Shown piece by piece: positions 1 through 64,000 of a DNA stretch of 64,000 bases (within the stretch, counting starts at the first letter, position 1; each line of letters opens with the position of its first letter). The stretch is from positions 45,492-109,491 of the forward strand of contig JADGKB010000043.1 of assembly GCA_027604185.1 (NCBI GenBank), read 5' to 3'. This DNA comes from Boothiomyces macroporosus (taxonomy: Eukaryota > Chytridiomycota > Chytridiomycetes > Rhizophydiales > Terramycetaceae). The translations under genes were made by a program, and so were the position numbers. The notes beneath the pieces are model-generated. The model saw only the letters and a program-made list of their open reading frames with translations. It was not told the origin of the DNA and made no database searches.

Positions 1-1252
1 TGGCATAAAAATTGAAATAACTCCTGAGGCAACCAAAGTATCCAAATTGTCAGTAGTGAAAAAGTCGTACTTTACTAGCCCGGCCAACAGATGGAGGATA
101 GTCAAATCAGTAACTTGAGAAAGCTAGTTTAGTGTGGAAAGTTACCATATTTCCTTCTTTATATGCAGAGATTCCTGCTTTTTGGGCGTGTAGCACTATC
201 GACACTAGCACATCGCGTTTCTTGGAGTCCTTTCTAGCATAGGTCCTGGTCAAATCGGAGGCGTAACCTGATTGTTAAGGCGAATCCACCTTTATAAGCC
301 CCTGCTGCATCGATTAAAATCAAATCCTTCTTTCCGATATGCTTGTAACCTGAATCTTGGGTTTCACCGGTTGGGTAGTGCAACACAGCAGAGTGACCTC
401 CAGCTCCAACAATTGGGTTATATCCTTGCAAACGGTTGTAGCAAAGAGCAGAGGTATATTCAAAGAAGGAAGCCAACACAGATTCTGTTACATCACGATC
501 ATACTTGATTCTACGCTCTGCCCATTTATGGGAAAATGCAGCAATTTTACTAGAAAACTTCAACATTTCGATTTCAGGTTTAGTTTTGATGAATCGAGAT
601 CTAATAAACGCTTGCTCAACATTTACATCATACTTGATTTCTGCTTTTGCTGCGGTCAATTGCTCTTGAATAGTCTTTGGAACTGGCTCGAGCGCATCTT
701 TGCTTGTTGACAACACAGTCTGTCCTATCAACAATTTTGGCAGTTCATCCATGAAAATTACTGATTGAACGTCGTATTGCTCTTTCAGAGCTTCTACATC
801 AGGTACCTGTCCTTCAAATGCAATTTCCCTTGCTGATTGAACAGGTAATACGATTGTCAAACAAACTGAATCGCACTTTGGATCAACAATCACAAGTGAC
901 TTTGCAATATAATATTCTCCGAGCACATACATGATGTTTGAGGTTTCTAAGTTAAATTATGAGTACGACGCCATTTCATCATTGCAGTATCCGATTCTGG
1001 TCTGTTTGGCTGAGGAGCAGAAGGCAGGATCACCAAATTTGAAGTAACGTCCTTCAGAATAGGTCCTAATCTGATTCTGTTTTCCGATACCGGTGAAACT
1101 TTTGGTTCGTCGTACGGACATTTCATTAATGGTGGTGCAATCACCACATCGCTTGGACGGGCATTATAAACAAACGCTCCTGCCAATACACACGCCAGCA
1201 AAATGTAAAATGGGAACTTGTATGAAGTTTTCTTGAACGGTTGCTTCTCCAT
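1..1252 (-). CDS. Membrane-anchored Xaa-Pro dipeptidase/aminopeptidase (M24B), 3' part beyond window
   Basis: Predicted metallopeptidase that cleaves next to proline. The first exon gives a cytosolic stub and one hydrophobic segment (about residues 13-30), so a signal anchor precedes the enzyme. The N-terminal domain follows, ending near SNIMYVLGEYY, which matches the start of prolidase-type proteins. The M24 fold starts at NPIVGAGGHSAVLHYP and carries the two metal aspartates in LILIDAAGAYKG and YASDLTRTY. The read leaves the window at GVISIFMP, just before the expected His of the HGLGH element. Introns lie at 947-966 (20 nt), 268-289 (22 nt) and 124-145 (22 nt); removing them restores each conserved junction. 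The ATG is at 1252, facing the divergent oxygenase gene. The remaining His and two Glu ligands cannot be seen. Dipeptidase and aminopeptidase P cannot be told apart here. Confidence 0.85.
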
Positions 1253-1599
1253 TTTGATTTCTCTTGCACCGCAAAAATTAAATTGACAAGGGGATGACTA
1301 CCGTGCATGAATCATCACAAAACAATCCGCCTGACTTGCGGAAGCTGTCAATTGAGATTAAAATGCGCTTCCGTTCCCATCAAAAGTATCCTTGCGATAT
1401 GAGCAAATACTAAAGACCCCACCACGATCCTTCTCTGGTGCAGAACCGCTTAGAGTGGTTTCCGCCGTTCTTTTACCAACGCACAGCAAATGAGCGGACT
1501 CTGCAACTCCCGCATGACTAACCCAAAGTAATCTTGAATGCGGGCCATGTGACGTTCAATTTAGCCTTCTGAAATTTTTTCACTATACTACAAGCGCAA
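1253..1599. other. Divergent intergenic region, 347 bp
   Basis: This stretch separates the start codons of the Xaa-Pro peptidase and the oxygenase. It must hold both promoters. I see no reading frame, RNA gene or clear TATA element in it. Confidence 0.5.
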
Positions 1600-2663
1600 A
1601 TGGTAGTTGTACTCGATTATAACAAGCTCGTGGATCCAGACTGTGATTTATATCAATACATTGATGATGCATTCGGAAATAAACCAGGAGCCCTTGGTGC
1701 ATGCTTTGTTTCCAATGTTCCTGGGTTTCCTGAATTGAGAGAAAAATGTCTTCGTTATGGATCCCAATTGGCAGCGTTATCTCAGTCTGAATTGGACTCC
1801 ATGGTTGATTTAGAATCGTGCTATATGTTTGGCTGGTCCCATGGAAAGGAAATTATGGTATTTAATTCATTTATCTGTAGAATGGAAAGGCCGATTTTGC
1901 CAAAGGCTCATTCTATTTCAATCCATTGCATGATGTGCCAGCATCTGAAGATCCTGAATTTGCTGCCAAGTTTGTAGAGTATGGCAGACCAAATATCTGG
2001 CCACCGTCCTTACCTCAAATGAAACATGATTTGATGGAGGTATTCTAGTGCTAATTCAAGTTGGGTCAACTTATTATTAAAGTTGGAAAATTGGTCGCCC
2101 TCCATTGCGACAAGTATATTAGCAAGAAACATCCTGATTTACCTCCAAACTTCTTGCAGTCCATGATTGAGCAGTCAATGATTCCAAAATCAAGACTGTT
2201 GCATTATTTCCCTATTTCAAAGGAAGATGCCGAACCAACACCTGATGGTAGCATGGATTCCTGGTGTGGTCTTCACATCGACCACTCTGTATTGACTGGT
2301 TTAACCAGTGCAATGTACAATGACGAAAGTGACCCATCATTCCCACAAGTTGATACTTCAAACAAGGACATCCAAGATGCTTTGAAAGATGCTGGGTTGT
2401 ATATCAAGGACAAGGATGAAAAATTTACTCAAGTCAAAATCCCAAAAGAATACTTGGCATTCCAAATTGGTGAAGCTGCACAAGTTGCCAGTAAGGAAGC
2501 ATTACTAGCAACTCCTCACTTGGTTCGTGGGGCAGCTTATCCCAACATGTCCAGAAATACATTGGCTCTATTCATGCAACCTAATGTTGACCAAGAATTG
2601 ATGCCAGGCTACACCTTCCATGACTTTACTAAAGATATTATGGCCAGACACTATGAACAATAA
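1600..2663 (+). CDS. 2-oxoglutarate/Fe(II) dioxygenase, isopenicillin N synthase-like
   Basis: A 339-residue protein of the 2OG-Fe(II) oxygenase superfamily. The jelly-roll core has an HxD iron motif in GLHIDHSVLTG. The distal half contains FQIGEAAQVASK, then ATPHLVR with the third iron ligand, and SRNTLALFMQP with the Arg/Ser pair expected to hold 2-oxoglutarate. The substrate is unknown; close-looking proteins are mostly uncharacterised. Two short introns, 1858-1880 (23 nt) and 2040-2060 (21 nt), join the three open segments. The stop TAA (2661-2663) lies inside an AATAAA at 2659-2664. A distant relative of the same superfamily is at 42848-43900. Confidence 0.8.
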
Positions 2664-3039
2664 AAGCTTCGCTGTTCTTTTCTTTGATAGCAGTTTCACC
2701 GCAGAGTTAGTGTGACTACCATTCTCGGAATTCGATTTCCGCTTTTTTCAGCTATAGAGAAGGCGATCCCTACTCTCAATAGTGACCCAGAGAGAATAGC
2801 ACACATTTTTACACTTTTGACACAGACGCCCGGTTTGCTTGGTATATGTTTATCACATCAGTACCACCCTAACTTTCTGTTTGTGGAGAATTCAGGCGGA
2901 ACTATTGAGCCCAATAAAAAGGACACAGCGTGAAAGACTGTCGTGGCGCTCATTCGACCAAATTCCCTTTTTCGGGAGTGGCGCCAACAGATTGGATTTT
3001 TAAAGCTCAAAGGCTGTGGTAAAAAGTTATCTCATAACG
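2664..3039. other. Intergenic region, 376 bp
   Basis: Lies between the oxygenase stop and the HMG-box gene. A 73-codon open frame (2712-2933) starts only at GTG, matches nothing I recognise and is not called. No RNA gene or repeat was seen. Confidence 0.4.
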
Positions 3040-3612
3040 ATGCCAAAGAAATCAGAGGCTGCTGCAAAAGGAATCAAGAAGCCATGCAATTCGTTTTTCA
3101 TGTATAGAAGAGGTAACCAGTTGCTGACGACAGACATGAAGCAGAAAATAGAGCAGGAATACAAGACCAGCAACAGTCACGAAGTATCAAAGATATGCTC
3201 AGCGCTTTGGTCCAAGGAACCGGCTCATGTTAAAGAGTACTATAGAAATATCAGTGTACAGGCGCATTTAGAACACAAGAAGCAGGTAAACAGTGCACTA
3301 ATGTAGTATCCTGATTTCGACTGGAACCCTCACAAGAATATGAAATTCAAACCAAAGAAGCCATCTTCAATGGATTCACTCAAATCAAATGATTCAGGAA
3401 TATATATCGAAGAAGGCGAACGCAAACACTCAATCTGCATGTCGGAAAATTCTTATGATATCACTGCTGTTTCCCCAGATATCTTGGAATGGACCCGCCT
3501 TGACCCTGATTTGATGAATTATCATTGCTACGACTTTCCCTCTCCAATAGCATCACCAGATTCCGTATTTTCAAGCCTTGAAATGGGATTTGCAAATGAC
3601 CTCACTTTATAA
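3040..3612 (+). CDS. HMG-box protein 1 (MATA_HMG type)
   Basis: A 176-residue DNA-binding protein with one N-terminal HMG box (about residues 10-80): KKPCNSFFMYRRDM, then EYKTSNSHEVSKICSALW and KEYYRNIS, ending in the YPDFDWNP motif usual for fungal MATA_HMG boxes. Such boxes occur in mating-type regulators of early fungi and Microsporidia, but family membership does not prove a mating role. The C-terminal tail is acidic and carries SPDILEWTRLD, a motif shared with the other three HMG proteins of this window. Introns are 3113-3133 and 3286-3306 (21 nt each). The first has no stop and keeps frame, so the open frame alone would wrongly include it. The ATG at 3040 is chosen because upstream in-frame codons contain no ATG. 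Confidence 0.85.
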
Positions 3613-4413
3613 ATAACTCTGTTAAAGAACGAATTGTACCTAGAATAAAGCAAATATCCTTTACAATTGCATTTAGCATTCATGTCAGCGTTCAGTTTGG
3701 TCATTGGTAGGGTCATTGGTGAAACCCTAGAAACCGAATCCTTGCTTTTCAAATGGCGGAATCATTTCATCCAGGCAAACTCAATTCAAAGCTGGATTAT
3801 CGGGTTTGCCTGGCTACTTGATGAGCCAGTACAAAGAAATCAATCTCTGATTGACTATGCAGAGTATGAGGTGATTGCACATGGTGCCAGCGGAAGTATG
3901 TAATATTAAAAAACATTTAAAACCTCCCTATCACATGCGGACTGCTGACCTACTATTTCGTATCCTTGATTCCATAATTGATTGCTCCCCGTTTCATCTA
4001 GTTTAGAAGGTTCCATTTATTCTGTTGTTTCAGCGCCCTACAAGAGTCTGTGTGTCAAGTTGTTTGGTTGCACAAGAGTGCCAAATTTAGAAGACTTTCC
4101 CGGATTTTAGGTCACACACCCCCTGCAAAAATAAGAAAAAAAATGAAAATACTAGATAAGGGATAGTGCGTTAGCTAATCAAGAACTGGTTTTGAACAGC
4201 AACTGTTTTGCTGGTGCTTTCATAGACACTTGAGATTGATGCTTGGCACCGAGGGATTTTCTATGCTTTTCGTACTAAAGAGGTTTCATGTTATCATTTG
4301 TGCAACCTCAATTGGAGATAGGTTATGGGTGCCTTTCCTAAAACGGGTGACCTTACATAAGATGACCCCTCCAAAATATAAATAGCAAGCTAACGTTCGG
4401 ATTTCACATTAGA
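3613..4413. other. Intergenic region, 801 bp
   Basis: Separates HMG-box genes 1 and 2. A 72-codon frame from an ATG at 3682 to 3903 contains a short direct repeat (GGTCATTGGT at its start) but resembles nothing known and is not called. The rest is AT-rich without recognisable genes. The downstream end holds the TATA element of HMG-box gene 2. Confidence 0.4.
4377..4384 (+). promoter_or_regulatory. TATA box of HMG-box gene 2
   Basis: TATAAATA lies 30 bp before the ATG of the HMG-box gene at 4414. Such close spacing implies a very short 5' leader. Inferred from sequence only. Confidence 0.5.
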
Positions 4414-5107
4414 ATGGCCCAACAAAAAGTAAAGAAACCAATGAATTCGTTCTTCTACTGTAATGACCAGTCTAATCTTAGATAGAAAAGATATGAAATT
4501 AAAGATTGAAAAAGAGTACCAAACAAGCAATAGCCACGAAGTTAGTCGTATCTGCTCAAGTTTGTGGGCGAAAGAATCAACTAAAGTGAAAGAATACTAC
4601 AGAAATATATCAATTGAAGCTCATAATCTGCATAAGCAGCTCTACCCTGAATTTGATTGGAATCCTCATAAGAATGTCAAACCAGCAAAGCCTGCCAAAG
4701 TTACAAAAAAGAAGTCTAGAAAACGGGAAAATTCTATTGCTTCGAATGCTAGCTTTGAAGTAAAGCCAAAGTCAGATTCTAAAGCAGAGGAAATGCCTTC
4801 ATCTATATCATTGGATATCCTACAGTTTACCAATTTGGACCAGTATTCGTTCAACTCGTATAATAGCAATCCTCAGTTCACTATTGTTCCTCAAAACAAT
4901 TTCCAGTCGTTTCAGCCAATGGCCCCACCTTTACCGCCTTTGCAGTTGATTATTCCACCGGCTACCCCAAAAACAAATCTTCCTTATCCAATTTCACCAA
5001 CGTTCACCTTACCTCCTAGCCCAAAGGAAAGACTACCGCCTATCGATAGCGGATACAACTACTTTGATTCATTTATTTTAGACCCAACAGTTAAAGCTGA
5101 TATGTAA
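4414..5107 (+). CDS. HMG-box protein 2 (MATA_HMG type)
   Basis: A 223-residue HMG-box protein, the closest paralogue of the gene at 3040. The box spans about residues 6-75 (KKPMNSFFYYRKDM, EYQTSNSHEVSRICSSLW, EYYRNIS, YPEFDWNPHKN). A lysine-rich stretch follows that could be a nuclear signal, then SLDILQFTNLD, the tail motif common to this family, and a proline-rich C terminus. A 22-nt intron at 4460-4481 interrupts the codon of the second Tyr of FFYY; unspliced, the frame stops at once. The stop is followed by an overlapping AATAAA (5107-5112). Target genes are unknown. Confidence 0.85.
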
Positions 5108-5648
5108 ATAAACCCTTTTTAGTTCTATAATAGATTTAATTTTGCATTGCGGTATACAACTGAAACGCTTCTGTTTAGATGGCAGGTACTGATCCTAATC
5201 TCATGACACCGTCAACTTACACCATCAGTTTCCATATAGATAATAGTCGGGCCGTCCCCTCCGTTGAATACATCCGGTCAGAGGACTATTTTTAATTAAA
5301 TGAGCCTGCGTTCGGTGAATGAGTGCTTTTTGCCAATGCCAAAAGCAATTGAGCAAAAGTTTATCCTCAATTATAAGCCTTGGCATATACTTTTTTGGCC
5401 ATCGAATAATATGACTTTAACACTCAAGCAATCTTTGAAAATGGGAGATAAACTTTTGTGGTTGTTACTTGCCATAATACAGCTATTAAAAATAACTGGT
5501 TGGTGAAACGGTAAGATTTTTTGATTGATCTCAGTTCGCATTTAGGAGACTCTGTGAACCGGTTGATCTCACAGTGATCAACACTAAACTTGAACTCGTT
5601 GAAATCCCAAAATTTCTTGATTTTCGATTTCAAAAAGTTAAAATCTAG
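5108..5648. other. Intergenic region, 541 bp
   Basis: Lies between HMG-box gene 2 and VPS39. Two short overlapping frames (5300-5506 plus, 5424-5633 minus) have low-complexity translations and are not supported as genes. The last bases form the leader of VPS39. Confidence 0.4.
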
Positions 5649-8309
5649 AGTAGGATTTCTCTAAAATAGTGCCATTCAATGTCGTTCACCCTCAAATACT
5701 GATCGAAGGATTTCCGCTGTCAATAACTTGCGTTGATCACTTGGGACATAAGATGTTTATTGGCACAGAGGAAGGATCGATACTGGAATACAACATAGAA
5801 GAAGACCCCTTCACGATCACGCTCTCGCAAGTATACAAGCAAGTAATTACTAAAATGTCGAAATTGCTGATTTTGGAGAAATCTCGATCGCTAGCGATTC
5901 TTTCTGAAGGTCTCGTTTCAATTAGCGATTATTCTCAGCCAACTCTTAATTTGGTTCTACTTCCGCGAATTAAAGGAATTACATGTATAGAGCGATCGCT
6001 ATTTCAAAACAACAATAGATCTGATACTCTTGCAGTTGGAGTTAAACGGGGAGTGATTATATACTCGATTTCACCGTGTGAAGCAATAGAAAATGAATTA
6101 ATCCCGCTTCCGTATACCCCAACTTCATTTCAATTCATTGAGGAAACTAAAATTATAGCCTCAACAAGACGAGGAATTTATTTGGTTGACACTGCTGCAA
6201 GAAGTCATCAAGAAGTATTCAGTGTGAACGAGTCTTCACTTACGAGTGCAATGGCCAAATCGCATTACATGGCAGCACATGTTGCAAGTGTTCCAAAGTT
6301 GAATTCTGCATCAAACGAAGTAATTTTCAATCCAAATGAAGACTTTGTCTACTGTACAAAAGACACGCAATGCTACAAAGTCAATATGCAAACAAAGAAA
6401 TCGGAAGCACTATTTCAGTGGACAGCGCAACCGTCTCATATAACAGTGGATGACTATTATACAGTTGCTTTGATTGAATCAATCATAGAGATTAGAAGTT
6501 TGAAAACTGGTTCAATTCTTCAGCAGTTTGCGATAGGACAAGGAACTATTATGAATGTCGGGGAACTGATTTACATTGCTAGTGCGAAAAACGTGTGGAG
6601 ACTACTTCCGTTGGATTTTGATGAGCAAATTGATGAACTATTAGCTCAAAATCGATTTGAAGATGCCGAAGCATTCATCAACGAACTGGATTTTGCAACT
6701 GTCCAAGAAAAGCAATCTAACGTTATTAAAGTTCGTGGAGTTTATGCACAGTATCTGTTTAACGTCAAAAAACAGTACGCAGAGGCTGTTTCGGTTTTAG
6801 AGAAACTAAATGCCTCTCCTGTTGATGTTTTGGGTCTTTATCCAGATATAATGGACAATGCACCAGATTACCGGTCGGACAAAGAAGCATTACACATATT
6901 GGGACTTTACCTTTCAAAAGAAAGAGTAAAGTTGATCACTTATAGAAACGAATTGACAATACAAATGGATCAAAAAGCAAAAAGTGCAATCAACAAGAGT
7001 CCTTATTTTGATACTTCCATTGAAGATGCACTTTCAGACTGCAAGTGTTTGCTAGAGTTTGTGGAGACGGCTCTATTGCAAGTTTATCTTACCACAAACA
7101 GTCCATTGTTGGGATCTCTATTAAGAGTGGAAAACTCTTGCAACTACGAGAGAACAGTGGCACTATTGATTCGATTTAAAGTACTTTGCTTCTAATGTAG
7201 AAAAACAATGAACTGATTGATTTTTATAAAGCGAAAGGGCAGCACCAAAAGGCCTTGACATTCATGAAGATGTAACCCAAGTTTAATTGTAGGGTTTCCG
7301 AGAACAATGACTATGAGCATATGGTATCGTATTTACAACATTTGGATCTAAATAAGCATGTCGATACGGTTTTGGAATTTGCCAAATATCCACTTGAAAC
7401 TAATCCTGCACAAGGCATAAAAATATTCACCGAAAACTACCAACAAGTAAGAATGTACTAATTCCAGATTACTTCAGAAAACAAAATGAAGATATTTGAA
7501 TTTCTGGACAAACTTTCATCAGAATTGGGAATCCAGTACCTTGAAAACCTGGTGAATAACCATTTCGACAATGATGTAAATATCAATACCAAGTTGTTGC
7601 TAAAGTATCTTCAAATTTGTATGCAACAGCCCAAAAACCAGACTGCTCGACAGAACTTTGAGAACTTTATCTATTACAATAATTATTACAGAGAAACGGA
7701 TATTCTAGATGCACTTCCAAAACAGAAATTCCTAATAGAGCAGACACATCTGTTAAGTAGACTACATCGATACGAAGAAGCGCTTGAAATATTCATTTAT
7801 GATATCCAAGACTTTAAAATGGCTGAAGATTTCTGTATCCGGCATTACAAACACAACTCTTCACTTTCCAATACCTTGTTCACATACTTGTATCGACTGT
7901 ATATACAATCAGAAAATAAGAATGACCAAGAAACGATCAAATTCCTAAATAGCCATGGATATAAATTGGATGCTGGAAAGGTATTTCAAACTAATTCAGA
8001 CAATAACCTCACTTGAATCAAATGTTAAATTGGTAACTTTGAGAGACTTTCTCATAAAAAATACTAAATCCACAGTGTCATCTTTATACCGCAATTTAAT
8101 GATTGAAAGCTTACTGAAAGTGCTGATAATCAAGGTAAGAGCTATTAACACAGATCAAGGACGATTTGCTAGAAGGCCAAAATAAATCCTTCAACATTAA
8201 TGAACAGAGTATGTGCAGACTGTGCTTGAAGAGGCTCAGTAGTATTATTTTCACTGTATTTCCTGATGGATCATTAGCGCATAGTTATTGTGCAGCAAGG
8301 AGTCAGTAA
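5649..8309 (+). CDS. VPS39: VPS39/Vam6-like HOPS tethering subunit
   Basis: An 846-residue protein expected in the HOPS complex, tethering late endosomes to the vacuole. The N-terminal half is a CNH-type beta propeller (about residues 10-300; LAVGVKRGVIIY, IIASTRRGIYLVD). Helical repeats follow (FEDAEAFINELDF). The C terminus has the zinc-binding end typical of Vps39: CRLCLKRL, then FPDGSLAHSYC. Six introns: 5650-5669, 7181-7200, 7272-7292, 7447-7467, 7981-7999 and 8135-8153. The reading frame has no ATG before residue 28. If the first 20-nt intron is removed, A5649 joins TG5670-5671 to make the start codon, followed by PFNVVH. This split ATG is inferred but fits the domain start. Confidence 0.85.
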
Positions 8310-8422
8310 AATTTAAACACTTGGTCTCCAATAAATTTGAGATAGAGTTTCATTTCCTACTTTAAAATATTTGTATGATTAAATGATTTATATCTCTGGT
8401 AGTGGAATAAAAAAGCAAAAAT

Positions 8423-8495
8423 TGCCCTTTCCCTGGATCGAACAGAGGACCTCTTGCTTACTAGGCAAGCGCTACTACCACTGAGCTAAAAGGGC
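8423..8495 (-). tRNA. tRNA-Thr (anticodon AGU)
   Basis: A 73-nt cloverleaf on the minus strand. The acceptor stem GCCCTTT pairs with AAAGGGC, with discriminator A and no encoded CCA. The D arm contains the A box TAGCTCAGTGG; the anticodon loop is CTAGTAA with AGT at 34-36; the T arm holds TTCGATC. A run of five T follows on the transcribed strand as a polymerase III terminator. No intron. Confidence 0.92.
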
Positions 8496-8808
8496 TGATT
8501 TCGAGAATTATAAATTGTTTATATTCGAAACTTTATTCTTCACTCGATTATTCAACTGATTTTATTCGTTATTTCTTGTTACAAGCCCCATAGACTCTGC
8601 ATGGTCTTTCGTAATTTCCATGCTCTCGGCCAATCGTCTTTTACTATAGCGGTATAAACAAGCAAATCAGAAGGCAACTCGTTTGTCCTGAGGCACACGT
8701 CTTAAGCACTGTATTACTAAAAAGTGCTCAACATTTGCTAAGTAGCAATTTATTCTCAACTGTTAAATTATTAAATTCACAAGCAAAATATTCGTGCCTG
8801 GAACTTAA
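8496..8808. other. Intergenic region, 313 bp
   Basis: Between the tRNA 5' end and the 3' end of the seven-TM gene, which lies on the same strand. It should contain the tRNA upstream region. No other gene or repeat seen. Confidence 0.4.
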
Positions 8809-9719
8809 TCATGTTTGGGTTTGGGTTGTGGATGTGGTGCTAACTTCCATTTTCTTGCCTTTAGGTGCGTTCAAATTCACCATCCTTATTTGTCTAAATA
8901 TCATGGTGACACATAGTACATGGCCAAAGGCAATGACAGAACCAATAACCCTAGTATTATTCCCTGTTTACCCTACTGCATCTGACACTTGCAAGTCAGC
9001 AATGAACCAACTGCTAACCCAAATTAGTAAACCAACCCAGTCACTAACAATACAAATGATTACTAGAGCAAGTAAAACCCGCAATCCTTTTCTTTCAGTA
9101 GGGTATTTTGAATTTCCGGCTTTAAAATTGTGATGTTGTATAACAATTCTACTGACATAAATTCCGTGAAATGTCTCGTATACTACTATGACTACACAAA
9201 AAAGTTCGTAGCCATAGCTATACCACTATGATCAACCGCATATTACCATTGCCAAGAAACCTGTTTTTGGCTGGCCCAAAGAACCAACAAATGAGTATAG
9301 CCCTCCCAGACATACAAAGTGAAATATCACAAGCCCTATTTGTAATTTTGCCACTCGTTGTGGGGAAAGTATTTTGCTTTTTGAAATAAAAGATTTAAGA
9401 ATTTCCAATTGCCTGGATTAGATATAACAAACCCCAACGAAATCAAACCGGAAAGGATTCCTCCTAATACACTAAACACCCAATTAAGAAATGGGAAGCA
9501 CAGATGCGAATAATTGAACAGTTGTAATACTTGCCACAAGATAAAAACAGAATTCAGGAGGATCACAAAGTGTAATGTTTTGTGCTTGATTTTCAACCAT
9601 CCTCTAAATATCAATATTATTGTAGCGATTGATAATGATAAATATATCAAGCTTATTATCAATGCTACGATATTATAAGGCTGTGAATAGTCGTTATCAC
9701 CTCGTAAATCGCCATTCAT
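8809..9719 (-). CDS. Seven-transmembrane protein A (tandem paralogue)
   Basis: A 282-residue membrane protein with seven predicted TM segments and a short Asp/Tyr-containing N terminus. Three introns: 9413-9432, 9226-9246 and 8951-8971. The splice points were set by alignment with the neighbouring paralogue; for example FLAM joins WYSYGYELF, matching FLEQWYVYGYELF. Shared blocks include KLQIG, GSLGQP, YGYELF and IRMV/IRRV after TM7. The C-terminal tail is Thr/Gln-rich. The topology suits a receptor or sensor, but I do not recognise the family and see no rhodopsin or pheromone-receptor signature. A long open frame on the opposite strand (8735-9133) is a shadow of this gene. Confidence 0.75.
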
Positions 9720-10174
9720 ACCTATAGTTTTAAATATAACATACCCACTCCGAATGTAAATGCACCCATATTAGGCGATGTTGAAAAAGTACGACAATGT
9801 ACATGTCATTACTTTGACAGGCGAAAAATTGAACAATGACAACCCAACTATTTGAATTTGTATCTTAAAAAGCAGACTTGGGAAATTGGAGCAATCTAGT
9901 AGTTTAATATGTCAATGACTTTGATCTATTTCTCTCTTAGAAGGAATCCCGATTACTACTATAAAGTTATGTTCACGCATCGAATGACTACCACTTGATA
10001 CTTTGCCTTCACAATCAAAATGATGAATATTGCAACACACTCTGATAGACTGATACATTCAACCAACTTTTTCCACCCAATTCCCAAAAGTCCTAAAAAC
10101 CAGCTGGAGTTGAGAGCTGCGAAAAGCAGTGATAAGCAAAGCAAAATATCCAAGTAAGGTGTTTTATTGTAACA

Positions 10175-11049
10175 CTAAGAGTGCGCCATTACGCTAGTAT
10201 CCTTGGAACTGTCAACCGATTTTTCCAAAGACACTCGTCGAATCTGCCGGAAAATGATTGACATTACTAAAATATGCCCCATACCGACAGTGGCCCCAAT
10301 CGCACTACATTAATATCAACTTACGCTAGCCCAGATGCATTTGAGCCACCAATAAACCATGAAATGATCCAAATGACAAACGCAGTCCAGTCAATTACAA
10401 TACCCAACAACACCAATCGAAATAGAATATGCATTTCAACGGTATTTGCGGACGAATTGTTTCTGAAATGCTTATGCTTTACCAGTTCTCTAGAGATGTA
10501 AATTGCATGAAAGTTTTCATACAAGATTGCGCTGAATGCAAAGAGCTCGTAGCCATAAACATACCATTGCTCCAAAAATAACGATCGAGGCTGTCCAATC
10601 GATCCAATGATACCATAAAGCCCAGCCATACACACGGTGTGGTAAACTGCATATCCGATTTGTAGTTTAGTAATTATTTCCTTGTTTAAATAATGACTTC
10701 CAAAAACGAACGATTTCAAGATATCCATTTGGCCCATTACAGTCAAGAACATTCCCAGTTCACCTAAAAGGTTGAATAGCCAACTTAGAAACGGAACGCA
10801 GTAAGGAGAGTAGTTGACAAACTGGAGTACTATCCAGATAAAGTACAAAATGTTTGTGCAAGCAATGAAATTGAACGCTTTTGCTTTGAGTCCTAACCTC
10901 CCGGTGAATAGCAGACCAAGTACCGTTATTGAACCTACCAGATATATGCAACTGATAATCAGAGCAATAATGTTGATCGCTTGCGTATAATCTAGCCCTG
11001 AAGTAGGGTTTCCGTTCATATCATAGCCGACAGTGAATGCAGACATCAA
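10175..11049 (-). CDS. Seven-transmembrane protein B (tandem paralogue)
   Basis: A 284-residue paralogue of the gene at 8809-9719, in the same orientation, with its stop about 455 bp upstream of that gene's ATG. Seven hydrophobic segments are visible, with conserved NYSPYCVPFL after TM2, GQMDILKSF after TM3, WYVYGYELF in TM5 and a basic IIFRQIRRV after TM7. Only one intron is present (10305-10324, 20 nt), at the site matching the last intron of paralogue A. The tail is shorter and Ser-rich. An AATAAA follows the stop. Function unknown; a tandem duplication with differing intron number is seen directly. Confidence 0.75.
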
Positions 11050-11110
11050 GGTTGAACTTTTGTGAGTCGTGGATATATTTTAAACAATCGAAACCAAGAC
11101 AATGAAAAAG

Positions 11111-13481
11111 TTACAAAGATATATTGTTAAATATCGATTTAAGGTTCAAATTTACAAAGTCAGACACATTTTCTCTTTGAATGAAGTGTAGAGTATCCAT
11201 TAGCAAAATACTCTTTGGGATTTGAGAAGCATGTTCACTATATTAGCGAAAATTACCTCTTGGATAATCGCTGGATTATCACAATCAGATTTTCAATTGT
11301 TTTGATTGATCCTGACTTTATCGTTGCTGCAAAAATATCCAGAACTTGGGTAGAAGCACACTTTGTATAAAAAGCATCAAAGTTAGAAAAACTTTACCTT
11401 CAGATATCAGAGTTAGCATGACAGACGAAACTAGCATTACAATTGCATCTCTAGTAGGGGTTCTAGTTAGAATTTCAATTAATGTTTCTAATCCGCCTAC
11501 TTCTAGAACCATACTTCTCGATTTGATAGAAGTAGATAAATGCCCTAAAAGACCATCTAGCATTGCTTCAACAACCTCGAATTGAGTAACACTAGCAAGA
11601 ACAATAAGATATGTATATAAGATTGCTCTTTCCGATTTTTGGGATTCCAGTGTCATGTTTCTCGTTTGAAGTACAGTCAGGGAAGAATATACTAATGCAG
11701 CTATGTTGTGTTGCTATCTTTAACTATTTAATACCTCTGCAGCTGGCAAATTTGTTTTGATTCCGTCATAAATCAACTCCAGGTACATTTCTTCTATATG
11801 CTGCAAAGTGTTTTTCTTGTGGGACGGTGTATCAGGGGATATCCTGCAGGCCATTTCTAGGGTTTCAAAAGATCCAGTAATTGCATCGATAAACATATTT
11901 TGTAATTTCTTTTCCCCTGATATTTTCGACTTTGTAGATCGCAAATTTAGTAGATATTGAATTAATGAAAGCATGCTTGCATTTAATGATATATCTGGAA
12001 GATTAGTTGCATTTCTGTTGAAATACTCATTTCGATGTTGACCAAGGGTAACTTCTTCTGTCTGAGCTGTAGAATTTACAGCCTCATATCTGGAATTGCT
12101 TTTAGAAATTAGTTTCTTCATCTGCGAAAACATATCTCTATCACTATTTTCAACAGTTTGAGCAGCATTTGAACTACCGACTCTAACGTGAGATTTCAGC
12201 CTCTCATTCCTTTCCTTTGCAAGTTTCAAGTTTGCAGATAGTTCCTCCAATTTCAAATCCTTTTCTTCCATTTCTGACAAACATCTCTTGTTCTGGATTA
12301 AAAGCAATTACTTGATCACGCAGAGACCTGTTTGTGTTTACCATTTCTTTCAGCGCATTCTGCAGACGCTTGTTTTCCTTGTTCAGCTGTTCAATTGCTT
12401 CTTCATACTTTGTAATTATTTTTTCAGTATCTGAGCGGAATGCCTTTTCTTTTTGTTTCAAAGCAGCATTAACCATAATATCCAAATCCTTATTCAGATT
12501 CTTTTCTCTTTGTTCCAATGCCGCTTGGCTAATTCTGATTGTTTCCTTTAATTTATTCAATTCCTTTGTCTCTTTTTGCAACTTTTCGTTTCTGGCTTTC
12601 AGATCCTCTGACAAATCACAGAGTTCCTTGTGTACTTTGACATACATTTCCTTTTCTGATTTGGTCTGAGAACTCTTTAGTTTTTTGGAACTGAAGTCAG
12701 CGGCGGTTTACCTAACAGAGTCATAGATTGATTCTTTAAGATCGTATGGTGGAGAAGATTCTGATATATTCCTGGAATATCCTTCCAATATTTCGTCGTT
12801 TAAAAAGTCAAGTGAAGATTCCTTTTTCACTTCATTTCTCACTTGCTTGACTTCCTTTGCCGCTTCTATTTTGTTGGAATTGGCAAATGCCTTGCTATAA
12901 GACCCAGTCATGTTAATCGATTCTTTTGGAATGGGATCGAACTCAGAGAGGGACATTGCAGGAGACGGCGCCTTCTCCTTTTCTATTTTGGGGCGCAATC
13001 CTTTCATTTGTTCCATTACTGAATTTATAACCGGGATATCTCATTACCAATCAATTACCTTGTTTTGGAATCGCATAATTGTTTTCCAGCATTTTAGACA
13101 GTGACTTTTTCAATTGCGCATCAGATTTTGTGATTTTTGGATTGGTTTTGCTTGAGATTATTTCCTCCTTTAAATGTCTTGATGCATGACCATGCTCGTG
13201 TTCCTTGTCATAGTGGAAATGACAGTTATTAAATGTAAGTGGTCGCTCCCGTAGAACCGGACTGTCGATAATGTTGAGTAATTCGTCATCAGTATCAGCA
13301 CTGTAAACTATTGTCTCTGTTTTCTTTTTGTGTCTCCTTGGTTCGGATGCATCTGGTTTTAAATCCTCCGGCAACTTTCTCCAGTCCAAACTAACAGATC
13401 CCTACAGTTATCGGAAATTACGTTGATTATTTGCTCTGAATTTCCTAATAGTTCATACACTGAGGAATCACTGTTTGGCAT
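11111..13481 (-). CDS. Large coiled-coil protein with C-terminal helical-repeat domain
   Basis: About 743 residues from the first ATG. The N-terminal third is polar, with a His-rich patch (HFHYDKEHEHGHASRH). The middle is a long coiled coil rich in Glu/Lys (12204-12650 region). The last 250 residues are hydrophobic helices resembling armadillo/HEAT repeats (VEAMLDGLLGHLS, GGLETLIEILTRTPTRDA). Introns: 13402-13421, 13040-13058, 12691-12711, 12293-12311, 11714-11734, 11378-11397 and 11238-11256. The sixth best fits a 20-nt intron ending in TG, giving LISEDAFYTKCAST in frame. The open frame extends upstream to 13568 without an ATG, so a further 5' exon is possible. I do not recognise the family; a cytoskeletal or meiotic scaffold is only a guess. 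Confidence 0.65.
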
Positions 13482-13568
13482 TGTTTGAAAAACTTGTTTT
13501 TCGATTTTTCGTGGATGAAACCCTTGTTGTCGAACAGAATGTAATCCTGGAATCAAATCATTCTTCAC

Positions 13569-13970
13569 TCACTGATGCGGATGAGATTCTCGGGATATTT
13601 CGTTACATGTCGAGTTGGAAGCGATGGATAGGTCCAATCTGACAGACAATATTCCATCTACAAAAATCTCTCTTAGATGAAGCAGGTTGCACTCTATAAT
13701 CTAGTTTGGCGCTCATACATAACTCCAAACGAGTTACTGTTTATAACAACATGTCTCAACCATCTTAACCTCAGAATTCAGCTCAGTAGGAATACCTCAA
13801 CAGAAAAGCTACTAACATTTTGATCACTTATTGACTATCGCCTGTAGAGAGCGATTCAATTACTTTTGATTTCCTCAACCCGCAATTCATTTCCTTGAAA
13901 CATTAAATTACTGCGGTGGGTTTAGGCAAAAAAGATTGATTAGGACACTGGAAAAATCTCTACTTTTCAA
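13569..13970. other. Divergent intergenic region, about 400 bp
   Basis: Lies between the coiled-coil gene (minus) and the elongase gene (plus). It should hold both promoters and possibly a short 5' exon of the coiled-coil gene. No further gene was recognised. Confidence 0.4.
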
Positions 13971-14776
13971 ATGCAAGTCATTGATCGCTTATTGGAATAT
14001 CCAACCTACAGACCTGAAGGAGTAATCAATTTCACAAACAACAACTGGCAGATTCCCTTCACTGCAGTAAGCACCTACCTTGCATTCTGTTACTTTGGCA
14101 AGATATACATGAAAGATAGAAAACCATTCAATCTCAAGCTATCTCTTGCTCTCTGGAACTCTTTCTTGGCTGTGTTTAGTATCGCCGGTGCATACATTAC
14201 TGTACCAGTGATCTTGCGCAATTACAGATCACTGCCATTTGAGAACACTGTTTGTGATCGTCCTCATGATACATGGGCATCAGGAACAGTAGGGTTCTGG
14301 GTAATGCTATTCTCTCTGAGCAAAATTCCTGAATTAATCGACACTGTGTTTATCGTTTTGCGCAAGAAACCATTGATTTTCTTACATTGGTATCACCATG
14401 CTACCGTAATGATGTATTCTATACTAACTATAGGTATGGATGGCATGCATACTCGCATTTAGCTGCTGCTGGTTTGTATTTTGTTGCGATGAATTACTCG
14501 GTTCATGCGGTCATGTACACCTACTATGCTCTTCAAGCTGCTGGATTATGCCCTAGATGGTTCCCATCTTACATTATTACAATCAGTCAAATTCTGCAAA
14601 TGGCTGTTGGAACTTATGTCTGTGTTTACACTTGGTATTACATGCTACAAGGCAAAACTTGTTACAATGATTTATCTGGAATGATTTACGGAGCATTAAT
14701 GTACATTTCGTACTTTGCTTTGTTTGTTAATTTCGCAATCCAGCGATTTGTTTTGAAAAAGAAAAAGACTCAATAA
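13971..14776 (+). CDS. ELO-family very long chain fatty acid elongase
   Basis: A 261-residue multi-pass ER enzyme (3-ketoacyl-CoA synthase). It has the family signature KIPELIDTVFIVLRKK, the histidine box HWYHH, then MNYSVHAVMYTYYAL. About seven TM segments are present and the C terminus is lysine-rich (KKKKTQ), consistent with ER retention. One 20-nt intron at 14414-14433 falls just after the His box, between HATVM and MYGWHAYSH. The stop overlaps AATAAA (14772-14777). It converges with the next gene, leaving 16 bp between stops. Fatty acid chain-length preference cannot be told. Confidence 0.93.
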
Positions 14777-14792
14777 ATAGTATCAGCATTCT

Positions 14793-16063
14793 TTATTGTA
14801 TATTTGAAGGTGATTCGTTGGACAGACGTTCCAGCGATTCAATACATTTGATTTGCATATCTATCTTGCTTTTAATGGCATCCAAATCTTCTTGGTAAAG
14901 GTGTTGTCCACGGGAAATGATTGAATGGACTTCATTTGCGATTGATTTGATTTTTCTAAAGTGTTGCGAATTAATAACATCAACTCTAGCCGAAGAAAAC
15001 CTACGCGAAGATGGAGATTCTGCTGGCCTGGAAGTCACAGGAGACACCGGTTTAGTCAGATCTACAATGAGAAACAATTACCGCTTTTTGAAGATTCATC
15101 ATTCAGCCCTAATCTCGAAGTCGAATTTAAAAGTGCTTCCATTTTCTTGGAATGTTGACGCATAACACCTGGCAACGGCTTTTGTTCCAATGTTCCATCT
15201 TGATTTCTCCTTATTAGAGACTGCCCAGTAGTCAAGGCCAATGCACTCTTGGATTTATAGACTGATTTTTTAACATCGTAGTTGGATCCATTTTCATAGT
15301 TGTGTTCATTTTGTCCATCTACTCGAGAACTAATTGATCTGTTTTCAAGGTTTTCATCATACCCAACCCGCGATCCAGCCCGAACTGAACCAACTTCTGA
15401 CTCATTTGGATATCTTGGTGGATGCTGCAATCTGATAGCAGGCGAATTAAATACATTTGATCTAAGCGACTCAAAAGAAGGCTGTCTCCTGTGCCGATTG
15501 TTGTAGTTGTCCATTCTTTCAGGATAAAAGCTGCGATTGGAGGTGTGACTAGGAGCATATCCAGTAGTAGGCTGTTTAAATGCCTGTGGCTGATAATTTG
15601 CTTGAGGTTGATATCTACTGTCTATACTAGCAGCAGACACTCGCCCATCGGGAGGCGGGTAAGATATTGGCTGGGAATACCTATTTTCTGGCGGAGGGAT
15701 GGATGTTCGTCTTTCTTCAGTGAAATTAGGTTGATATCTGTTTTCATTTACAATGCTTGATCGTCTAGTATATCCTTTATCTTCAAACTCTTGCGGTGGG
15801 TAATTTGGTCGAGATCCAGGTCTGGCTTGAATTGATTGTCGATATTCAAATACTCTTCCACTGTCCATGGAAGAATTTGGTCTCGAGCTTTGTAAAGTCG
15901 GTTGAAATTGATAATTTGTCTGCGGTGGATTGAAATATTGCTGCTGAGGCGGTTGGTAATATTGCGACGCCCTGGACTCGCTTGGGCGAGTAAATGTCCC
16001 GTCCTGATAATAATATGCAGAGTCTGGCCTCGATGGCTGCTGATAGTCCCGTTGTGGATACAT
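14793..16063 (-). CDS. Low-complexity Gln/Pro/Tyr/Arg-rich protein
   Basis: About 416 residues from the ATG at 16063. The first 200 residues are rich in Tyr, Gln, Pro, Arg and Ser and look disordered (repeated RPDS, QPP and RYQP elements). The C-terminal 90 residues are more regular, with a short helical segment (IKSIANEVHSIISRGQHLY). A 20-nt intron at 15062-15081 joins KKS to DLTKPVSP. The frame continues upstream to 16087 from a GTG, so an upstream exon cannot be excluded. The stop overlaps an AATAAA on the minus strand. No family recognised. Opposite-strand frames in this region are shadows of the biased composition. Confidence 0.65.
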
Positions 16064-16205
16064 TTGAAAACTTTGCCGATGTAACACTTTTTTGATTTTG
16101 AAAAAGCAATTCTTACTTTTGGACGCGGTAGAGAAAAGTAGGATTAAACAATAATTATCTACAAATATTTTTCACTTTCGTTTTGGAATTCTTTTATTTT
16201 ACAAA

Positions 16206-16757
16206 ATGGATCTCGAAAGTTTGCCCTCCCTAAAGGACTTGAATAAAGAGGAGCGACACGCCATATATGACCAATACAGAGCCAAAGGACAGTATTTCTG
16301 TGTGGAATATTGCCCGAAATCATCTAAAGCAGCCAAGTGTCGAGGATGCAATGCCCACCTCAAGGAAGGCGATTTGCGTTTCCGGCACTTGGTTTGTAAC
16401 AATAAGTGCTTTCAGAAAAAGAAGACTGATGTGTGTGGCAGATTCCATGTCGAGTGTTTCTTTAAGCTTCAGCAGGAGCATTTGGACCATTTCCAGCACT
16501 CTCATGATGAATGGAAGACGGTAAATTCTGTTCAACAGTTTGCTGGATACTCAAAGCTGAAAGAAGCAGACCAGGAAAAGTTGCAGGATTTGATCAAAAA
16601 GTATTCTCCAGAGCCTGTCCCTTCCAAGGAACCCAAAGCAAAGACCGAATCTTTGACAACCTCCCCAAAGAGTCCAAAGAGTCCAAAGAAGGATAAAGTG
16701 AAAGCCGAAGAATCCCTCAACGACAATGTAAAGCGAGTAAAGCAAGAGGCGAAATAA
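16206..16757 (+). CDS. Stand-alone PARP-type zinc finger protein
   Basis: A 183-residue, intronless gene. Residues about 30-105 form one PARP-type zinc finger: CRGCNAHLKEGDLRF supplies the first Cys pair, and a spaced RFHVECFF supplies His and Cys. The finger is followed by the usual W and HDEWKTV context. The C-terminal 60 residues are Lys/Ser/Pro-rich with SPKSPK repeats, a likely DNA-binding or nuclear tail. There is no PARP catalytic, BRCT or ligase domain, so it probably binds DNA breaks or nicks without an enzymatic activity of its own. The stop lies in AATAAA (16753-16758). Confidence 0.85.
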   Translation: MDLESLPSLKDLNKEERHAIYDQYRAKGQYFCVEYCPKSSKAAKCRGCNAHLKEGDLRFRHLVCNNKCFQKKKTDVCGRFHVECFFKLQQEHLDHFQHSHDEWKTVNSVQQFAGYSKLKEADQEKLQDLIKKYSPEPVPSKEPKAKTESLTTSPKSPKSPKKDKVKAEESLNDNVKRVKQEAK

Positions 16758-16802
16758 ATACGTCATTCTCCTAATTTTATTCTAAGCACAGTCTTTGATG
16801 GA

Positions 16803-18785
<1,983 letters not shown>

Positions 18786-19088
18786 GTTGACAGGAAAGAT
18801 ATGGAGATGTTTTTCAAACTTTTGAAAGAACAATCGAAAATCACGTTATATCCTATTGTTTGGAAAATTAAACAAATGGCGATATCCATAAGTCTGATTC
18901 TGAAATGTATTTCTTGGCTGAAAGAATTGATAGTTTATTAATGAGGACCGCACTACGAATTTATCCTTGCACCATTGAATGCATCCGCCTCTCAGATTGC
19001 CTCCCAAATCCGCAAGAATTTGAGGCCTGCAATTCATGAGTTGTCTCGCTTAATTTTGTCTTGATAAGCGCCAATTTTTTCCCCTCAA
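18786..19088. other. Divergent intergenic region, 303 bp
   Basis: Between the start codons of the kinase and the phospholipase. It should hold both promoters. A 63-codon minus frame at 18846-19037 looks random and is not called. Confidence 0.4.
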
Positions 19089-21479
19089 ATGGCAACGGCG
19101 AAAGAAGCAGTGGACGAAACCATTATCACGCCAATGTAACAATAGTTAACAAAGATGGTTCCACGCAATCGATATACCTAAAAGAGATGATACGCCTTTC
19201 AAAAGCGCACAGTTTAATACCAACAAATCCCCAATTAGCTGGCTTCCATTCAATGCATTTGATTCCTCCATGATTGAGCAAAAAGTCAATGCACTGAAAG
19301 CCGGAGAAGCTGTAGATCCAACAATTTTGACGCAAGAATTCGATGGGCTATTTGAGGTGAATGTGGAAACGTTGGAATTCTACCCAGGTACAATATGACT
19401 CATCTAGTGTACTGGGATGGTGCTACATATGATATAAGACGCGGAATATGGTTTGAGGTAAAGCAAACTGTAACGTAAGCCAAAAGGACCCGGCGGAAGC
19501 TATCAACCGTGCGAAGACAACCTTTCTCGACAAATCGACGATGGCTACAGGAGATACATGCTCGCAAATCATCCAAATTCATTATACAGCCAATCCTTGC
19601 CTGCAAATAGTACAAGCGAACTTAATTTGACTCAAGCAACAAACAAGTCAGATCCAGTAAATGTTTCTAATAGTAGAGATGGGCATTGTTTGGAACGTAT
19701 ATCAATCAATTTATACAATACACTTCACCTTCTGTTGCTTGGATCCAAACTGACGAAATTACAAGCAAAATTCAGCGGGCAGTTTTGAAAAATTCTGGAA
19801 CAAAGATCATTAGAGGATGGCAGGAGGTTGAGAAGCTCAAACCGTCTAAAAAGACTAAAGTGGAAGAATCGCAGACTGATTTGAACGTTGATCGACGGGA
19901 TTCTGTGAAAGCCAAATCTCCACAAATAAGTAATCTCTCATTAGACGAAACTTCATCCCCAATCCAAGAAGAACCTGTGGATAATTTCAGGCCGATTGAA
20001 CATTTGATTTTTGTTATTCATGGAATTGGACAAAAATTGAGTGAGCATATTGAGGCAATGAGCTTCACTGGAGGTAATTTGAATTAATCAAGATGTGGAA
20101 GTTCTCAGAGCTGGATTGATCAATGCATCTAAACAAGTAACGGCAACATTGGAAGCCTCAAATCATCACAAAAAGGGTGCAATACCTTCTCAGGGAGGAG
20201 TACAGGTTATTCCAATACAATGGAGACAAAAAATGAGGGTTGGTATGAACATTGCAGCAGATGAAGAGGATGATGTCGAACTTACACTTGCAGATATTTT
20301 GCCTGAGGGTATCCCTGGAATCAGAATGCTAGTTTCAGATGTTATTGTTGATGTGTTACTATATATGACCCCAAAATACCGCCAAGAAATGATTCAGCAT
20401 GTCTCGACAGAAATTAATCGAGTATATAGAATCTACAAACAAAAAAATCCTCAATTTAATGGGACGATATCGATATACGGCCATTCTCTGGGGTCTGTGA
20501 TTGCCTATGATATTGCAACCACGCAAAAGTCTCAATACTCTTATAGGGAAAAGCAAACTCAGCTTGTCACTCAAAGCTCCGAAGTGGATATTTCAGATTT
20601 ACTCTCCAGCAGCCTAGAGAGCGGAAGACTTGAAGGATTGATGGAATCAAGTGTTTCAATTGAATCTGAACAGTTGGATTTCGAAATCGATCATCTTTAT
20701 ACTGTGGGATCACCAATTGGTATGTTCTTGTTATTGGGTGGCTATCATTTACAACCACCTATAAAAGAAAGCACAAAAATTACACCAGGAAAACATTCAA
20801 GACCAATTGTTCGTCAGCTTTACAATATATACCATCCATACGATCCAGTAGCCCACAGAATCGAACCATTATTTTCCCACCGTATGTCGTCCTTGAAGCC
20901 GCATCCAGTTATATATTCAAAAGGAGGAATAACTGTAATATTATATTAACGTAGCAAACTGTAAAGGGAATTGAAGCAGCGGGTAATGAAATGGTTGAAA
21001 AAGGCAAGTCTCTTTTCGCAGGGCTTGTAAATTCTGCCGGTTCGGTTGTTTCAAGCTTGTCAAAGATTGCTGCTGCACCGCCAACTGAAGTTGAAATGGA
21101 ATACATGGAAACCTCAACTACTCCTGATAGAAGAGCGTCAATCATTTCTGTTAAATCAGGTAAAGATGTGGACCACAAAGAAAACAAGCTTGATCCAAAG
21201 CCAAAAGAAAAAGCAAACCCGTCAAGTAAGACTGAGCCTTCAAAAATTCAGTGGGCAATAATGGAAAAGATCAAAGAGTTGAATTGCCATGGAAGACTCG
21301 ATTTTGCACTGCAAGAATCAATTTTAGAAAACCCTTATCTATCCAGCTTGGGTGTTCATATGAACTATTGGTCTGATGCAGATGTGAACGCCTTGATTAT
21401 TCGTTCGCTGTATGGAATAACGTTTCCATCAAAAACTGCACTTTACGATCCTCCAATCGAAAGCAAACCAACTGAATAA
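19089..21479 (+). CDS. DDHD-domain phospholipase A1 (PA-PLA1/SEC23IP family)
   Basis: A 756-residue intracellular phospholipase. The WWE-like N-terminal part has VYWDGATYDIRRGIWFE, then RWALFGTYINQF. The hydrolase core has LIFVIHGIGQ for the oxyanion region and the nucleophile motif YGHSLGSV. The C-terminal DDHD domain shows DHLYTVGSPIGMF, NIYHPYDPVAHRIEP, and finally GRLDFALQE with YWSDADVNALI. The family hydrolyses phosphatidic acid and related lipids at ER/Golgi membranes; here that is inferred. Six introns: 19136-19154, 19388-19407, 19458-19479, 19657-19676, 20074-20092, 20935-20954. The stop overlaps AATAAA (21475-21480). Only 17 bp separate it from the stop of the next, convergent gene. 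Confidence 0.9.
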
Positions 21480-21496
21480 ATGTATTGCAAATTATT

Positions 21497-22608
21497 TTAT
21501 TTAAAGGTAATTTCAATATCTCCCGATTGTGAAGTTGCATTTAGAATACTAAACCCATCCCCAATATCTCCAGATTTATGAGACTTTTTTGACATACTAT
21601 CTAGTTGAATGATTCTAACCACTCCACGAGTAGAAGATGCGTCATAGTGGCCATTAAACGAGGTCTAATTAATAAAATATTACCACCAAGATATTCATAT
21701 TTCCAACATTAGACTGCAAATGAGAGGTAGAATCTAACTTTGGATTTGCATTCACTTCGATATAGCCACTTTCGCTTGCTACATAAAGTTGGTTATAATC
21801 ATTTATATCAGCATGAATGTAACCAGATATTGTTGTGAGATTTACAGAGTTCAAACTGCCATCAGGAATACTGGACAACTGTGTGGTAATTGATCCTGCA
21901 AATGACTGGCAAGAAACGCTCTCCATTATATTCGTGTTATAGACAGTAGTATCACCCACTGAACTTAGCAAATCAAGTTTTCGTATTTGCAAATTCTAAA
22001 TTAATATAAATGTACATCAAATTTGACACTTCCTACCCCGATGTTTGTATTTACAGATCCAAGCGTTTGAGGAATTGAATCAATCGATATACTTCCTACA
22101 TCTGTAGCAAAATTAATATCAAATCCAGACCCTACAGATTGAGGAAGAAATATCTTGAAATTTGATATAAAGAGAGCATCCTCAGGTATTTTTGTGGTAT
22201 TGATAAATATATGTAGCTTGGATCCTACCTTTCCCAATGTCAAATCAATTAGTTTCATTGCTTTCGGCTCCTTTGATTCTATTAAATATACAAGTGAGAT
22301 TAAATTCTGGTTTGTCCGTTCCTTTTCAATTTCCACTTGGCATTCCTGTATTAGCACTAGATCACTTTATGTCCTACACAAGTAACATCTAATCCAACCA
22401 AATCAGGAGAATATTTCAGGATTTTGGAATAAATTACATCTGATGTTCCGTTGTTTCCTACTTGAGCAAATATTAGGATGGTAGTCAGTATAAACAACAA
22501 ACCGACAATGATCGCCGGTATCCAATCCTTGAATGATTTCTTATCTGCTCCTTGTTGCTGGTCATTTGGACTGTTTTGCAATAGCGGCGTCTCTTCGGTT
22601 GTTTCCAT
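21497..22608 (-). CDS. Single-pass membrane protein with beta-rich extracellular repeats
   Basis: A 350-residue protein. The N terminus is cytosolic (ETPLLQNSP, with an acidic di-leucine-like motif that could direct it to lysosome/vacuole). One TM segment follows (about residues 30-50, IIVGLLFILTTILIF). The remainder is rich in Val, Ile, Ser, Gly and Asn, with recurring elements such as VGSISID, GSVKFD, SGYIHAD, SGYIEVN and SGDIEI. These resemble the solenoid repeats of DUF4097-like adhesins, but the match is loose. Introns: 22346-22365, 21996-22015, 21665-21683. The stop TAA is inside AATAAA on the minus strand. No catalytic motif seen. Confidence 0.65.
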
Positions 22609-22729
22609 AAATTGGGTAAAATTTTACACTGGTGAAAATGTTGAAGCATCACCATGAAATTAATCATTTTCATTCAATAAAATTGGGAGCCATAGTTGTG
22701 TTTGTCGCTCAAAATCTTCTACGCGTATC

Positions 22730-24413
22730 ATGTTGGCACCACTTGGAAACTACAAAGTTGGACTGAATACAATTTCAACTCCAAAGCTGAATAGAATCGA
22801 AAAGAAGCCAAAATATCAAAATACAGGGAAATTGGAAACACTTACTTCTGATGAGTCGCAGGACGAAGACGTAAAAAGCCTTCATTCATTAATATTAAAA
22901 AACAACAAGCCACTAGATATAATTAGAGAAGATATTGTAGAGGCGGTGAGTGGAAATAGCAAGTCTGACAACCCTTCAATCATTGATACGCTGCGGAGGG
23001 AAATGAAAGCCAAAGATGTGGAGATAAAATCACTTCGAAAAGAGCTATTAGGTATTCCTAAATTGACTAGATGGAATATCCACTGTTGCGCTTGAGGATA
23101 CAATCTCGGACTCTTTGCAAAACTCAAATGCTCAAAATGCGAAAATAATAGAGTTGGCAAAGAAAGCCCGCCGTTTGACAGTTCAATATGAAAAGGAGAA
23201 AACCAAAAACATCATGCTGTTAGCAAGAATAAAAGAGCTGGAAAATCCGCAAGTCGATGAAGATAAAGCAGTTTCAAGTTCAAAGCCCACAGATAATAGC
23301 ATGAAGGAGAAGCTATTCTATGTAGCGTCAAGTTAACATTAGTCCATGCGAAAGTTGGAAGAAGAACGAATGCACAACCAAACTTTGAAACAAGAAGTGC
23401 GCAACCTCACTAGAATACTGCAAAGGGAAGTTGGGGACACGGTACCTACTGACCAAGTAATGAATGCTAACGATAGCTGCTTAAAGGCGAAACGAATTGG
23501 AAAGGAAGAAGTGAGCAGATAATCATTCTGAAGGAAAAGATAAAGGAACTACAAAAAAGACTCCAAAATGAAACAAAGGCAAATTCTCCAATCCCCAGAG
23601 AGTCGATGGCTAAACCCAACAAAATGGAAGACCTAAAGAGAAAAGATTTAGAAAGGGCTCTATCAGAAGCAGAAAAATACAAGAGCGATTACATAGAGTT
23701 AAAGAAAAGAGTGGATGGTATGCAGTCTAGGATAAAAATATTGGAATTCGACAATAAGGAATATAGATCCAAGATAAAGATCCTCTTGGATAAGAGCGAG
23801 AATGACGATAAACTGATCACAGCTCTAAAACAAGAACTGAAAAAGCAAAAAGTACATCTAGTTAATCGTAGAAGAATATCGAGCAAAAAAATACTGCAGT
23901 ATTCCAAAACTTGAAAGCTATTTGTGCAGAGCAACAGGAAACTATCCATACTTTGGAAACAAAGATAACTGATATGGGCAATATCCCCCAAACTGACCCA
24001 ACAGAATCTCCAGATACACAAGATTTGCAAAACCAAATATCCAAGTTCACGTTGCTAGTCGACACATTCAAGAATGAAATCAAGCAACTGCGAGAATCAA
24101 AGTCAGAGCTGGAAAAACAGCTGGAATCAGAAAAAAGTGCAAATTATTTGAATAGTAAATCTATCTTTATATTAGAAATTCAGTTGCAAAAAATCCAGAA
24201 ACCAGAGAAAAATAGTGATAAAAAGTCGAAACATAGCTTGAAAGATACTATTGCAATACTGACTGATGAGAATGAAGCTTTGAAAAGTACGGTTTTCTAA
24301 TCTTAGTGACAATTCAAAGTACTTTGGATTCGAAAACGGCTGATTTGCAAATGTATTGTGATTTGTTGGATCAAACGAGAAAAACATTCGAAGTTGAAAT
24401 TAGAGGTAAATAA
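22730..24413 (+). CDS. Coiled-coil protein, unknown function
   Basis: A 527-residue protein made almost wholly of Lys/Glu-rich heptads, broken by short Ser/Pro linkers. The N terminus (LAPLGNYKVGLNTIST) is the only non-coil part. Introns: 23052-23070, 23322-23342, 23457-23476, 23852-23871 and 24287-24306; with them removed the coil is continuous in one frame. The stop TAA (24411-24413) lies in AATAAA (24409-24414). It faces the HIS4 stop only 7 bp away. A centrosomal or flagellar role would suit a zoosporic organism, but nothing in the sequence proves it. Confidence 0.7.
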
Positions 24414-24425
24414 AGAATGTTTATT
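24409..24425. terminator. Back-to-back poly(A) signals of two convergent genes
   Basis: AATAAA on the plus strand (24409-24414) includes the stop codon of the coiled-coil gene. TTTATT at 24420-24425 is AATAAA on the minus strand and includes the HIS4 stop. Seven bases separate the two stop codons, so the mRNA 3' ends must overlap in antisense. Confidence 0.7.
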
Positions 24426-26913
24426 TGCGAATGTCTGCTAAACGAATTGCTACTGCATTTCTGTGGGCTTCCAATCCTTCAATGTGAGCCAATGTAGTTA
24501 CAGCATCTCCGATTCCATCAAGACCTTCTTTAGTAATGATCTGGGATGTGATGTGCTTTACAAATGTGGCAGTGTTTACTCCAGAATACATTCGTGAATA
24601 TCCATATGTAGGCAAGGTATGGTTTGTTCCTGAAGCATAATCTCCGCAACTGATGTCAACAAAAAATTACCTTTCAGCAGAATATGGACCAACAAACACT
24701 GAACCTGCATTTGAAATATCTGGAAGGACAGATTCTGCATTAGCAATATTCAAAATCAAATGTTCAGGTGCGTATTGGTTAGAAAACTCTAAAGCTTCCT
24801 TGATAGTTTTTACATTCAAGATATAGCTGTGTGAAATCGCCACTTCTGCAATTGCCGCTCTTGGTAAAGCTGTACCTTGTTTGTACAATTCTTTTTGATA
24901 TACCTCAATTTGCTGTTCCGTCAAATCGATTGCAATCAATATAACTTGAGAGTCTATTCCGTGTTCCGCTTGAGACAGTAAATCAGAAATGACATATCTC
25001 GGGTCTGCAGTTTTATCAGCAATAACCAATAATTCTGAAGGACCAGCAGGCATATCAATCGATACTAGGGCAGAACTGTCAGACTAAAGTTAACTGCAAA
25101 TTACTTGAGCAACCATTTTGGCTGCAGTAACATATTGGTTTCCAGGTCCACAAATTTTGTCTACTTTTGGAACAGTTTCCGTCCCGTAAGCCATTGCAGC
25201 AACTGCTTGTGCACCACCAGCCAACAAAATGGTACTTGCACCAACTCTGTGAGCTACATACACGACTTCAGGTGTAACTGTTCCATCCGCTCTCGGAGGT
25301 GTAGCAATCACGATTTCCTTGCATCCCGCAACCTTTGCAGGAATACCAAGCATTAATGTGGTGGAAGGCAAGATCGCAGTGCCGCCAGGAACATACAATC
25401 CAACTCTTTCAATTGGTCGTGCAAATCGAGAACAGGTTACACCTTTCATTGTTTCCACAACTAAAGGTTCAGTTTCTACTTGAGCTGCATGGAACTTTTC
25501 AATATTATTATAGGCTAAATCAATTGATTCCTTGACTTTTGGATCAAGAGCCATGGCAGATTCAGGGAATGGTGCTTTCATGACAACCGATTCCAAATTG
25601 ACTTTGTCGAATTTTGCAGTTAATTCCTTGATTGCAGCATCGCCTTTTGCTTTAACGCTGTCAACAATTGGTTTCACTCTATCCATGATATCATCTGTAT
25701 TTTTAATAGGTCTAAGCAAAAGTTTGTCGACTTGCTCTGATGATAGAGCCTTTACATCATAAGTCTTCATTTTGAACTTTTCCATTTCCTTTGGTTTTTC
25801 TTCAATCTTTTCTTTCTTTTGAACATATTGCGGCTTAGCATTACCTGGTCTTCTGGAAATCTTTTTGGAGCGAGAATCCAAGTGCTTTTCAATGTCAGTT
25901 AAGCTAACACCAGCTGCAACACACTTGGCCATTGCGAAATAAATCAAGTCTGCAGCTTCCCAAGCAATATCATCTTTTGCAACTGCTGTGCACAATTCGT
26001 CTGCTTCTTCCTTGATTTTACTGTGCAACAGGTCCTTGTCATCAAATAGTCTCTTGGTGTAACTCTTTGGTGGTGCATTTTCTAATCGTTGAGTCAAAGT
26101 AGAATATAAAGCGGTAATACCAGAGTCTGCACCAAAACAAGTACGAGTATTCAAGTGACAGAATCCTGGTTCTTTTTGAACAACAGTGAATCGAAGTGTA
26201 TCTGCATCGCAATCCAAATCAATTCCTAATAGTTCCTGAGTTGCTCCAGAAGTTTTCCCTTTATACCACAACCCTCTTGTTCTAGAAAAGTACACCCCGC
26301 TCTTGGTTTTTAGAGCTTCAGCTATGGACTCTTTGGAAGAGTAGCATAGTCCCAGTGCAACACCTTGTGGATCAACCACAACTGTTGGGAATAATCCATC
26401 CTCCCGATCAGACTTTGAATTCACCAATAGAACGTCTACAAATGATTCAATTGTTAATGCATCATCGTTAATAATTGAATTGATACCCAACTCCAGATTC
26501 TTCAAATAATCTCCAGATTCCACATAAAAGTTATTCTCTGGGAAATTGACTTTTAGGGAAACAATAGTTTCTGCTGATGGCGGATTGACGATGATGAAAT
26601 TGGTGATGAGAGCAGACAAGGCGCCAAAGTTTGGACCGTGAGTTGGGTTGTTCAAATCTGGAGTAAAGGTCAGAGCTAATCGACTGGCAGGAATGTTTTC
26701 GAGAGCAGCATCAATTTGCATCATTGACAGCTTTTCGATAGCTTTGAAATCAATAAGTGCAACATCTACCCCTGCGTCCAAGTTTGGAACCAAGTCCTCC
26801 AAGGATGAATTGGCCCAGATGGTCTTGGCATTGAAACCCTTTTCAGCAATCACTGTGCATGCTCTGGATATACTTTCCAGCAATGTTTTATTTTTTGACT
26901 TTACGATAAACAT
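24421..26913 (-). CDS. HIS4: Trifunctional histidine biosynthesis enzyme (PRA-CH/PRA-PH/HDH)
   Basis: An 816-residue fusion catalysing steps 2, 3 and 10 of histidine synthesis. A degenerate barrel-like N-terminal part (about 1-165) is followed by the PRA cyclohydrolase domain ([42 protein letters not shown]), the PRA pyrophosphohydrolase domain ([24 protein letters not shown]) and histidinol dehydrogenase ([53 protein letters not shown]). This order is typical of fungal HIS4. Introns are 25084-25104 and 24650-24670 (21 nt each). The ATG is at 26913; the upstream in-frame codon is TTG. It implies histidine prototrophy, if the other pathway genes exist. Confidence 0.95.
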
Positions 26914-27339
26914 TTTGAAAAATTTCAAATTTCTGACTCACAAGTGATGGAAAATCTCTGCGGCCATCAAAATACAAAATAGGAAAAATTGACAGAATCT
27001 GTTGGGATAGGCTCGCAGAATGACAGTGATTCCTATGCCAAGTAAAGTTTATATTCAATTGGTAGTTTGAGAGACGTGAATGATAGGATTGCGGCGTAGA
27101 ATATTAGCAAGGTTGAACCTAACCAAAAAGGCTTTTATATCTCGGGGTTGATTTCGGCATATTCCAGATAGAATGGTGCTTGTGAGTTCGCGTTTGCTAA
27201 AGCATGATTGGTATCGGTTCAGATCAGCATAACCGTTCAATGACAAACTCTGCTTGGCATAATCAAATCTCAGGTGATATGATCAATCATGAGTCAATAA
27301 TCACAGGTAAATTGAATCTGAAAAACTTTGCCTCCGAGA
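26914..27339. other. Divergent intergenic region, 426 bp
   Basis: Between the HIS4 and malic enzyme starts. A 63-codon minus frame (27055-27246) begins at TTG, is Arg/Asn-rich and faintly recalls a small mitochondrial ribosomal protein, but it lacks a clear motif and an ATG. It is not called. Confidence 0.35.
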
Positions 27340-29243
27340 ATGTTGAGAGTATCAAGATTCATTAGGAAAAGTGGATTCGCAAGCAAAGCTACCGAGGCAA
27401 AGTTAATCTACGGATTCAAAGACAAGGAATCAAAGTAGGTAGAGTTAACGTAGGCGATATCAATTGGAAGTGTTGACCACTACCAAACGGGGACGTGATG
27501 TGCTTAAAGATCCTATTCTGAATAAAGGCACAGCATTTTCACTATCAGAAAGGGAGCGATTACGATTAAGAGGTTTACTTCCGCCTCGTGTTCTAACGAT
27601 GGAGGCTCAATTGCTCAGGAATTTCCAATATTTAGATGCGGATCGAACAAACATTTCAGAAGGCAATAAACAAGAATGGATCGATTTGCAGCTATACAAG
27701 GATTTAGGTGCACTCGCGGACAGAAATGAAACTCTGTTCTATCGAGTCCTGATGGATGAATTCAAACGATTGGGTAATCTTACCGTAATTCAGCGCCGAT
27801 TATATACACCCCTACCGTAGGGCAAGCTTGCTTAAAGAATCATACGATATACAGACAGGCCCGAGGAATGTATTTCTCTGCAATGGACAGAGGTCACTTT
27901 TCATCGATGACCTACAATTGGAATAGCGATGTTAAAGTTATTGTAGTCACTGATGGGTCGAGAATTCTGGGCCTTGGTGACTTGGGTAGCAATGGTATGC
28001 CAATTCCAGTTGGAAAACTTGCCTTGTATGTAGCAGCTGGTGGAATTAATCCAAATAATGTGTTGCCTGTTGTTTTGGATGTGGGAACAAATAATGTTGA
28101 GCTGAGGAACAACCCGCTTTATGTTGGTCTTCCAATGCCTCGCTTAGAAGGAAAAGAATATTATACTTTGGTTGACGAGTTTCTTCATGCTGTGTACTCC
28201 AGATGTAAATTATTCTAATTTAGGGCCCAGATGCTTGGTGCAATTCGAAGATTTTAAAAACCCTCACGCCCAAGAAATTTTAAACAAGTATCGCCATAAA
28301 CTATGTTGTTTTAATGATGATATTCAGTCTACTGGAGCTATAGCACTAGCAGGAATCTACTCTTCTTTGCGAGCAAGAGGAAATGACTATTGGGAGCTAG
28401 GAAATGAAAGAATAGTGTGTGTAGGTGCTGGGTCAGCTGGAATTGGTGTATGCGATACTATAGTGGAAGCGATGCTCAAGCTTAAAGTTGTTGATACGAA
28501 AGAAGAAGCTTACAAAAAGTTCTACATGGTTGATAATCGCGGACTGATTGGCAAAGAACGTGCTCATCCAAACCTTACAGCATTACAAATTCCATACCAA
28601 CGACAAGACTTGAAAGATGGTATGGCACTGCTGGATGTAGTAGAACATGTTAAACCAACCGTGCTATTAGGGTTGAGTGGATGCGGAGTATAATATTTTA
28701 ATTTTAGGGAATATTCCACAAGGAAGTGATCCAGGAAATGTCAAGACATGTTGAACGACCTGTAGTCTTTGCATTGTCTAATCCAACAAAGAATACAGAA
28801 TGCACTCCTCAAGATGGTAAGTGCACTCTAACTTAGTGTTTACATATAGTAATGGAAAGGCATTATATGCAAGTGGCAGTCCATTTGAGGACGTTGAAAT
28901 TGACGGTGTGACTTATCATAGCAACCAATGTAACAATTACTATATTTTCCCTGGAATTGGATTGGGCGTAACTACTTGCTTGTCATCTACCATCCCAGAT
29001 GAGTTTTTCCAAGAGGCAGCACTGGTAGTTGCAAACCAAGTAGATTACGAAGAAACCGGTAAACTATTTCCAGAAGTAAACTCTATTCGCGAAATTAGTT
29101 TGGCAATCGCAATAAGAGTCTGTGAAATCGCTAGTGAAATGGGTATTGCGAATAGATATCCTCCAAAAGGTATGGCATGGAAAGAATTCATCCAATCCAA
29201 AATGTGGGATCCATCTGATTATCAGACTACAGTCCCAGTTTAA
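27340..29243 (+). CDS. Malic enzyme (NAD(P)-dependent), probably mitochondrial
   Basis: A 601-residue oxidative decarboxylase converting malate to pyruvate and CO2. The basic N terminus ([16 protein letters not shown]) looks like a mitochondrial transit peptide. Family motifs appear in order: [72 protein letters not shown] and [14 protein letters not shown]. Five introns: 27435-27453, 27774-27793, 28205-28223, 28688-28707, 28817-28836. The second resolves an apparent frameshift before the YTPTVG motif. The stop TAA is continuous with AATAAA (29242-29247). NAD versus NADP preference is not decided. Confidence 0.95.
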
Positions 29244-29777
29244 TAAACGCACTCAATCTCTAAAAGTTACTCATTGTGAATTATTGAGCGTGCTTTTCCC
29301 AATTGAGTAATTTTTAGTGATATGCTTTCAAATGTGTCAAAATGAATCATACAGCTACATTTCAAAAAGTAGAGTTAAAACAATAATTATAGCAAGATAG
29401 CAATGTAAAAATAACAGGTACCAATCATTTTCCACTCTTTTAATCCCTTATTGGTTCCATAATTGATGGCTGACCAATTATTTCTTGCGTGAGAAGCTAA
29501 TCACTTGATCCACGAGGCATGAGATTCCGGACGAAAAAATAGAAACACCTGTTTCATTCCTTATTCCTCTTTTTTAAATGTGCAAGAGTAGATTTTAATA
29601 CCGAATGAAAAGGTTAAATTGGTGACGGATATTTATCGGTCCTTATCTCTGTAATTTAACTCATCGCACGGTCGATTTAATGGTGATGCCAAGCCCCACC
29701 TAGAGTGATCACATTATTCATGCATCAAGCCTCACTTGTATAAAATCCTACACCTTTCTCAAATCTAAAAATCCCAT
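29244..29777. other. Intergenic region, 534 bp
   Basis: AT-rich spacer between malic enzyme and a small gene. I see no conserved frame or RNA structure. Its downstream end holds the TATA element at 29739. Confidence 0.4.
29739..29745 (+). promoter_or_regulatory. TATA box of small gene at 29778
   Basis: TATAAAA lies about 33 bp before the ATG at 29778. This spacing again implies a very short leader. Confidence 0.5.
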
Positions 29778-30002
29778 ATGCTATCCAGAATCTCTAAACG
29801 CACTCTGAAAACAATCACAGACAAGAAAGGGCTTCCTCCCTCCATGTTCTACTCTGACGAAAGAGCTTTCACTGGATCAATCAACGACACTGTTGTAATG
29901 AAAAAGATTATTGAAAAGCGGGATTTGATGCTTGGAACTTCAAGTGGAAAACCTCGGTTTGTATCTGATATCAGCAAGCTTTACAAGACTCTTCAACATT
30001 AA
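29778..30002 (+). CDS. Small basic protein, 74 residues, unknown
   Basis: An intronless 74-codon gene with ATG, TATA box upstream and AATAAA 17 bp downstream. The first 15 residues are basic and hydroxylated without acids (MLSRISKRTLKTITDKK), which would suit mitochondrial import. A conserved-looking core follows (PPSMFYSDERAFTGSIND), then a helical end. The signals around it suggest a real, well-expressed gene, but I do not recognise the family. Confidence 0.6.
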   Translation: MLSRISKRTLKTITDKKGLPPSMFYSDERAFTGSINDTVVMKKIIEKRDLMLGTSSGKPRFVSDISKLYKTLQH

Positions 30003-30026
30003 GAAAACTATAAAATGTAAATAAAA

Positions 30027-30323
30027 ATGTTTCAATACCTTAATAGACTTTTTGGCTGCGACTTTAGAGTGTATTGAAGGACGAATAAGGTGTCAGACAT
30101 TGTAATTGCAGGAATTATTCGCCTCCATGACAAGCCTGCTTGCTTGGAAATTCAGTCATTTGGCTCATCTATGAATTCTGAACGCAAGATATTGCGAATG
30201 AAGAGTGACTGCCTTATTTTTCTTGTAATGCGGGATCAAAATGGCGTCTCTATTATCGCCTCAATTCGGAATTATACGTGGCAACATCCAGCCTCTAGAA
30301 TAGTGCTTAGATCATGCTGCTAG
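30027..30323 (+). CDS. Possible small protein, 91 residues, spliced
   Basis: An ATG at 30027 opens MFQYLNRLFGCDFR; removing a 21-nt intron (30069-30089) joins it to an open frame VSDIVIAGIIRL that runs to 30323. Without splicing the first exon stops immediately. The intron has GT and AG ends but lacks a clear YTAAY element. No homology recognised. It starts 24 bp after the previous gene's stop, close to that gene's AATAAA. Treat as tentative. Confidence 0.35.
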
Positions 30324-30412
30324 GTATAACAGAAATCATGGTTTATTGAACTAAAATAACAATGAGATGAGGTATATAAAGGATATGAGGTGCTCCAGCT
30401 AATTACAGGTAT

Positions 30413-31172
30413 TTACATAGTTTCCAGGTAGTGATCAAAACCCTGTTCCTTTACCAAGATTTCGTCAAAGTGCATATTGAATAAAGAGTCCACCAAGTTA
30501 TAGTTGTGTTCATCTGGGATCGGCATTGGGCATGCTAGAGTAGGAGTCAGATCTCCCAAGTCAGTTGCCATTAGAACATCCAGTGAAACCGGTGTATTCG
30601 ATGGTGAATTTACAAATGTCGAAGTTGGCGACGAAGATACTGATGGTGAAGGGGTAATGTATGAGAGTTCTGGACATGAGCCATAGGGATATTCCATTGA
30701 CAATGATCTTTGATGGCGAACCGGGATTGAAATCACCGGCCTTGAATGAGGCTTTTCGTCTTTGAATGAAATCCCCTCCAATGATTTTGAGCATCTCATT
30801 GGTGAAGTTGGCACGTTTGATATCGACTCTAATGACTTGGACACTTTGAGTGGCGAAGTAACAGAATTTCTTCGTTTGGTAACTTTATCATCTTTTCCCT
30901 TGTCTTTCCATGGCTGCCAGTTGAATGAAGGGTTGGCAAGCTTAAACTCGTTGTGTGCTGCTGCAGACAAGCTCATAAAATATTGGCGAACCTGGAATTA
31001 ATTATAAAGTTACCTCTGGAGGTTCTTGTTTCCAGCATTCGCTAGCTATTTTCGATACTTGGTGAGATTTCGTAACGCCGTACATTTTAACTATCCTGTC
31101 TTTCATCGCTTTACGGTAAATAAAGAATGAATTGCTAGGCTTCTTGATAACTGTTTCCTTTTCAGTTGACAT
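30413..31172 (-). CDS. HMG-box protein 3 (MATA_HMG type)
   Basis: A 245-residue HMG-box protein on the minus strand. Exon 1 gives STEKETVIKKPSNSFFIYR, then KSHQVSKIASECWKQEPPE. A 22-nt intron (30992-31013) joins it to VRQYFMSLSAAAHNEF and the box end NPSFNWQPW. The tail is Ser/Pro-rich with two near-repeats (SKSLESISN and SKSLEGISF), and carries VSLDVLMATDLGD, the family tail motif in its most diverged form. A TATATAAA on the minus strand about 60 bp upstream (31232-31239) may be its promoter. Its box differs clearly from those of HMG genes 1 and 2, so this is an older duplicate. Confidence 0.85.
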
Positions 31173-31848
31173 TGCTCCCTGTTTCCGCTTTCTGGCTGGG
31201 GTTTTTCTTGACGATTTTCCAATTGATGCGCTTTATATACTGGTGACTCCAAAGGTCACACAGCTAAAAGTCAAAGGCAAAGTCGGGGGGAGCAAGAAGG
31301 GTGAAAAACGGGCTCCGCCACAACGAACCCCTTATTGAAGACAGCGCAAAATTAACGTAAATCAAAATAGGCATGGTCCGGATCCGTAGGGGAGGAAGGT
31401 TCCAGGTTCTCTGAGATGGATGAAATATTAAATTCATGTGGAGTCTCCATATGATCTGATGAGTCGAATGCATTCAGTTGGCTAACAATAGTATCCATAT
31501 TTTCAGCCGACACCTTACATGTAAAAATTACTGCACAAATCAACTACATAATTATTACCAACAGCGTGCGCATTGATTCCGGATATATCTATAATTTCAA
31601 AATAGATATACAGTGTCTGATATCTGAAGATGATAATTAATTTCACTGATATTCGAATCAGGAATTATTTCAGGTACTCGAATCAGGATACATATGCTCA
31701 TAGCTACTTTATTAAACAATAAAGTTAATCCTCAAATTTCAAGGAAAGATAATTTCTACAACTGCAATAAAGACTAATTTGACTTTATAAAGCTCAGCCA
31801 ATTTAAAGTGATCTGTTTCCTTTCTGGACAAAACCAAAATTAATCACA
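31173..31848. other. Divergent intergenic region, 676 bp
   Basis: Between HMG-box gene 3 and CDC16. A 63-codon minus frame (31352-31543) is acidic and Ser/Pro-rich, like the tails of the HMG proteins, but no HMG box can be found upstream of it. It may be a gene remnant. The rest is AT-rich with nothing recognised. Confidence 0.4.
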
Positions 31849-34132
31849 ATGACAAAAGTTTTAAAGAAAGCAGTAAAGAAAAAAGTAAAGAAATTGGACG
31901 TGGAACAAGAAAGAGGTTTGTAGATTGCTAATGAGATGAAGCAATAGCCAGGATGAGAAAGTGGAGAACCGAAGCCATGGGAACTAGAACATATCAGACG
32001 GCTTTATTCTGGGGAGAGAAATTAATCCGAATAACAGGTTAGTATCCTACTGACTTTAGGTTACATATTCTAACCTAGGTAACTATATCTAAAAAAAGAC
32101 GATCCAATGGATATATACAATCTGGCTCTAATTCAATATTACAGTGAAAAGTACCTTGAAGGGCTTCAGATATTAAAAAAACTTGCAAGATCGAAATGGA
32201 AAAGTTTACTGAAATGTCAGTTGTTGAATAAACTGGAAAAGTGGGATGAAATTATAGAAGAGTTGGAATCGCCTGTATCTTCAGAGTTTGATGATTTGAT
32301 GGAAACATCCGAAACTTCAGTGGATTCATTATTATGGCATTTGAAAGGAATTGCACAACAAAACAAGGCATTAAAAGATGCTGCGAAACAAAGCTTTATA
32401 AAAGCACTGAATATAGACCCTCATTGCTTTCAAGTAATTGATTATTTACTAGTCATTCGACTCGCTTTTAGAAGGATATTTGGTTACTGCATCTGAAGGA
32501 GAACAGATTATTCACGATTTACCACTTGAAAAGTATACTGGAACAGAAGCGGAGCTATTACAGTCGTTATACATTGCAAAGCTATCAAAATACGGCGAAA
32601 AAGATGTTTTTGTTGATGCAATTGATAAAATTCAAAAGATTGGATTATCAAAATGTAACCTAGTTGCATTATCAAAAGCAGAAGTGTATATGGTGCACTA
32701 TGATTTCAAGCCAGCATACGATATACTGAAAGAGTACTAAAGGGATAACCCTAGAGCACTACAGGATTGCGAGCATAATATGGAACTATTGGTCCCTTAT
32801 ATTATTTGCTTGTCACAGACTATGAAAATTAATGTCTTGTTTGTTCTAGTTCATGAATTGGTTGATTTATTCCCAAAAAGCTGTGTGAGTTGGTTTGGGG
32901 TTGGAGTGTATTACTATCACATTGGAAAATACATTGAAGCTAGGCGGTACTTCAGGTAAATTTTATTAAAAGTAGCAAGACTGTGCAGATGAATCCACAT
33001 TTTGGACCTGGCTGGATTGCTTTTGGTCATTCATTCTCATTGGAGGGTGAGTATGACTCTGCTATATCCACTTATTCAAGTGCAAGCAAAGTGCTTTTAG
33101 GGTAATCACATTTAACATCAGTGTTCATTTACCATTAATGTACATTGGAATGGAGCATCATCAATTAGAGAATTATGCTCTTGCTCAAGACTTTTTTAAT
33201 CTTGCTCATGAAAAATGTCACACTGATCCTCTTTTATTGAATGAGATGGGTGTGCTAGAGTATACCAATGAACAGTAAGTATACTTGACATAGGTACGAT
33301 AAAGCCATTAGTTATTTCACACAAGTTTTGTCCATACTAGAGTCCAACCAAGTCTCTACGATGCAGTGGTCGGCTACATTTTGTAATTTGGGACATGCGT
33401 ATAGAAAATTAGAGTAATAGTCTTTAATTGCAGGAATTATAAGGAAGCTCGAAAGCATTTTTTGCTTGTAAATGGAGATGTAGCAAGTCTAGAATCTGCC
33501 TATGTTGGTCTTGGCCTTGTTTGTTATTTCGAGTCAAATAATCAAGAGGCTGTTGAATGGGTTACAAAGGTATTTCAATAGTTTACCAGGCGTTATCTGT
33601 TAACCCAAAAAGCAAATATTGCCAGGACATTTTGGATGAAATTATCACCGAACTTGTGAATGACACTGAAAGGCCGCTGTCCATCCTCCCTGACAGTATC
33701 TGGGCCATCGACATTGAGCAGTTAAAGCAAAAATCAAAGGATCAAGAGATTGATGTTGAAAACCTGGATGACTCTGACATACTCTCGAATCCAGACGAAA
33801 TTCTATTTGAATACAACATCTCTTCAAATTCCGATCCATTTGTGGATTCATCACCACCCAGAACTCGTAAATCCCCTCGGCGAAAGAAAGGGGTAAATGT
33901 TTCACCTCCAAGTACAGGTCCTAGGCGAGGCCTGTTGAATTTCAAGCCAGAACAAAAAACACCGCCTAGAAAACTAAGGTCTCGAACTAGTAATCCATTT
34001 GAGCCCTCGTATTCTGACGACCTGTCTATTGAAGGAGAGCCTATAGACGACAATATATTCGGGATTTCAGAAACACCAGACTTGGATATCGATATGGATT
34101 TGGACGAAGGAAATTCTTCTCCAGATTACTGA
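31849..34132 (+). CDS. CDC16: Anaphase-promoting complex subunit APC6/Cdc16
   Basis: A 687-residue TPR protein, a scaffold subunit of the APC/C ubiquitin ligase. A basic N terminus precedes AIARMRKWRTEAMGTRTYQT and ALFWGEKLIRIT, as in Cdc16. The TPR superhelix includes HELVDLFPKSCVSWFGVGVY, KTVQMNPHFGPGWIAFGHSF and LPLMYIGMEHHQL, all hallmark Cdc16 blocks. The C terminus is acidic with basic SPRRKKG-type patches. Introns: 31916-31935, the block 32038-32098, 32434-32452, 32734-32754, 32956-32975, 33102-33121, 33275-33293, 33414-33433, 33570-33589. The 61-nt block reads as three complete introns end to end. The frame is exact only when all 61 bases are removed. Confidence 0.9.
32038..32098 (+). 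other. Three abutting ultrashort introns in CDC16
   Basis: The block divides into 32038-32059 (22 nt), 32060-32078 (19 nt) and 32079-32098 (20 nt). Each part begins with GT and ends with AG, and each has a CTGAC, CTAAC or CTAAA element near its 3' end, exactly like single introns here. No exon bases lie between them. Retaining any of them introduces a stop or frameshift. It could be removed as one 61-nt intron, but that would be about three times the normal size. Confidence 0.65.
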
Positions 34133-34172
34133 TTATTGAAATAATATATTGTACAAGAAATTTTTCGCGTTC

Positions 34173-34886
34173 ATGTTGTCTACAAACAACAGCTCAATCA
34201 CTGAATGGTCCAGAATAGAAAAAATTAAAGCAAGGATAAACAGTACAATAGATAACTGCATCAACCAAGGAGAAAGCAAATATGATAAATTGATGGAGCT
34301 GCGGTCTTTCATCATACACTTACCATATGAGGAGCAAGAAGTATTCCTTATATCACAAACAACACGGAATTGTAATATTCAAAGATTCCTGTTTGAAATT
34401 ATAAAGAAACCAAAATCACCAGTAAATCAGATAGCCACCAGTGACTTGATCGCCAGCTTAAATCTCATTCAAGGAATATCGCTATTGCACTATCCGTCAA
34501 AAAAACTGGTAGCATTGAACCAACGGATGAATATTTTACTGTCATTTGTGGTAACCAAAGACAAAGAAATCTTGGTAAACATACTCGAGACACTGCAAGC
34601 AGTTCTAGCAGATTCTGTGGAAACCAAAAGAGTTTTCGAAAACAATATGGGACTTGATTTAATACGCTCAACTTTAACGAGTTGGAAATCTGTAGAGATT
34701 GTAAAGTATTCTTGAGATAACATTAGTCATAAGTGCATTGAATTGTTCGCAGTTTATCTCCAAGAAGAGACCAACTTGCCTGATGCCCATGATGCGGAAA
34801 CCAAAACGGTGTTGGAAAAGAAGAGGATTTTGGGCTCTCTTGTAGGCACCAAATTTGTGGAAAAGCTCTTGCTGCTATTTCAATAA
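34173..34886 (+). CDS. Cdc14-like septation-network protein (SIN Cdc14 family)
   Basis: A 230-residue helical protein. The middle and C-terminal parts (LIQGISLLHYPSKKLVALNQ, LETLQAVLADSVETKRVFEN, then VNHKCIELFAVYLQEE) resemble the fungal Cdc14 partner of the Sid1 kinase, not the Cdc14 phosphatase. The resemblance is moderate and from memory. A 21-nt intron at 34706-34726 joins the two parts. The ATG at 34173 is used because the longer frame begins at TTG. The stop overlaps AATAAA (34882-34887). If correct, it would act in septum formation with the kinase Sid1. Confidence 0.6.
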
Positions 34887-35094
34887 ATAACATGGCATAA
34901 ATGATTAGCATTGCGGATAATACAATTCCGAGCATGTCTCGGAATGTGTATTTCCGCAAACTCCGCTCTTCACTTATTTCTTTATTGTCCATGTGTCGGC
35001 GGGGTTGGATATCTTATTTTTCCAAAAAATAAGGCTGGTTCCCAATCGCGTAATGATATATTAAGAAGTAGTGATCACAAACCGGATTTGCGAA

Positions 35095-35700
35095 ATGAGT
35101 AACAAAGTTAAATCTGAAAAAAGGGTAAAGAAACCAATGAATTCTTTTTTCTACTATAGAAGAGACATCAAAGATAAAATTGTCAAAGAGTATGGGAGTA
35201 TTGTCTCTCACGATGTAAGCAAGATTGCTTCCGAATGCTGGAGGAAGGAATCAGACGAAGTTAAAGATTATTACAAGAAGCTTTCGGCCAAAGCGCATGC
35301 AGAGCATAAAGCTAATCACCCGAATTACGATTGGCAGTGGTGGAAAAAGAAACCCAAAGACCATTCCGATGGAAACGTTGATAATATAATAGGTAAAAGT
35401 CCGGAATCGTCATTCAAACAAAGCAAAGAAGTTTTACCGAAACTCACATTAACTATCCCGCAAGAAGATTATAATCTTTCAAAAGTATCGCCTGACGTTT
35501 TGGCATCAACGCTACTGGATACTGACGAACTATATTATAATGCTGATAATACCCTTACGTTTGTACCGAAAGCTCCTACACTTCAAATTGCAGCCTCTGC
35601 GGACGGATTACAATCAGATAACCCATACGAATCAGTGCTTTCCCCGCTGTCAGATTGTTCTATTTATTCATATCATACAAATGATAACCCTTATGAGTAA
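35095..35700 (+). CDS. HMG-box protein 4 (MATA_HMG type), intronless
   Basis: A 201-residue HMG-box protein without introns. The box (about residues 9-80) reads KKPMNSFFYYRRDIKDK, SHDVSKIASECWRKE, DYYKKLSAKAHAEH and HPNYDWQWW. The tail carries VSPDVLASTLLD, the motif shared with the three other HMG proteins, and two NPYE repeats near the end (DNPYESVL and DNPYE at the C terminus). It converges with the ABC transporter gene, with 44 bp between stops; AATAAA signals lie in the gap. The loss or lack of introns contrasts with the other copies. Confidence 0.87.
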   Translation: MSNKVKSEKRVKKPMNSFFYYRRDIKDKIVKEYGSIVSHDVSKIASECWRKESDEVKDYYKKLSAKAHAEHKANHPNYDWQWWKKKPKDHSDGNVDNIIGKSPESSFKQSKEVLPKLTLTIPQEDYNLSKVSPDVLASTLLDTDELYYNADNTLTFVPKAPTLQIAASADGLQSDNPYESVLSPLSDCSIYSYHTNDNPYE

Positions 35701-35744
35701 TAATTTATTTATATTGTTAATAAATGCGAAAATACAAGTATCTG

Positions 35745-38707
35745 TTACCTTTGCTTATCTCTATTTAAGCCAACCAATGTTACATAGCCCATAATTCTCC
35801 AAACAATGCCAATAACAATCATCATCACAAAATCAAAAATTGTTCGGTCAAGAGTATAGCCGAAACCATCAATTGCAAACTGATTTTCATAAACGTGCTC
35901 ATATACTTTAAGAGTTTCAGAAACTAGAGTTAAGTGGTAGTTACATTGTGCTTCACAGCCCCACATGTTGAATTGGATAGCCCATAAGAAGTACAATCCC
36001 CATGATTTTGCTTCGGTTATAGTTGGCCCATAACCACAAAACACTGCACAGAAAAGTGCTACGACAACTGCCAGCAATGTAGCATTTTCTCGTTTGACAA
36101 TAGTTGACACGAATATTGACAAACCATACACTCCAAAGTACATTAATAATATCATTGAAAACTGTACCCAAAAAGGTATCATTGGCTTTGCAAAGAAATA
36201 CAATACAGATGCAAAGTGAAGTGAAGAGTATATCATTCTATACAAACTCGCCAAGTTTTTACCCTAATATGAAAATTATTCTTACGATATAATATGCAAT
36301 GGGAGAATGGCCGGATGAGGTATATCTCCAATAGATTGGTCTTTCCTCGGAAAAGATACGCACGCCGGACGGTGCAGCACTTAATGCTACAGCCAATCCG
36401 GTCAATAGCCCAAATTGAGGGACTGGCCAATAAAACGGACTTGTTGAAAGCAAGGTGTATGGGGCAATAAACATTCCTGCATACATTTCTGAAATTGAAT
36501 TTACGGAGCCACCCATCAAACTACCTGCTCCAGCTCCAACAAAGATTTCTAAACCAATAGTTGATAATGATCGATACTGCTGCAAAATACTGAGGTTGTG
36601 GCAATACCAAATCTGGCGAAGAAGATCGACACCTCTTTCGTTTACTAAAGCAGTAGAATTATCATGGAAAGCTTCATCTACGGAATTTTCTGTAATTACA
36701 GTCTCTGATGAGTCAAGATCTTCTTGACTCTGTTTCCCGTCTGGCTCTGCAATTTCGGGATCATTAAACTTTGGGTAATCTTTTTCCAGAACAGTTTTGG
36801 TATCTTTAGATTCGTTTGACCAGCGCAATGCAAGTTCTTCAGACGTATACCCTGTCGAATTGTGTACTCCTCTTCCGCACAAAATGTCCATTAATACATC
36901 AGCTTCATTTGAGCCTGTAGAAAACTATGTTAGACAATGCGTACGATATATCCAATGCTTTCAAAGTACTCTCTGGCCTTGTTAGTCGGCCCAAAGTATG
37001 CCACCCTTCCACCAGGAACAATCATCATGACATTATCAAATCTTCGGAATATTTCAGGGCGAGGCTGATGAATAACAGCGACAACGGTCATACCAATTTT
37101 TGCAATACTTCCCAACATTTCAGTTACTTCTAGAGCAGCTGTGGAATCCAACCTATAGTCAATGAAAGCGTACCCAGAAGTAGGTTCATCCAAGCAAAGG
37201 CAGAGCGGAGTGGATGCAATTTCCATCCCGATATTAACTCTTTTTCGCTGACCACCTGACACACCTCTTTCGTTTTCGTCTCCAATAATTTGATGTGCCA
37301 CGTCAGTTAAACTAGCATTAACAACTGATTACTTTAAGGTGTCCAACACTGCATCAACGTGAGCTTCGATTTCCTCATGGGTCCAGGAAGATGGCGATCT
37401 GATTCGTGCAGAATGTAATATATTTTCTCTTACTGTCAGTTCTCGGTACATGATATCATCTTGTGGAACAAAGCCGTAGATTTTCTTGAACTTCCCTAGT
37501 GGCACTTCCTTTCCATTTATCCAAAGATTTCCAAACGATTTAGACAATTTACCGCACAGCAAGTTCATAAAGGTCGACTTGCCCGCACCACTGGGTCCCA
37601 TAATAGCTGTCATCTTTCCGCCTTCAATTTTTCCAGAAACATTCTGCAATAATCTTCGTCCATCTGGCAAGTCGTACCCTAGATTTTTAAATTTGAAATG
37701 CATTTGAAATTGCTTTCCATTCATGGATTTCTTGAAGGTATCCGCCAGTTTAAGGTTTACTTTTTGCTTTTCTTTAGTAGTAGTTTTAAAACTGTCAATG
37801 AATGTTCGCTTTTTCTCGATGGATCGTTGTCTGATTATCAAGCCAATGAGGAGCAAGTCCAACAATAAACACGCAACGACGCCATTCAAGGATAGTTGGC
37901 GAATCGTCCCGGTAGGGCATATGGAGAAAAAATCGCACTCCCTTGGTTGAAAAGTGCCAGTAGGGCAGTAGTGTTTTGCAGGGCACGGGTAAATCTCGTT
38001 TGGGGTTGGACAATAACTTCCACTTGTGCATATGGTTGGTTCAAATAATCCTTGCGCTCCACGATAGCCGTCTGTACAACTTAATCCTTGCAGTCTTAGG
38101 AACTGGCATTTTGGAGAGGGAATACAAAATACTGGTATCGAATTTGGGTTTTTCTCTGTAATGAATGGGCAATAATATCCTAATGCACATCTAGGTTCTG
38201 TGTCTAATGGAACTCCTGAAAAATTGGAATAATAACAGGTTGACATTCCAAGTTCTAGTTTTGTGAAAGCCAAAAAAGCTGCAGAAGACCAAATCTGTTC
38301 AGGGGCTCACGTGACTCGTTGTTTCGGAGAAATTTTGATCGGGTTTCAAGAGTGAGTGCAGATTGGTAGGATTCAGGCGGTTATTTCTAGTTGATCTTTT
38401 ACGGGAATGTGAGAATTGAGTCAGTTGCCCATTGATCTGACACAAATCCGTAAATTTTAAATTTGCATTGGCTGGCGAGATATTCACTCTTGGTATCATG
38501 ATAACTGACCAATAGTGAGAGTGGATATGTCATCGGGACTGAATATAATTTCGGCCGGTGTGAGATGGTGGTGAATGTCATGATTTTGTGTAGCCTGATA
38601 TCATCCAGTTGAGAAAATCTGTTCCTGTTTAGAATAAAGATGGATGGGGCCAAACTACCTTCCAAATCAATCTGTCGTTCATAAGCAATTGCGGTGAAAA
38701 TGAACAC
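35745..38707 (-). CDS. ABCG (WHITE)-type half transporter with extracellular Cys-rich N domain
   Basis: About 948 residues. An N-terminal lumenal domain ends in a Cys-rich part (LGYYCPF, CPAKHYCPTGTF, CDFFSICPTG), then one TM segment (ACLLLDLLLIGLIIR). The nucleotide-binding domain has MGPSGAGKST (Walker A), RGVSGGQRKR (signature) and LCLDEPTSGLDS (Walker B), then the H-loop AVIHQP. The C terminus has six TM segments. This layout resembles yeast Adp1 and the plant ABCG24/28 group. Introns: 38387 onward, 38295 onward, 37312-37332, 37153-37173, 36925-36944, 36264-36285. The two N-terminal introns fit as 16 nt or slightly longer. The open frame begins at GTG 38707, so the true start, probably with a signal peptide, is unresolved. 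Substrate unknown. Confidence 0.85.
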
Positions 38708-38780
38708 TCACCAAGCTCCTTTGAAATCTACCTACTTCCAACGCTAATGAATTTGTTGGGCAAATTTCATCTACAGGAGC

Positions 38781-39265
38781 ATGCCGAAATCGCATAAGGC
38801 AAGTCGCACGGGTTATTGTTTCTCATTCATGAAGGTAATCAAATTGGCTAACTATCTTTGCTTGGCTTATCTGTTGTATTAACGTCACTGATTTTGGTTG
38901 ACAGGAATGTTTTCCATCCTAAAGAGTCTGCCGTTGAAAATGGCTCTCCAAAAGTTGAATTCGACTTTGGTATCTACTACCTTTCCCCCTATGCAGTAGA
39001 TGAAGGTCAAACAACCCTTCTAACTGTCAACAAGACAATTGCTCAGAGACATGTACCGAACTAGAGTATGCAACAGCTGTTGGAGATGGTATACCACTTC
39101 CACTATGGATGGGGCACAGTGTTCATTTCAGGGGCGGCAGTGCCAGATAACTTTACACTTATATTTCTGTTCCTTTTATATTTTTCGACATCCGCCAAAT
39201 TCAAGAAATGCCGAAATCATTACAAAAAACTACAAAATAAAGCCTTTCAGCATTGTGTTGCATGA
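38781..39265 (+). pseudogene. Shortened, probably broken copy of the four-TM family
   Basis: The reading frame from 38858 gives LGLSVVLTSLILVDRNVF and VEFDFGIYYLSPY, which align with TM1 and the first loop of the intact copies downstream (DYSFGIFTFSY). After a single in-frame TAG (39061-39063), the same frame gives YGWGTVFISGAAVPDNFTLI, which aligns with TM4 (FGWGAIMGAGSLLNDLFFLI). The parts matching TM2 and TM3 are missing. An ATG at 38781 could start it if an odd intron is removed at 38835. Either a decaying duplicate or a rearranged short gene. Confidence 0.5.
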
Positions 39266-39390
39266 CAATTGGCTGTGCACCTTCACTGACTGTAAGGTGC
39301 TGTGTAACTCTCTGATTAAAATTTCATATGCCAATTCCCAAATTGGAACTGACTACAAATTCTTCCTAAATTCTAAACACCTTGAAGGAT

Positions 39391-40203
39391 ATGCAGAAAG
39401 AATTCGATGATTCAGATGATTGCTCAGAATTTACGAAAACTATTACCGAAGATACCACTCCAGAGCAGCTAACGAAAATTAGAATGTCAGATATTCAAAG
39501 TCATTGGTACGCATATTATGTCCTCTTGATTTTGGTGCTGATTGCTTTGACTTCGTTCACTATTGGAACCAGACTTATATATCACTCAAACAACGTGCAA
39601 GATGTGGAATTTAGTGGAGCGAAATTTGACTATTCATTTGGAATATTTACGTTTTCATATAGAATGACAGACAATGGGAACAACGAGGCGAATATGGCCT
39701 ACTCCAGTAATTGGACAACTCTCTACTACTCTGAGGCATGTGCTACTACCCGGTTCTACACTTTTAACAATGATGGCGAGATCATTGATGTGCCATTCTT
39801 TTGCTCAAACATGTCGCTTTGGAGGTTCGTTCCTCCCTTTATGATTGTCGCAATAACATTAGGTGTATTTGCATTTTGTCTGTTGATCGCGAATGGACTC
39901 ATGTTTCGAACATTTCATCTCTGGTACGATCCAACTACCTACAAAGTGATTAACCATCTGAACCTGAAGCAATTCTTCAAGTATTCCATCTTTGCCTGTG
40001 TCATGTTACACTTTGCTTTTCAAGGGTGCGCTATAGGATTGACCAGTGCTGTTGTCTTTTTGCACATGATAAAGATTCCCTCAAGTGTATCTTTTGGATG
40101 GGGAGCAATTATGGGTGCCGGATCGCTCTTGAACGATTTATTCTTTCTGATAATGTTTGGTTCGTTGTATGAAAACGTGTTTGTATGGAGAAGTAAGAAA
40201 TAG
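39391..40203 (+). CDS. Four-TM membrane protein 1 (tandem family)
   Basis: A 270-residue, intronless protein with four TM segments. A cytosolic N terminus of about 40 residues precedes SHWYAYYVLLILVLIALTS (TM1). The large first loop has FSGAKFDYSFGIFTFSYRMT, then YSEACATT and IIDVPFFCSN, two Cys that could form a disulfide. TM2, a basic cytosolic loop (LKQFFKYSI), TM3 and TM4 (GSLLNDLFFLIMFG) follow. A large first loop with a Cys pair recalls claudin and fungal SUR7/PalI topology, but no signature match is claimed. The ATG at 39391 is preceded by a TTG-started extension that is ignored. Confidence 0.75.
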   Translation: MQKEFDDSDDCSEFTKTITEDTTPEQLTKIRMSDIQSHWYAYYVLLILVLIALTSFTIGTRLIYHSNNVQDVEFSGAKFDYSFGIFTFSYRMTDNGNNEANMAYSSNWTTLYYSEACATTRFYTFNNDGEIIDVPFFCSNMSLWRFVPPFMIVAITLGVFAFCLLIANGLMFRTFHLWYDPTTYKVINHLNLKQFFKYSIFACVMLHFAFQGCAIGLTSAVVFLHMIKIPSSVSFGWGAIMGAGSLLNDLFFLIMFGSLYENVFVWRSKK

Positions 40204-40317
40204 AGAAATTCATTAAAAATGTTTTCCGAGTTCCTTGAGTTGCATTAAGTCTGCGGCACACATGGCCCGCTGTTTTACATTTGACGTTTAAATACAAGTA
40301 GATTTTACAAAGGGTAA

Positions 40318-41100
40318 ATGCAGATTCAAAGAGAAATAGTGAATGAGCTAAATCGATCAGCCCCCAAGAATACCAACATAAAATCCACAATACAGAAATA
40401 CTGGTATGGATACTACATTTTCATGATTGTCTTTCTCATTGCCACTACTGCGTTTACAATGGGCTCTCGATATATGTATGAAGTTAGCGGATTTCATGAT
40501 ATAGAATTCAATGGGGCAACATTCGACTATAGCTTTGGGCTGTTTTCTTTTTCATACAGAATGACAGATGACGGTGGGGACGCAGTAAACAGCGCATACC
40601 CAACTGAATGGCAAGTTGTTTCATACAAAGATGCTTGTTCAACGATAAATTTTGCTACTGATTCCAGTAATGGCCAGATGATTGATATATCATTCTTTTG
40701 TAACAGCAGGTCGCCTTGGCAGATGGTTACTCCTTTTATGGTATTCGCAATCATCCTGGGCACATTGGCATTGGGACTACTAATTGCGAATGGCATTGCG
40801 TTTGGTACCTTTCATTTATGGTCAAACAAATGCCCATGTGCAAACAGGTTTTGTCTACGTAGGTTTTTCAAATCGACCATCTTGATGTGTGTTTTGCTTC
40901 ATTTTGTATTCCAGCTCTCTGTCGTTCTAATCTCTGGAGGAATAGTGTTTTTTAACCTGGTTTCGTTCCCAACTCATCTTTCGTTTGGAATTGGCACGTT
41001 CATATCGGTTTATTCGTTATTTAATGATCTATTCTTTATGATCATGTTTGTATTGATGTATGATAACATGTTCTTGTGGAATGATATCAGTATTCAATAA
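40318..41100 (+). CDS. Four-TM membrane protein 2 (tandem family)
   Basis: A 260-residue, intronless paralogue, 114 bp after copy 1 and in the same orientation. It conserves IQKYWYGYY before TM1, FNGATFDYSFGLFSFSYRMT in the first loop, YKDACSTINF and MIDISFFCNS with the Cys pair, and SLFNDLFFMIMF in TM4. The third loop contains extra Cys (CPCANRFC). It is closer to copy 3 than to copy 1. The stop overlaps AATAAA (41096-41101). Function unknown; surface localisation is inferred from topology. Confidence 0.75.
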   Translation: MQIQREIVNELNRSAPKNTNIKSTIQKYWYGYYIFMIVFLIATTAFTMGSRYMYEVSGFHDIEFNGATFDYSFGLFSFSYRMTDDGGDAVNSAYPTEWQVVSYKDACSTINFATDSSNGQMIDISFFCNSRSPWQMVTPFMVFAIILGTLALGLLIANGIAFGTFHLWSNKCPCANRFCLRRFFKSTILMCVLLHFVFQLSVVLISGGIVFFNLVSFPTHLSFGIGTFISVYSLFNDLFFMIMFVLMYDNMFLWNDISIQ

Positions 41101-41344
41101 ATTGATCCCTCAGATTCTTGACAACGTTTGAAGCGATATAAATGCAGGTTTGAAGTAGGGAATATCGAGTAATTTTTGAATCTCAATGGCTCAATGGCAT
41201 TTTTCAGCAGATCTTTTGCTTTTGTCAATGACCCTGAATCACAGGACTGTGTCAAAATGAAATCCTTTCCGACAAAAGTATGGTGTGCCGGATTACGGTC
41301 CGTTATTAATCTATTAAATACAACACGACCTCTCCAGATAATAA

Positions 41345-42118
41345 ATGACTGTCAAAGATGAATGTGCAAGTGACGTGGTGATCAATATTCCCAAAGACAA
41401 TATCATCACGCAGTCGATTATACAAAAATACTGGTACTCTTACTATATGTTGATGATTCTAGTCTTGGTTGCCACTAGCTCGTTCACACTTGGCTCCAGG
41501 CTAATCTATCAAGCAAGCAGTTTCCACCCAATAGAGTTCAACGGTGCAACTTTTGAATATTATTTCGGATTATTTTCTTTTTCATATGTCATGACTGACA
41601 ATGGAGGAGATCCTGTAAACAATGTATACCCTACCGAATGGCAAACTGTCAATTACAAAGATGCTTGTTCTAAAATATGGTTTTCTACCGACACTGATAA
41701 TGGGCAAATTATAGATTTGTCATTCTTTTGTTCAAATTCTTCGCCATGGAGAATTGTGTCACCATTTATGGTTGTAGCTTTGGTATTAGGATGCGTTGCA
41801 CTTGGGCTACTAATTACGAATGCGCTGACTGTAACTACATTCCACCAATGGTCAAAGGCATACCCTATTGCTGACTTGTTTTGTTTGAAAAGGTTCTTCA
41901 AGTACTCTATTCTATGCTGCGTATTGCTCCACTTTACTTTTCAATCATCAGCAATGGCGTTGACAGCTGCCTTTGTATTTCTAAATCTTGTAGCCGTTCC
42001 AAGCCATCTGTCGTTTGGATTTGGCACTTTGATATCCGCTGGGGCTTTGTTGAATGATGTGTTTTTTATGGTAATGTTTTTGTTCATGTACGATAACATG
42101 TTTTGCTGGAAATCATAA
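41345..42118 (+). CDS. Four-TM membrane protein 3 (tandem family)
   Basis: A 257-residue, intronless paralogue ending the array. Key blocks are IQKYWYSYYMLMILVLVATS (TM1), FNGATFEYYFGLFSFSYVMT, YKDACSKIWF, IIDLSFFCSN and ALLNDVFFMVMF (TM4). The first loop also keeps YPTEWQ, shared with copy 2. Spacing of 244 bp to copy 2 leaves room for its own promoter. The intact frames of all three copies indicate that the proteins are under selection. Confidence 0.75.
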   Translation: MTVKDECASDVVINIPKDNIITQSIIQKYWYSYYMLMILVLVATSSFTLGSRLIYQASSFHPIEFNGATFEYYFGLFSFSYVMTDNGGDPVNNVYPTEWQTVNYKDACSKIWFSTDTDNGQIIDLSFFCSNSSPWRIVSPFMVVALVLGCVALGLLITNALTVTTFHQWSKAYPIADLFCLKRFFKYSILCCVLLHFTFQSSAMALTAAFVFLNLVAVPSHLSFGFGTLISAGALLNDVFFMVMFLFMYDNMFCWKS

Positions 42119-42164
42119 TTTTAATATACCGTCTCGTTTTAAAATATTAATACTGTCTGTAGAA

Positions 42165-42686
42165 TTACTTTATTATGTGTTTTTCCAAGATATCAAATGT
42201 TAGATTTTCTCTGGTTGGGATTCCAAATCGCTCGTCATGGTATGGATACATTTCATTCTTTCCTGTATTCATAAAGCCCCTACGGAGATAGTAATCAATC
42301 AGCTCCTTCCTAACCGATACTACCTCCATAAACACCTTTCTTGTACTCCAATTAGATCTAGCCCAATCTTCAGCCTGTTTCAAAACATACTTGCCGATGC
42401 CTGTTCCTTGCTGCTTGGGATCAACGCAAAAGCATCCAAAATGAACACTATCCCCGTCTCTTTCTAAATGGATACAGGCGGATAAACCCTCACCCTCTTT
42501 GAACAGTAATAATTTTTGATTTTCATTCTCAAGCATTTCTCCAACCATTTCTTCACATAACCGTGTGCCAGAAATTAGCCCATACTCTGATGTCCATCCA
42601 TCGTTTCCTCTGTATGCCTCGTTTGCTAATTTCACTACTGGTTTGGCATCAGCTATTGTGGCTTCAAATAGTTGTAGTCCTGTCAT
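42165..42686 (-). CDS. GNAT-family N-acetyltransferase
   Basis: A 173-residue, intronless acetyltransferase. It opens with the usual beta-alpha unit (LQLFEATIADAKPVVKLANE). The acetyl-CoA loop is in VDPKQQGTGIGKYVLKQAED (motif A, Q-x-x-G-x-G/A), followed by VFMEVVSVRKELIDYYLRRG (motif B with the Tyr-Tyr and Arg-Gly). The substrate is unknown; small-molecule or peptide acetylation is equally possible. The ATG is at 42686. An AATAAA overlaps the last codons before the TAA stop. Confidence 0.85.
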   Translation of the reverse strand: MTGLQLFEATIADAKPVVKLANEAYRGNDGWTSEYGLISGTRLCEEMVGEMLENENQKLLLFKEGEGLSACIHLERDGDSVHFGCFCVDPKQQGTGIGKYVLKQAEDWARSNWSTRKVFMEVVSVRKELIDYYLRRGFMNTGKNEMYPYHDERFGIPTRENLTFDILEKHIIK

Positions 42687-42847
42687 CTGGAAAAAAGTAA
42701 AATTATCATTTAACTTAATGGGGCTTCATTGAGCACCCATGATCAGGTCTTCAATACTACCTTGGAGGGTTAGTGATCCAACTTCAAGTACAACCAAGTA
42801 CTCTTGAAAGTGGAAATTATCTTATTTCAATACTATAAACTTGATAT

Positions 42848-43900
42848 TTATTCATCTAATCCCCCATTTGCGACTTCGTGACTGTGAATGTGCTTCAACC
42901 GCATTTCCAAATGTTCTGCAGCAGTTTTCGGTTGCCCATACAGTTTGGTTGCTGCATAATCTTCAAACGACAATGAAGAGCGGTCAATCACATTAATGTC
43001 TTGTCTTAGTATCTTACTATCAACTTTCTCTAGATTTGTTGAATCTTCTGCGTGGCAAAAGTAGGCAATTGAATATCTAGGTCTCGATGGATCTCTAGGA
43101 ATTACTACTCGGTGTATAGTAGATCTTGGTTATATCCAATTGTACCTGAAATACGAACCAGTCCAGTACTCAATCAAATCACCAGTATTAACAATTATAC
43201 ATCCGTCCTGCTGGTTAACTGGTATAAATGTATCTTTAGTTCCAGATTGCACAATTTCTAATCCACCAGGATCGGATTTCTCTAAAAATAATAGGGTTAT
43301 CGATCCAAAATCCGAATGACTTGTCAATGCAAAATTACCCATCAGCTCTGATTGCACGACTAATATCTTGTTTGCAGGCTGGATAATACAGCGATCTTAA
43401 AACATCTCCTGATGGTTGATTGTAACGATGTCTATTTGAAAAGTAGTTGTCTCCATCTTTGCTTTCTATCTGTAAACACGCTGCATAAGCAACCAATAGC
43501 TCCAAGCAAACCCGATGACACTGCTGAATAAATTTGTCAATCAATCCACTGTCCATACTATCAATGCGATCTTTTCTAATATTCAACGCTTCTTTAATTT
43601 CAGTATTTCCAGATTTCTGGTTAATCTTTTCACTCCCAATCTTTAACCACCCGGCATTCGTACTCGGAACGTATTTATTTAGAATCTTTTCTTCGATTGG
43701 CTTGGCAAAGAATTCCTTTGACTGGGTTAGATATTTGTACTTTGGCAAAATATTCGTCAATCAACTCTGAGGGTATTTGGTGATTCTTGATATATATGAA
43801 TCCTTATTAAGCATTGTTTACCTACGTCTTTCAGTGCTTGTCTGAGCTCATCCAAGTCCTTTTTTTCTCCAAGACGCTGTAAATCAAAGGTTGCAAGCAT
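42848..43900 (-). CDS. 2-oxoglutarate/Fe(II) dioxygenase, IPNS-like, second family member
   Basis: A 324-residue enzyme. The DIOX_N part begins ALKDVGFIYIKNHQIPSELI. The core has RSLYYPAC, IRADGHSDFGSITLLF with the HxD iron pair, GCIIVNTGDLIEYWTG, STIHRVV with the second His, and RPRYSIAYF with the Arg-x-Ser 2OG motif. Introns: 43803-43821, 43722-43740, 43320-43338, 43125-43145; the last joins YFR to STIHRV. The stop overlaps AATAAA on the minus strand. It is much closer to plant and fungal flavonol/ACC-oxidase-like enzymes than the gene at 1600. The substrate is not known. Confidence 0.88.
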
Positions 43901-43927
43901 GAAAAAAGATGAAAAATAAGTGCCTGT

Positions 43928-45595
43928 TTATTCCATTTGTAAAGGTTTACTAGTGTAAAATTCAGCTGCAAAGCTAATCGCGAGGAAGAGTACCCCTCCA
44001 ATAATCAAATAAAGAATCTTGAACAGGAAGGTATCCAAGTATATGGGCAAAATGGAGACTACCAACAGCAGCGTACCAATTATTGTCAATGGGTACAGTA
44101 TATATGGATCCGTATCAGTTTCTTCAATCAAACGCAATATCTTGCACACAGCAGCTAAGCAAATCAAGTATACTCCCAAGCACCCGATTAATACTTGAAG
44201 ATATATTGCAGAGTAAAGAATGCGAGGAGCACCTAGTAATGATGTAAATTCTTGCAGATAGCTTAGCCCAGGTGTAGCTGATATCTGTGTAAACTCCATT
44301 CCAAAAAGCGTCATGTTCATTGGTAAATAGAATTTTTGCAATTCAGGGGAATTCAAATCATTAGTAGCAATTTTCAATAGTGAGATCATCAAAGTAAACA
44401 GGAGCAGAATAAGCACATGAATCCATTTCAATGCTACTAGGGCAATTTGCCCTTTTAAAAGTGAAGTATTTTGATTGTTTGGTCTTATTACACTGTGGTA
44501 AAGAGAATTGATACTATACAGGATAGCCAGCGCAATACATGTCCAGATAAAGTGAATAATATTGAACTTTACAGATGTATACAGCTCTGGGTACCCGACC
44601 ACCATATTATTTTCGACCAAGTAAACAATTCCAATCCCAGTCATTGCAGTTGACGAATATTTCCATCTTTCCATCCAAATCGTTAGGTAACTTTGTGGAA
44701 ATTCTTCATATGCAGCAGGAATGAATGCCAAGTTTACTGTATCTGTGCCTGTTATAATAGCCAAGTCGACCACGATACTTATCCAAAACAAAGTGTAACT
44801 TTGACTATAATTAGTCAAAAGTATGGTCAATATCCACGGAGCTAACGGTGCTACTGAAATAACTGAATTGATAAAGTTTGGATTGGCGAATTTAAAGCCT
44901 CTTGTAAACGTCTTTGCAAGTGCAAGCCCATGGATACAATACACCAGTCTGGCAGCAATTAGGAAAAAAGCAAAATTTGATAGAGTATTGTTCACTGTAC
45001 TAAAGATTGAAGGGGCAGTCCAACCAAGTCCGAATAGTATGATGTATCGTAAGAAACTATACAGATAATTCCCACTCTTGTTTTCAATTTCATTATAAGA
45101 GCGGAACAGTGTTTGGATTGCCGTCGAAAACGCTAGGTATATCAAGATGAAATGAATGATTGAGATAAATGAAATATTAGCTGTTTCTGCAATTGGTATA
45201 TAGATTGTTCGTGATAGCAATAATGCAGAAATAATTTCATACTTTTCAACATTCCTTGGTAATAGGGTTGATGTATTTGTAATTGACACAACAGATTGGC
45301 GATGACTGGCTTGCGAATATCGCGAGTGGGGAGATGCTGTTTGTTCTTTTAAAAGAGTTGATGACTCAGTTGGAGTTGAAATGGTTGTAGAGCGTGCTTC
45401 CTTTGTTGCCAATATTTCATTACCTTTCCCTAGAATATCGCTACTATTTGCCTTTAAATAATGTTGTCTTTTCCCGTTAGTTCCAAGTGCAATTGAATTT
45501 GTTACAGGAGTAAACGCCATTTCGTGGGATTCCATTACATTTGGTTCGGGTTTGAAGGTTGTGTTTAGTTTCATTTCTTTTCCCTTGTCCTTCAT
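43928..45595 (-). CDS. Multi-pass membrane protein, about 12 TM segments
   Basis: A 555-residue, intronless protein. The first 125 residues are polar and Ser/Thr-rich and probably cytosolic (several potential phosphorylation sites). The remainder alternates hydrophobic helices with short loops, about 12 in all, ending FAAEFYTSKPLQME. One loop is acidic and aromatic (IPAAYEEFPQSYLTIWMERW). I considered a low-temperature-requirement-like or transporter family but see no diagnostic motif. The stop overlaps AATAAA on the minus strand. Only 27 bp separate its stop from the ATG of the 2OG oxygenase downstream on the same strand. Confidence 0.7.
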   Translation of the reverse strand: MKDKGKEMKLNTTFKPEPNVMESHEMAFTPVTNSIALGTNGKRQHYLKANSSDILGKGNEILATKEARSTTISTPTESSTLLKEQTASPHSRYSQASHRQSVVSITNTSTLLPRNVEKYEIISALLLSRTIYIPIAETANISFISIIHFILIYLAFSTAIQTLFRSYNEIENKSGNYLYSFLRYIILFGLGWTAPSIFSTVNNTLSNFAFFLIAARLVYCIHGLALAKTFTRGFKFANPNFINSVISVAPLAPWILTILLTNYSQSYTLFWISIVVDLAIITGTDTVNLAFIPAAYEEFPQSYLTIWMERWKYSSTAMTGIGIVYLVENNMVVGYPELYTSVKFNIIHFIWTCIALAILYSINSLYHSVIRPNNQNTSLLKGQIALVALKWIHVLILLLFTLMISLLKIATNDLNSPELQKFYLPMNMTLFGMEFTQISATPGLSYLQEFTSLLGAPRILYSAIYLQVLIGCLGVYLICLAAVCKILRLIEETDTDPYILYPLTIIGTLLLVVSILPIYLDTFLFKILYLIIGGVLFLAISFAAEFYTSKPLQME

Positions 45596-45801
45596 CTACA
45601 AACACGCGAAAATATTATCCCAGCCAATATTTATTCATGGTATTAACTCGTAGGACTACAAAGATTTCAATGGTTCAACCCGCACCAATATAATATTGAA
45701 CAGGACTAACTCGGAATTATTTTGTGATATTATCCCCAGTGATCTCCATCAATGCAGCCTTCCAAATTGGCGAATTTGACAAGCAAAAAAGTTTCTCAAA
45801 A

Positions 45802-46963
45802 ATGGAAGAGTGCCCAACCGAAATTGCACTTTTAATATTACAATATTTATCCCACCATGATATAATCTCGCTATGCGATATAAACAGTCACTGGCAAAAG
45901 ATGAAGAGCGATGACCGGCTGTGGAGAATCAAATGCGAGGAATTCAAGTTTGATTATAAAAAGAACTGCGCTTTTCAGAATTTCCAAGAGAATTATGTAA
46001 AGTACAGATGTTGCCTGGGAGAGTATCGGGAAATGAAAATAATCACAATGTAATATTTGCTAACGCAGGCGGTTGAGAAACTGGTTAGATCGGAACGGAT
46101 TGAAAGATATTATCAACACACTATTACCACCTGCGCCGTATGAAATACTGGACGGGATCGATTATACTTCTAGTTTAGGACAGCTATGTATGTTTTACCA
46201 CTTATTCTCCAGAGGTCAATCCCAAGGACCTGGATTATTCGGTTCATATATGGTCTACAATGACTTTAACACTATTCTATTAGCCAGTATCAAAACAGTC
46301 CATAATTTCACGTTCTTTGGAAAATCTCTTCATGGACGGCCGAGTTACTTGCTGCAAACCAGTCTCAAGGAACCAAATTATGACTGCGCTTTCCTATATG
46401 CAAGTGGACATTCGTTTTTCAATCGGGGAAGCTTCAAGTCGTTCATAAACAAGTATGTGGAGGATTTGGAAAATGGAAGATTCAATGTGGAAGAGGGGAG
46501 GATATCTAGCTTTCCAAATTATGGGCCAAACACAGCAGTAGGAGAAATCTGCAACGGTAGTTTATATTTGATATCCAGGATTGAGGGTTTCTTGTTCATC
46601 TATACCTTCCCTGGATAGCCCTGAAATGGTTTACTATTACAGGATATCCATAGAATTCTTTCCAGAATTATCCAAATATAAAGCCTGCCAACTGAAAAAA
46701 CGAGATTGGCTGTTAACATTTAAATCAGGAAAACAGGAAACAGTATGTGGAGAAGGAGTAATCGGATTATTTCCCAGATTCTCAGGTAATCTTGTACTAA
46801 TTCTGAAACCCAAAAATTCTTTTCATATTGTTCTGCAGCTGGAAATAGAGATGATGATCCCATTTTATCGTTTGAAGGATACCTCACATTTGTATCCCAA
46901 AATCAAGAGTTCCGAGTCACAGTTCCCCGATTTACATTTGAACAAGTTTCCATTAGCAACTAA
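45802..46963 (+). CDS. FBXO3/SKIP16-like F-box protein with SMI1-like and ApaG domains
   Basis: A 366-residue putative SCF substrate receptor. An F-box occupies residues 1-45 (CPTEIALLILQYLSHHDIISL, then WRIKCEEF). A SMI1/KNR4-like part follows (PYEILDGIDYTSSLGQL). The C-terminal ApaG domain shows YYYRISIEFFPE, CQLKKRDWLLTF, VCGEGVIGLFPRF and FRVTVPRFTF. Introns: 46050-46068, 46557-46578 and 46786-46805. The third must end in TG: only then does the frame give FFSYCSAAGNR and SFEGYLTFVS, as ApaG requires, and reach a stop overlapping AATAAA at 46962-46967. The order F-box, SMI1, ApaG is that of FBXO3. The substrate is unknown. Confidence 0.78.
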
Positions 46964-47104
46964 TAAACCTAATTGTATGATAAAAGTAGGGAGCTTTGTT
47001 CACCGTCTATTTTGATTACATCCTCACTCATAGTATCTGGATGGCTTGATTAACAGATTAAACTTTAACTTGACCAAACTTTAATTTTGACTTTGCAGAT
47101 CTAA

Positions 47105-49166
47105 ATGTTTAAAAACGCAAAAGCAGCAGACATTTACAAAAAAATATCTTCAATTCCAATTTACAGCGGGATCAGCCAAATCAAGGAAACGGAAAATTCC
47201 TTGTTTATTACTGCGACACTCTCTGGCAAGGACTTTGCCAGGGCATCTAAAATCTCTTCAATTCAAAATATTGTTTATGATTTATCAACTAAAGAAGCCA
47301 CCATTGGGTTTCCTGCTGAAATACCAGAGTCGAACGGGCTTTGTTCAATCAGTCCCAGTGGCAAATTACAGGCAATTCTCAAAACTATCGGCGAGGAGCG
47401 ATATGTTGAAATTAGTGGAACTACCAAAAAATCAATCAAAGTTACAAAATCCCATGGCCCATTCTACAACGATGATTACTTTGGATGTATTAATTGGTCT
47501 GAAGATGAGTCAAAGATTGTTTATGTTGCGGAAGAAACCAAACCAACTGAAGACAATCAATACGAGTACCTGTACGATCCAGGTGAAGGATATACTGGAA
47601 AAAGAACGGCCAAGGCAGTAATAGTGGATTTGTTGAATGATAGCATCAATGTGTTGAATTTGCCATTCTTTGGTATATCGCAACCATTATTTGCTGCAAA
47701 TAGCCTATTTTTTGTCGGTGTTGAGTCTCAACCACTTCAATTAGGAATCAAATACTGCGCAAACAGGCACACTGCTTTATATAGAGCTGATTTGGATGGC
47801 GGAAATTTGAAAAGGTTGACAACGGAAGGGGTTAATGCGAAATACCCTTTAGTCACTCCAGATGGGAAATCCTTGGTATACTTGTCAAACCCTACTTTGG
47901 GACCTCATGATTCTTGTTGCCAGCTTTTATGCTTGGATTTAGAATCAGAGGTAGAATCAGTAGTTGTTCCATACGTCCAGGAAGCTAATTCAGATTTCGT
48001 AGGACTATTTTCGTTAAAGTTAAAGCCAAATTGCTGGATCAATTACGAAGGCCATGTGATATTGCTAGTTAATGCCATTCAAAAATGCAGAAATGTTATT
48101 TTAGCTGTTGACTTGTCCACTAAAACCGTAATGAATTTAACCCTTGGTATGGAGTCTTGGAATTTATTTGCAACCACGCCATCTGGAAGAGTATTAGCTG
48201 CAAGATCTTCTCCGTCAAATCCTACAAGTCTAATGGCACTGCAATATGGTGCTGATAAAGAATGGACAGCAATTGACGATTCTTCAGAGAAGCGTATATT
48301 TAGATTAACATAGTTCCGCTTTCCTACGAACATTATGCAATCCCAGGAGAAACTGCGGACACTAATGAAGTAGTAATTATAAAAGGAGAAAATGGACAAT
48401 TTGAAGGAAAGTCTCCTTTGATAGTTATGCCACATGGAGGGCCACACTCTGCAAATACAATCGATTTCAATTCAACTGTTGCTTCTTTTGCAATGTTGGG
48501 ATACACTTGTATGCTTGTCAACTACACTGGTTCAACAGGCTACGGAAACAAGTCTATTTAGTAATAATTTATTAATATCAGTGCTCTAGTTGGTCAAATA
48601 GGCACATTAGATATCAATGATGTGCATTCGGCAGCAGTATGGGCGAAAGCTACCCAAAATGTAGACAATGAGAATGTTTACCTGTTTGGTGGATCTCATG
48701 GAGGATTCATTTTGGGACATCTCATCACTAGGTATCCAGACTTCTACACTGCTGCGTGCATGAGAAATCCCGTTGTTAATGTTGGAGCGATGGTATCTAA
48801 TTCAGATATTCCAGATTGGTGTTTTGCTGAAGCAGGCTTACCATTTGATCCTAGATCCATGGATCCACTATCTCCTGCACGTACGCCTTATCTAACATAG
48901 ATTATAAAACAATGTACGAAGCTAGTCCAGTAAGTCACTTGAAAGATAAAGTATCTCCTGTTCTGATGATGCTTGGCGACGGCGACAGAAGAGTGCCACC
49001 TAGTCAAGGGCTGCGTTTTGTTGAAACTTTGAAAGGAAAAGGATTTGATGCGCATACTTTAATGTTTCCAAAAGTCGGCCATGCTCTCGACACTTTTGAC
49101 GCTCAAAGATATGGTTTTGAAGCAAGTGCTGCATTTTTCTTGAAATATTATAAATCATATGAATAA
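47105..49166 (+). CDS. APEH: Acylaminoacyl-peptidase (prolyl oligopeptidase family S9C)
   Basis: A 666-residue serine peptidase that removes N-acylated residues from peptides. A seven-blade propeller fills residues 1-410 (NWSEDESKIVYVAEE, GYTGKRTAKAVIVD, DPGEGYTG). The hydrolase domain has VMPHGGPHS (oxyanion), NYTGSTGYG, the nucleophile in LFGGSHGGFILGHL, then MRNPVVNVGAM, the acidic residue in LGDGDRRVPPSQG, and the catalytic His in PKVGHAL. Introns: 48294-48313, 48561-48581, 48881-48900. The stop overlaps AATAAA. Length and motif order match animal and plant acylaminoacyl peptidases. Confidence 0.93.
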
Positions 49167-49269
49167 ATACGTTTCAAAAACAGCCCTAGTATTATCAATA
49201 ATTTATTGAATAATTATTCAGTCATTAAGTTGGTATATGAAATATTATTCTGAGAGACGTCCATTCTTT

Positions 49270-52200
49270 TCACCTATAGTTAGATTCAGTAACCTTTTGT
49301 ATCAAATTCCTTTCTTGCGCGTTTTGTATTAGGGCTTTCCAAATAGCGTCAGTACATAAAGTGTCTCTATTACCCAAAACAATCAGAGTATATCTGGCAC
49401 GAGTTAAAGCAACATTCTACGGTTAGTATGTATTACAATTCTTCTTTCATCACTTAGAAACCCAACCGAGCTATCTCTACTTGCTCTAACACAACTCAAA
49501 ATTATAATATCTTTTTCTTGTCCTTGAAAACCATCCACCTAATATTAACGGCTATTACAGTATTAATATCAATGTAATTTAATATTCGATCCCCAAACGT
49601 TCTTCTGAATGCTCTTCGGAGCTGTCGAATCTGCTCTTTGTAAAAAGAAATAATTCCAATTTTGTGTCCAAACTTTATGTCTGGAAAGTGATACGCCAAT
49701 AGTTGAATAAGTGTAACACAAATCCCTACTTCATTCATGTTGTAGGTGGATAGATATTTTGATTTTTCTTCTTTTCCGGCAACATCTATAAACAAAAATG
49801 GCTTGAAGGCAGTTTTTTGGTGCCAAATCGCCTTTCGATCTTCTATCATTCCTGGAGCATCTTTCAAGAGACCCTTGTAAAATTGCCTGCTAGGGAAGAT
49901 TGAAATTTCAGGGTGCATACGATATTGAGTTTTCAATAAGCACACAATTTCTGGGTTATTGGTAAGTAATCGTTGGAACAGTGATCGATCGTAACCTAAT
50001 TTAATTGCTACTTGAGATTTGATTGTCGGCGGAAGCTGTTGTGGATCTCCGACCAAAATACATTTTGTGCATCCATATCTGAGGGGAATTAAAGTACTTA
50101 ATTCAACTGCTTGACAGGCTTCGTCAATAATAACTGTTTCAAAACTACACCCTCTCAGCTCCACCAAACAATCATGTCCAGAACCACTTAGCGTACTCAA
50201 AACAATATCTGCTCGCACTAAAATGGTTTGTCTGACTTTTGCCTTTTCCTTTTCAAAATCTGCAGAAGCTCCCCGCTGTTCATCATACAGTTTTTCCTGG
50301 AGCATCTTAATTTCACCTGTTAATTTTCCAATATGTGCTGCAACAGTAGTATCTGTTGGATCTTTGATTTCCTTTTTCCTCCACAATTCTCGTTGCTCTT
50401 TAACCATTGCCAACGCTTTCGCGGTCTCTGTCACAGAGTTGTTTGTGCGATTTGCAAACTGCTTTTCTACCAAAGCATCCTGTAATTAGAAAAACTATAC
50501 CAAGCTAATAGAAATGACATCGTTGTGGATTGAAGATGCATTTCCAATTCTAACAATATTTGGACGATAAATCTTGCCATTGTAATCCAATATCCCTTGC
50601 ATTAGTCTTCTGGTAATTTCGTCAATCGCTGCATTTGATGGTGCACATATGAGCAGTCGTTTATTAACTCTTCCTGGATACTGATCCATCTTGGAATGTG
50701 AATAATTTGTAGGAATTGCAATCACTTCTTTTGGAATCTGCAATGCTGAAATAATTGCCAACAAGGTCCTGGTTTTCCCTAAAGTCAAAAAATGTTACCT
50801 GTCCCAGGAGGACCTTGAATAAGTACAAATCCAAGTTTTTGATTTACTGCGCAATACAAAGCCTCTGCCTGTGATTCATTCACTCCGAGTTTTTCTATAT
50901 AATGATCAAGTTTCAACCGATCAGGCTTCATAAATGTCGCCGTTTTGGAAGGATTAATAATGTTTGGAAGCATCATGTATGATCCCATTTTCACCAAAGT
51001 ATTGTATTCACGAATGTATGTGGTAAGCGACATGACTAACTTTGCCTCCCACTTGGTATGTGGCCTAATATTTGGGGTATTTCTGGTGTTATCGCCTTTG
51101 AGACTGAGCTTGCATGTTAAATTGTAGACTTTAAGTTTCTTTTGGACCGCTTTGACAAATACCAATATGGTAACGCCTGATTCGTCTGTCAAGCAAAGAA
51201 ACGAATTTTCATTCCAGTTTTCTTGTTTGTAATCAAATTCTGTCATTGAAAATTTGACTTCGTGCGAAGTGTCGATAATTTGAATAGTTTCCAGATAAAG
51301 CACATAGGACTCTTTGTCTTGCAGTTGCTTTAGTTCTTGTGCAAACTGTGTCTGGCATTCAATCATTAGTAATGGTTCAAATGCTTTGATATACAGTGAT
51401 GGGTTAGCGAATGTCAAAGGGATTTCCTGAAAATCTTTAAAGTTCACTTGCGGTTCAACAGTGTCTAGATTCCATTGCAACACGGTATCAAAGAATTGCT
51501 CCATTCTAATCGCCCCCTTTGTTTCTTTTGGCAAGTTATTCGGGACACTAATAGGCTGACCAAGTTTAAATCTTCGATCCAACGGAACTTCAATCCGCTT
51601 AATACTTCTACGTTCCTTTTCTGGCTCTTCTTCAACTGGTTGCGGTGACGACTCTCTATATCTTTTCCTGTTTAGAACAGTAGTAGTTTCTGGAACAGAG
51701 TGTTTGAGTTCATTTTTGCGTCTTTCCATCCTTACTTCCTCCTTTAATTGACCCAGTAAAGATGATGACTTTTTTGTGTCTGTTTTTCGAGGAATTGGTA
51801 TCACTGGCTGGAAATTTGTTGATTTTATAGGAATAATCTTTTCTGGAAGGCGTGTTTGGGATAAATGGGAAGGAATAGAGCTTTTGGAAATGTCAGAATT
51901 TTGAATCATTTTCCACAATTGGTCCGTATAGGCACTGGATGCATCGAAAGAAGGTTTTTTTGAAGGATGAAGCATTGAACTGTCAATTGGTTCAAAATAT
52001 GACCTTTTCTTTTCTTGTTTTGGGAATAATAATTTCCACAATTGCTCTTTTTGGCTGTTGTTCATGGCTTTGTCATGAATTTTTTGGACTACATCCCGGT
52101 TAGGGCCGATAAGATCATCTGGGTTGTCAACATTGCTACATGTATCAATAACTATCTTTGCCACAATATAATTAATTTCATGTTCGGAAGTTTCGAGCCA

Positions 52201-54462
52201 ACTGCTCAAGGCATTGAGCACATCATTTACCCAATCTGCTAAAAACTTTTTTTCGTCTCCAATTCGCCTAGCCATGGTGGTAACATTGCTTGAAAAGGTT
52301 TTCATCGTCTGTATCACATCTTTAGCATAAAACTCCACGCCATCCATTTCAGTTTTTAAAATCTTTTTCCAATTTGCTAAATTAGCCAATATCCTATTGC
52401 ACAGCAAAAACACCGACAGCCAAAATGTCTTGGCATTTGAATCGATTCGAATTTCTTTGTTTGGGAATATCAGCTTGAAGTATGCAGACAACACCACCAT
52501 AAATGGTTTTATAGTTGCGTGGACTATAAAACCACCTTCAATATTGCGATCCAGCTTTCGTACCAGATCCAATATCACAGATGTATCAATTTTACCCTGA
52601 CTGATAAAAGTTGATAGTGAATATTCAAATGAATCCTGGCCAGTAATGTGTTTCAACAATCCTTTAATCTTGGATTGTATTCCACGATCATTAAATGTAA
52701 GTAATTCCAAAGTTGTCTTCAAGTCAAAGATAATATCATTGTTAATCAAGTTTGCAATATTTGTAGATACAATTCGGAGTGAGTCCCAGTATCTAGCGCT
52801 TTTAGCAATATTGGCTTGTTTTCCTGTGTAACACAATCTACTAAATACATTCAATAATTCCTCCACGTGATCATTAGGAATATTCCAGTCACTTAATCCA
52901 CTCCATAAATCTGAATGTTCCACAATGCTGGTTTTTTCTGAATTTTCCACCTTGTTTTTATACAATGCCAGTAAATCTTTTTTGATGATTTGATAAAATA
53001 TTGGATACAGTGATTTCATGACTGGTTTGTATTTCTTACTCTGAAAACAGTATAGTATCGCGGCTTGGGTATCAATTGGGCAATAGCTCGACTTTGATAT
53101 TGAAATTAGTTTATCATACAGTATTTGGAGAAATTCGCTGGACCATGATGAGGAAAGGACAAGCAACTTTTTCACCACCCCCTCCAACCAATAGTTATCC
53201 GAAACGATTGCACAGATATTGGTTATCCAAGATAGAGATAGAGTTCTTCTCTTGTATAGCAATTCGTCGTTTTCGTTCTCTACTGTAATCATTTCAAACA
53301 TTGGTGAGTTGTAAATTGAATCGACCAGATCGTAACCGATTTCTGTTGAAAACTTTGTTCTAACCCAATTACATGGTGTATTTTTCAATATAAATTCGAA
53401 AAAGGCCAGTCTTTCCCACAGATTTCCAGTTTCGTTTTTCAAAAAGGAAGTAATAATTAGCAGGTCCGGATCGGTAGTTGAAAGTGAAAGATATTCTGAT
53501 AAATCACTGTCATTTATACTTCCCAAGATTGTTGTCAAAGGTAGCCATGCGATTGATTTGTCTCTAAATACGTTAAATGGTGGCAGTTGATAATTAATAT
53601 TATCCATGGGCAATTTGTAAAGTTCTTTTACCATCTTGAACAGAAAAGAAAGTACTGGCACAACATCCTTTTTATCTTTTATAGTGTACTCTGAAGTGGT
53701 TGTACTATAGCATTTCAAAGCCCATTCTCTTACTACCTGATCTTTGTGTATTGCTAGGTACAAAAAGCCTGGGTTAGAACTACATACTCGTTTTAATTGG
53801 ACCTTTTAACAAGAGATTTTTGAACTGGACAGCATGATTCATCACTTTGACAAATAAACCATCCAAAATCTCGTTAGTAAGAATCAAAGGCTCCACAAGA
53901 ACTTCATGAATAATAGGAAACGAATGGTGACGGATTTGTTTGTGCTTTTCCGGTGTTTCAGCAGCTTCAAAGCTAGATATCATTCTACGTAAATTGGTAA
54001 CATACACTTTCATAAAGTCCCTCTGTCTTTCAAAGTTGAATTCATTCACGATATCCTGTCTATGGTTAAAACAAAAACAACATTATATTTACATTTTCCT
54101 GACCGAATATTGGAGGATAAATTTCCAGAAACTGTTTCCAGCAAGCTATATTAAAAAAACCAAACCATGAAATGCGGTAATACAATTTGGACACATTGAT
54201 AAATTCATCCGCAATACAGAGTACATCTTTTGAATAGCTTGATCTGGATTCTTGAATGAAAATAATTCAAACAACTCGCATACATCCGGAAATTCATGTA
54301 GAAAATGTTGGTCTGTCAATGACAGAATGTAGTAACAGCAATTTTCCAAGAATTCTATATTATTTTGATTTTACTGATTCTTAATTCGTTATCGTATGGC
54401 TGTCTAGTGTGCTGCCGGAGACTAATTTGAAATTCTTCCTTGGTAACCTTTGGTGCAGACAT
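49270..54462 (-). CDS. SEN1: SEN1/senataxin-type superfamily 1 helicase
   Basis: A 1,676-residue helicase for transcription termination and R-loop resolution. The N-terminal 850 residues are alpha-helical, as in Sen1 (ACWKQFLEIYPPIFGQ, VREWALKCY). A disordered linker follows. The helicase core has LIQGPPGTGKTRTLLAI (motif I), LICAPSNAAIDEI (Ia), IIDEACQAVE (II), LVGDPQQLPPT (III), LKTQYRMHPEI (IV), DTVDGFQGQEKDIIILSCVR-like (V) and NVALTRARY (VI). Eight introns: 54355-54374, 54146-54165, 54060-54081, 53769-53787, 50779-50798, 50480-50500, 49539-49558, 49417-49436. The intron at 50779 splits the Walker A glycine. It supports a nuclear role with RNA polymerase II. Confidence 0.93.
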
Positions 54463-54573
54463 AAGATTGCAAGCAAAAATTTCAAGATAAAAAAATATCG
54501 AAATGGAAGAGTAAAATCAAACTAAGGTAGTCAAAAACAGTTTTTAAGTTCATTTGAGCTGTTCAAGCGAGGA

Positions 54574-55643
54574 ATGACCATTGGGCGGTTGTCAAATATT
54601 CCAATTGCGGATATGGACGAATTTGTACTTTCATTGGAGAGGAAGCCAACAGAGCAAGTAGACTCACTGTTCAAGACAAAGCACCCAGAGATAAACCAGG
54701 AATGGGATATGATTTCTTATTATGAGCAGTTGCTTAAAAGCAGCGAACTAACGAAAAGTCGATTGTATGAACAAATAGAGCAAAACAGATATACAATTAG
54801 GGATCATATGAATAAGAATATAAAATTACAAGAGCAGAATGAAGAGTTGCTACTGGAAAAACAGAAACTTAAAGAGCAAGTGTTCAAATTAACAAAAATA
54901 CTGGAAGGGAAATCAAAAAATATGCTGGAGCTGGAATCCAAACTGAAAACAACTACGGATTCAAATTCAAAGTTGGAGGAGGAAAATACGTTATTGAACA
55001 GTCAATTAAAGATAGCAACAGACAAAGTAGATTCGTTGAATCTGCAGATTACAGAAATACCTAAATCCAACTACCAAGTGTGCCCTCCATGGGAATTAAA
55101 TCCCAAAGACTGCTTGAACTATGGATACAATAATGAAAAGCCTCAGGGTATTGATGATAATGTATGGAAGGTGTTTAACCAATATCAAAAAAATGATTTG
55201 CTGGATTTCCACTCTCTACACTCTGCTCTTAATACCCAAGTTATCTGGCCAGAGTTTTCTTTGAAAACAATGTGGATTGTTCTTCATCAGGCTGATCAAA
55301 CAGGCCAATTTGTAGATATCAACGGATTCAACAAGTTGTGGTTGTTTGTTCATTCCATGCATGTGCTTGTGCCGAAATCAAACAATATTCTTGTATCTGA
55401 TGCGGTACGTATTATTAAGGGATATGGCTTTAAAAGTATTTGGATCAACAGAGTGATCAATAGAACCATAGGCAATCCAGGTAATTCCAGATTAATATAG
55501 AATATTTAACATGGGACCAACTTCTTCAAGTCTCGTCAATATTATTATGTTGGTGGGAAGTAATCAATACAAAGATATCCAATGGAGTCGCTATATTTGA
55601 ATATGATGAGCTAATGGGTATTGCAACAAAGCTATTATTTTAA
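54574..55643 (+). CDS. Coiled-coil plus penta-EF-hand-like protein 1
   Basis: A 349-residue protein. Residues about 45-175 are a coiled coil. The C-terminal half resembles a penta-EF-hand domain: DNVWKVFNQYQKNDLLDFHS, then WPEFSLKTMWIVLHQAD and INGFNKLWLFVHSMH, ending EYLTWDQLLQVSS. Most calcium ligands are replaced, so it may not bind calcium. A 20-nt intron lies at 55481-55500. It is the most diverged of three paralogues (also 55992 and 57199). Confidence 0.7.
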
Positions 55644-55991
55644 ATGTTTAATATAATCTCATCCACTAGGCCGTGATTATTATTCCTTAAATGGCCGCAA
55701 GATGCTTTTGGAATTCTCCTTTGCCCTGCTAATTAAGACACAGCCTCAAATCTTGCTGTGTAATTTGCGCCTCAATCTTAATGCTACCGCCTTTCTAAAC
55801 AAGCTACTATCGCCATTAAAGAACCAATTCGAATCTGTACTATAATCCAATCTCGTCAGCATATCTTTTTTTCGTTTGCGGTAATTCGGACGGTCGGTTT
55901 CAAACACCGGAAAAAAACTTAAAGAGCATGTACAAAAAAAGATGGCGAAGTTACAGTATATAAGGGCTGAATTCCAAAGGGAATTTTTAAT
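55644..55991. other. Intergenic region, 348 bp
   Basis: Between two coiled-coil/PEF paralogues. It includes the TATA element of the second. A minus-strand frame at 55746-55997 is not supported. Confidence 0.4.
55957..55964 (+). promoter_or_regulatory. TATA box of coiled-coil/PEF gene 2
   Basis: TATATAAG lies 28 bp before the ATG at 55992, at the same close distance seen for other genes in the window. Confidence 0.5.
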
Positions 55992-57071
55992 ATGCAATCG
56001 CTAGTTAATACCATTCCTACAGATTCTCTTTTCAGCAATGAAGAAGGTAACTAAAGTTTGACGTTAGAGCTCTATGAAATCCCAAAAGTCTATTCATCTA
56101 TCAAAGACATGCAACGCAACAAGACCCTCCAAAGAATAAAATTGAACAAATCACAAACTAATGATGCTCCAAAAGATTCCATTGAATACTACAAGCAAGA
56201 GCTAGAGAAAGAAAAGGCTAGCCATGTCGAAACATTGTTGCTCCTCCAAAAGATGAAGAACGAAATCAAGAATCTCAAAGAAACTAAAGAGCTTGCTACA
56301 CCATCCGACTCATCACAAGAAACAATAGTAGAACAGCTCCAAGACCAAGTAAATGACTTGTACGATTATATCGATGAACTTGAATTCAAACAAGAAGCAT
56401 TAATCCTCGAAAACAGAAACTTGACTACCGAATTAGAAGAAAAAAACGCAGAGATCGATTATTTGGAGCAAGAACTTGAAACTACAAAACTATCATTCGA
56501 TCCAAACGTTTGCTCATATCCAAAGAACGAAAAACCTCGTACTCCAATTAAACTCTTGTGTCCTGCAAAGTATAACCACCAAATCTGGGAAATATTTGTG
56601 AAAAACGATACAACTGAAAGCGGTAAATTGGATATTGGCGAATTAAAGTCTGCAATTAGTCAAGGTAAATGGCCTGCTCTGTCTCTCTTGACCTGTAAAT
56701 ACTTGGCTAGACATATAACAAAGGGAGGTGATTCCGTCAATCCTGAACAATTCCTAGAAATATGGCGATTCGTCTCTATCTGCAAGGCGGTATTTTCTCG
56801 TCATGACTCTTTGAGAAACTCCAATACTGAATGGGGACATGTCCCTTCCTATTCTCTGATGGAAGTCTTTGAAGAATTGGAAATACCAATCAGTCGAGCA
56901 GTACTAGACACTGCAGTCAAGAACTTTAGGGCACCAGATCACTTATTTACATGGGATGAATTCATTCAGTTCATTTCGATGGTTCGAATGTGGAATATGG
57001 AATTGAAAAACATGAAAATCAATCCTCATCATGTTGAGCACTTTATGTCTGTACTTTCTTGCTCTCTTTAA
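55992..57071 (+). CDS. Coiled-coil plus penta-EF-hand-like protein 2
   Basis: A 352-residue paralogue. The coiled coil spans about residues 55-155. The PEF-like part starts PAKYNHQIWEIFVKNDTTES with GKLDIGELKSAI (a degenerate first EF loop), then GKWPALSLLTCKYLARHI and EIWRFVSICKAVFSRHD, ending LFTWDEFIQFISMVRMWNME. A 21-nt intron at 56048-56068 sits within the first 20 codons. Codon usage looks more regular (many ATC, AAC, CTC) than in neighbours, suggesting high expression. A calcium or membrane-repair role is only inferred from the PEF fold. Confidence 0.75.
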
Positions 57072-57198
57072 TATATTTAATTTTATTATTTGCACTGTTA
57101 GTTGTGGTATAGATTCAGCACAGAAATGCATGCGAAATAGTGTGTTTGAAGGATTTCAGTATCAAATTAACGGATTGTAAGCAACAAAACTATTTATT

Positions 57199-58692
57199 TC
57201 AAATGCATTTAGCAACCATATTCATAAACTGTTCATACAAAATGGTAATTGCTCTGTCACCGTCAAGATCAACTCTATCAAACTCCATCATCCAAATTCT
57301 GACATTTGCATGCAAGCAGACAAATTCATCCCATGTGTATCTCATATCTAATCTTAAATATCGATTACCTGGAGTTGTCTTGTACTTTATCAAGAGCACA
57401 TTTGCTTTCTTTGGCAGTTTGATTCCAAGATCGGCTAATGACTGGGTTAAAGTTTCTGGAGTTGAATATCCCCAGATTGTTGGAGATATCCTCTTGACAT
57501 CGTATTTTTCAAACATTTTTTTACATTGCTCAACGAAATGCCACATGTTTGTGAATGCATCTGCTGGAATATAATCACCATTTCCATCATAGTTTCTAAT
57601 TAGCATAATACAGGTTTTGATTGAGAGTGGTGGCCAATGACCTTTCGCCAAAGCTTCACAAAGTTCTCCAGCATCTAAACGATATGTACCAAGCTTATCT
57701 GAAGCTAAATAAATTGGCCATAGATTCTGATCAAAGCCTTGTGGTTGGTGCAATTTCACTCCATTTCCACCTGTATTTTTGGTATATGCTACAGGGATAT
57801 TAGCATTTGATGGAGTTGGCGCAGAAGAATTTGTTCGTTGTCTCATATTTGCATTGTGCAGTTCGTTCTTTAGCCGAGCGACTTCCTTTTCGTACTTGTC
57901 TTGCAAAAACGCAGTCGAATTGTCAGCTTGTAAAACAGATATCTGATCTAGAAGATTGGAATTCTCTGATTTTAATTTTCCAACGTCTTTTTGATATTTT
58001 TCCTGCAATAGATTTAGAGAATTGTCATTCTTGTGGATATCAAGCTCAGCTTCCAAGCTTTGCACTTTATTGTGCAATTGTTCAATTTCAGCTTCCATTT
58101 TCTTTTGCAATTGCGGGTCAATGGTTGGGACAGATGGTAATGGTCTGGCATTAAGTTGCTTTTGCAATGACATTGCTTTTTCATCCAACAAGCGGTTCGC
58201 ATAGCGTTCCTGTTCTAGGATGGCGTTCAGTCTATCAATTTCTTGTTGGTTTGAGGTCAGTAACTGGGTTTGTGCAGTGAGCTCCTGAAGATAGGCATCC
58301 ATTTGTTGGTTGGCGTAGCGCTCGTCCTGCAACTGGTTTTGCAAGTCTCTAATGATGCTGTCGTTATTGTTCGTAGCATCCATTAGCTGCTTTCTTTCCC
58401 TAATTCTATCACTCTGCTCCTTCTCCAATAACCTGGATAAATCATTCTTTTTTTTCTCCAGAGCAGTCAAAAGCGAATCTTTGGTAACGCAAATCATTTG
58501 CAAATCTTCGCATTGCTTTTTCCATTGATTAATTTCTTGCTCCAATTTGGATGTTTTAGTAACATGGTCAATTTCCATATTTTGGAGGCGGTTGAGAGTC
58601 GCTTGATCTAGCCCTTGATTATTCAATGCTCCGTAACCATATGAATTTTGAGTAGTTGCTCTTGGGGGAACATTAGGTCGGTGGTTTGACAT
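57199..58692 (-). CDS. Coiled-coil plus penta-EF-hand-like protein 3
   Basis: A 497-residue, intronless paralogue in the opposite orientation. The N terminus is Asn/Pro/Gly-rich (SNHRPNVPPRATTQNSYGYG), as in classical PEF proteins. A long coiled coil (about 35-285) follows, then the PEF-like domain: QGFDQNLWPIYLASDKLGTY, RLDAGELCEAL, GHWPPLSIKTCIMLIRNYDG, NMWHFVEQCKKMFEKYD and RYTWDEFVCLHANVRIWMME. The loop NYDGNGDYI keeps more acidic ligands than in the other copies. An AATAAA overlaps the end. It converges with paralogue 2. Confidence 0.78.
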   Translation of the reverse strand: MSNHRPNVPPRATTQNSYGYGALNNQGLDQATLNRLQNMEIDHVTKTSKLEQEINQWKKQCEDLQMICVTKDSLLTALEKKKNDLSRLLEKEQSDRIRERKQLMDATNNNDSIIRDLQNQLQDERYANQQMDAYLQELTAQTQLLTSNQQEIDRLNAILEQERYANRLLDEKAMSLQKQLNARPLPSVPTIDPQLQKKMEAEIEQLHNKVQSLEAELDIHKNDNSLNLLQEKYQKDVGKLKSENSNLLDQISVLQADNSTAFLQDKYEKEVARLKNELHNANMRQRTNSSAPTPSNANIPVAYTKNTGGNGVKLHQPQGFDQNLWPIYLASDKLGTYRLDAGELCEALAKGHWPPLSIKTCIMLIRNYDGNGDYIPADAFTNMWHFVEQCKKMFEKYDVKRISPTIWGYSTPETLTQSLADLGIKLPKKANVLLIKYKTTPGNRYLRLDMRYTWDEFVCLHANVRIWMMEFDRVDLDGDRAITILYEQFMNMVAKCI

Positions 58693-59091
58693 AACTTGGA
58701 TTGGTGAAAAATGGCTTGACCAAAGCTAAAGGAGTACAGCCAACCAGGAAATAGACACCGAGTTTTTGTAATTATGGCAGCCATTAAAATTATAGTCTGT
58801 CCTATGCAAGCTAAAATGGTAAGGTTGTACTAAGACTTTACTTTGGAGAGTACCAATATGGAACAACTGTAAATGACGGGAATTCAATTGAGGGATATCT
58901 TTAATTCTTTACTCTATTATCTTTAAAAGTATTTTATTTCTATACACTCTAAATATCAAATTGCAACCCTTGCAAACATCCCAACGGGTGCAGACTAATT
59001 TTCCCTAGCAATTTACTTAAAGATTGCTTTAGCGTTTGTAGCAATCAGTGGGTAGATTTTTCTCATTTTTCCAAAACTCAACCTTAAAACC
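58693..59091. other. Divergent intergenic region, 399 bp
   Basis: Between the coiled-coil/PEF gene 3 and the LAMMER kinase. It should hold both promoters. I found no convincing small gene. Confidence 0.4.
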
Positions 59092-60402
59092 ATGTCCAGT
59101 AAAAGAAGGAGATATTCCAGCTCACCTTCATACCACGGGAGGAAAAGAAAGACGGATTACTACTATACTGAACCAAGGAGAAGCACCAGGAAAACGAGTA
59201 ATTACTATTTAATATTGATTCCATTTACAGATACAGGGAAGAAAGAGATAAAAGCTACGACAGACAAGACCGAATAGATGATGATGACGGCCACCTGATA
59301 ATAAGGAATAATACCAGATTGTCGCCGAGATGTAATATTATCTTATATAGATACCATTATTCAACTACTGGGACAAGGAACATTTGGGAAAGTAGTGGAG
59401 GCATACGATAACCAAACGCAAACCAAATGCGCCATCAAAATCATCAAATCTGTGCAAAAGTATATAGATGCGTCCAAGATTGAGATTCGAGTGTTGAAAA
59501 AGATACTGGAACGAGATCCCACTGGATCAAAGTAATTCTTTACTAATCCGACAATGTATCGCTTTGCTGGATAACTTTGTATATTGTAACCATGTTTGTA
59601 TGGTGTTTGGTCTCCTGTCGCAGAGCTTATTTGACTATTTCCAACATGTAAAGTTTATGCCTTTTTCCTTGCGAGAAATACAGTCCTTTGCCAAACAGCT
59701 ACTGACCTCTGTTGCCTTTTTGCATGAAAACGGCTTTGTTCATACTGATTTAAAGCCAGGTAATAGATTCTAATATAGAAAACTTGATGCTGGTCGATAA
59801 CGAGACTGTTCAAGTTCCCGTTGCGCACTCAAAGAATAGATCTAGAAAGATGCTCAAGAGCACGAAAATCATACTGATTGATTTTGGAAGTACAGTGTTT
59901 GAAAAGGATTATCACTCTCAAATAGTGAGTACTAGACATTACAGGGCTCCAGAGATTATTTTGGGATTAGGTTGGTCTTATCCGTGCGACATATGGTCGA
60001 TAGGATGTATATTAGTAGAGTTGTACACTGGCGCAGCGTTATTTCAAACGCATGAAAATTTGGAGCACTTGAAAATGATGGAGGTTGTTCTTGGACCATT
60101 TCCAGCATCAATAACTAGCAATATACCGTAATATTGATTAACAACAGCGGACAAGCGTCAGAATACTTTTCAAAAGGAAAGGTGCGGTTTCCTGCTCACG
60201 ATACTGAAGAAGCAAGCGAAGCTTTTGTAGCAGCAATGAGCTCTATAGAGGTAGATCTAACTAACAGCAGGAAATAATTAGACCGAGGAACGCTTTCGAA
60301 GAAATGTTTTTGGTATTCATCAAGCATTTACTCCAATATAATCCAAGGGAAAGATGCACTGCTCATGAAGCGCTTCAAATGTCTTTTATCACATTTAAAT
60401 AA
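59092..60402 (+). CDS. LAMMER/CLK dual-specificity kinase
   Basis: A 397-residue kinase of the family that phosphorylates SR splicing factors. The N terminus is Arg/Ser/Tyr-rich. The domain opens DDGHLIIRNNTRLSPRY, then LLGQGTFGKVVEA, CAIKIIKSVQKYIDASKIEI, FLHENGFVHTDLKPEN, IDFGSTVFE and STRHYRAPEIILGLGW. The LAMMER signature appears as EHLKMMEVVLG (usual EHLAMMERILG). Introns: 59198-59217, 59332-59350, 59532-59550, 59760-59778, 60128-60147, 60251-60270. The first needs a TG 3' end (joining to NSIYRYREERDK) and the third a CG 3' end (joining SK to QCIALLDNF). The total then divides by three. The stop overlaps AATAAA. Confidence 0.88.
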
Positions 60403-60552
60403 ACAGAATTGAAGAATCGCGATTGTATAGATATTCGGGTTCAAGATCCACAAATAACAATCACATGTAGATATATTAATTCGATAAGATTGGTTACTCT
60501 CTGAACTTTGTTCAGACGCTTAGTAAGCAATGCCATCCTGAAGATTTTTTTC

Positions 60553-61593
60553 ATGTTCATTGCAATTCATGCTGGAGCTGGATACCATTCCCCAAAAAAT
60601 ACTCCAAAATACAAAAAGCTCATGAGCGAGGTTTGTTTGAAATCAATGGATTATCTCAAGAAGGGGAATTCGTCGTTGGATACTATCAAGTACTGCATTG
60701 GGTTGCTGGAAACAAATGAACTTACGAATGCAGGGATATCTGGATCTAATTTAACAATATCTGGATCAGTGGAATGCGATGCATCGCTGATGACCGCTGA
60801 TGGATTTGCTTCGGTTGGCGCTGTTCCAATGTTGTCAGAGGAAAAAATACATCCAAGCCCAATTGGAATAGCCCATAAGCTATACCTTAATTTGATGAAT
60901 GGAGTTGACGTTGCTGGTAGACAACCGCCGCTTATGCTTGCGGGACGAGAAGCTCATCAGTTTGCAGAATCGCTGGGATTGACCATGATTACCAAGGCTG
61001 AAGCAAATAGCCTAATAACAACTGGACAAAAAAAGAGATATGAACATCATATGGATATTTTGAAGCGTGCAACTAAAATTAAGACAGGAAGAGATTATTT
61101 GCAAGATACTGTTGGTGCTATAGTAGTAGATGCTCAAGGCAACATGGTAACTGGTGTCTCTTCTGGGGGCATATCACTTAAAGTGCCTGGGAGAATCGGA
61201 GAGGCAGGCTATCCTGGGTCTGGGATATGGATAATAGAAGAGGATGAAACTACTATCGCGTGTACATTATCGGGAACAGGTGAACAAATAATGAAAACTT
61301 TTTTGGCAACGAGTATATCCAATATATTAATCAACTCTGTAGATCTTCCTGGGGATTTGGAAACTCTATTAATTGAAAAGTTCCTCAAAGCTAAAGTTCT
61401 AGCAAAAGAACAAATTGATAAAAATGTAGGAGCGCTGATTGTTAGAAAAGCAAGTGATAATATTGAATGCTGGTGGGGCCATACTACACCTAGTTTCTGC
61501 CTGGCGTTTGTCAATGAAAACTCCAAAGTAACGTTCAGAATGTCGAGAAAGAATTCCGGGAGGCGGGTTTGCGTTGGAGGTACCTCCATGTAA
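60553..61593 (+). CDS. TASP1: Taspase 1-like threonine aspartase (Ntn hydrolase)
   Basis: A 346-residue, intronless type 2 asparaginase-fold protein. It begins FIAIHAGAGYHSPKNTPKY, typical of taspase, then VECDASLMTADGFASVGAV. The autoprocessing site lies in LQDTVGAIVVDAQGN, where the Thr of DTVG would become the N-terminal nucleophile. GGISLKVPGRIGEAGYPGSG binds substrate, and TLSGTGEQIM supplies the second glycine loop. Taspases cut after Asp in nuclear regulators; substrates here are unknown. The frame extends upstream to 60508 without ATG, so 60553 is used. Confidence 0.88.
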   Translation: MFIAIHAGAGYHSPKNTPKYKKLMSEVCLKSMDYLKKGNSSLDTIKYCIGLLETNELTNAGISGSNLTISGSVECDASLMTADGFASVGAVPMLSEEKIHPSPIGIAHKLYLNLMNGVDVAGRQPPLMLAGREAHQFAESLGLTMITKAEANSLITTGQKKRYEHHMDILKRATKIKTGRDYLQDTVGAIVVDAQGNMVTGVSSGGISLKVPGRIGEAGYPGSGIWIIEEDETTIACTLSGTGEQIMKTFLATSISNILINSVDLPGDLETLLIEKFLKAKVLAKEQIDKNVGALIVRKASDNIECWWGHTTPSFCLAFVNENSKVTFRMSRKNSGRRVCVGGTSM

Positions 61594-61616
61594 AAGTAAT
61601 GTACAATATATTAGGT

Positions 61617-62117
61617 CTAAACTTTAATTCCTCCCTCGTGGGCTTCAATCATCCACAAGTAATACGCACGAACATAGTACACAGTCATTGCTTCTAGGAA
61701 AGTGAATAGACCCAATGTGGCATACGTAATGATTTGTGATTTATCCACAGCTCGTTGATCTTTCAACACTGGGAAAAACACTGAAAGGCCGCCATGAGTG
61801 GCAAACGCATTCGATTGTATAAAGTAAATTGAAAATCCGAGAATCACAACTGTCCAAATAGCATACACATACCCAAAGATTTTCAATAGCGCAATACTGT
61901 TTGTTCTAACTACATGCATCCCACACAGCGCAATAATGAATGATAAAATGTAGGTTGAAGTGTTGATAGAGTCTTGGATGTAGAACAGGAGCGACCCGAG
62001 AGAGAATACAGCGGATAGAATCAGGTAAATCCAGAGCGAAATGCGGATATTCAAGCAACAACAGGAAACTGGGATTTCCTTCATTTTGGAAAAGAAAGCA
62101 GTGACAACTTTTGTCAT
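61617..62117 (-). CDS. Four-TM membrane protein, unrelated to the 39-42 kb array
   Basis: A 166-residue, intronless protein with four hydrophobic segments (IYLILSAVFSLGSLLFYI, ILSFIIALCGMHVV, VYAIWTVVILGFSIYFI, ATLGLFTFLEAMTVYYV). A Cys cluster (SCCCLNI) just before TM1 could be palmitoylated. The spacing recalls fungal MARVEL-like or tetraspan sorting proteins. The ATG at 62117 is chosen; the upstream frame reaches GTG at 62162. It lies 41 bp after the stop of the gene at 62159 on the same strand. No family assigned. Confidence 0.65.
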   Translation of the reverse strand: MTKVVTAFFSKMKEIPVSCCCLNIRISLWIYLILSAVFSLGSLLFYIQDSINTSTYILSFIIALCGMHVVRTNSIALLKIFGYVYAIWTVVILGFSIYFIQSNAFATHGGLSVFFPVLKDQRAVDKSQIITYATLGLFTFLEAMTVYYVRAYYLWMIEAHEGGIKV

Positions 62118-62158
62118 GCACAGAGTCGGGACCTTTACGTGAAATACATCTTGTTTAT

Positions 62159-62967
62159 TCACACCTCAAACGTTTCATTATTAGTATTCTGATTGGCTTT
62201 TCTTCTTCGCCATTTCTCTTCCTCCAGCGATTTAACCAGCTGGTTAATATGGATAATTTTGGATCTCTTTTCTAAAAACTTCATCCTCTCGGCATGATTG
62301 ATTTGTTCTTGAGGAGTCATGTCTCCTTTAAACGGGAGTCTAAAGTTAATAAATTGGATGTGATAATCCAGTTTTTGCTTTAGGTCTTGTTGATTCTTGG
62401 TGTTAGGATAAGATACCTTTGTGGATGAAAGCGTTTCCATCTTCTTTACTATAGTTAATTAGATTTACAGCATACACCGAGTTCTGAAGCTGAACTGGTG
62501 ATTGGAGTAGAAGGCAACGACGGTGCTTCAAATGCAATCTTTGTGCTGTGCAATAGCCGTCGTGGGTTGACAGTTGGCTTTGAGATATTCGTTTGTGTAG
62601 CCAAGTTAATGACAGGTAACGACTTTGATTTGATAGGATGGGGATTCGATGTTTTAGATTTGATATTGGAGGTGGAAACCGATTTCTTCTTTTTCGACTT
62701 TCTCTTTGGTTTATTTATTGAAAGATCATTCAGTGATTTTACCAGTTTTGTTTCCTTTAATAATTCCGTGAAAAACTGCTTCCCGCTAGCCATTCCCTGC
62801 AAGTTGTCACCGCCAATTGTATTTGATCGATACAATCCTGCTGCACTGGGTAATCCTGCTGATGCTGGCAACCTCTCACCAGAACCATTGCTTACTAAAT
62901 GTAATTGGCTTCCTTTTATAACAGAATTCAATTTGTTGAGGCTCTCTATAGTACTGTTTATTGACAT
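62159..62967 (-). CDS. Basic protein of unknown function, spliced across an apparent 14-bp gap
   Basis: A 262-residue protein joined by a 20-nt intron (62449-62468). The N-terminal exon has a helix (STIESLNKLNSVIKG), a Ser/Gly-rich linker and a basic patch (KPKRKSKKKKS). The C-terminal exon is helical and charged (HAERMKFLEKRSKIIHIN, SLEEEKWRRRKANQN). Read unspliced, these look like two genes with a stop and ATG 14 bases apart; the sequence between fits the local intron consensus and joins VCL to KKMETLSS in frame. The stop TGA overlaps AATAAA. A nuclear or cytoskeletal role is possible, but unproven. Confidence 0.65.
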
Positions 62968-63055
62968 TTGGTTGATGACGAACACTTTACTGTCAATTAA
63001 AAAGTGACGCAAGACCAGCCAGCATCAACCCTAGTTCGCGCCTTGCATTTTTTCA

Positions 63056-64000
63056 ATGATGGCAAATAACTTGAACTACACTTTAATAGAGAAAAATATC
63101 CTGAAGCCTGACAATGACGACCGGGAATATGTCGCAATTAGACTTGAAAATGAATTGGAGGTTTTGCTGATATCAGACCCAAAAACGGATAAATCATCGG
63201 CAGCACTGGATGTTCATGTAGGACACTTGAGCGACCCCGACGATGTGGCCGGACTAGCGCACTTTTGTGAGCATTTGCTGTTTATGGGGACGGAAAAAGT
63301 AATTGGCGCTAATCCTAGTATCCAGAGGAGAGTGAATACAGAAAAGTAGTTTGCACTAACAGCAGTTCCTGGCAGAGCACGGCGGACACTCGAATGCGTT
63401 CACTTCGAGCGACCACACCAGTACGAGTGGCTAATATAGACTATTACTTTGAAATATCGTCGGAATACTTGGAGGGAGCGCTGGACCGATTCTCCAGCTT
63501 CTTCAAGTGTCCCTTGTTCCTGGACAGCTGCACAGAGCGGGAAATGCTAGCAGTGGATTCTGGTACACGACCTCTTACAGTAGAACACAAAAAGAACCTG
63601 CAATCCGATACGTGGAGGGGATACCAGCTGCTAAAGGACTTGTCGTCGCTAGCGCATCCATTCCGAAAGTTTGGCACAGGTAGGCGGTTGCTAAGGTCAG
63701 GGAATCTGGAGACGCTGAGAGACATACCGCTCAGAAAGGGACTGGATGTGCGACAGGTGCTGCTGGATTTTCACGACACATACTACAGCTCAAACATAAT
63801 GAAACTGGTGATACTGGGAAAAGAGTCCGTGGGCGAACTTACAGACCTTGCAATCAGGATGTTTTCCGGAATCAAAAACAAGAAAATCGAACCGCCATCA
63901 TTTCCAGCGCACCCATACACTTCAAATGAGTTGATGGTAGGTCTTTTGACTAATTCAGAAACTTGTAAAAATCAAACCCATAAAAGAAAGAAGAAATCTG
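63056..64000 (+). CDS. IDE: Insulysin/STE23-type M16A metallopeptidase, 3' part beyond window
   Basis: The N-terminal third of an insulin-degrading-enzyme-like peptidase. It shows the start motif SDPKTDKSSAALDVHVGHLS, the inverted zinc motif HFCEH in GLAHFCEHLLFMGTEKYP, then EHGGHSNAFTSSDHTNYYFE, the third zinc ligand in VDSEHKKNLQSD, and FRKFGTGN. Introns: 63299-63318, 63346-63365, 63421-63439, 63563-63583, 63680-63700, 63937-63958, an unusually dense set. The exons are GC-richer than elsewhere in the window. In yeast the homologue matures a-factor; here that is only an analogy. The start is at 63056, with a second ATG directly after. Confidence 0.93.

Follow-up and report, generated by a model that had tools for sequence, protein, structure and literature searches.

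The stretch of DNA analysed here (the window; 64,000 nucleotides from the chytrid Boothiomyces macroporosus) raises the question of whether introns of about 20 nt can be the norm in a fungal genome, and of how a spliceosome would read them. Judged from sequence, the short segments that interrupt its genes are very probably real U2-type spliceosomal introns of this species, nearly all of them 19-22 nt long. The following genes have homology evidence, which for the M24 peptidase and the SEN1-like gene comes from the unspliced frame; some of their introns rest also on gene models.

27435-27453, 27774-27793, 28205-28223, 28688-28707, 28817-28836 (19, 20, 19, 20, 20 nt), plus strand: malic enzyme introns; identity to public protein
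24650-24670, 25084-25104 (21 nt each), minus strand: HIS4 introns; homologue alignment, HisD score
32434-32452, 32734-32754, 32956-32975, 33102-33121, 33275-33293, 33414-33433, 33570-33589 (19-21 nt), plus strand: CDC16 introns; public model, relatives
17927-17946, 18132-18151, 18262-18281, 18530-18551 (22 nt, GC-AG), 18601-18620, minus strand: MARK-like kinase introns; alignment to solved MARK1
48294-48313, 48561-48581, 48881-48900, plus strand: acylaminoacyl peptidase introns; solved enzyme aligned
4460-4481 (22 nt), plus strand: HMG-box gene intron; HMG_box score
3113-3133, 3286-3306, plus strand: HMG-box gene introns; HMG_box 47.3 bits spliced, gene models
30992-31013 (22 nt), minus strand: HMG-box gene intron; HMG_box 41.8 bits spliced
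63299-63318, 63346-63362 (17 nt, the shortest), 63421-63439, plus strand: insulinase-family gene introns; Peptidase_M16 136.2 bits spliced, gene models
124-145, 268-289, 947-966, minus strand: M24 peptidase introns; Peptidase_M24 in the unspliced frame, gene models
49417-49436, 49539-49558, 50480-50500, 50779-50798, 53769-53787, minus strand: SEN1-like gene introns; gene models, predicted 5′ gene end tentative

The malic enzyme model with its five introns equals the public B. macroporosus protein at 601/601 residues, and residues 43-596 align to solved malic enzymes; if retained, four of the five introns would bring in an in-frame stop and the fifth a frameshift. The two HIS4 junctions are ungapped in 8/8 and 7/8 homologues, and the HisD profile gives 492.5 for the spliced versus 236.4 for the unspliced sequence, with a curated cut-off of 243.8. 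Five of the seven CDC16 junctions match the public model of the same species, which at the other two sites has introns of 29 and 37 nt where those here are 20 and 19 nt; the junctions of both HIS4 and CDC16 are continuous in the proteins of relatives. Splicing of the intron at 4460-4481 takes the HMG_box score from 21.8 to 40.5 bits (cut-off 25.4), and the acylaminoacyl peptidase model matches the solved enzyme over query residues 79-152 and, in a second stretch, 146-651. In the MARK-like kinase, a 52-nt intron of our first model proved false, as the 22-nt GC-AG intron at 18530-18551, also picked by the refined finder run described below, restores the kinase alignment. SEN1_barrel in the unspliced frame scores 25.1 bits, slightly below the cut-off of 27; by eye, two long SEN1 predictions of the first model look like introns of 20-22 nt with GTT donors. 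The insulinase-family gene is truncated by the end of the window.

Intron lengths were tallied by a finder run that allowed 12-150 nt, with neither length preference nor motif. With GT-AG ends, 124/281 introns fell at 19-22 nt, versus only 7-18 of 244-295 for seven control dinucleotide pairs, so that among the eight pairs the peak is exclusive to GT-AG; AT-AC (U12 subtype) gave 18/292 and no peak. Although no motif had guided the choice, YTRAY stands close to the 3′ end in 89 of these 124 introns and in 0-2 of the control ones. A refined run, which favoured 16-26 nt and covered 301.7 kb, yielded 462 introns in 200 gene models, 429 of them at 19-22 nt (388/512 without the length preference), and GC-AG ends were rare (4/462). 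In the window, the second model comprises 38 gene models with 85 introns in all, of which 81 are 19-22 nt, one is 17 nt, one is 23 nt and two are long (86 and 117 nt, neither with homology support); the first model has 98 introns, likewise with 81 at 19-22 nt. The genome is one of ultrashort introns, most lengths lying within a few nt of each other and near 15-25 nt. These counts bear out the original prediction of about 105 introns, a number of the same order as 85 and 98, as well as its statements that almost all are 19-22 nt, that the longest well-supported one is 23 nt, which is indeed the longest short intron of the window, and that they start with GTA (82/85 in the window; 430/462 over 301.7 kb). 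Its remark that the length of every complete gene model is divisible by three also holds, but the models are built that way, and it is therefore weak evidence. Introns of the window that come from gene models are as follows.

1858-1880 (23 nt, maximum among the short introns), 2040-2060, plus strand: introns
7181-7200, 7272-7292, 7447-7467, 7981-7999, plus strand: introns, candidate VPS39 gene
10305-10324, 11238-11256, 11714-11734, 12293-12311, 12691-12711, 13040-13058, 13402-13421, minus strand: introns
11312-11397, minus strand: predicted 86-nt intron, unsupported, gene model only
14414-14433, plus strand, and 15062-15081, minus strand: introns
19136-19154, 19388-19407, 19458-19479, 19657-19676, 20074-20092, 20935-20954, plus strand: introns
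21665-21683, 21996-22015, 22346-22365, minus strand: introns
23052-23070, 23322-23342, 23457-23476, 23852-23871, 24287-24306, plus strand: introns
35924-35944, 36264-36285, 36925-36944, 37312-37332, minus strand: introns
43125-43145, 43320-43338, 43722-43740, 43803-43821, minus strand: introns
43877-43993, minus strand: predicted 117-nt intron, gene model only, probably merging two genes
46050-46068 (19 nt), plus strand: intron
55481-55500 and 56047-56067, plus strand, and 57348-57368, minus strand: introns
59760-59778, 60128-60147, 60251-60270, plus strand: introns
62396-62416, 62449-62468, minus strand: introns

Other long predictions in the window may bridge adjacent genes.

The same lengths emerge from motifs without gene models. 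Pairs of the form GTA..TAAYN0-4AG occur 20, 36, 17 and 8 times in the window at 19, 20, 21 and 22 nt, and 3.5-4.3 times in 20 shuffles of it; in 212.7 kb elsewhere in the assembly, the numbers are 62, 94, 50 and 23, with a mean background of 10.0 at 101-300 nt. Over the whole assembly, GTAN{6,8}YTRAYN{2,3}YAG occurs 5452 times and the reversed pattern 958 times. Internally, most introns follow a ruler of 13-14 nt before the branch A and 5-6 nt past it, the branch points being predicted from sequence within the final 14 nt of the intron, and the 5′ site is weak, with little G at +5. A score based on this ruler picks up 90% of those called introns of 19-21 nt that have ruler geometry, and accepts 23/1741 look-alikes in the same 164 genes; the test is partly circular, since the weights resemble those of the finder. 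For the five patterns used, exons show no clear depletion of look-alikes (sense ratios 0.81-1.04; antisense 1.06-1.41), so that their expected cost is not visible. At 21 nt, look-alikes remaining in sense exons exceed expectation for all five patterns (observed versus expected, 11 vs 2.2 for the strictest, then 7 vs 3.8, 10 vs 6.8, 30 vs 26.0 and 157 vs 121.3), so that the set of calls probably lacks some 3n introns that contain no stop.

The ends (GT-AG, or GC-AG) and a U2-pairing branch element near the 3′ end are those of U2-type introns, and the original prediction held that the spliceosome must be adapted to them. This is unsupported by the parts found. The check that it proposed for changes in U1, U2 and U2AF returned canonical motifs in the U1 5′ end and the U2 branch-recognition stretch, as in the U6 ACAGAGA box, and U2AF65 and SF1 both retain their domains (U2AF_lg on U2AF65, 342.7 spliced versus 230.7 unspliced; cut-off 310.3). 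U2 is present in two copies with GUAGUA retained, U1 scores 68.8 bits, slightly under the Rfam threshold of 69.5, and four PWI matches were found in the genome. Searches for U5 snRNA and with the RED_N and RED_C profiles gave no match, and since no positive control matched in either, absence is unproven; 18S gave no match to a 16-base pattern.

With these components, the 20-nt intron may be handled as one composite unit, a proposal that we regard as evenly balanced. In so small a space, the 5′ site, the branch site and the 3′ AG could hardly be recognised as separate signals set far apart. SF1/U2AF and then U2 would occupy the 3′ half, and U1 and then U6 the 5′ end, one after another instead of next to each other; the helix of U2 with the branch would abut that of U6 with the 5′ site, and the stretch of RNA pulled by Prp2 and Prp16 would extend into the downstream exon. 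The fixed spacing would make up for part of the specificity lost through a weak 5′ site with little +5 G. We put forward only tentatively, and with some doubt, that Terramycetaceae, perhaps all Rhizophydiales, read the intron as a rigid unit with the ruler 13-14 / A / 5-6 by an otherwise complete fungal spliceosome, possibly one without RED, a factor that human spliceosomes require for short introns; this would be an independent fungal solution to the splicing of minimal introns.

A rival account, quite plausible although we lean slightly against it, is that introns of 20 nt are within the tolerance of an ordinary fungal spliceosome, that deletion bias has brought most introns down to a physical floor, and that the ruler is the sum of minimal signals. 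The canonical snRNA motifs and the complete-looking U2AF65 and SF1 agree with it, and a neutral account of this kind, deletion bias halted by a splicing threshold, is given for mikrocytids (PMC10245619). However, the 5′ site and the branch lie 13-14 nt apart here, versus at least 52 nt as estimated for the structurally unaltered human B complex (PMC6692369), a difference that raises a question of its own, and the reduced +5 G indicates that the signals are not just packed but that the 5′ site is weak too.

On the composite-unit and the rival account alike, the introns are ultrashort, and it is improbable that a sizeable class above 30 nt has been understated. The finder does give introns above 26 nt (107/512 unweighted; 15/462 weighted), but the 133 GT-AG introns at 27-150 nt are fewer than in every one of the seven controls (206-258), on which ground a second, longer class was rejected. 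YTRAY near the end of GT-AG introns of 30-150 nt (20/126) is inside the control range (13/220 to 57/201), the GTA..TAAYN0-4AG histogram of the 212.7 kb has by mean no second peak up to 300 nt, and the sole window case with a solved homologue turned out to be 22 nt. This length evidence covers modelled introns of up to 150 nt in coding regions.

Far less probable still is an artefact, in which indel errors of the assembly or over-flexible splicing in the gene models mimic 20-nt introns. It is true that the finder selects introns so as to leave reading frames open, and that two of the public models disagree with ours at some sites; but the peak is missing with control dinucleotide pairs, the motif peak arises independently of gene models, GTA, YTRAY and AG are not expected from random indels, and in independent assemblies (JEL0838, JEL0866, Terramyces and others) the proteins are continuous at the same junctions. 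Public B. macroporosus gene models already treat some such segments as introns, the five of malic enzyme exactly. In the public proteins of Kappamyces and of sister strains, there are extra residues that look like retained introns of 21-24 nt, and the Kappamyces insert would point to introns of about 24 nt in that genus. With strict YTRAY, 1/3 of these inserts fits; with GTA and TRAY, a relaxation made post hoc, once ATAAC had been noted in the B. macroporosus intron at that site, 3/3 fit, on a background of 6/9122 and 1/9110 windows in scans that include the inserts themselves. Predictable errors in public gene models of Rhizophydiales are short introns mis-sized, left as false residues, or skipped together with exons. 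That the segments are cut out of the genomic DNA, or skipped during translation, is scarcely credible, as their size alone recalls ciliate internal eliminated sequences, whereas they have GT-AG ends and a U2-complementary branch-like element, the fungus has U1, U2 and U6, and public gene models call the same segments introns.

Ultrashort introns are supported as the norm in a true fungus (Chytridiomycota, Rhizophydiales). The original prediction knew of no fungus-like genome with such a norm; the norm itself stands, while some of the introns were already implicit in public models. Among the open-licence papers listed, none describes ultrashort introns for a chytrid, and as far as searched they are unreported for chytrids rather than unseen. 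Introns of about 20 nt are near the shortest known in any organism, and the splicing parts found look ordinary, which makes this a good system for asking how small an intron the splicing machine can handle. Relict nuclei, ciliates and reduced parasites were the previous examples of such a norm, and a fungal case with U1, U2, U6, U2AF65 and SF1 brings the question near the best-understood splicing organisms. Since ciliates likewise retain most splicing proteins, it adds an independent case to those known, without being the first to have rich machinery.

The precedents named originally, nucleomorphs, Stentor and Paramecium, apply, but mikrocytids were missing from them. Chlorarachniophyte nucleomorphs have more than 800 introns of 18-21 nt in about 300 genes (PMC10245619), nearly identical in length range and likewise narrow and numerous, but in a relict nucleus whose genes number a few hundred, whereas B. 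macroporosus has a 15.2-Mb fungal genome. The heterotrich ciliate Stentor (PMC10245619; PMC9505925) is free-living and retains the majority of spliceosomal proteins along with ultrashort introns, although these are shorter (15-16 nt), the lineage is separate at kingdom level and parts of its branching factors are not conserved. Paramecium is intron-rich and nearly all its introns are very short, but their median is longer (24-25 nt), their lengths vary more (15-100 nt in P. bursaria), and SMU1 and RBM17 are reported to be present (PMC12862383). Mikrocytids share uniform ultrashort introns with common motifs (16-17 nt; PMC10245619), but their introns number 224 and their spliceosome is strongly reduced, whereas B. 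macroporosus has hundreds in 0.3 Mb and keeps U2AF65, SF1 and PWI proteins. Among fungi, Yarrowia has a fixed short branch-to-AG spacing without a pyrimidine tract; its introns are rather long and few, whereas those of B. macroporosus are many and their 5′ site-to-branch distance is also fixed (PMC2483917).

The window (G000:C43:45492-109491) comes from Boothiomyces macroporosus, a species of Terramycetaceae (Rhizophydiales, Chytridiomycota) whose assembly comprises 216 contigs and 15.2 Mb. Public proteins of this species match the window at 100% (malic enzyme) and 98% (CDC16), and the window HIS4 is 99%, 92%, and 86% identical to those of Boothiomyces sp. JEL0838, JEL0866, and Terramyces JEL0728, respectively. 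Removal of five introns of 19, 20, 19, 20, and 20 nt yields a malic enzyme equal to the public protein across 601 residues, of which residues 43-596 align with solved malic enzymes; if retained, four of the five would bring in an in-frame stop and the remaining one a frame shift. HIS4 carries two 21-nt introns, whose junctions are ungapped in 8/8 and 7/8 homologues. In CDC16 (window 32107-34132), five of the seven introns coincide with those publicly modelled for B. macroporosus. At the two remaining sites, the public model appears, from a reading of the DNA, to have 29 and 37 nt, where 20 and 19 nt are favoured by the DNA together with the relatives or the repeat pattern. At the first of these sites, the residues coded by the present model are also found in JEL0838 and Terramyces; the second is left undecided by the relatives, because the models of JEL0838, JEL0866, and Terramyces all omit a nearby exon. 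Splicing also raises domain scores: from 236.4 to 492.5 bits for HisD (cut-off 243.8), from 21.8 to 40.5 for an HMG box (cut-off 25.4), and from 230.7 (unspliced, in a genome search) to 342.7 for U2AF_lg (cut-off 310.3). A 52-nt intron in the first model of a kinase gene was rejected, as it left a 10-residue gap against MARK1 whose residues are encoded in the DNA; a 22-nt GC-AG intron just upstream of them, picked by a second run permitting GC donors, restores the protein.

For counts free of length preference, a two-strand gene finder was written and trained on 127 long open frames. In a run over the window plus twenty 10-kb stretches, every GT..AG segment of 12-150 nt was charged one flat cost with no preference for length or motif, and seven other dinucleotide pairs served as controls. 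GT-AG gave 124 introns of 19-22 nt among 281, as against 7-18 of 244-295 for the control pairs, and YTRAY, unused in selection, lay near the 3′ end of 89 of the 124 versus 0-2 in controls. A smaller run with five control pairs had the same outcome (66/136 vs 4-11). At 27-150 nt, GT-AG gave 133 introns, below every control pair (206-258). The refined run, with learned donor, branch, and acceptor weights, GC donors permitted, and 16-26 nt favoured, covered a non-random 301.7 kb (the window, the 20 largest contigs, and loci around splicing genes) and placed 462 introns in 200 gene models, 148 of them intron-bearing. The length was 19-22 nt in 429, 16-18 nt in 6, 23-26 nt in 12, and longer in 15; the window contributed 85 introns, 81 of them of 19-22 nt. 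Without length preference, the same 301.7 kb gave 512 introns, 388 of 19-22 nt and 107 longer than 26 nt; because GT-AG shows no excess over the control pairs at 27-150 nt, the latter are suggested to be noise. Extrapolated from this non-random sample, the 447 introns of 16-26 nt correspond to some 22,500 assembly-wide.

The same length peak appears without gene models. When GTA paired with TAAYN0-4AG was tallied by total length in the window, 20, 36, 17, and 8 pairs were found at 19, 20, 21, and 22 nt, compared with 3.5-4.3 in 20 dinucleotide shuffles. With Y required before AG, 212.7 kb from other stretches of the assembly gave 62, 94, 50, and 23 pairs, compared with an average of 10.0 for lengths of 101-300 nt. 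Lesser bumps without neighbours also appear, for example at 12 nt (25 in the 212.7 kb) and 30 nt (11 in the window). Across the whole assembly, GTAN{6,8}YTRAYN{2,3}YAG occurs 5452 times versus 958 for the same pattern read backwards, and a pattern covering 21-25 nt 3708 times versus 1280.

Other genes of the window include four HMG-box genes within 33 kb (40.5-60.1 bits), similar over their first 80 residues and reminiscent of the MATA-HMG families, which are expanded in some early fungi:

3040-3612, HMG-box gene
4414-5107, HMG-box gene
30413-31172, minus strand, HMG-box gene
35095-35700, HMG-box gene

Three successive membrane-protein genes at 39391-42118 are similar by eye, with no introns predicted in the second model. 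Three adjacent coiled-coil genes at 54574-58692 have C-terminal parts alike by eye; the first had no Pfam match, and the main unspliced frame of the second just a weak zf-C4H2 match (20.9 bits, below the cut-off of 34.5).

Intron anatomy was measured on the 447 refined introns of 16-26 nt, whose GC content is 29%. The donor consensus is AAG|GTA(A)(T)(T), with A at +3 in 94% and, at +5, T in 46% and G in only 15%; donors match on average 6.2 of 11 positions of the U1 complement. TTAAT, CTAAT, TTAAC, and CTAAC together make up the predicted branch motif in 293 introns. The predicted branch A is preceded by 13 or 14 nt in 374 and followed by 5 or 6 nt to the 3′ end in 379, a spacing that depends on prediction, because the branch was placed by a motif match confined to the final 14 nt. 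No space is left for a pyrimidine tract, and a further AG lies downstream of the branch in 23 introns.

In human extracts, closely placed 5′ and branch sites make Smu1 and RED necessary, and the human B complex is estimated to require 52 nt or more between these sites unless its structure alters (PMC6692369). The Boothiomyces gap of 13-14 nt to the predicted branch is roughly the length that the contacts of U6 with the 5′ site and of U2 with the branch already occupy. The whole intron may be recognised as one unit, its 5′ site and branch site being engaged successively, with remodelling helicases holding partly onto exon 2. It is nearly as likely as this one-unit reading that an ordinary spliceosome tolerates introns of about 20 nt, and that deletion bias has pushed their lengths to a floor. 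In the case of Stentor, a published proposal is that clashes are avoided by parts of the branching factors that are not conserved (PMC9505925). Among the snRNAs, U6 (62.2 bits), U1 (68.8 bits, slightly below the cut-off of 69.5), and two diverged copies of U2 (142.2 and 135.4 bits) were found, with the motifs AUACUUACCUG (U1), GUAGUA (U2), and ACAGAGA (U6) unaltered. The U2 genes, L001 (G000:C80:60682-60874) and L002 (C178:9607-9797), lie on other contigs of the assembly (G000) and are identical in the branch-recognition stretch. U2AF65 (451 residues; an RS-rich N-terminal start, three RRM stretches, and a W-containing segment resembling the U2AF35-binding motif) and SF1 (helix-hairpin, KH, and two zinc knuckles) look complete from their sequences. 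Four PWI domain matches were obtained; searches for U5, RED_N, and RED_C gave none, nor did any positive control match.

Very short introns have apparently left traces in the public proteins of relatives. CDC16 of JEL0838 and JEL0866 has seven extra residues precisely at the 21-nt intron 2 of the window; in HIS4 of Kappamyces, eight are added where the second intron of the window gene lies. Back-translated and scored for compatibility with GTA, TRAY, and AG, these inserts are compatible with intron retention at lengths of 21, 21, and 24 nt, the branch A having 14/6, 14/6, and 16/7 nt before and after it (JEL0838, JEL0866, and Kappamyces, respectively); the B. macroporosus CDC16 site has 14/6. 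Chance fits in the TRAY test numbered 6 of 9122 and 1 of 9110 windows, scans that include the inserts themselves, and the strict YTRAY test was fit by the Kappamyces insert only. The extra residues look like annotation errors that keep introns of 21-24 nt; very short introns thus probably extend beyond Terramycetaceae, which is a lead rather than proof. In the predicted sense exons of 164 B. macroporosus genes from 31 sources, leftover 21-nt intron look-alikes are in excess (11 vs 2.2 for the strictest pattern) and are probably stop-free 3n introns overlooked by gene finders.

As far as searches of the open-licence literature reach, B. macroporosus is the first true fungus in which ultrashort introns are described as the rule. 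Yarrowia and similar yeasts, whose genomes are intron-poor, have constrained 3′ ends (PMC2483917). Introns measure 18-21 nt in nucleomorphs, 15-16 nt in heterotrichs, and 16-17 nt in mikrocytids (PMC10245619), and have medians of 24-25 nt in Paramecium (PMC12862383). B. macroporosus is a further member of these ultrashort-intron systems.
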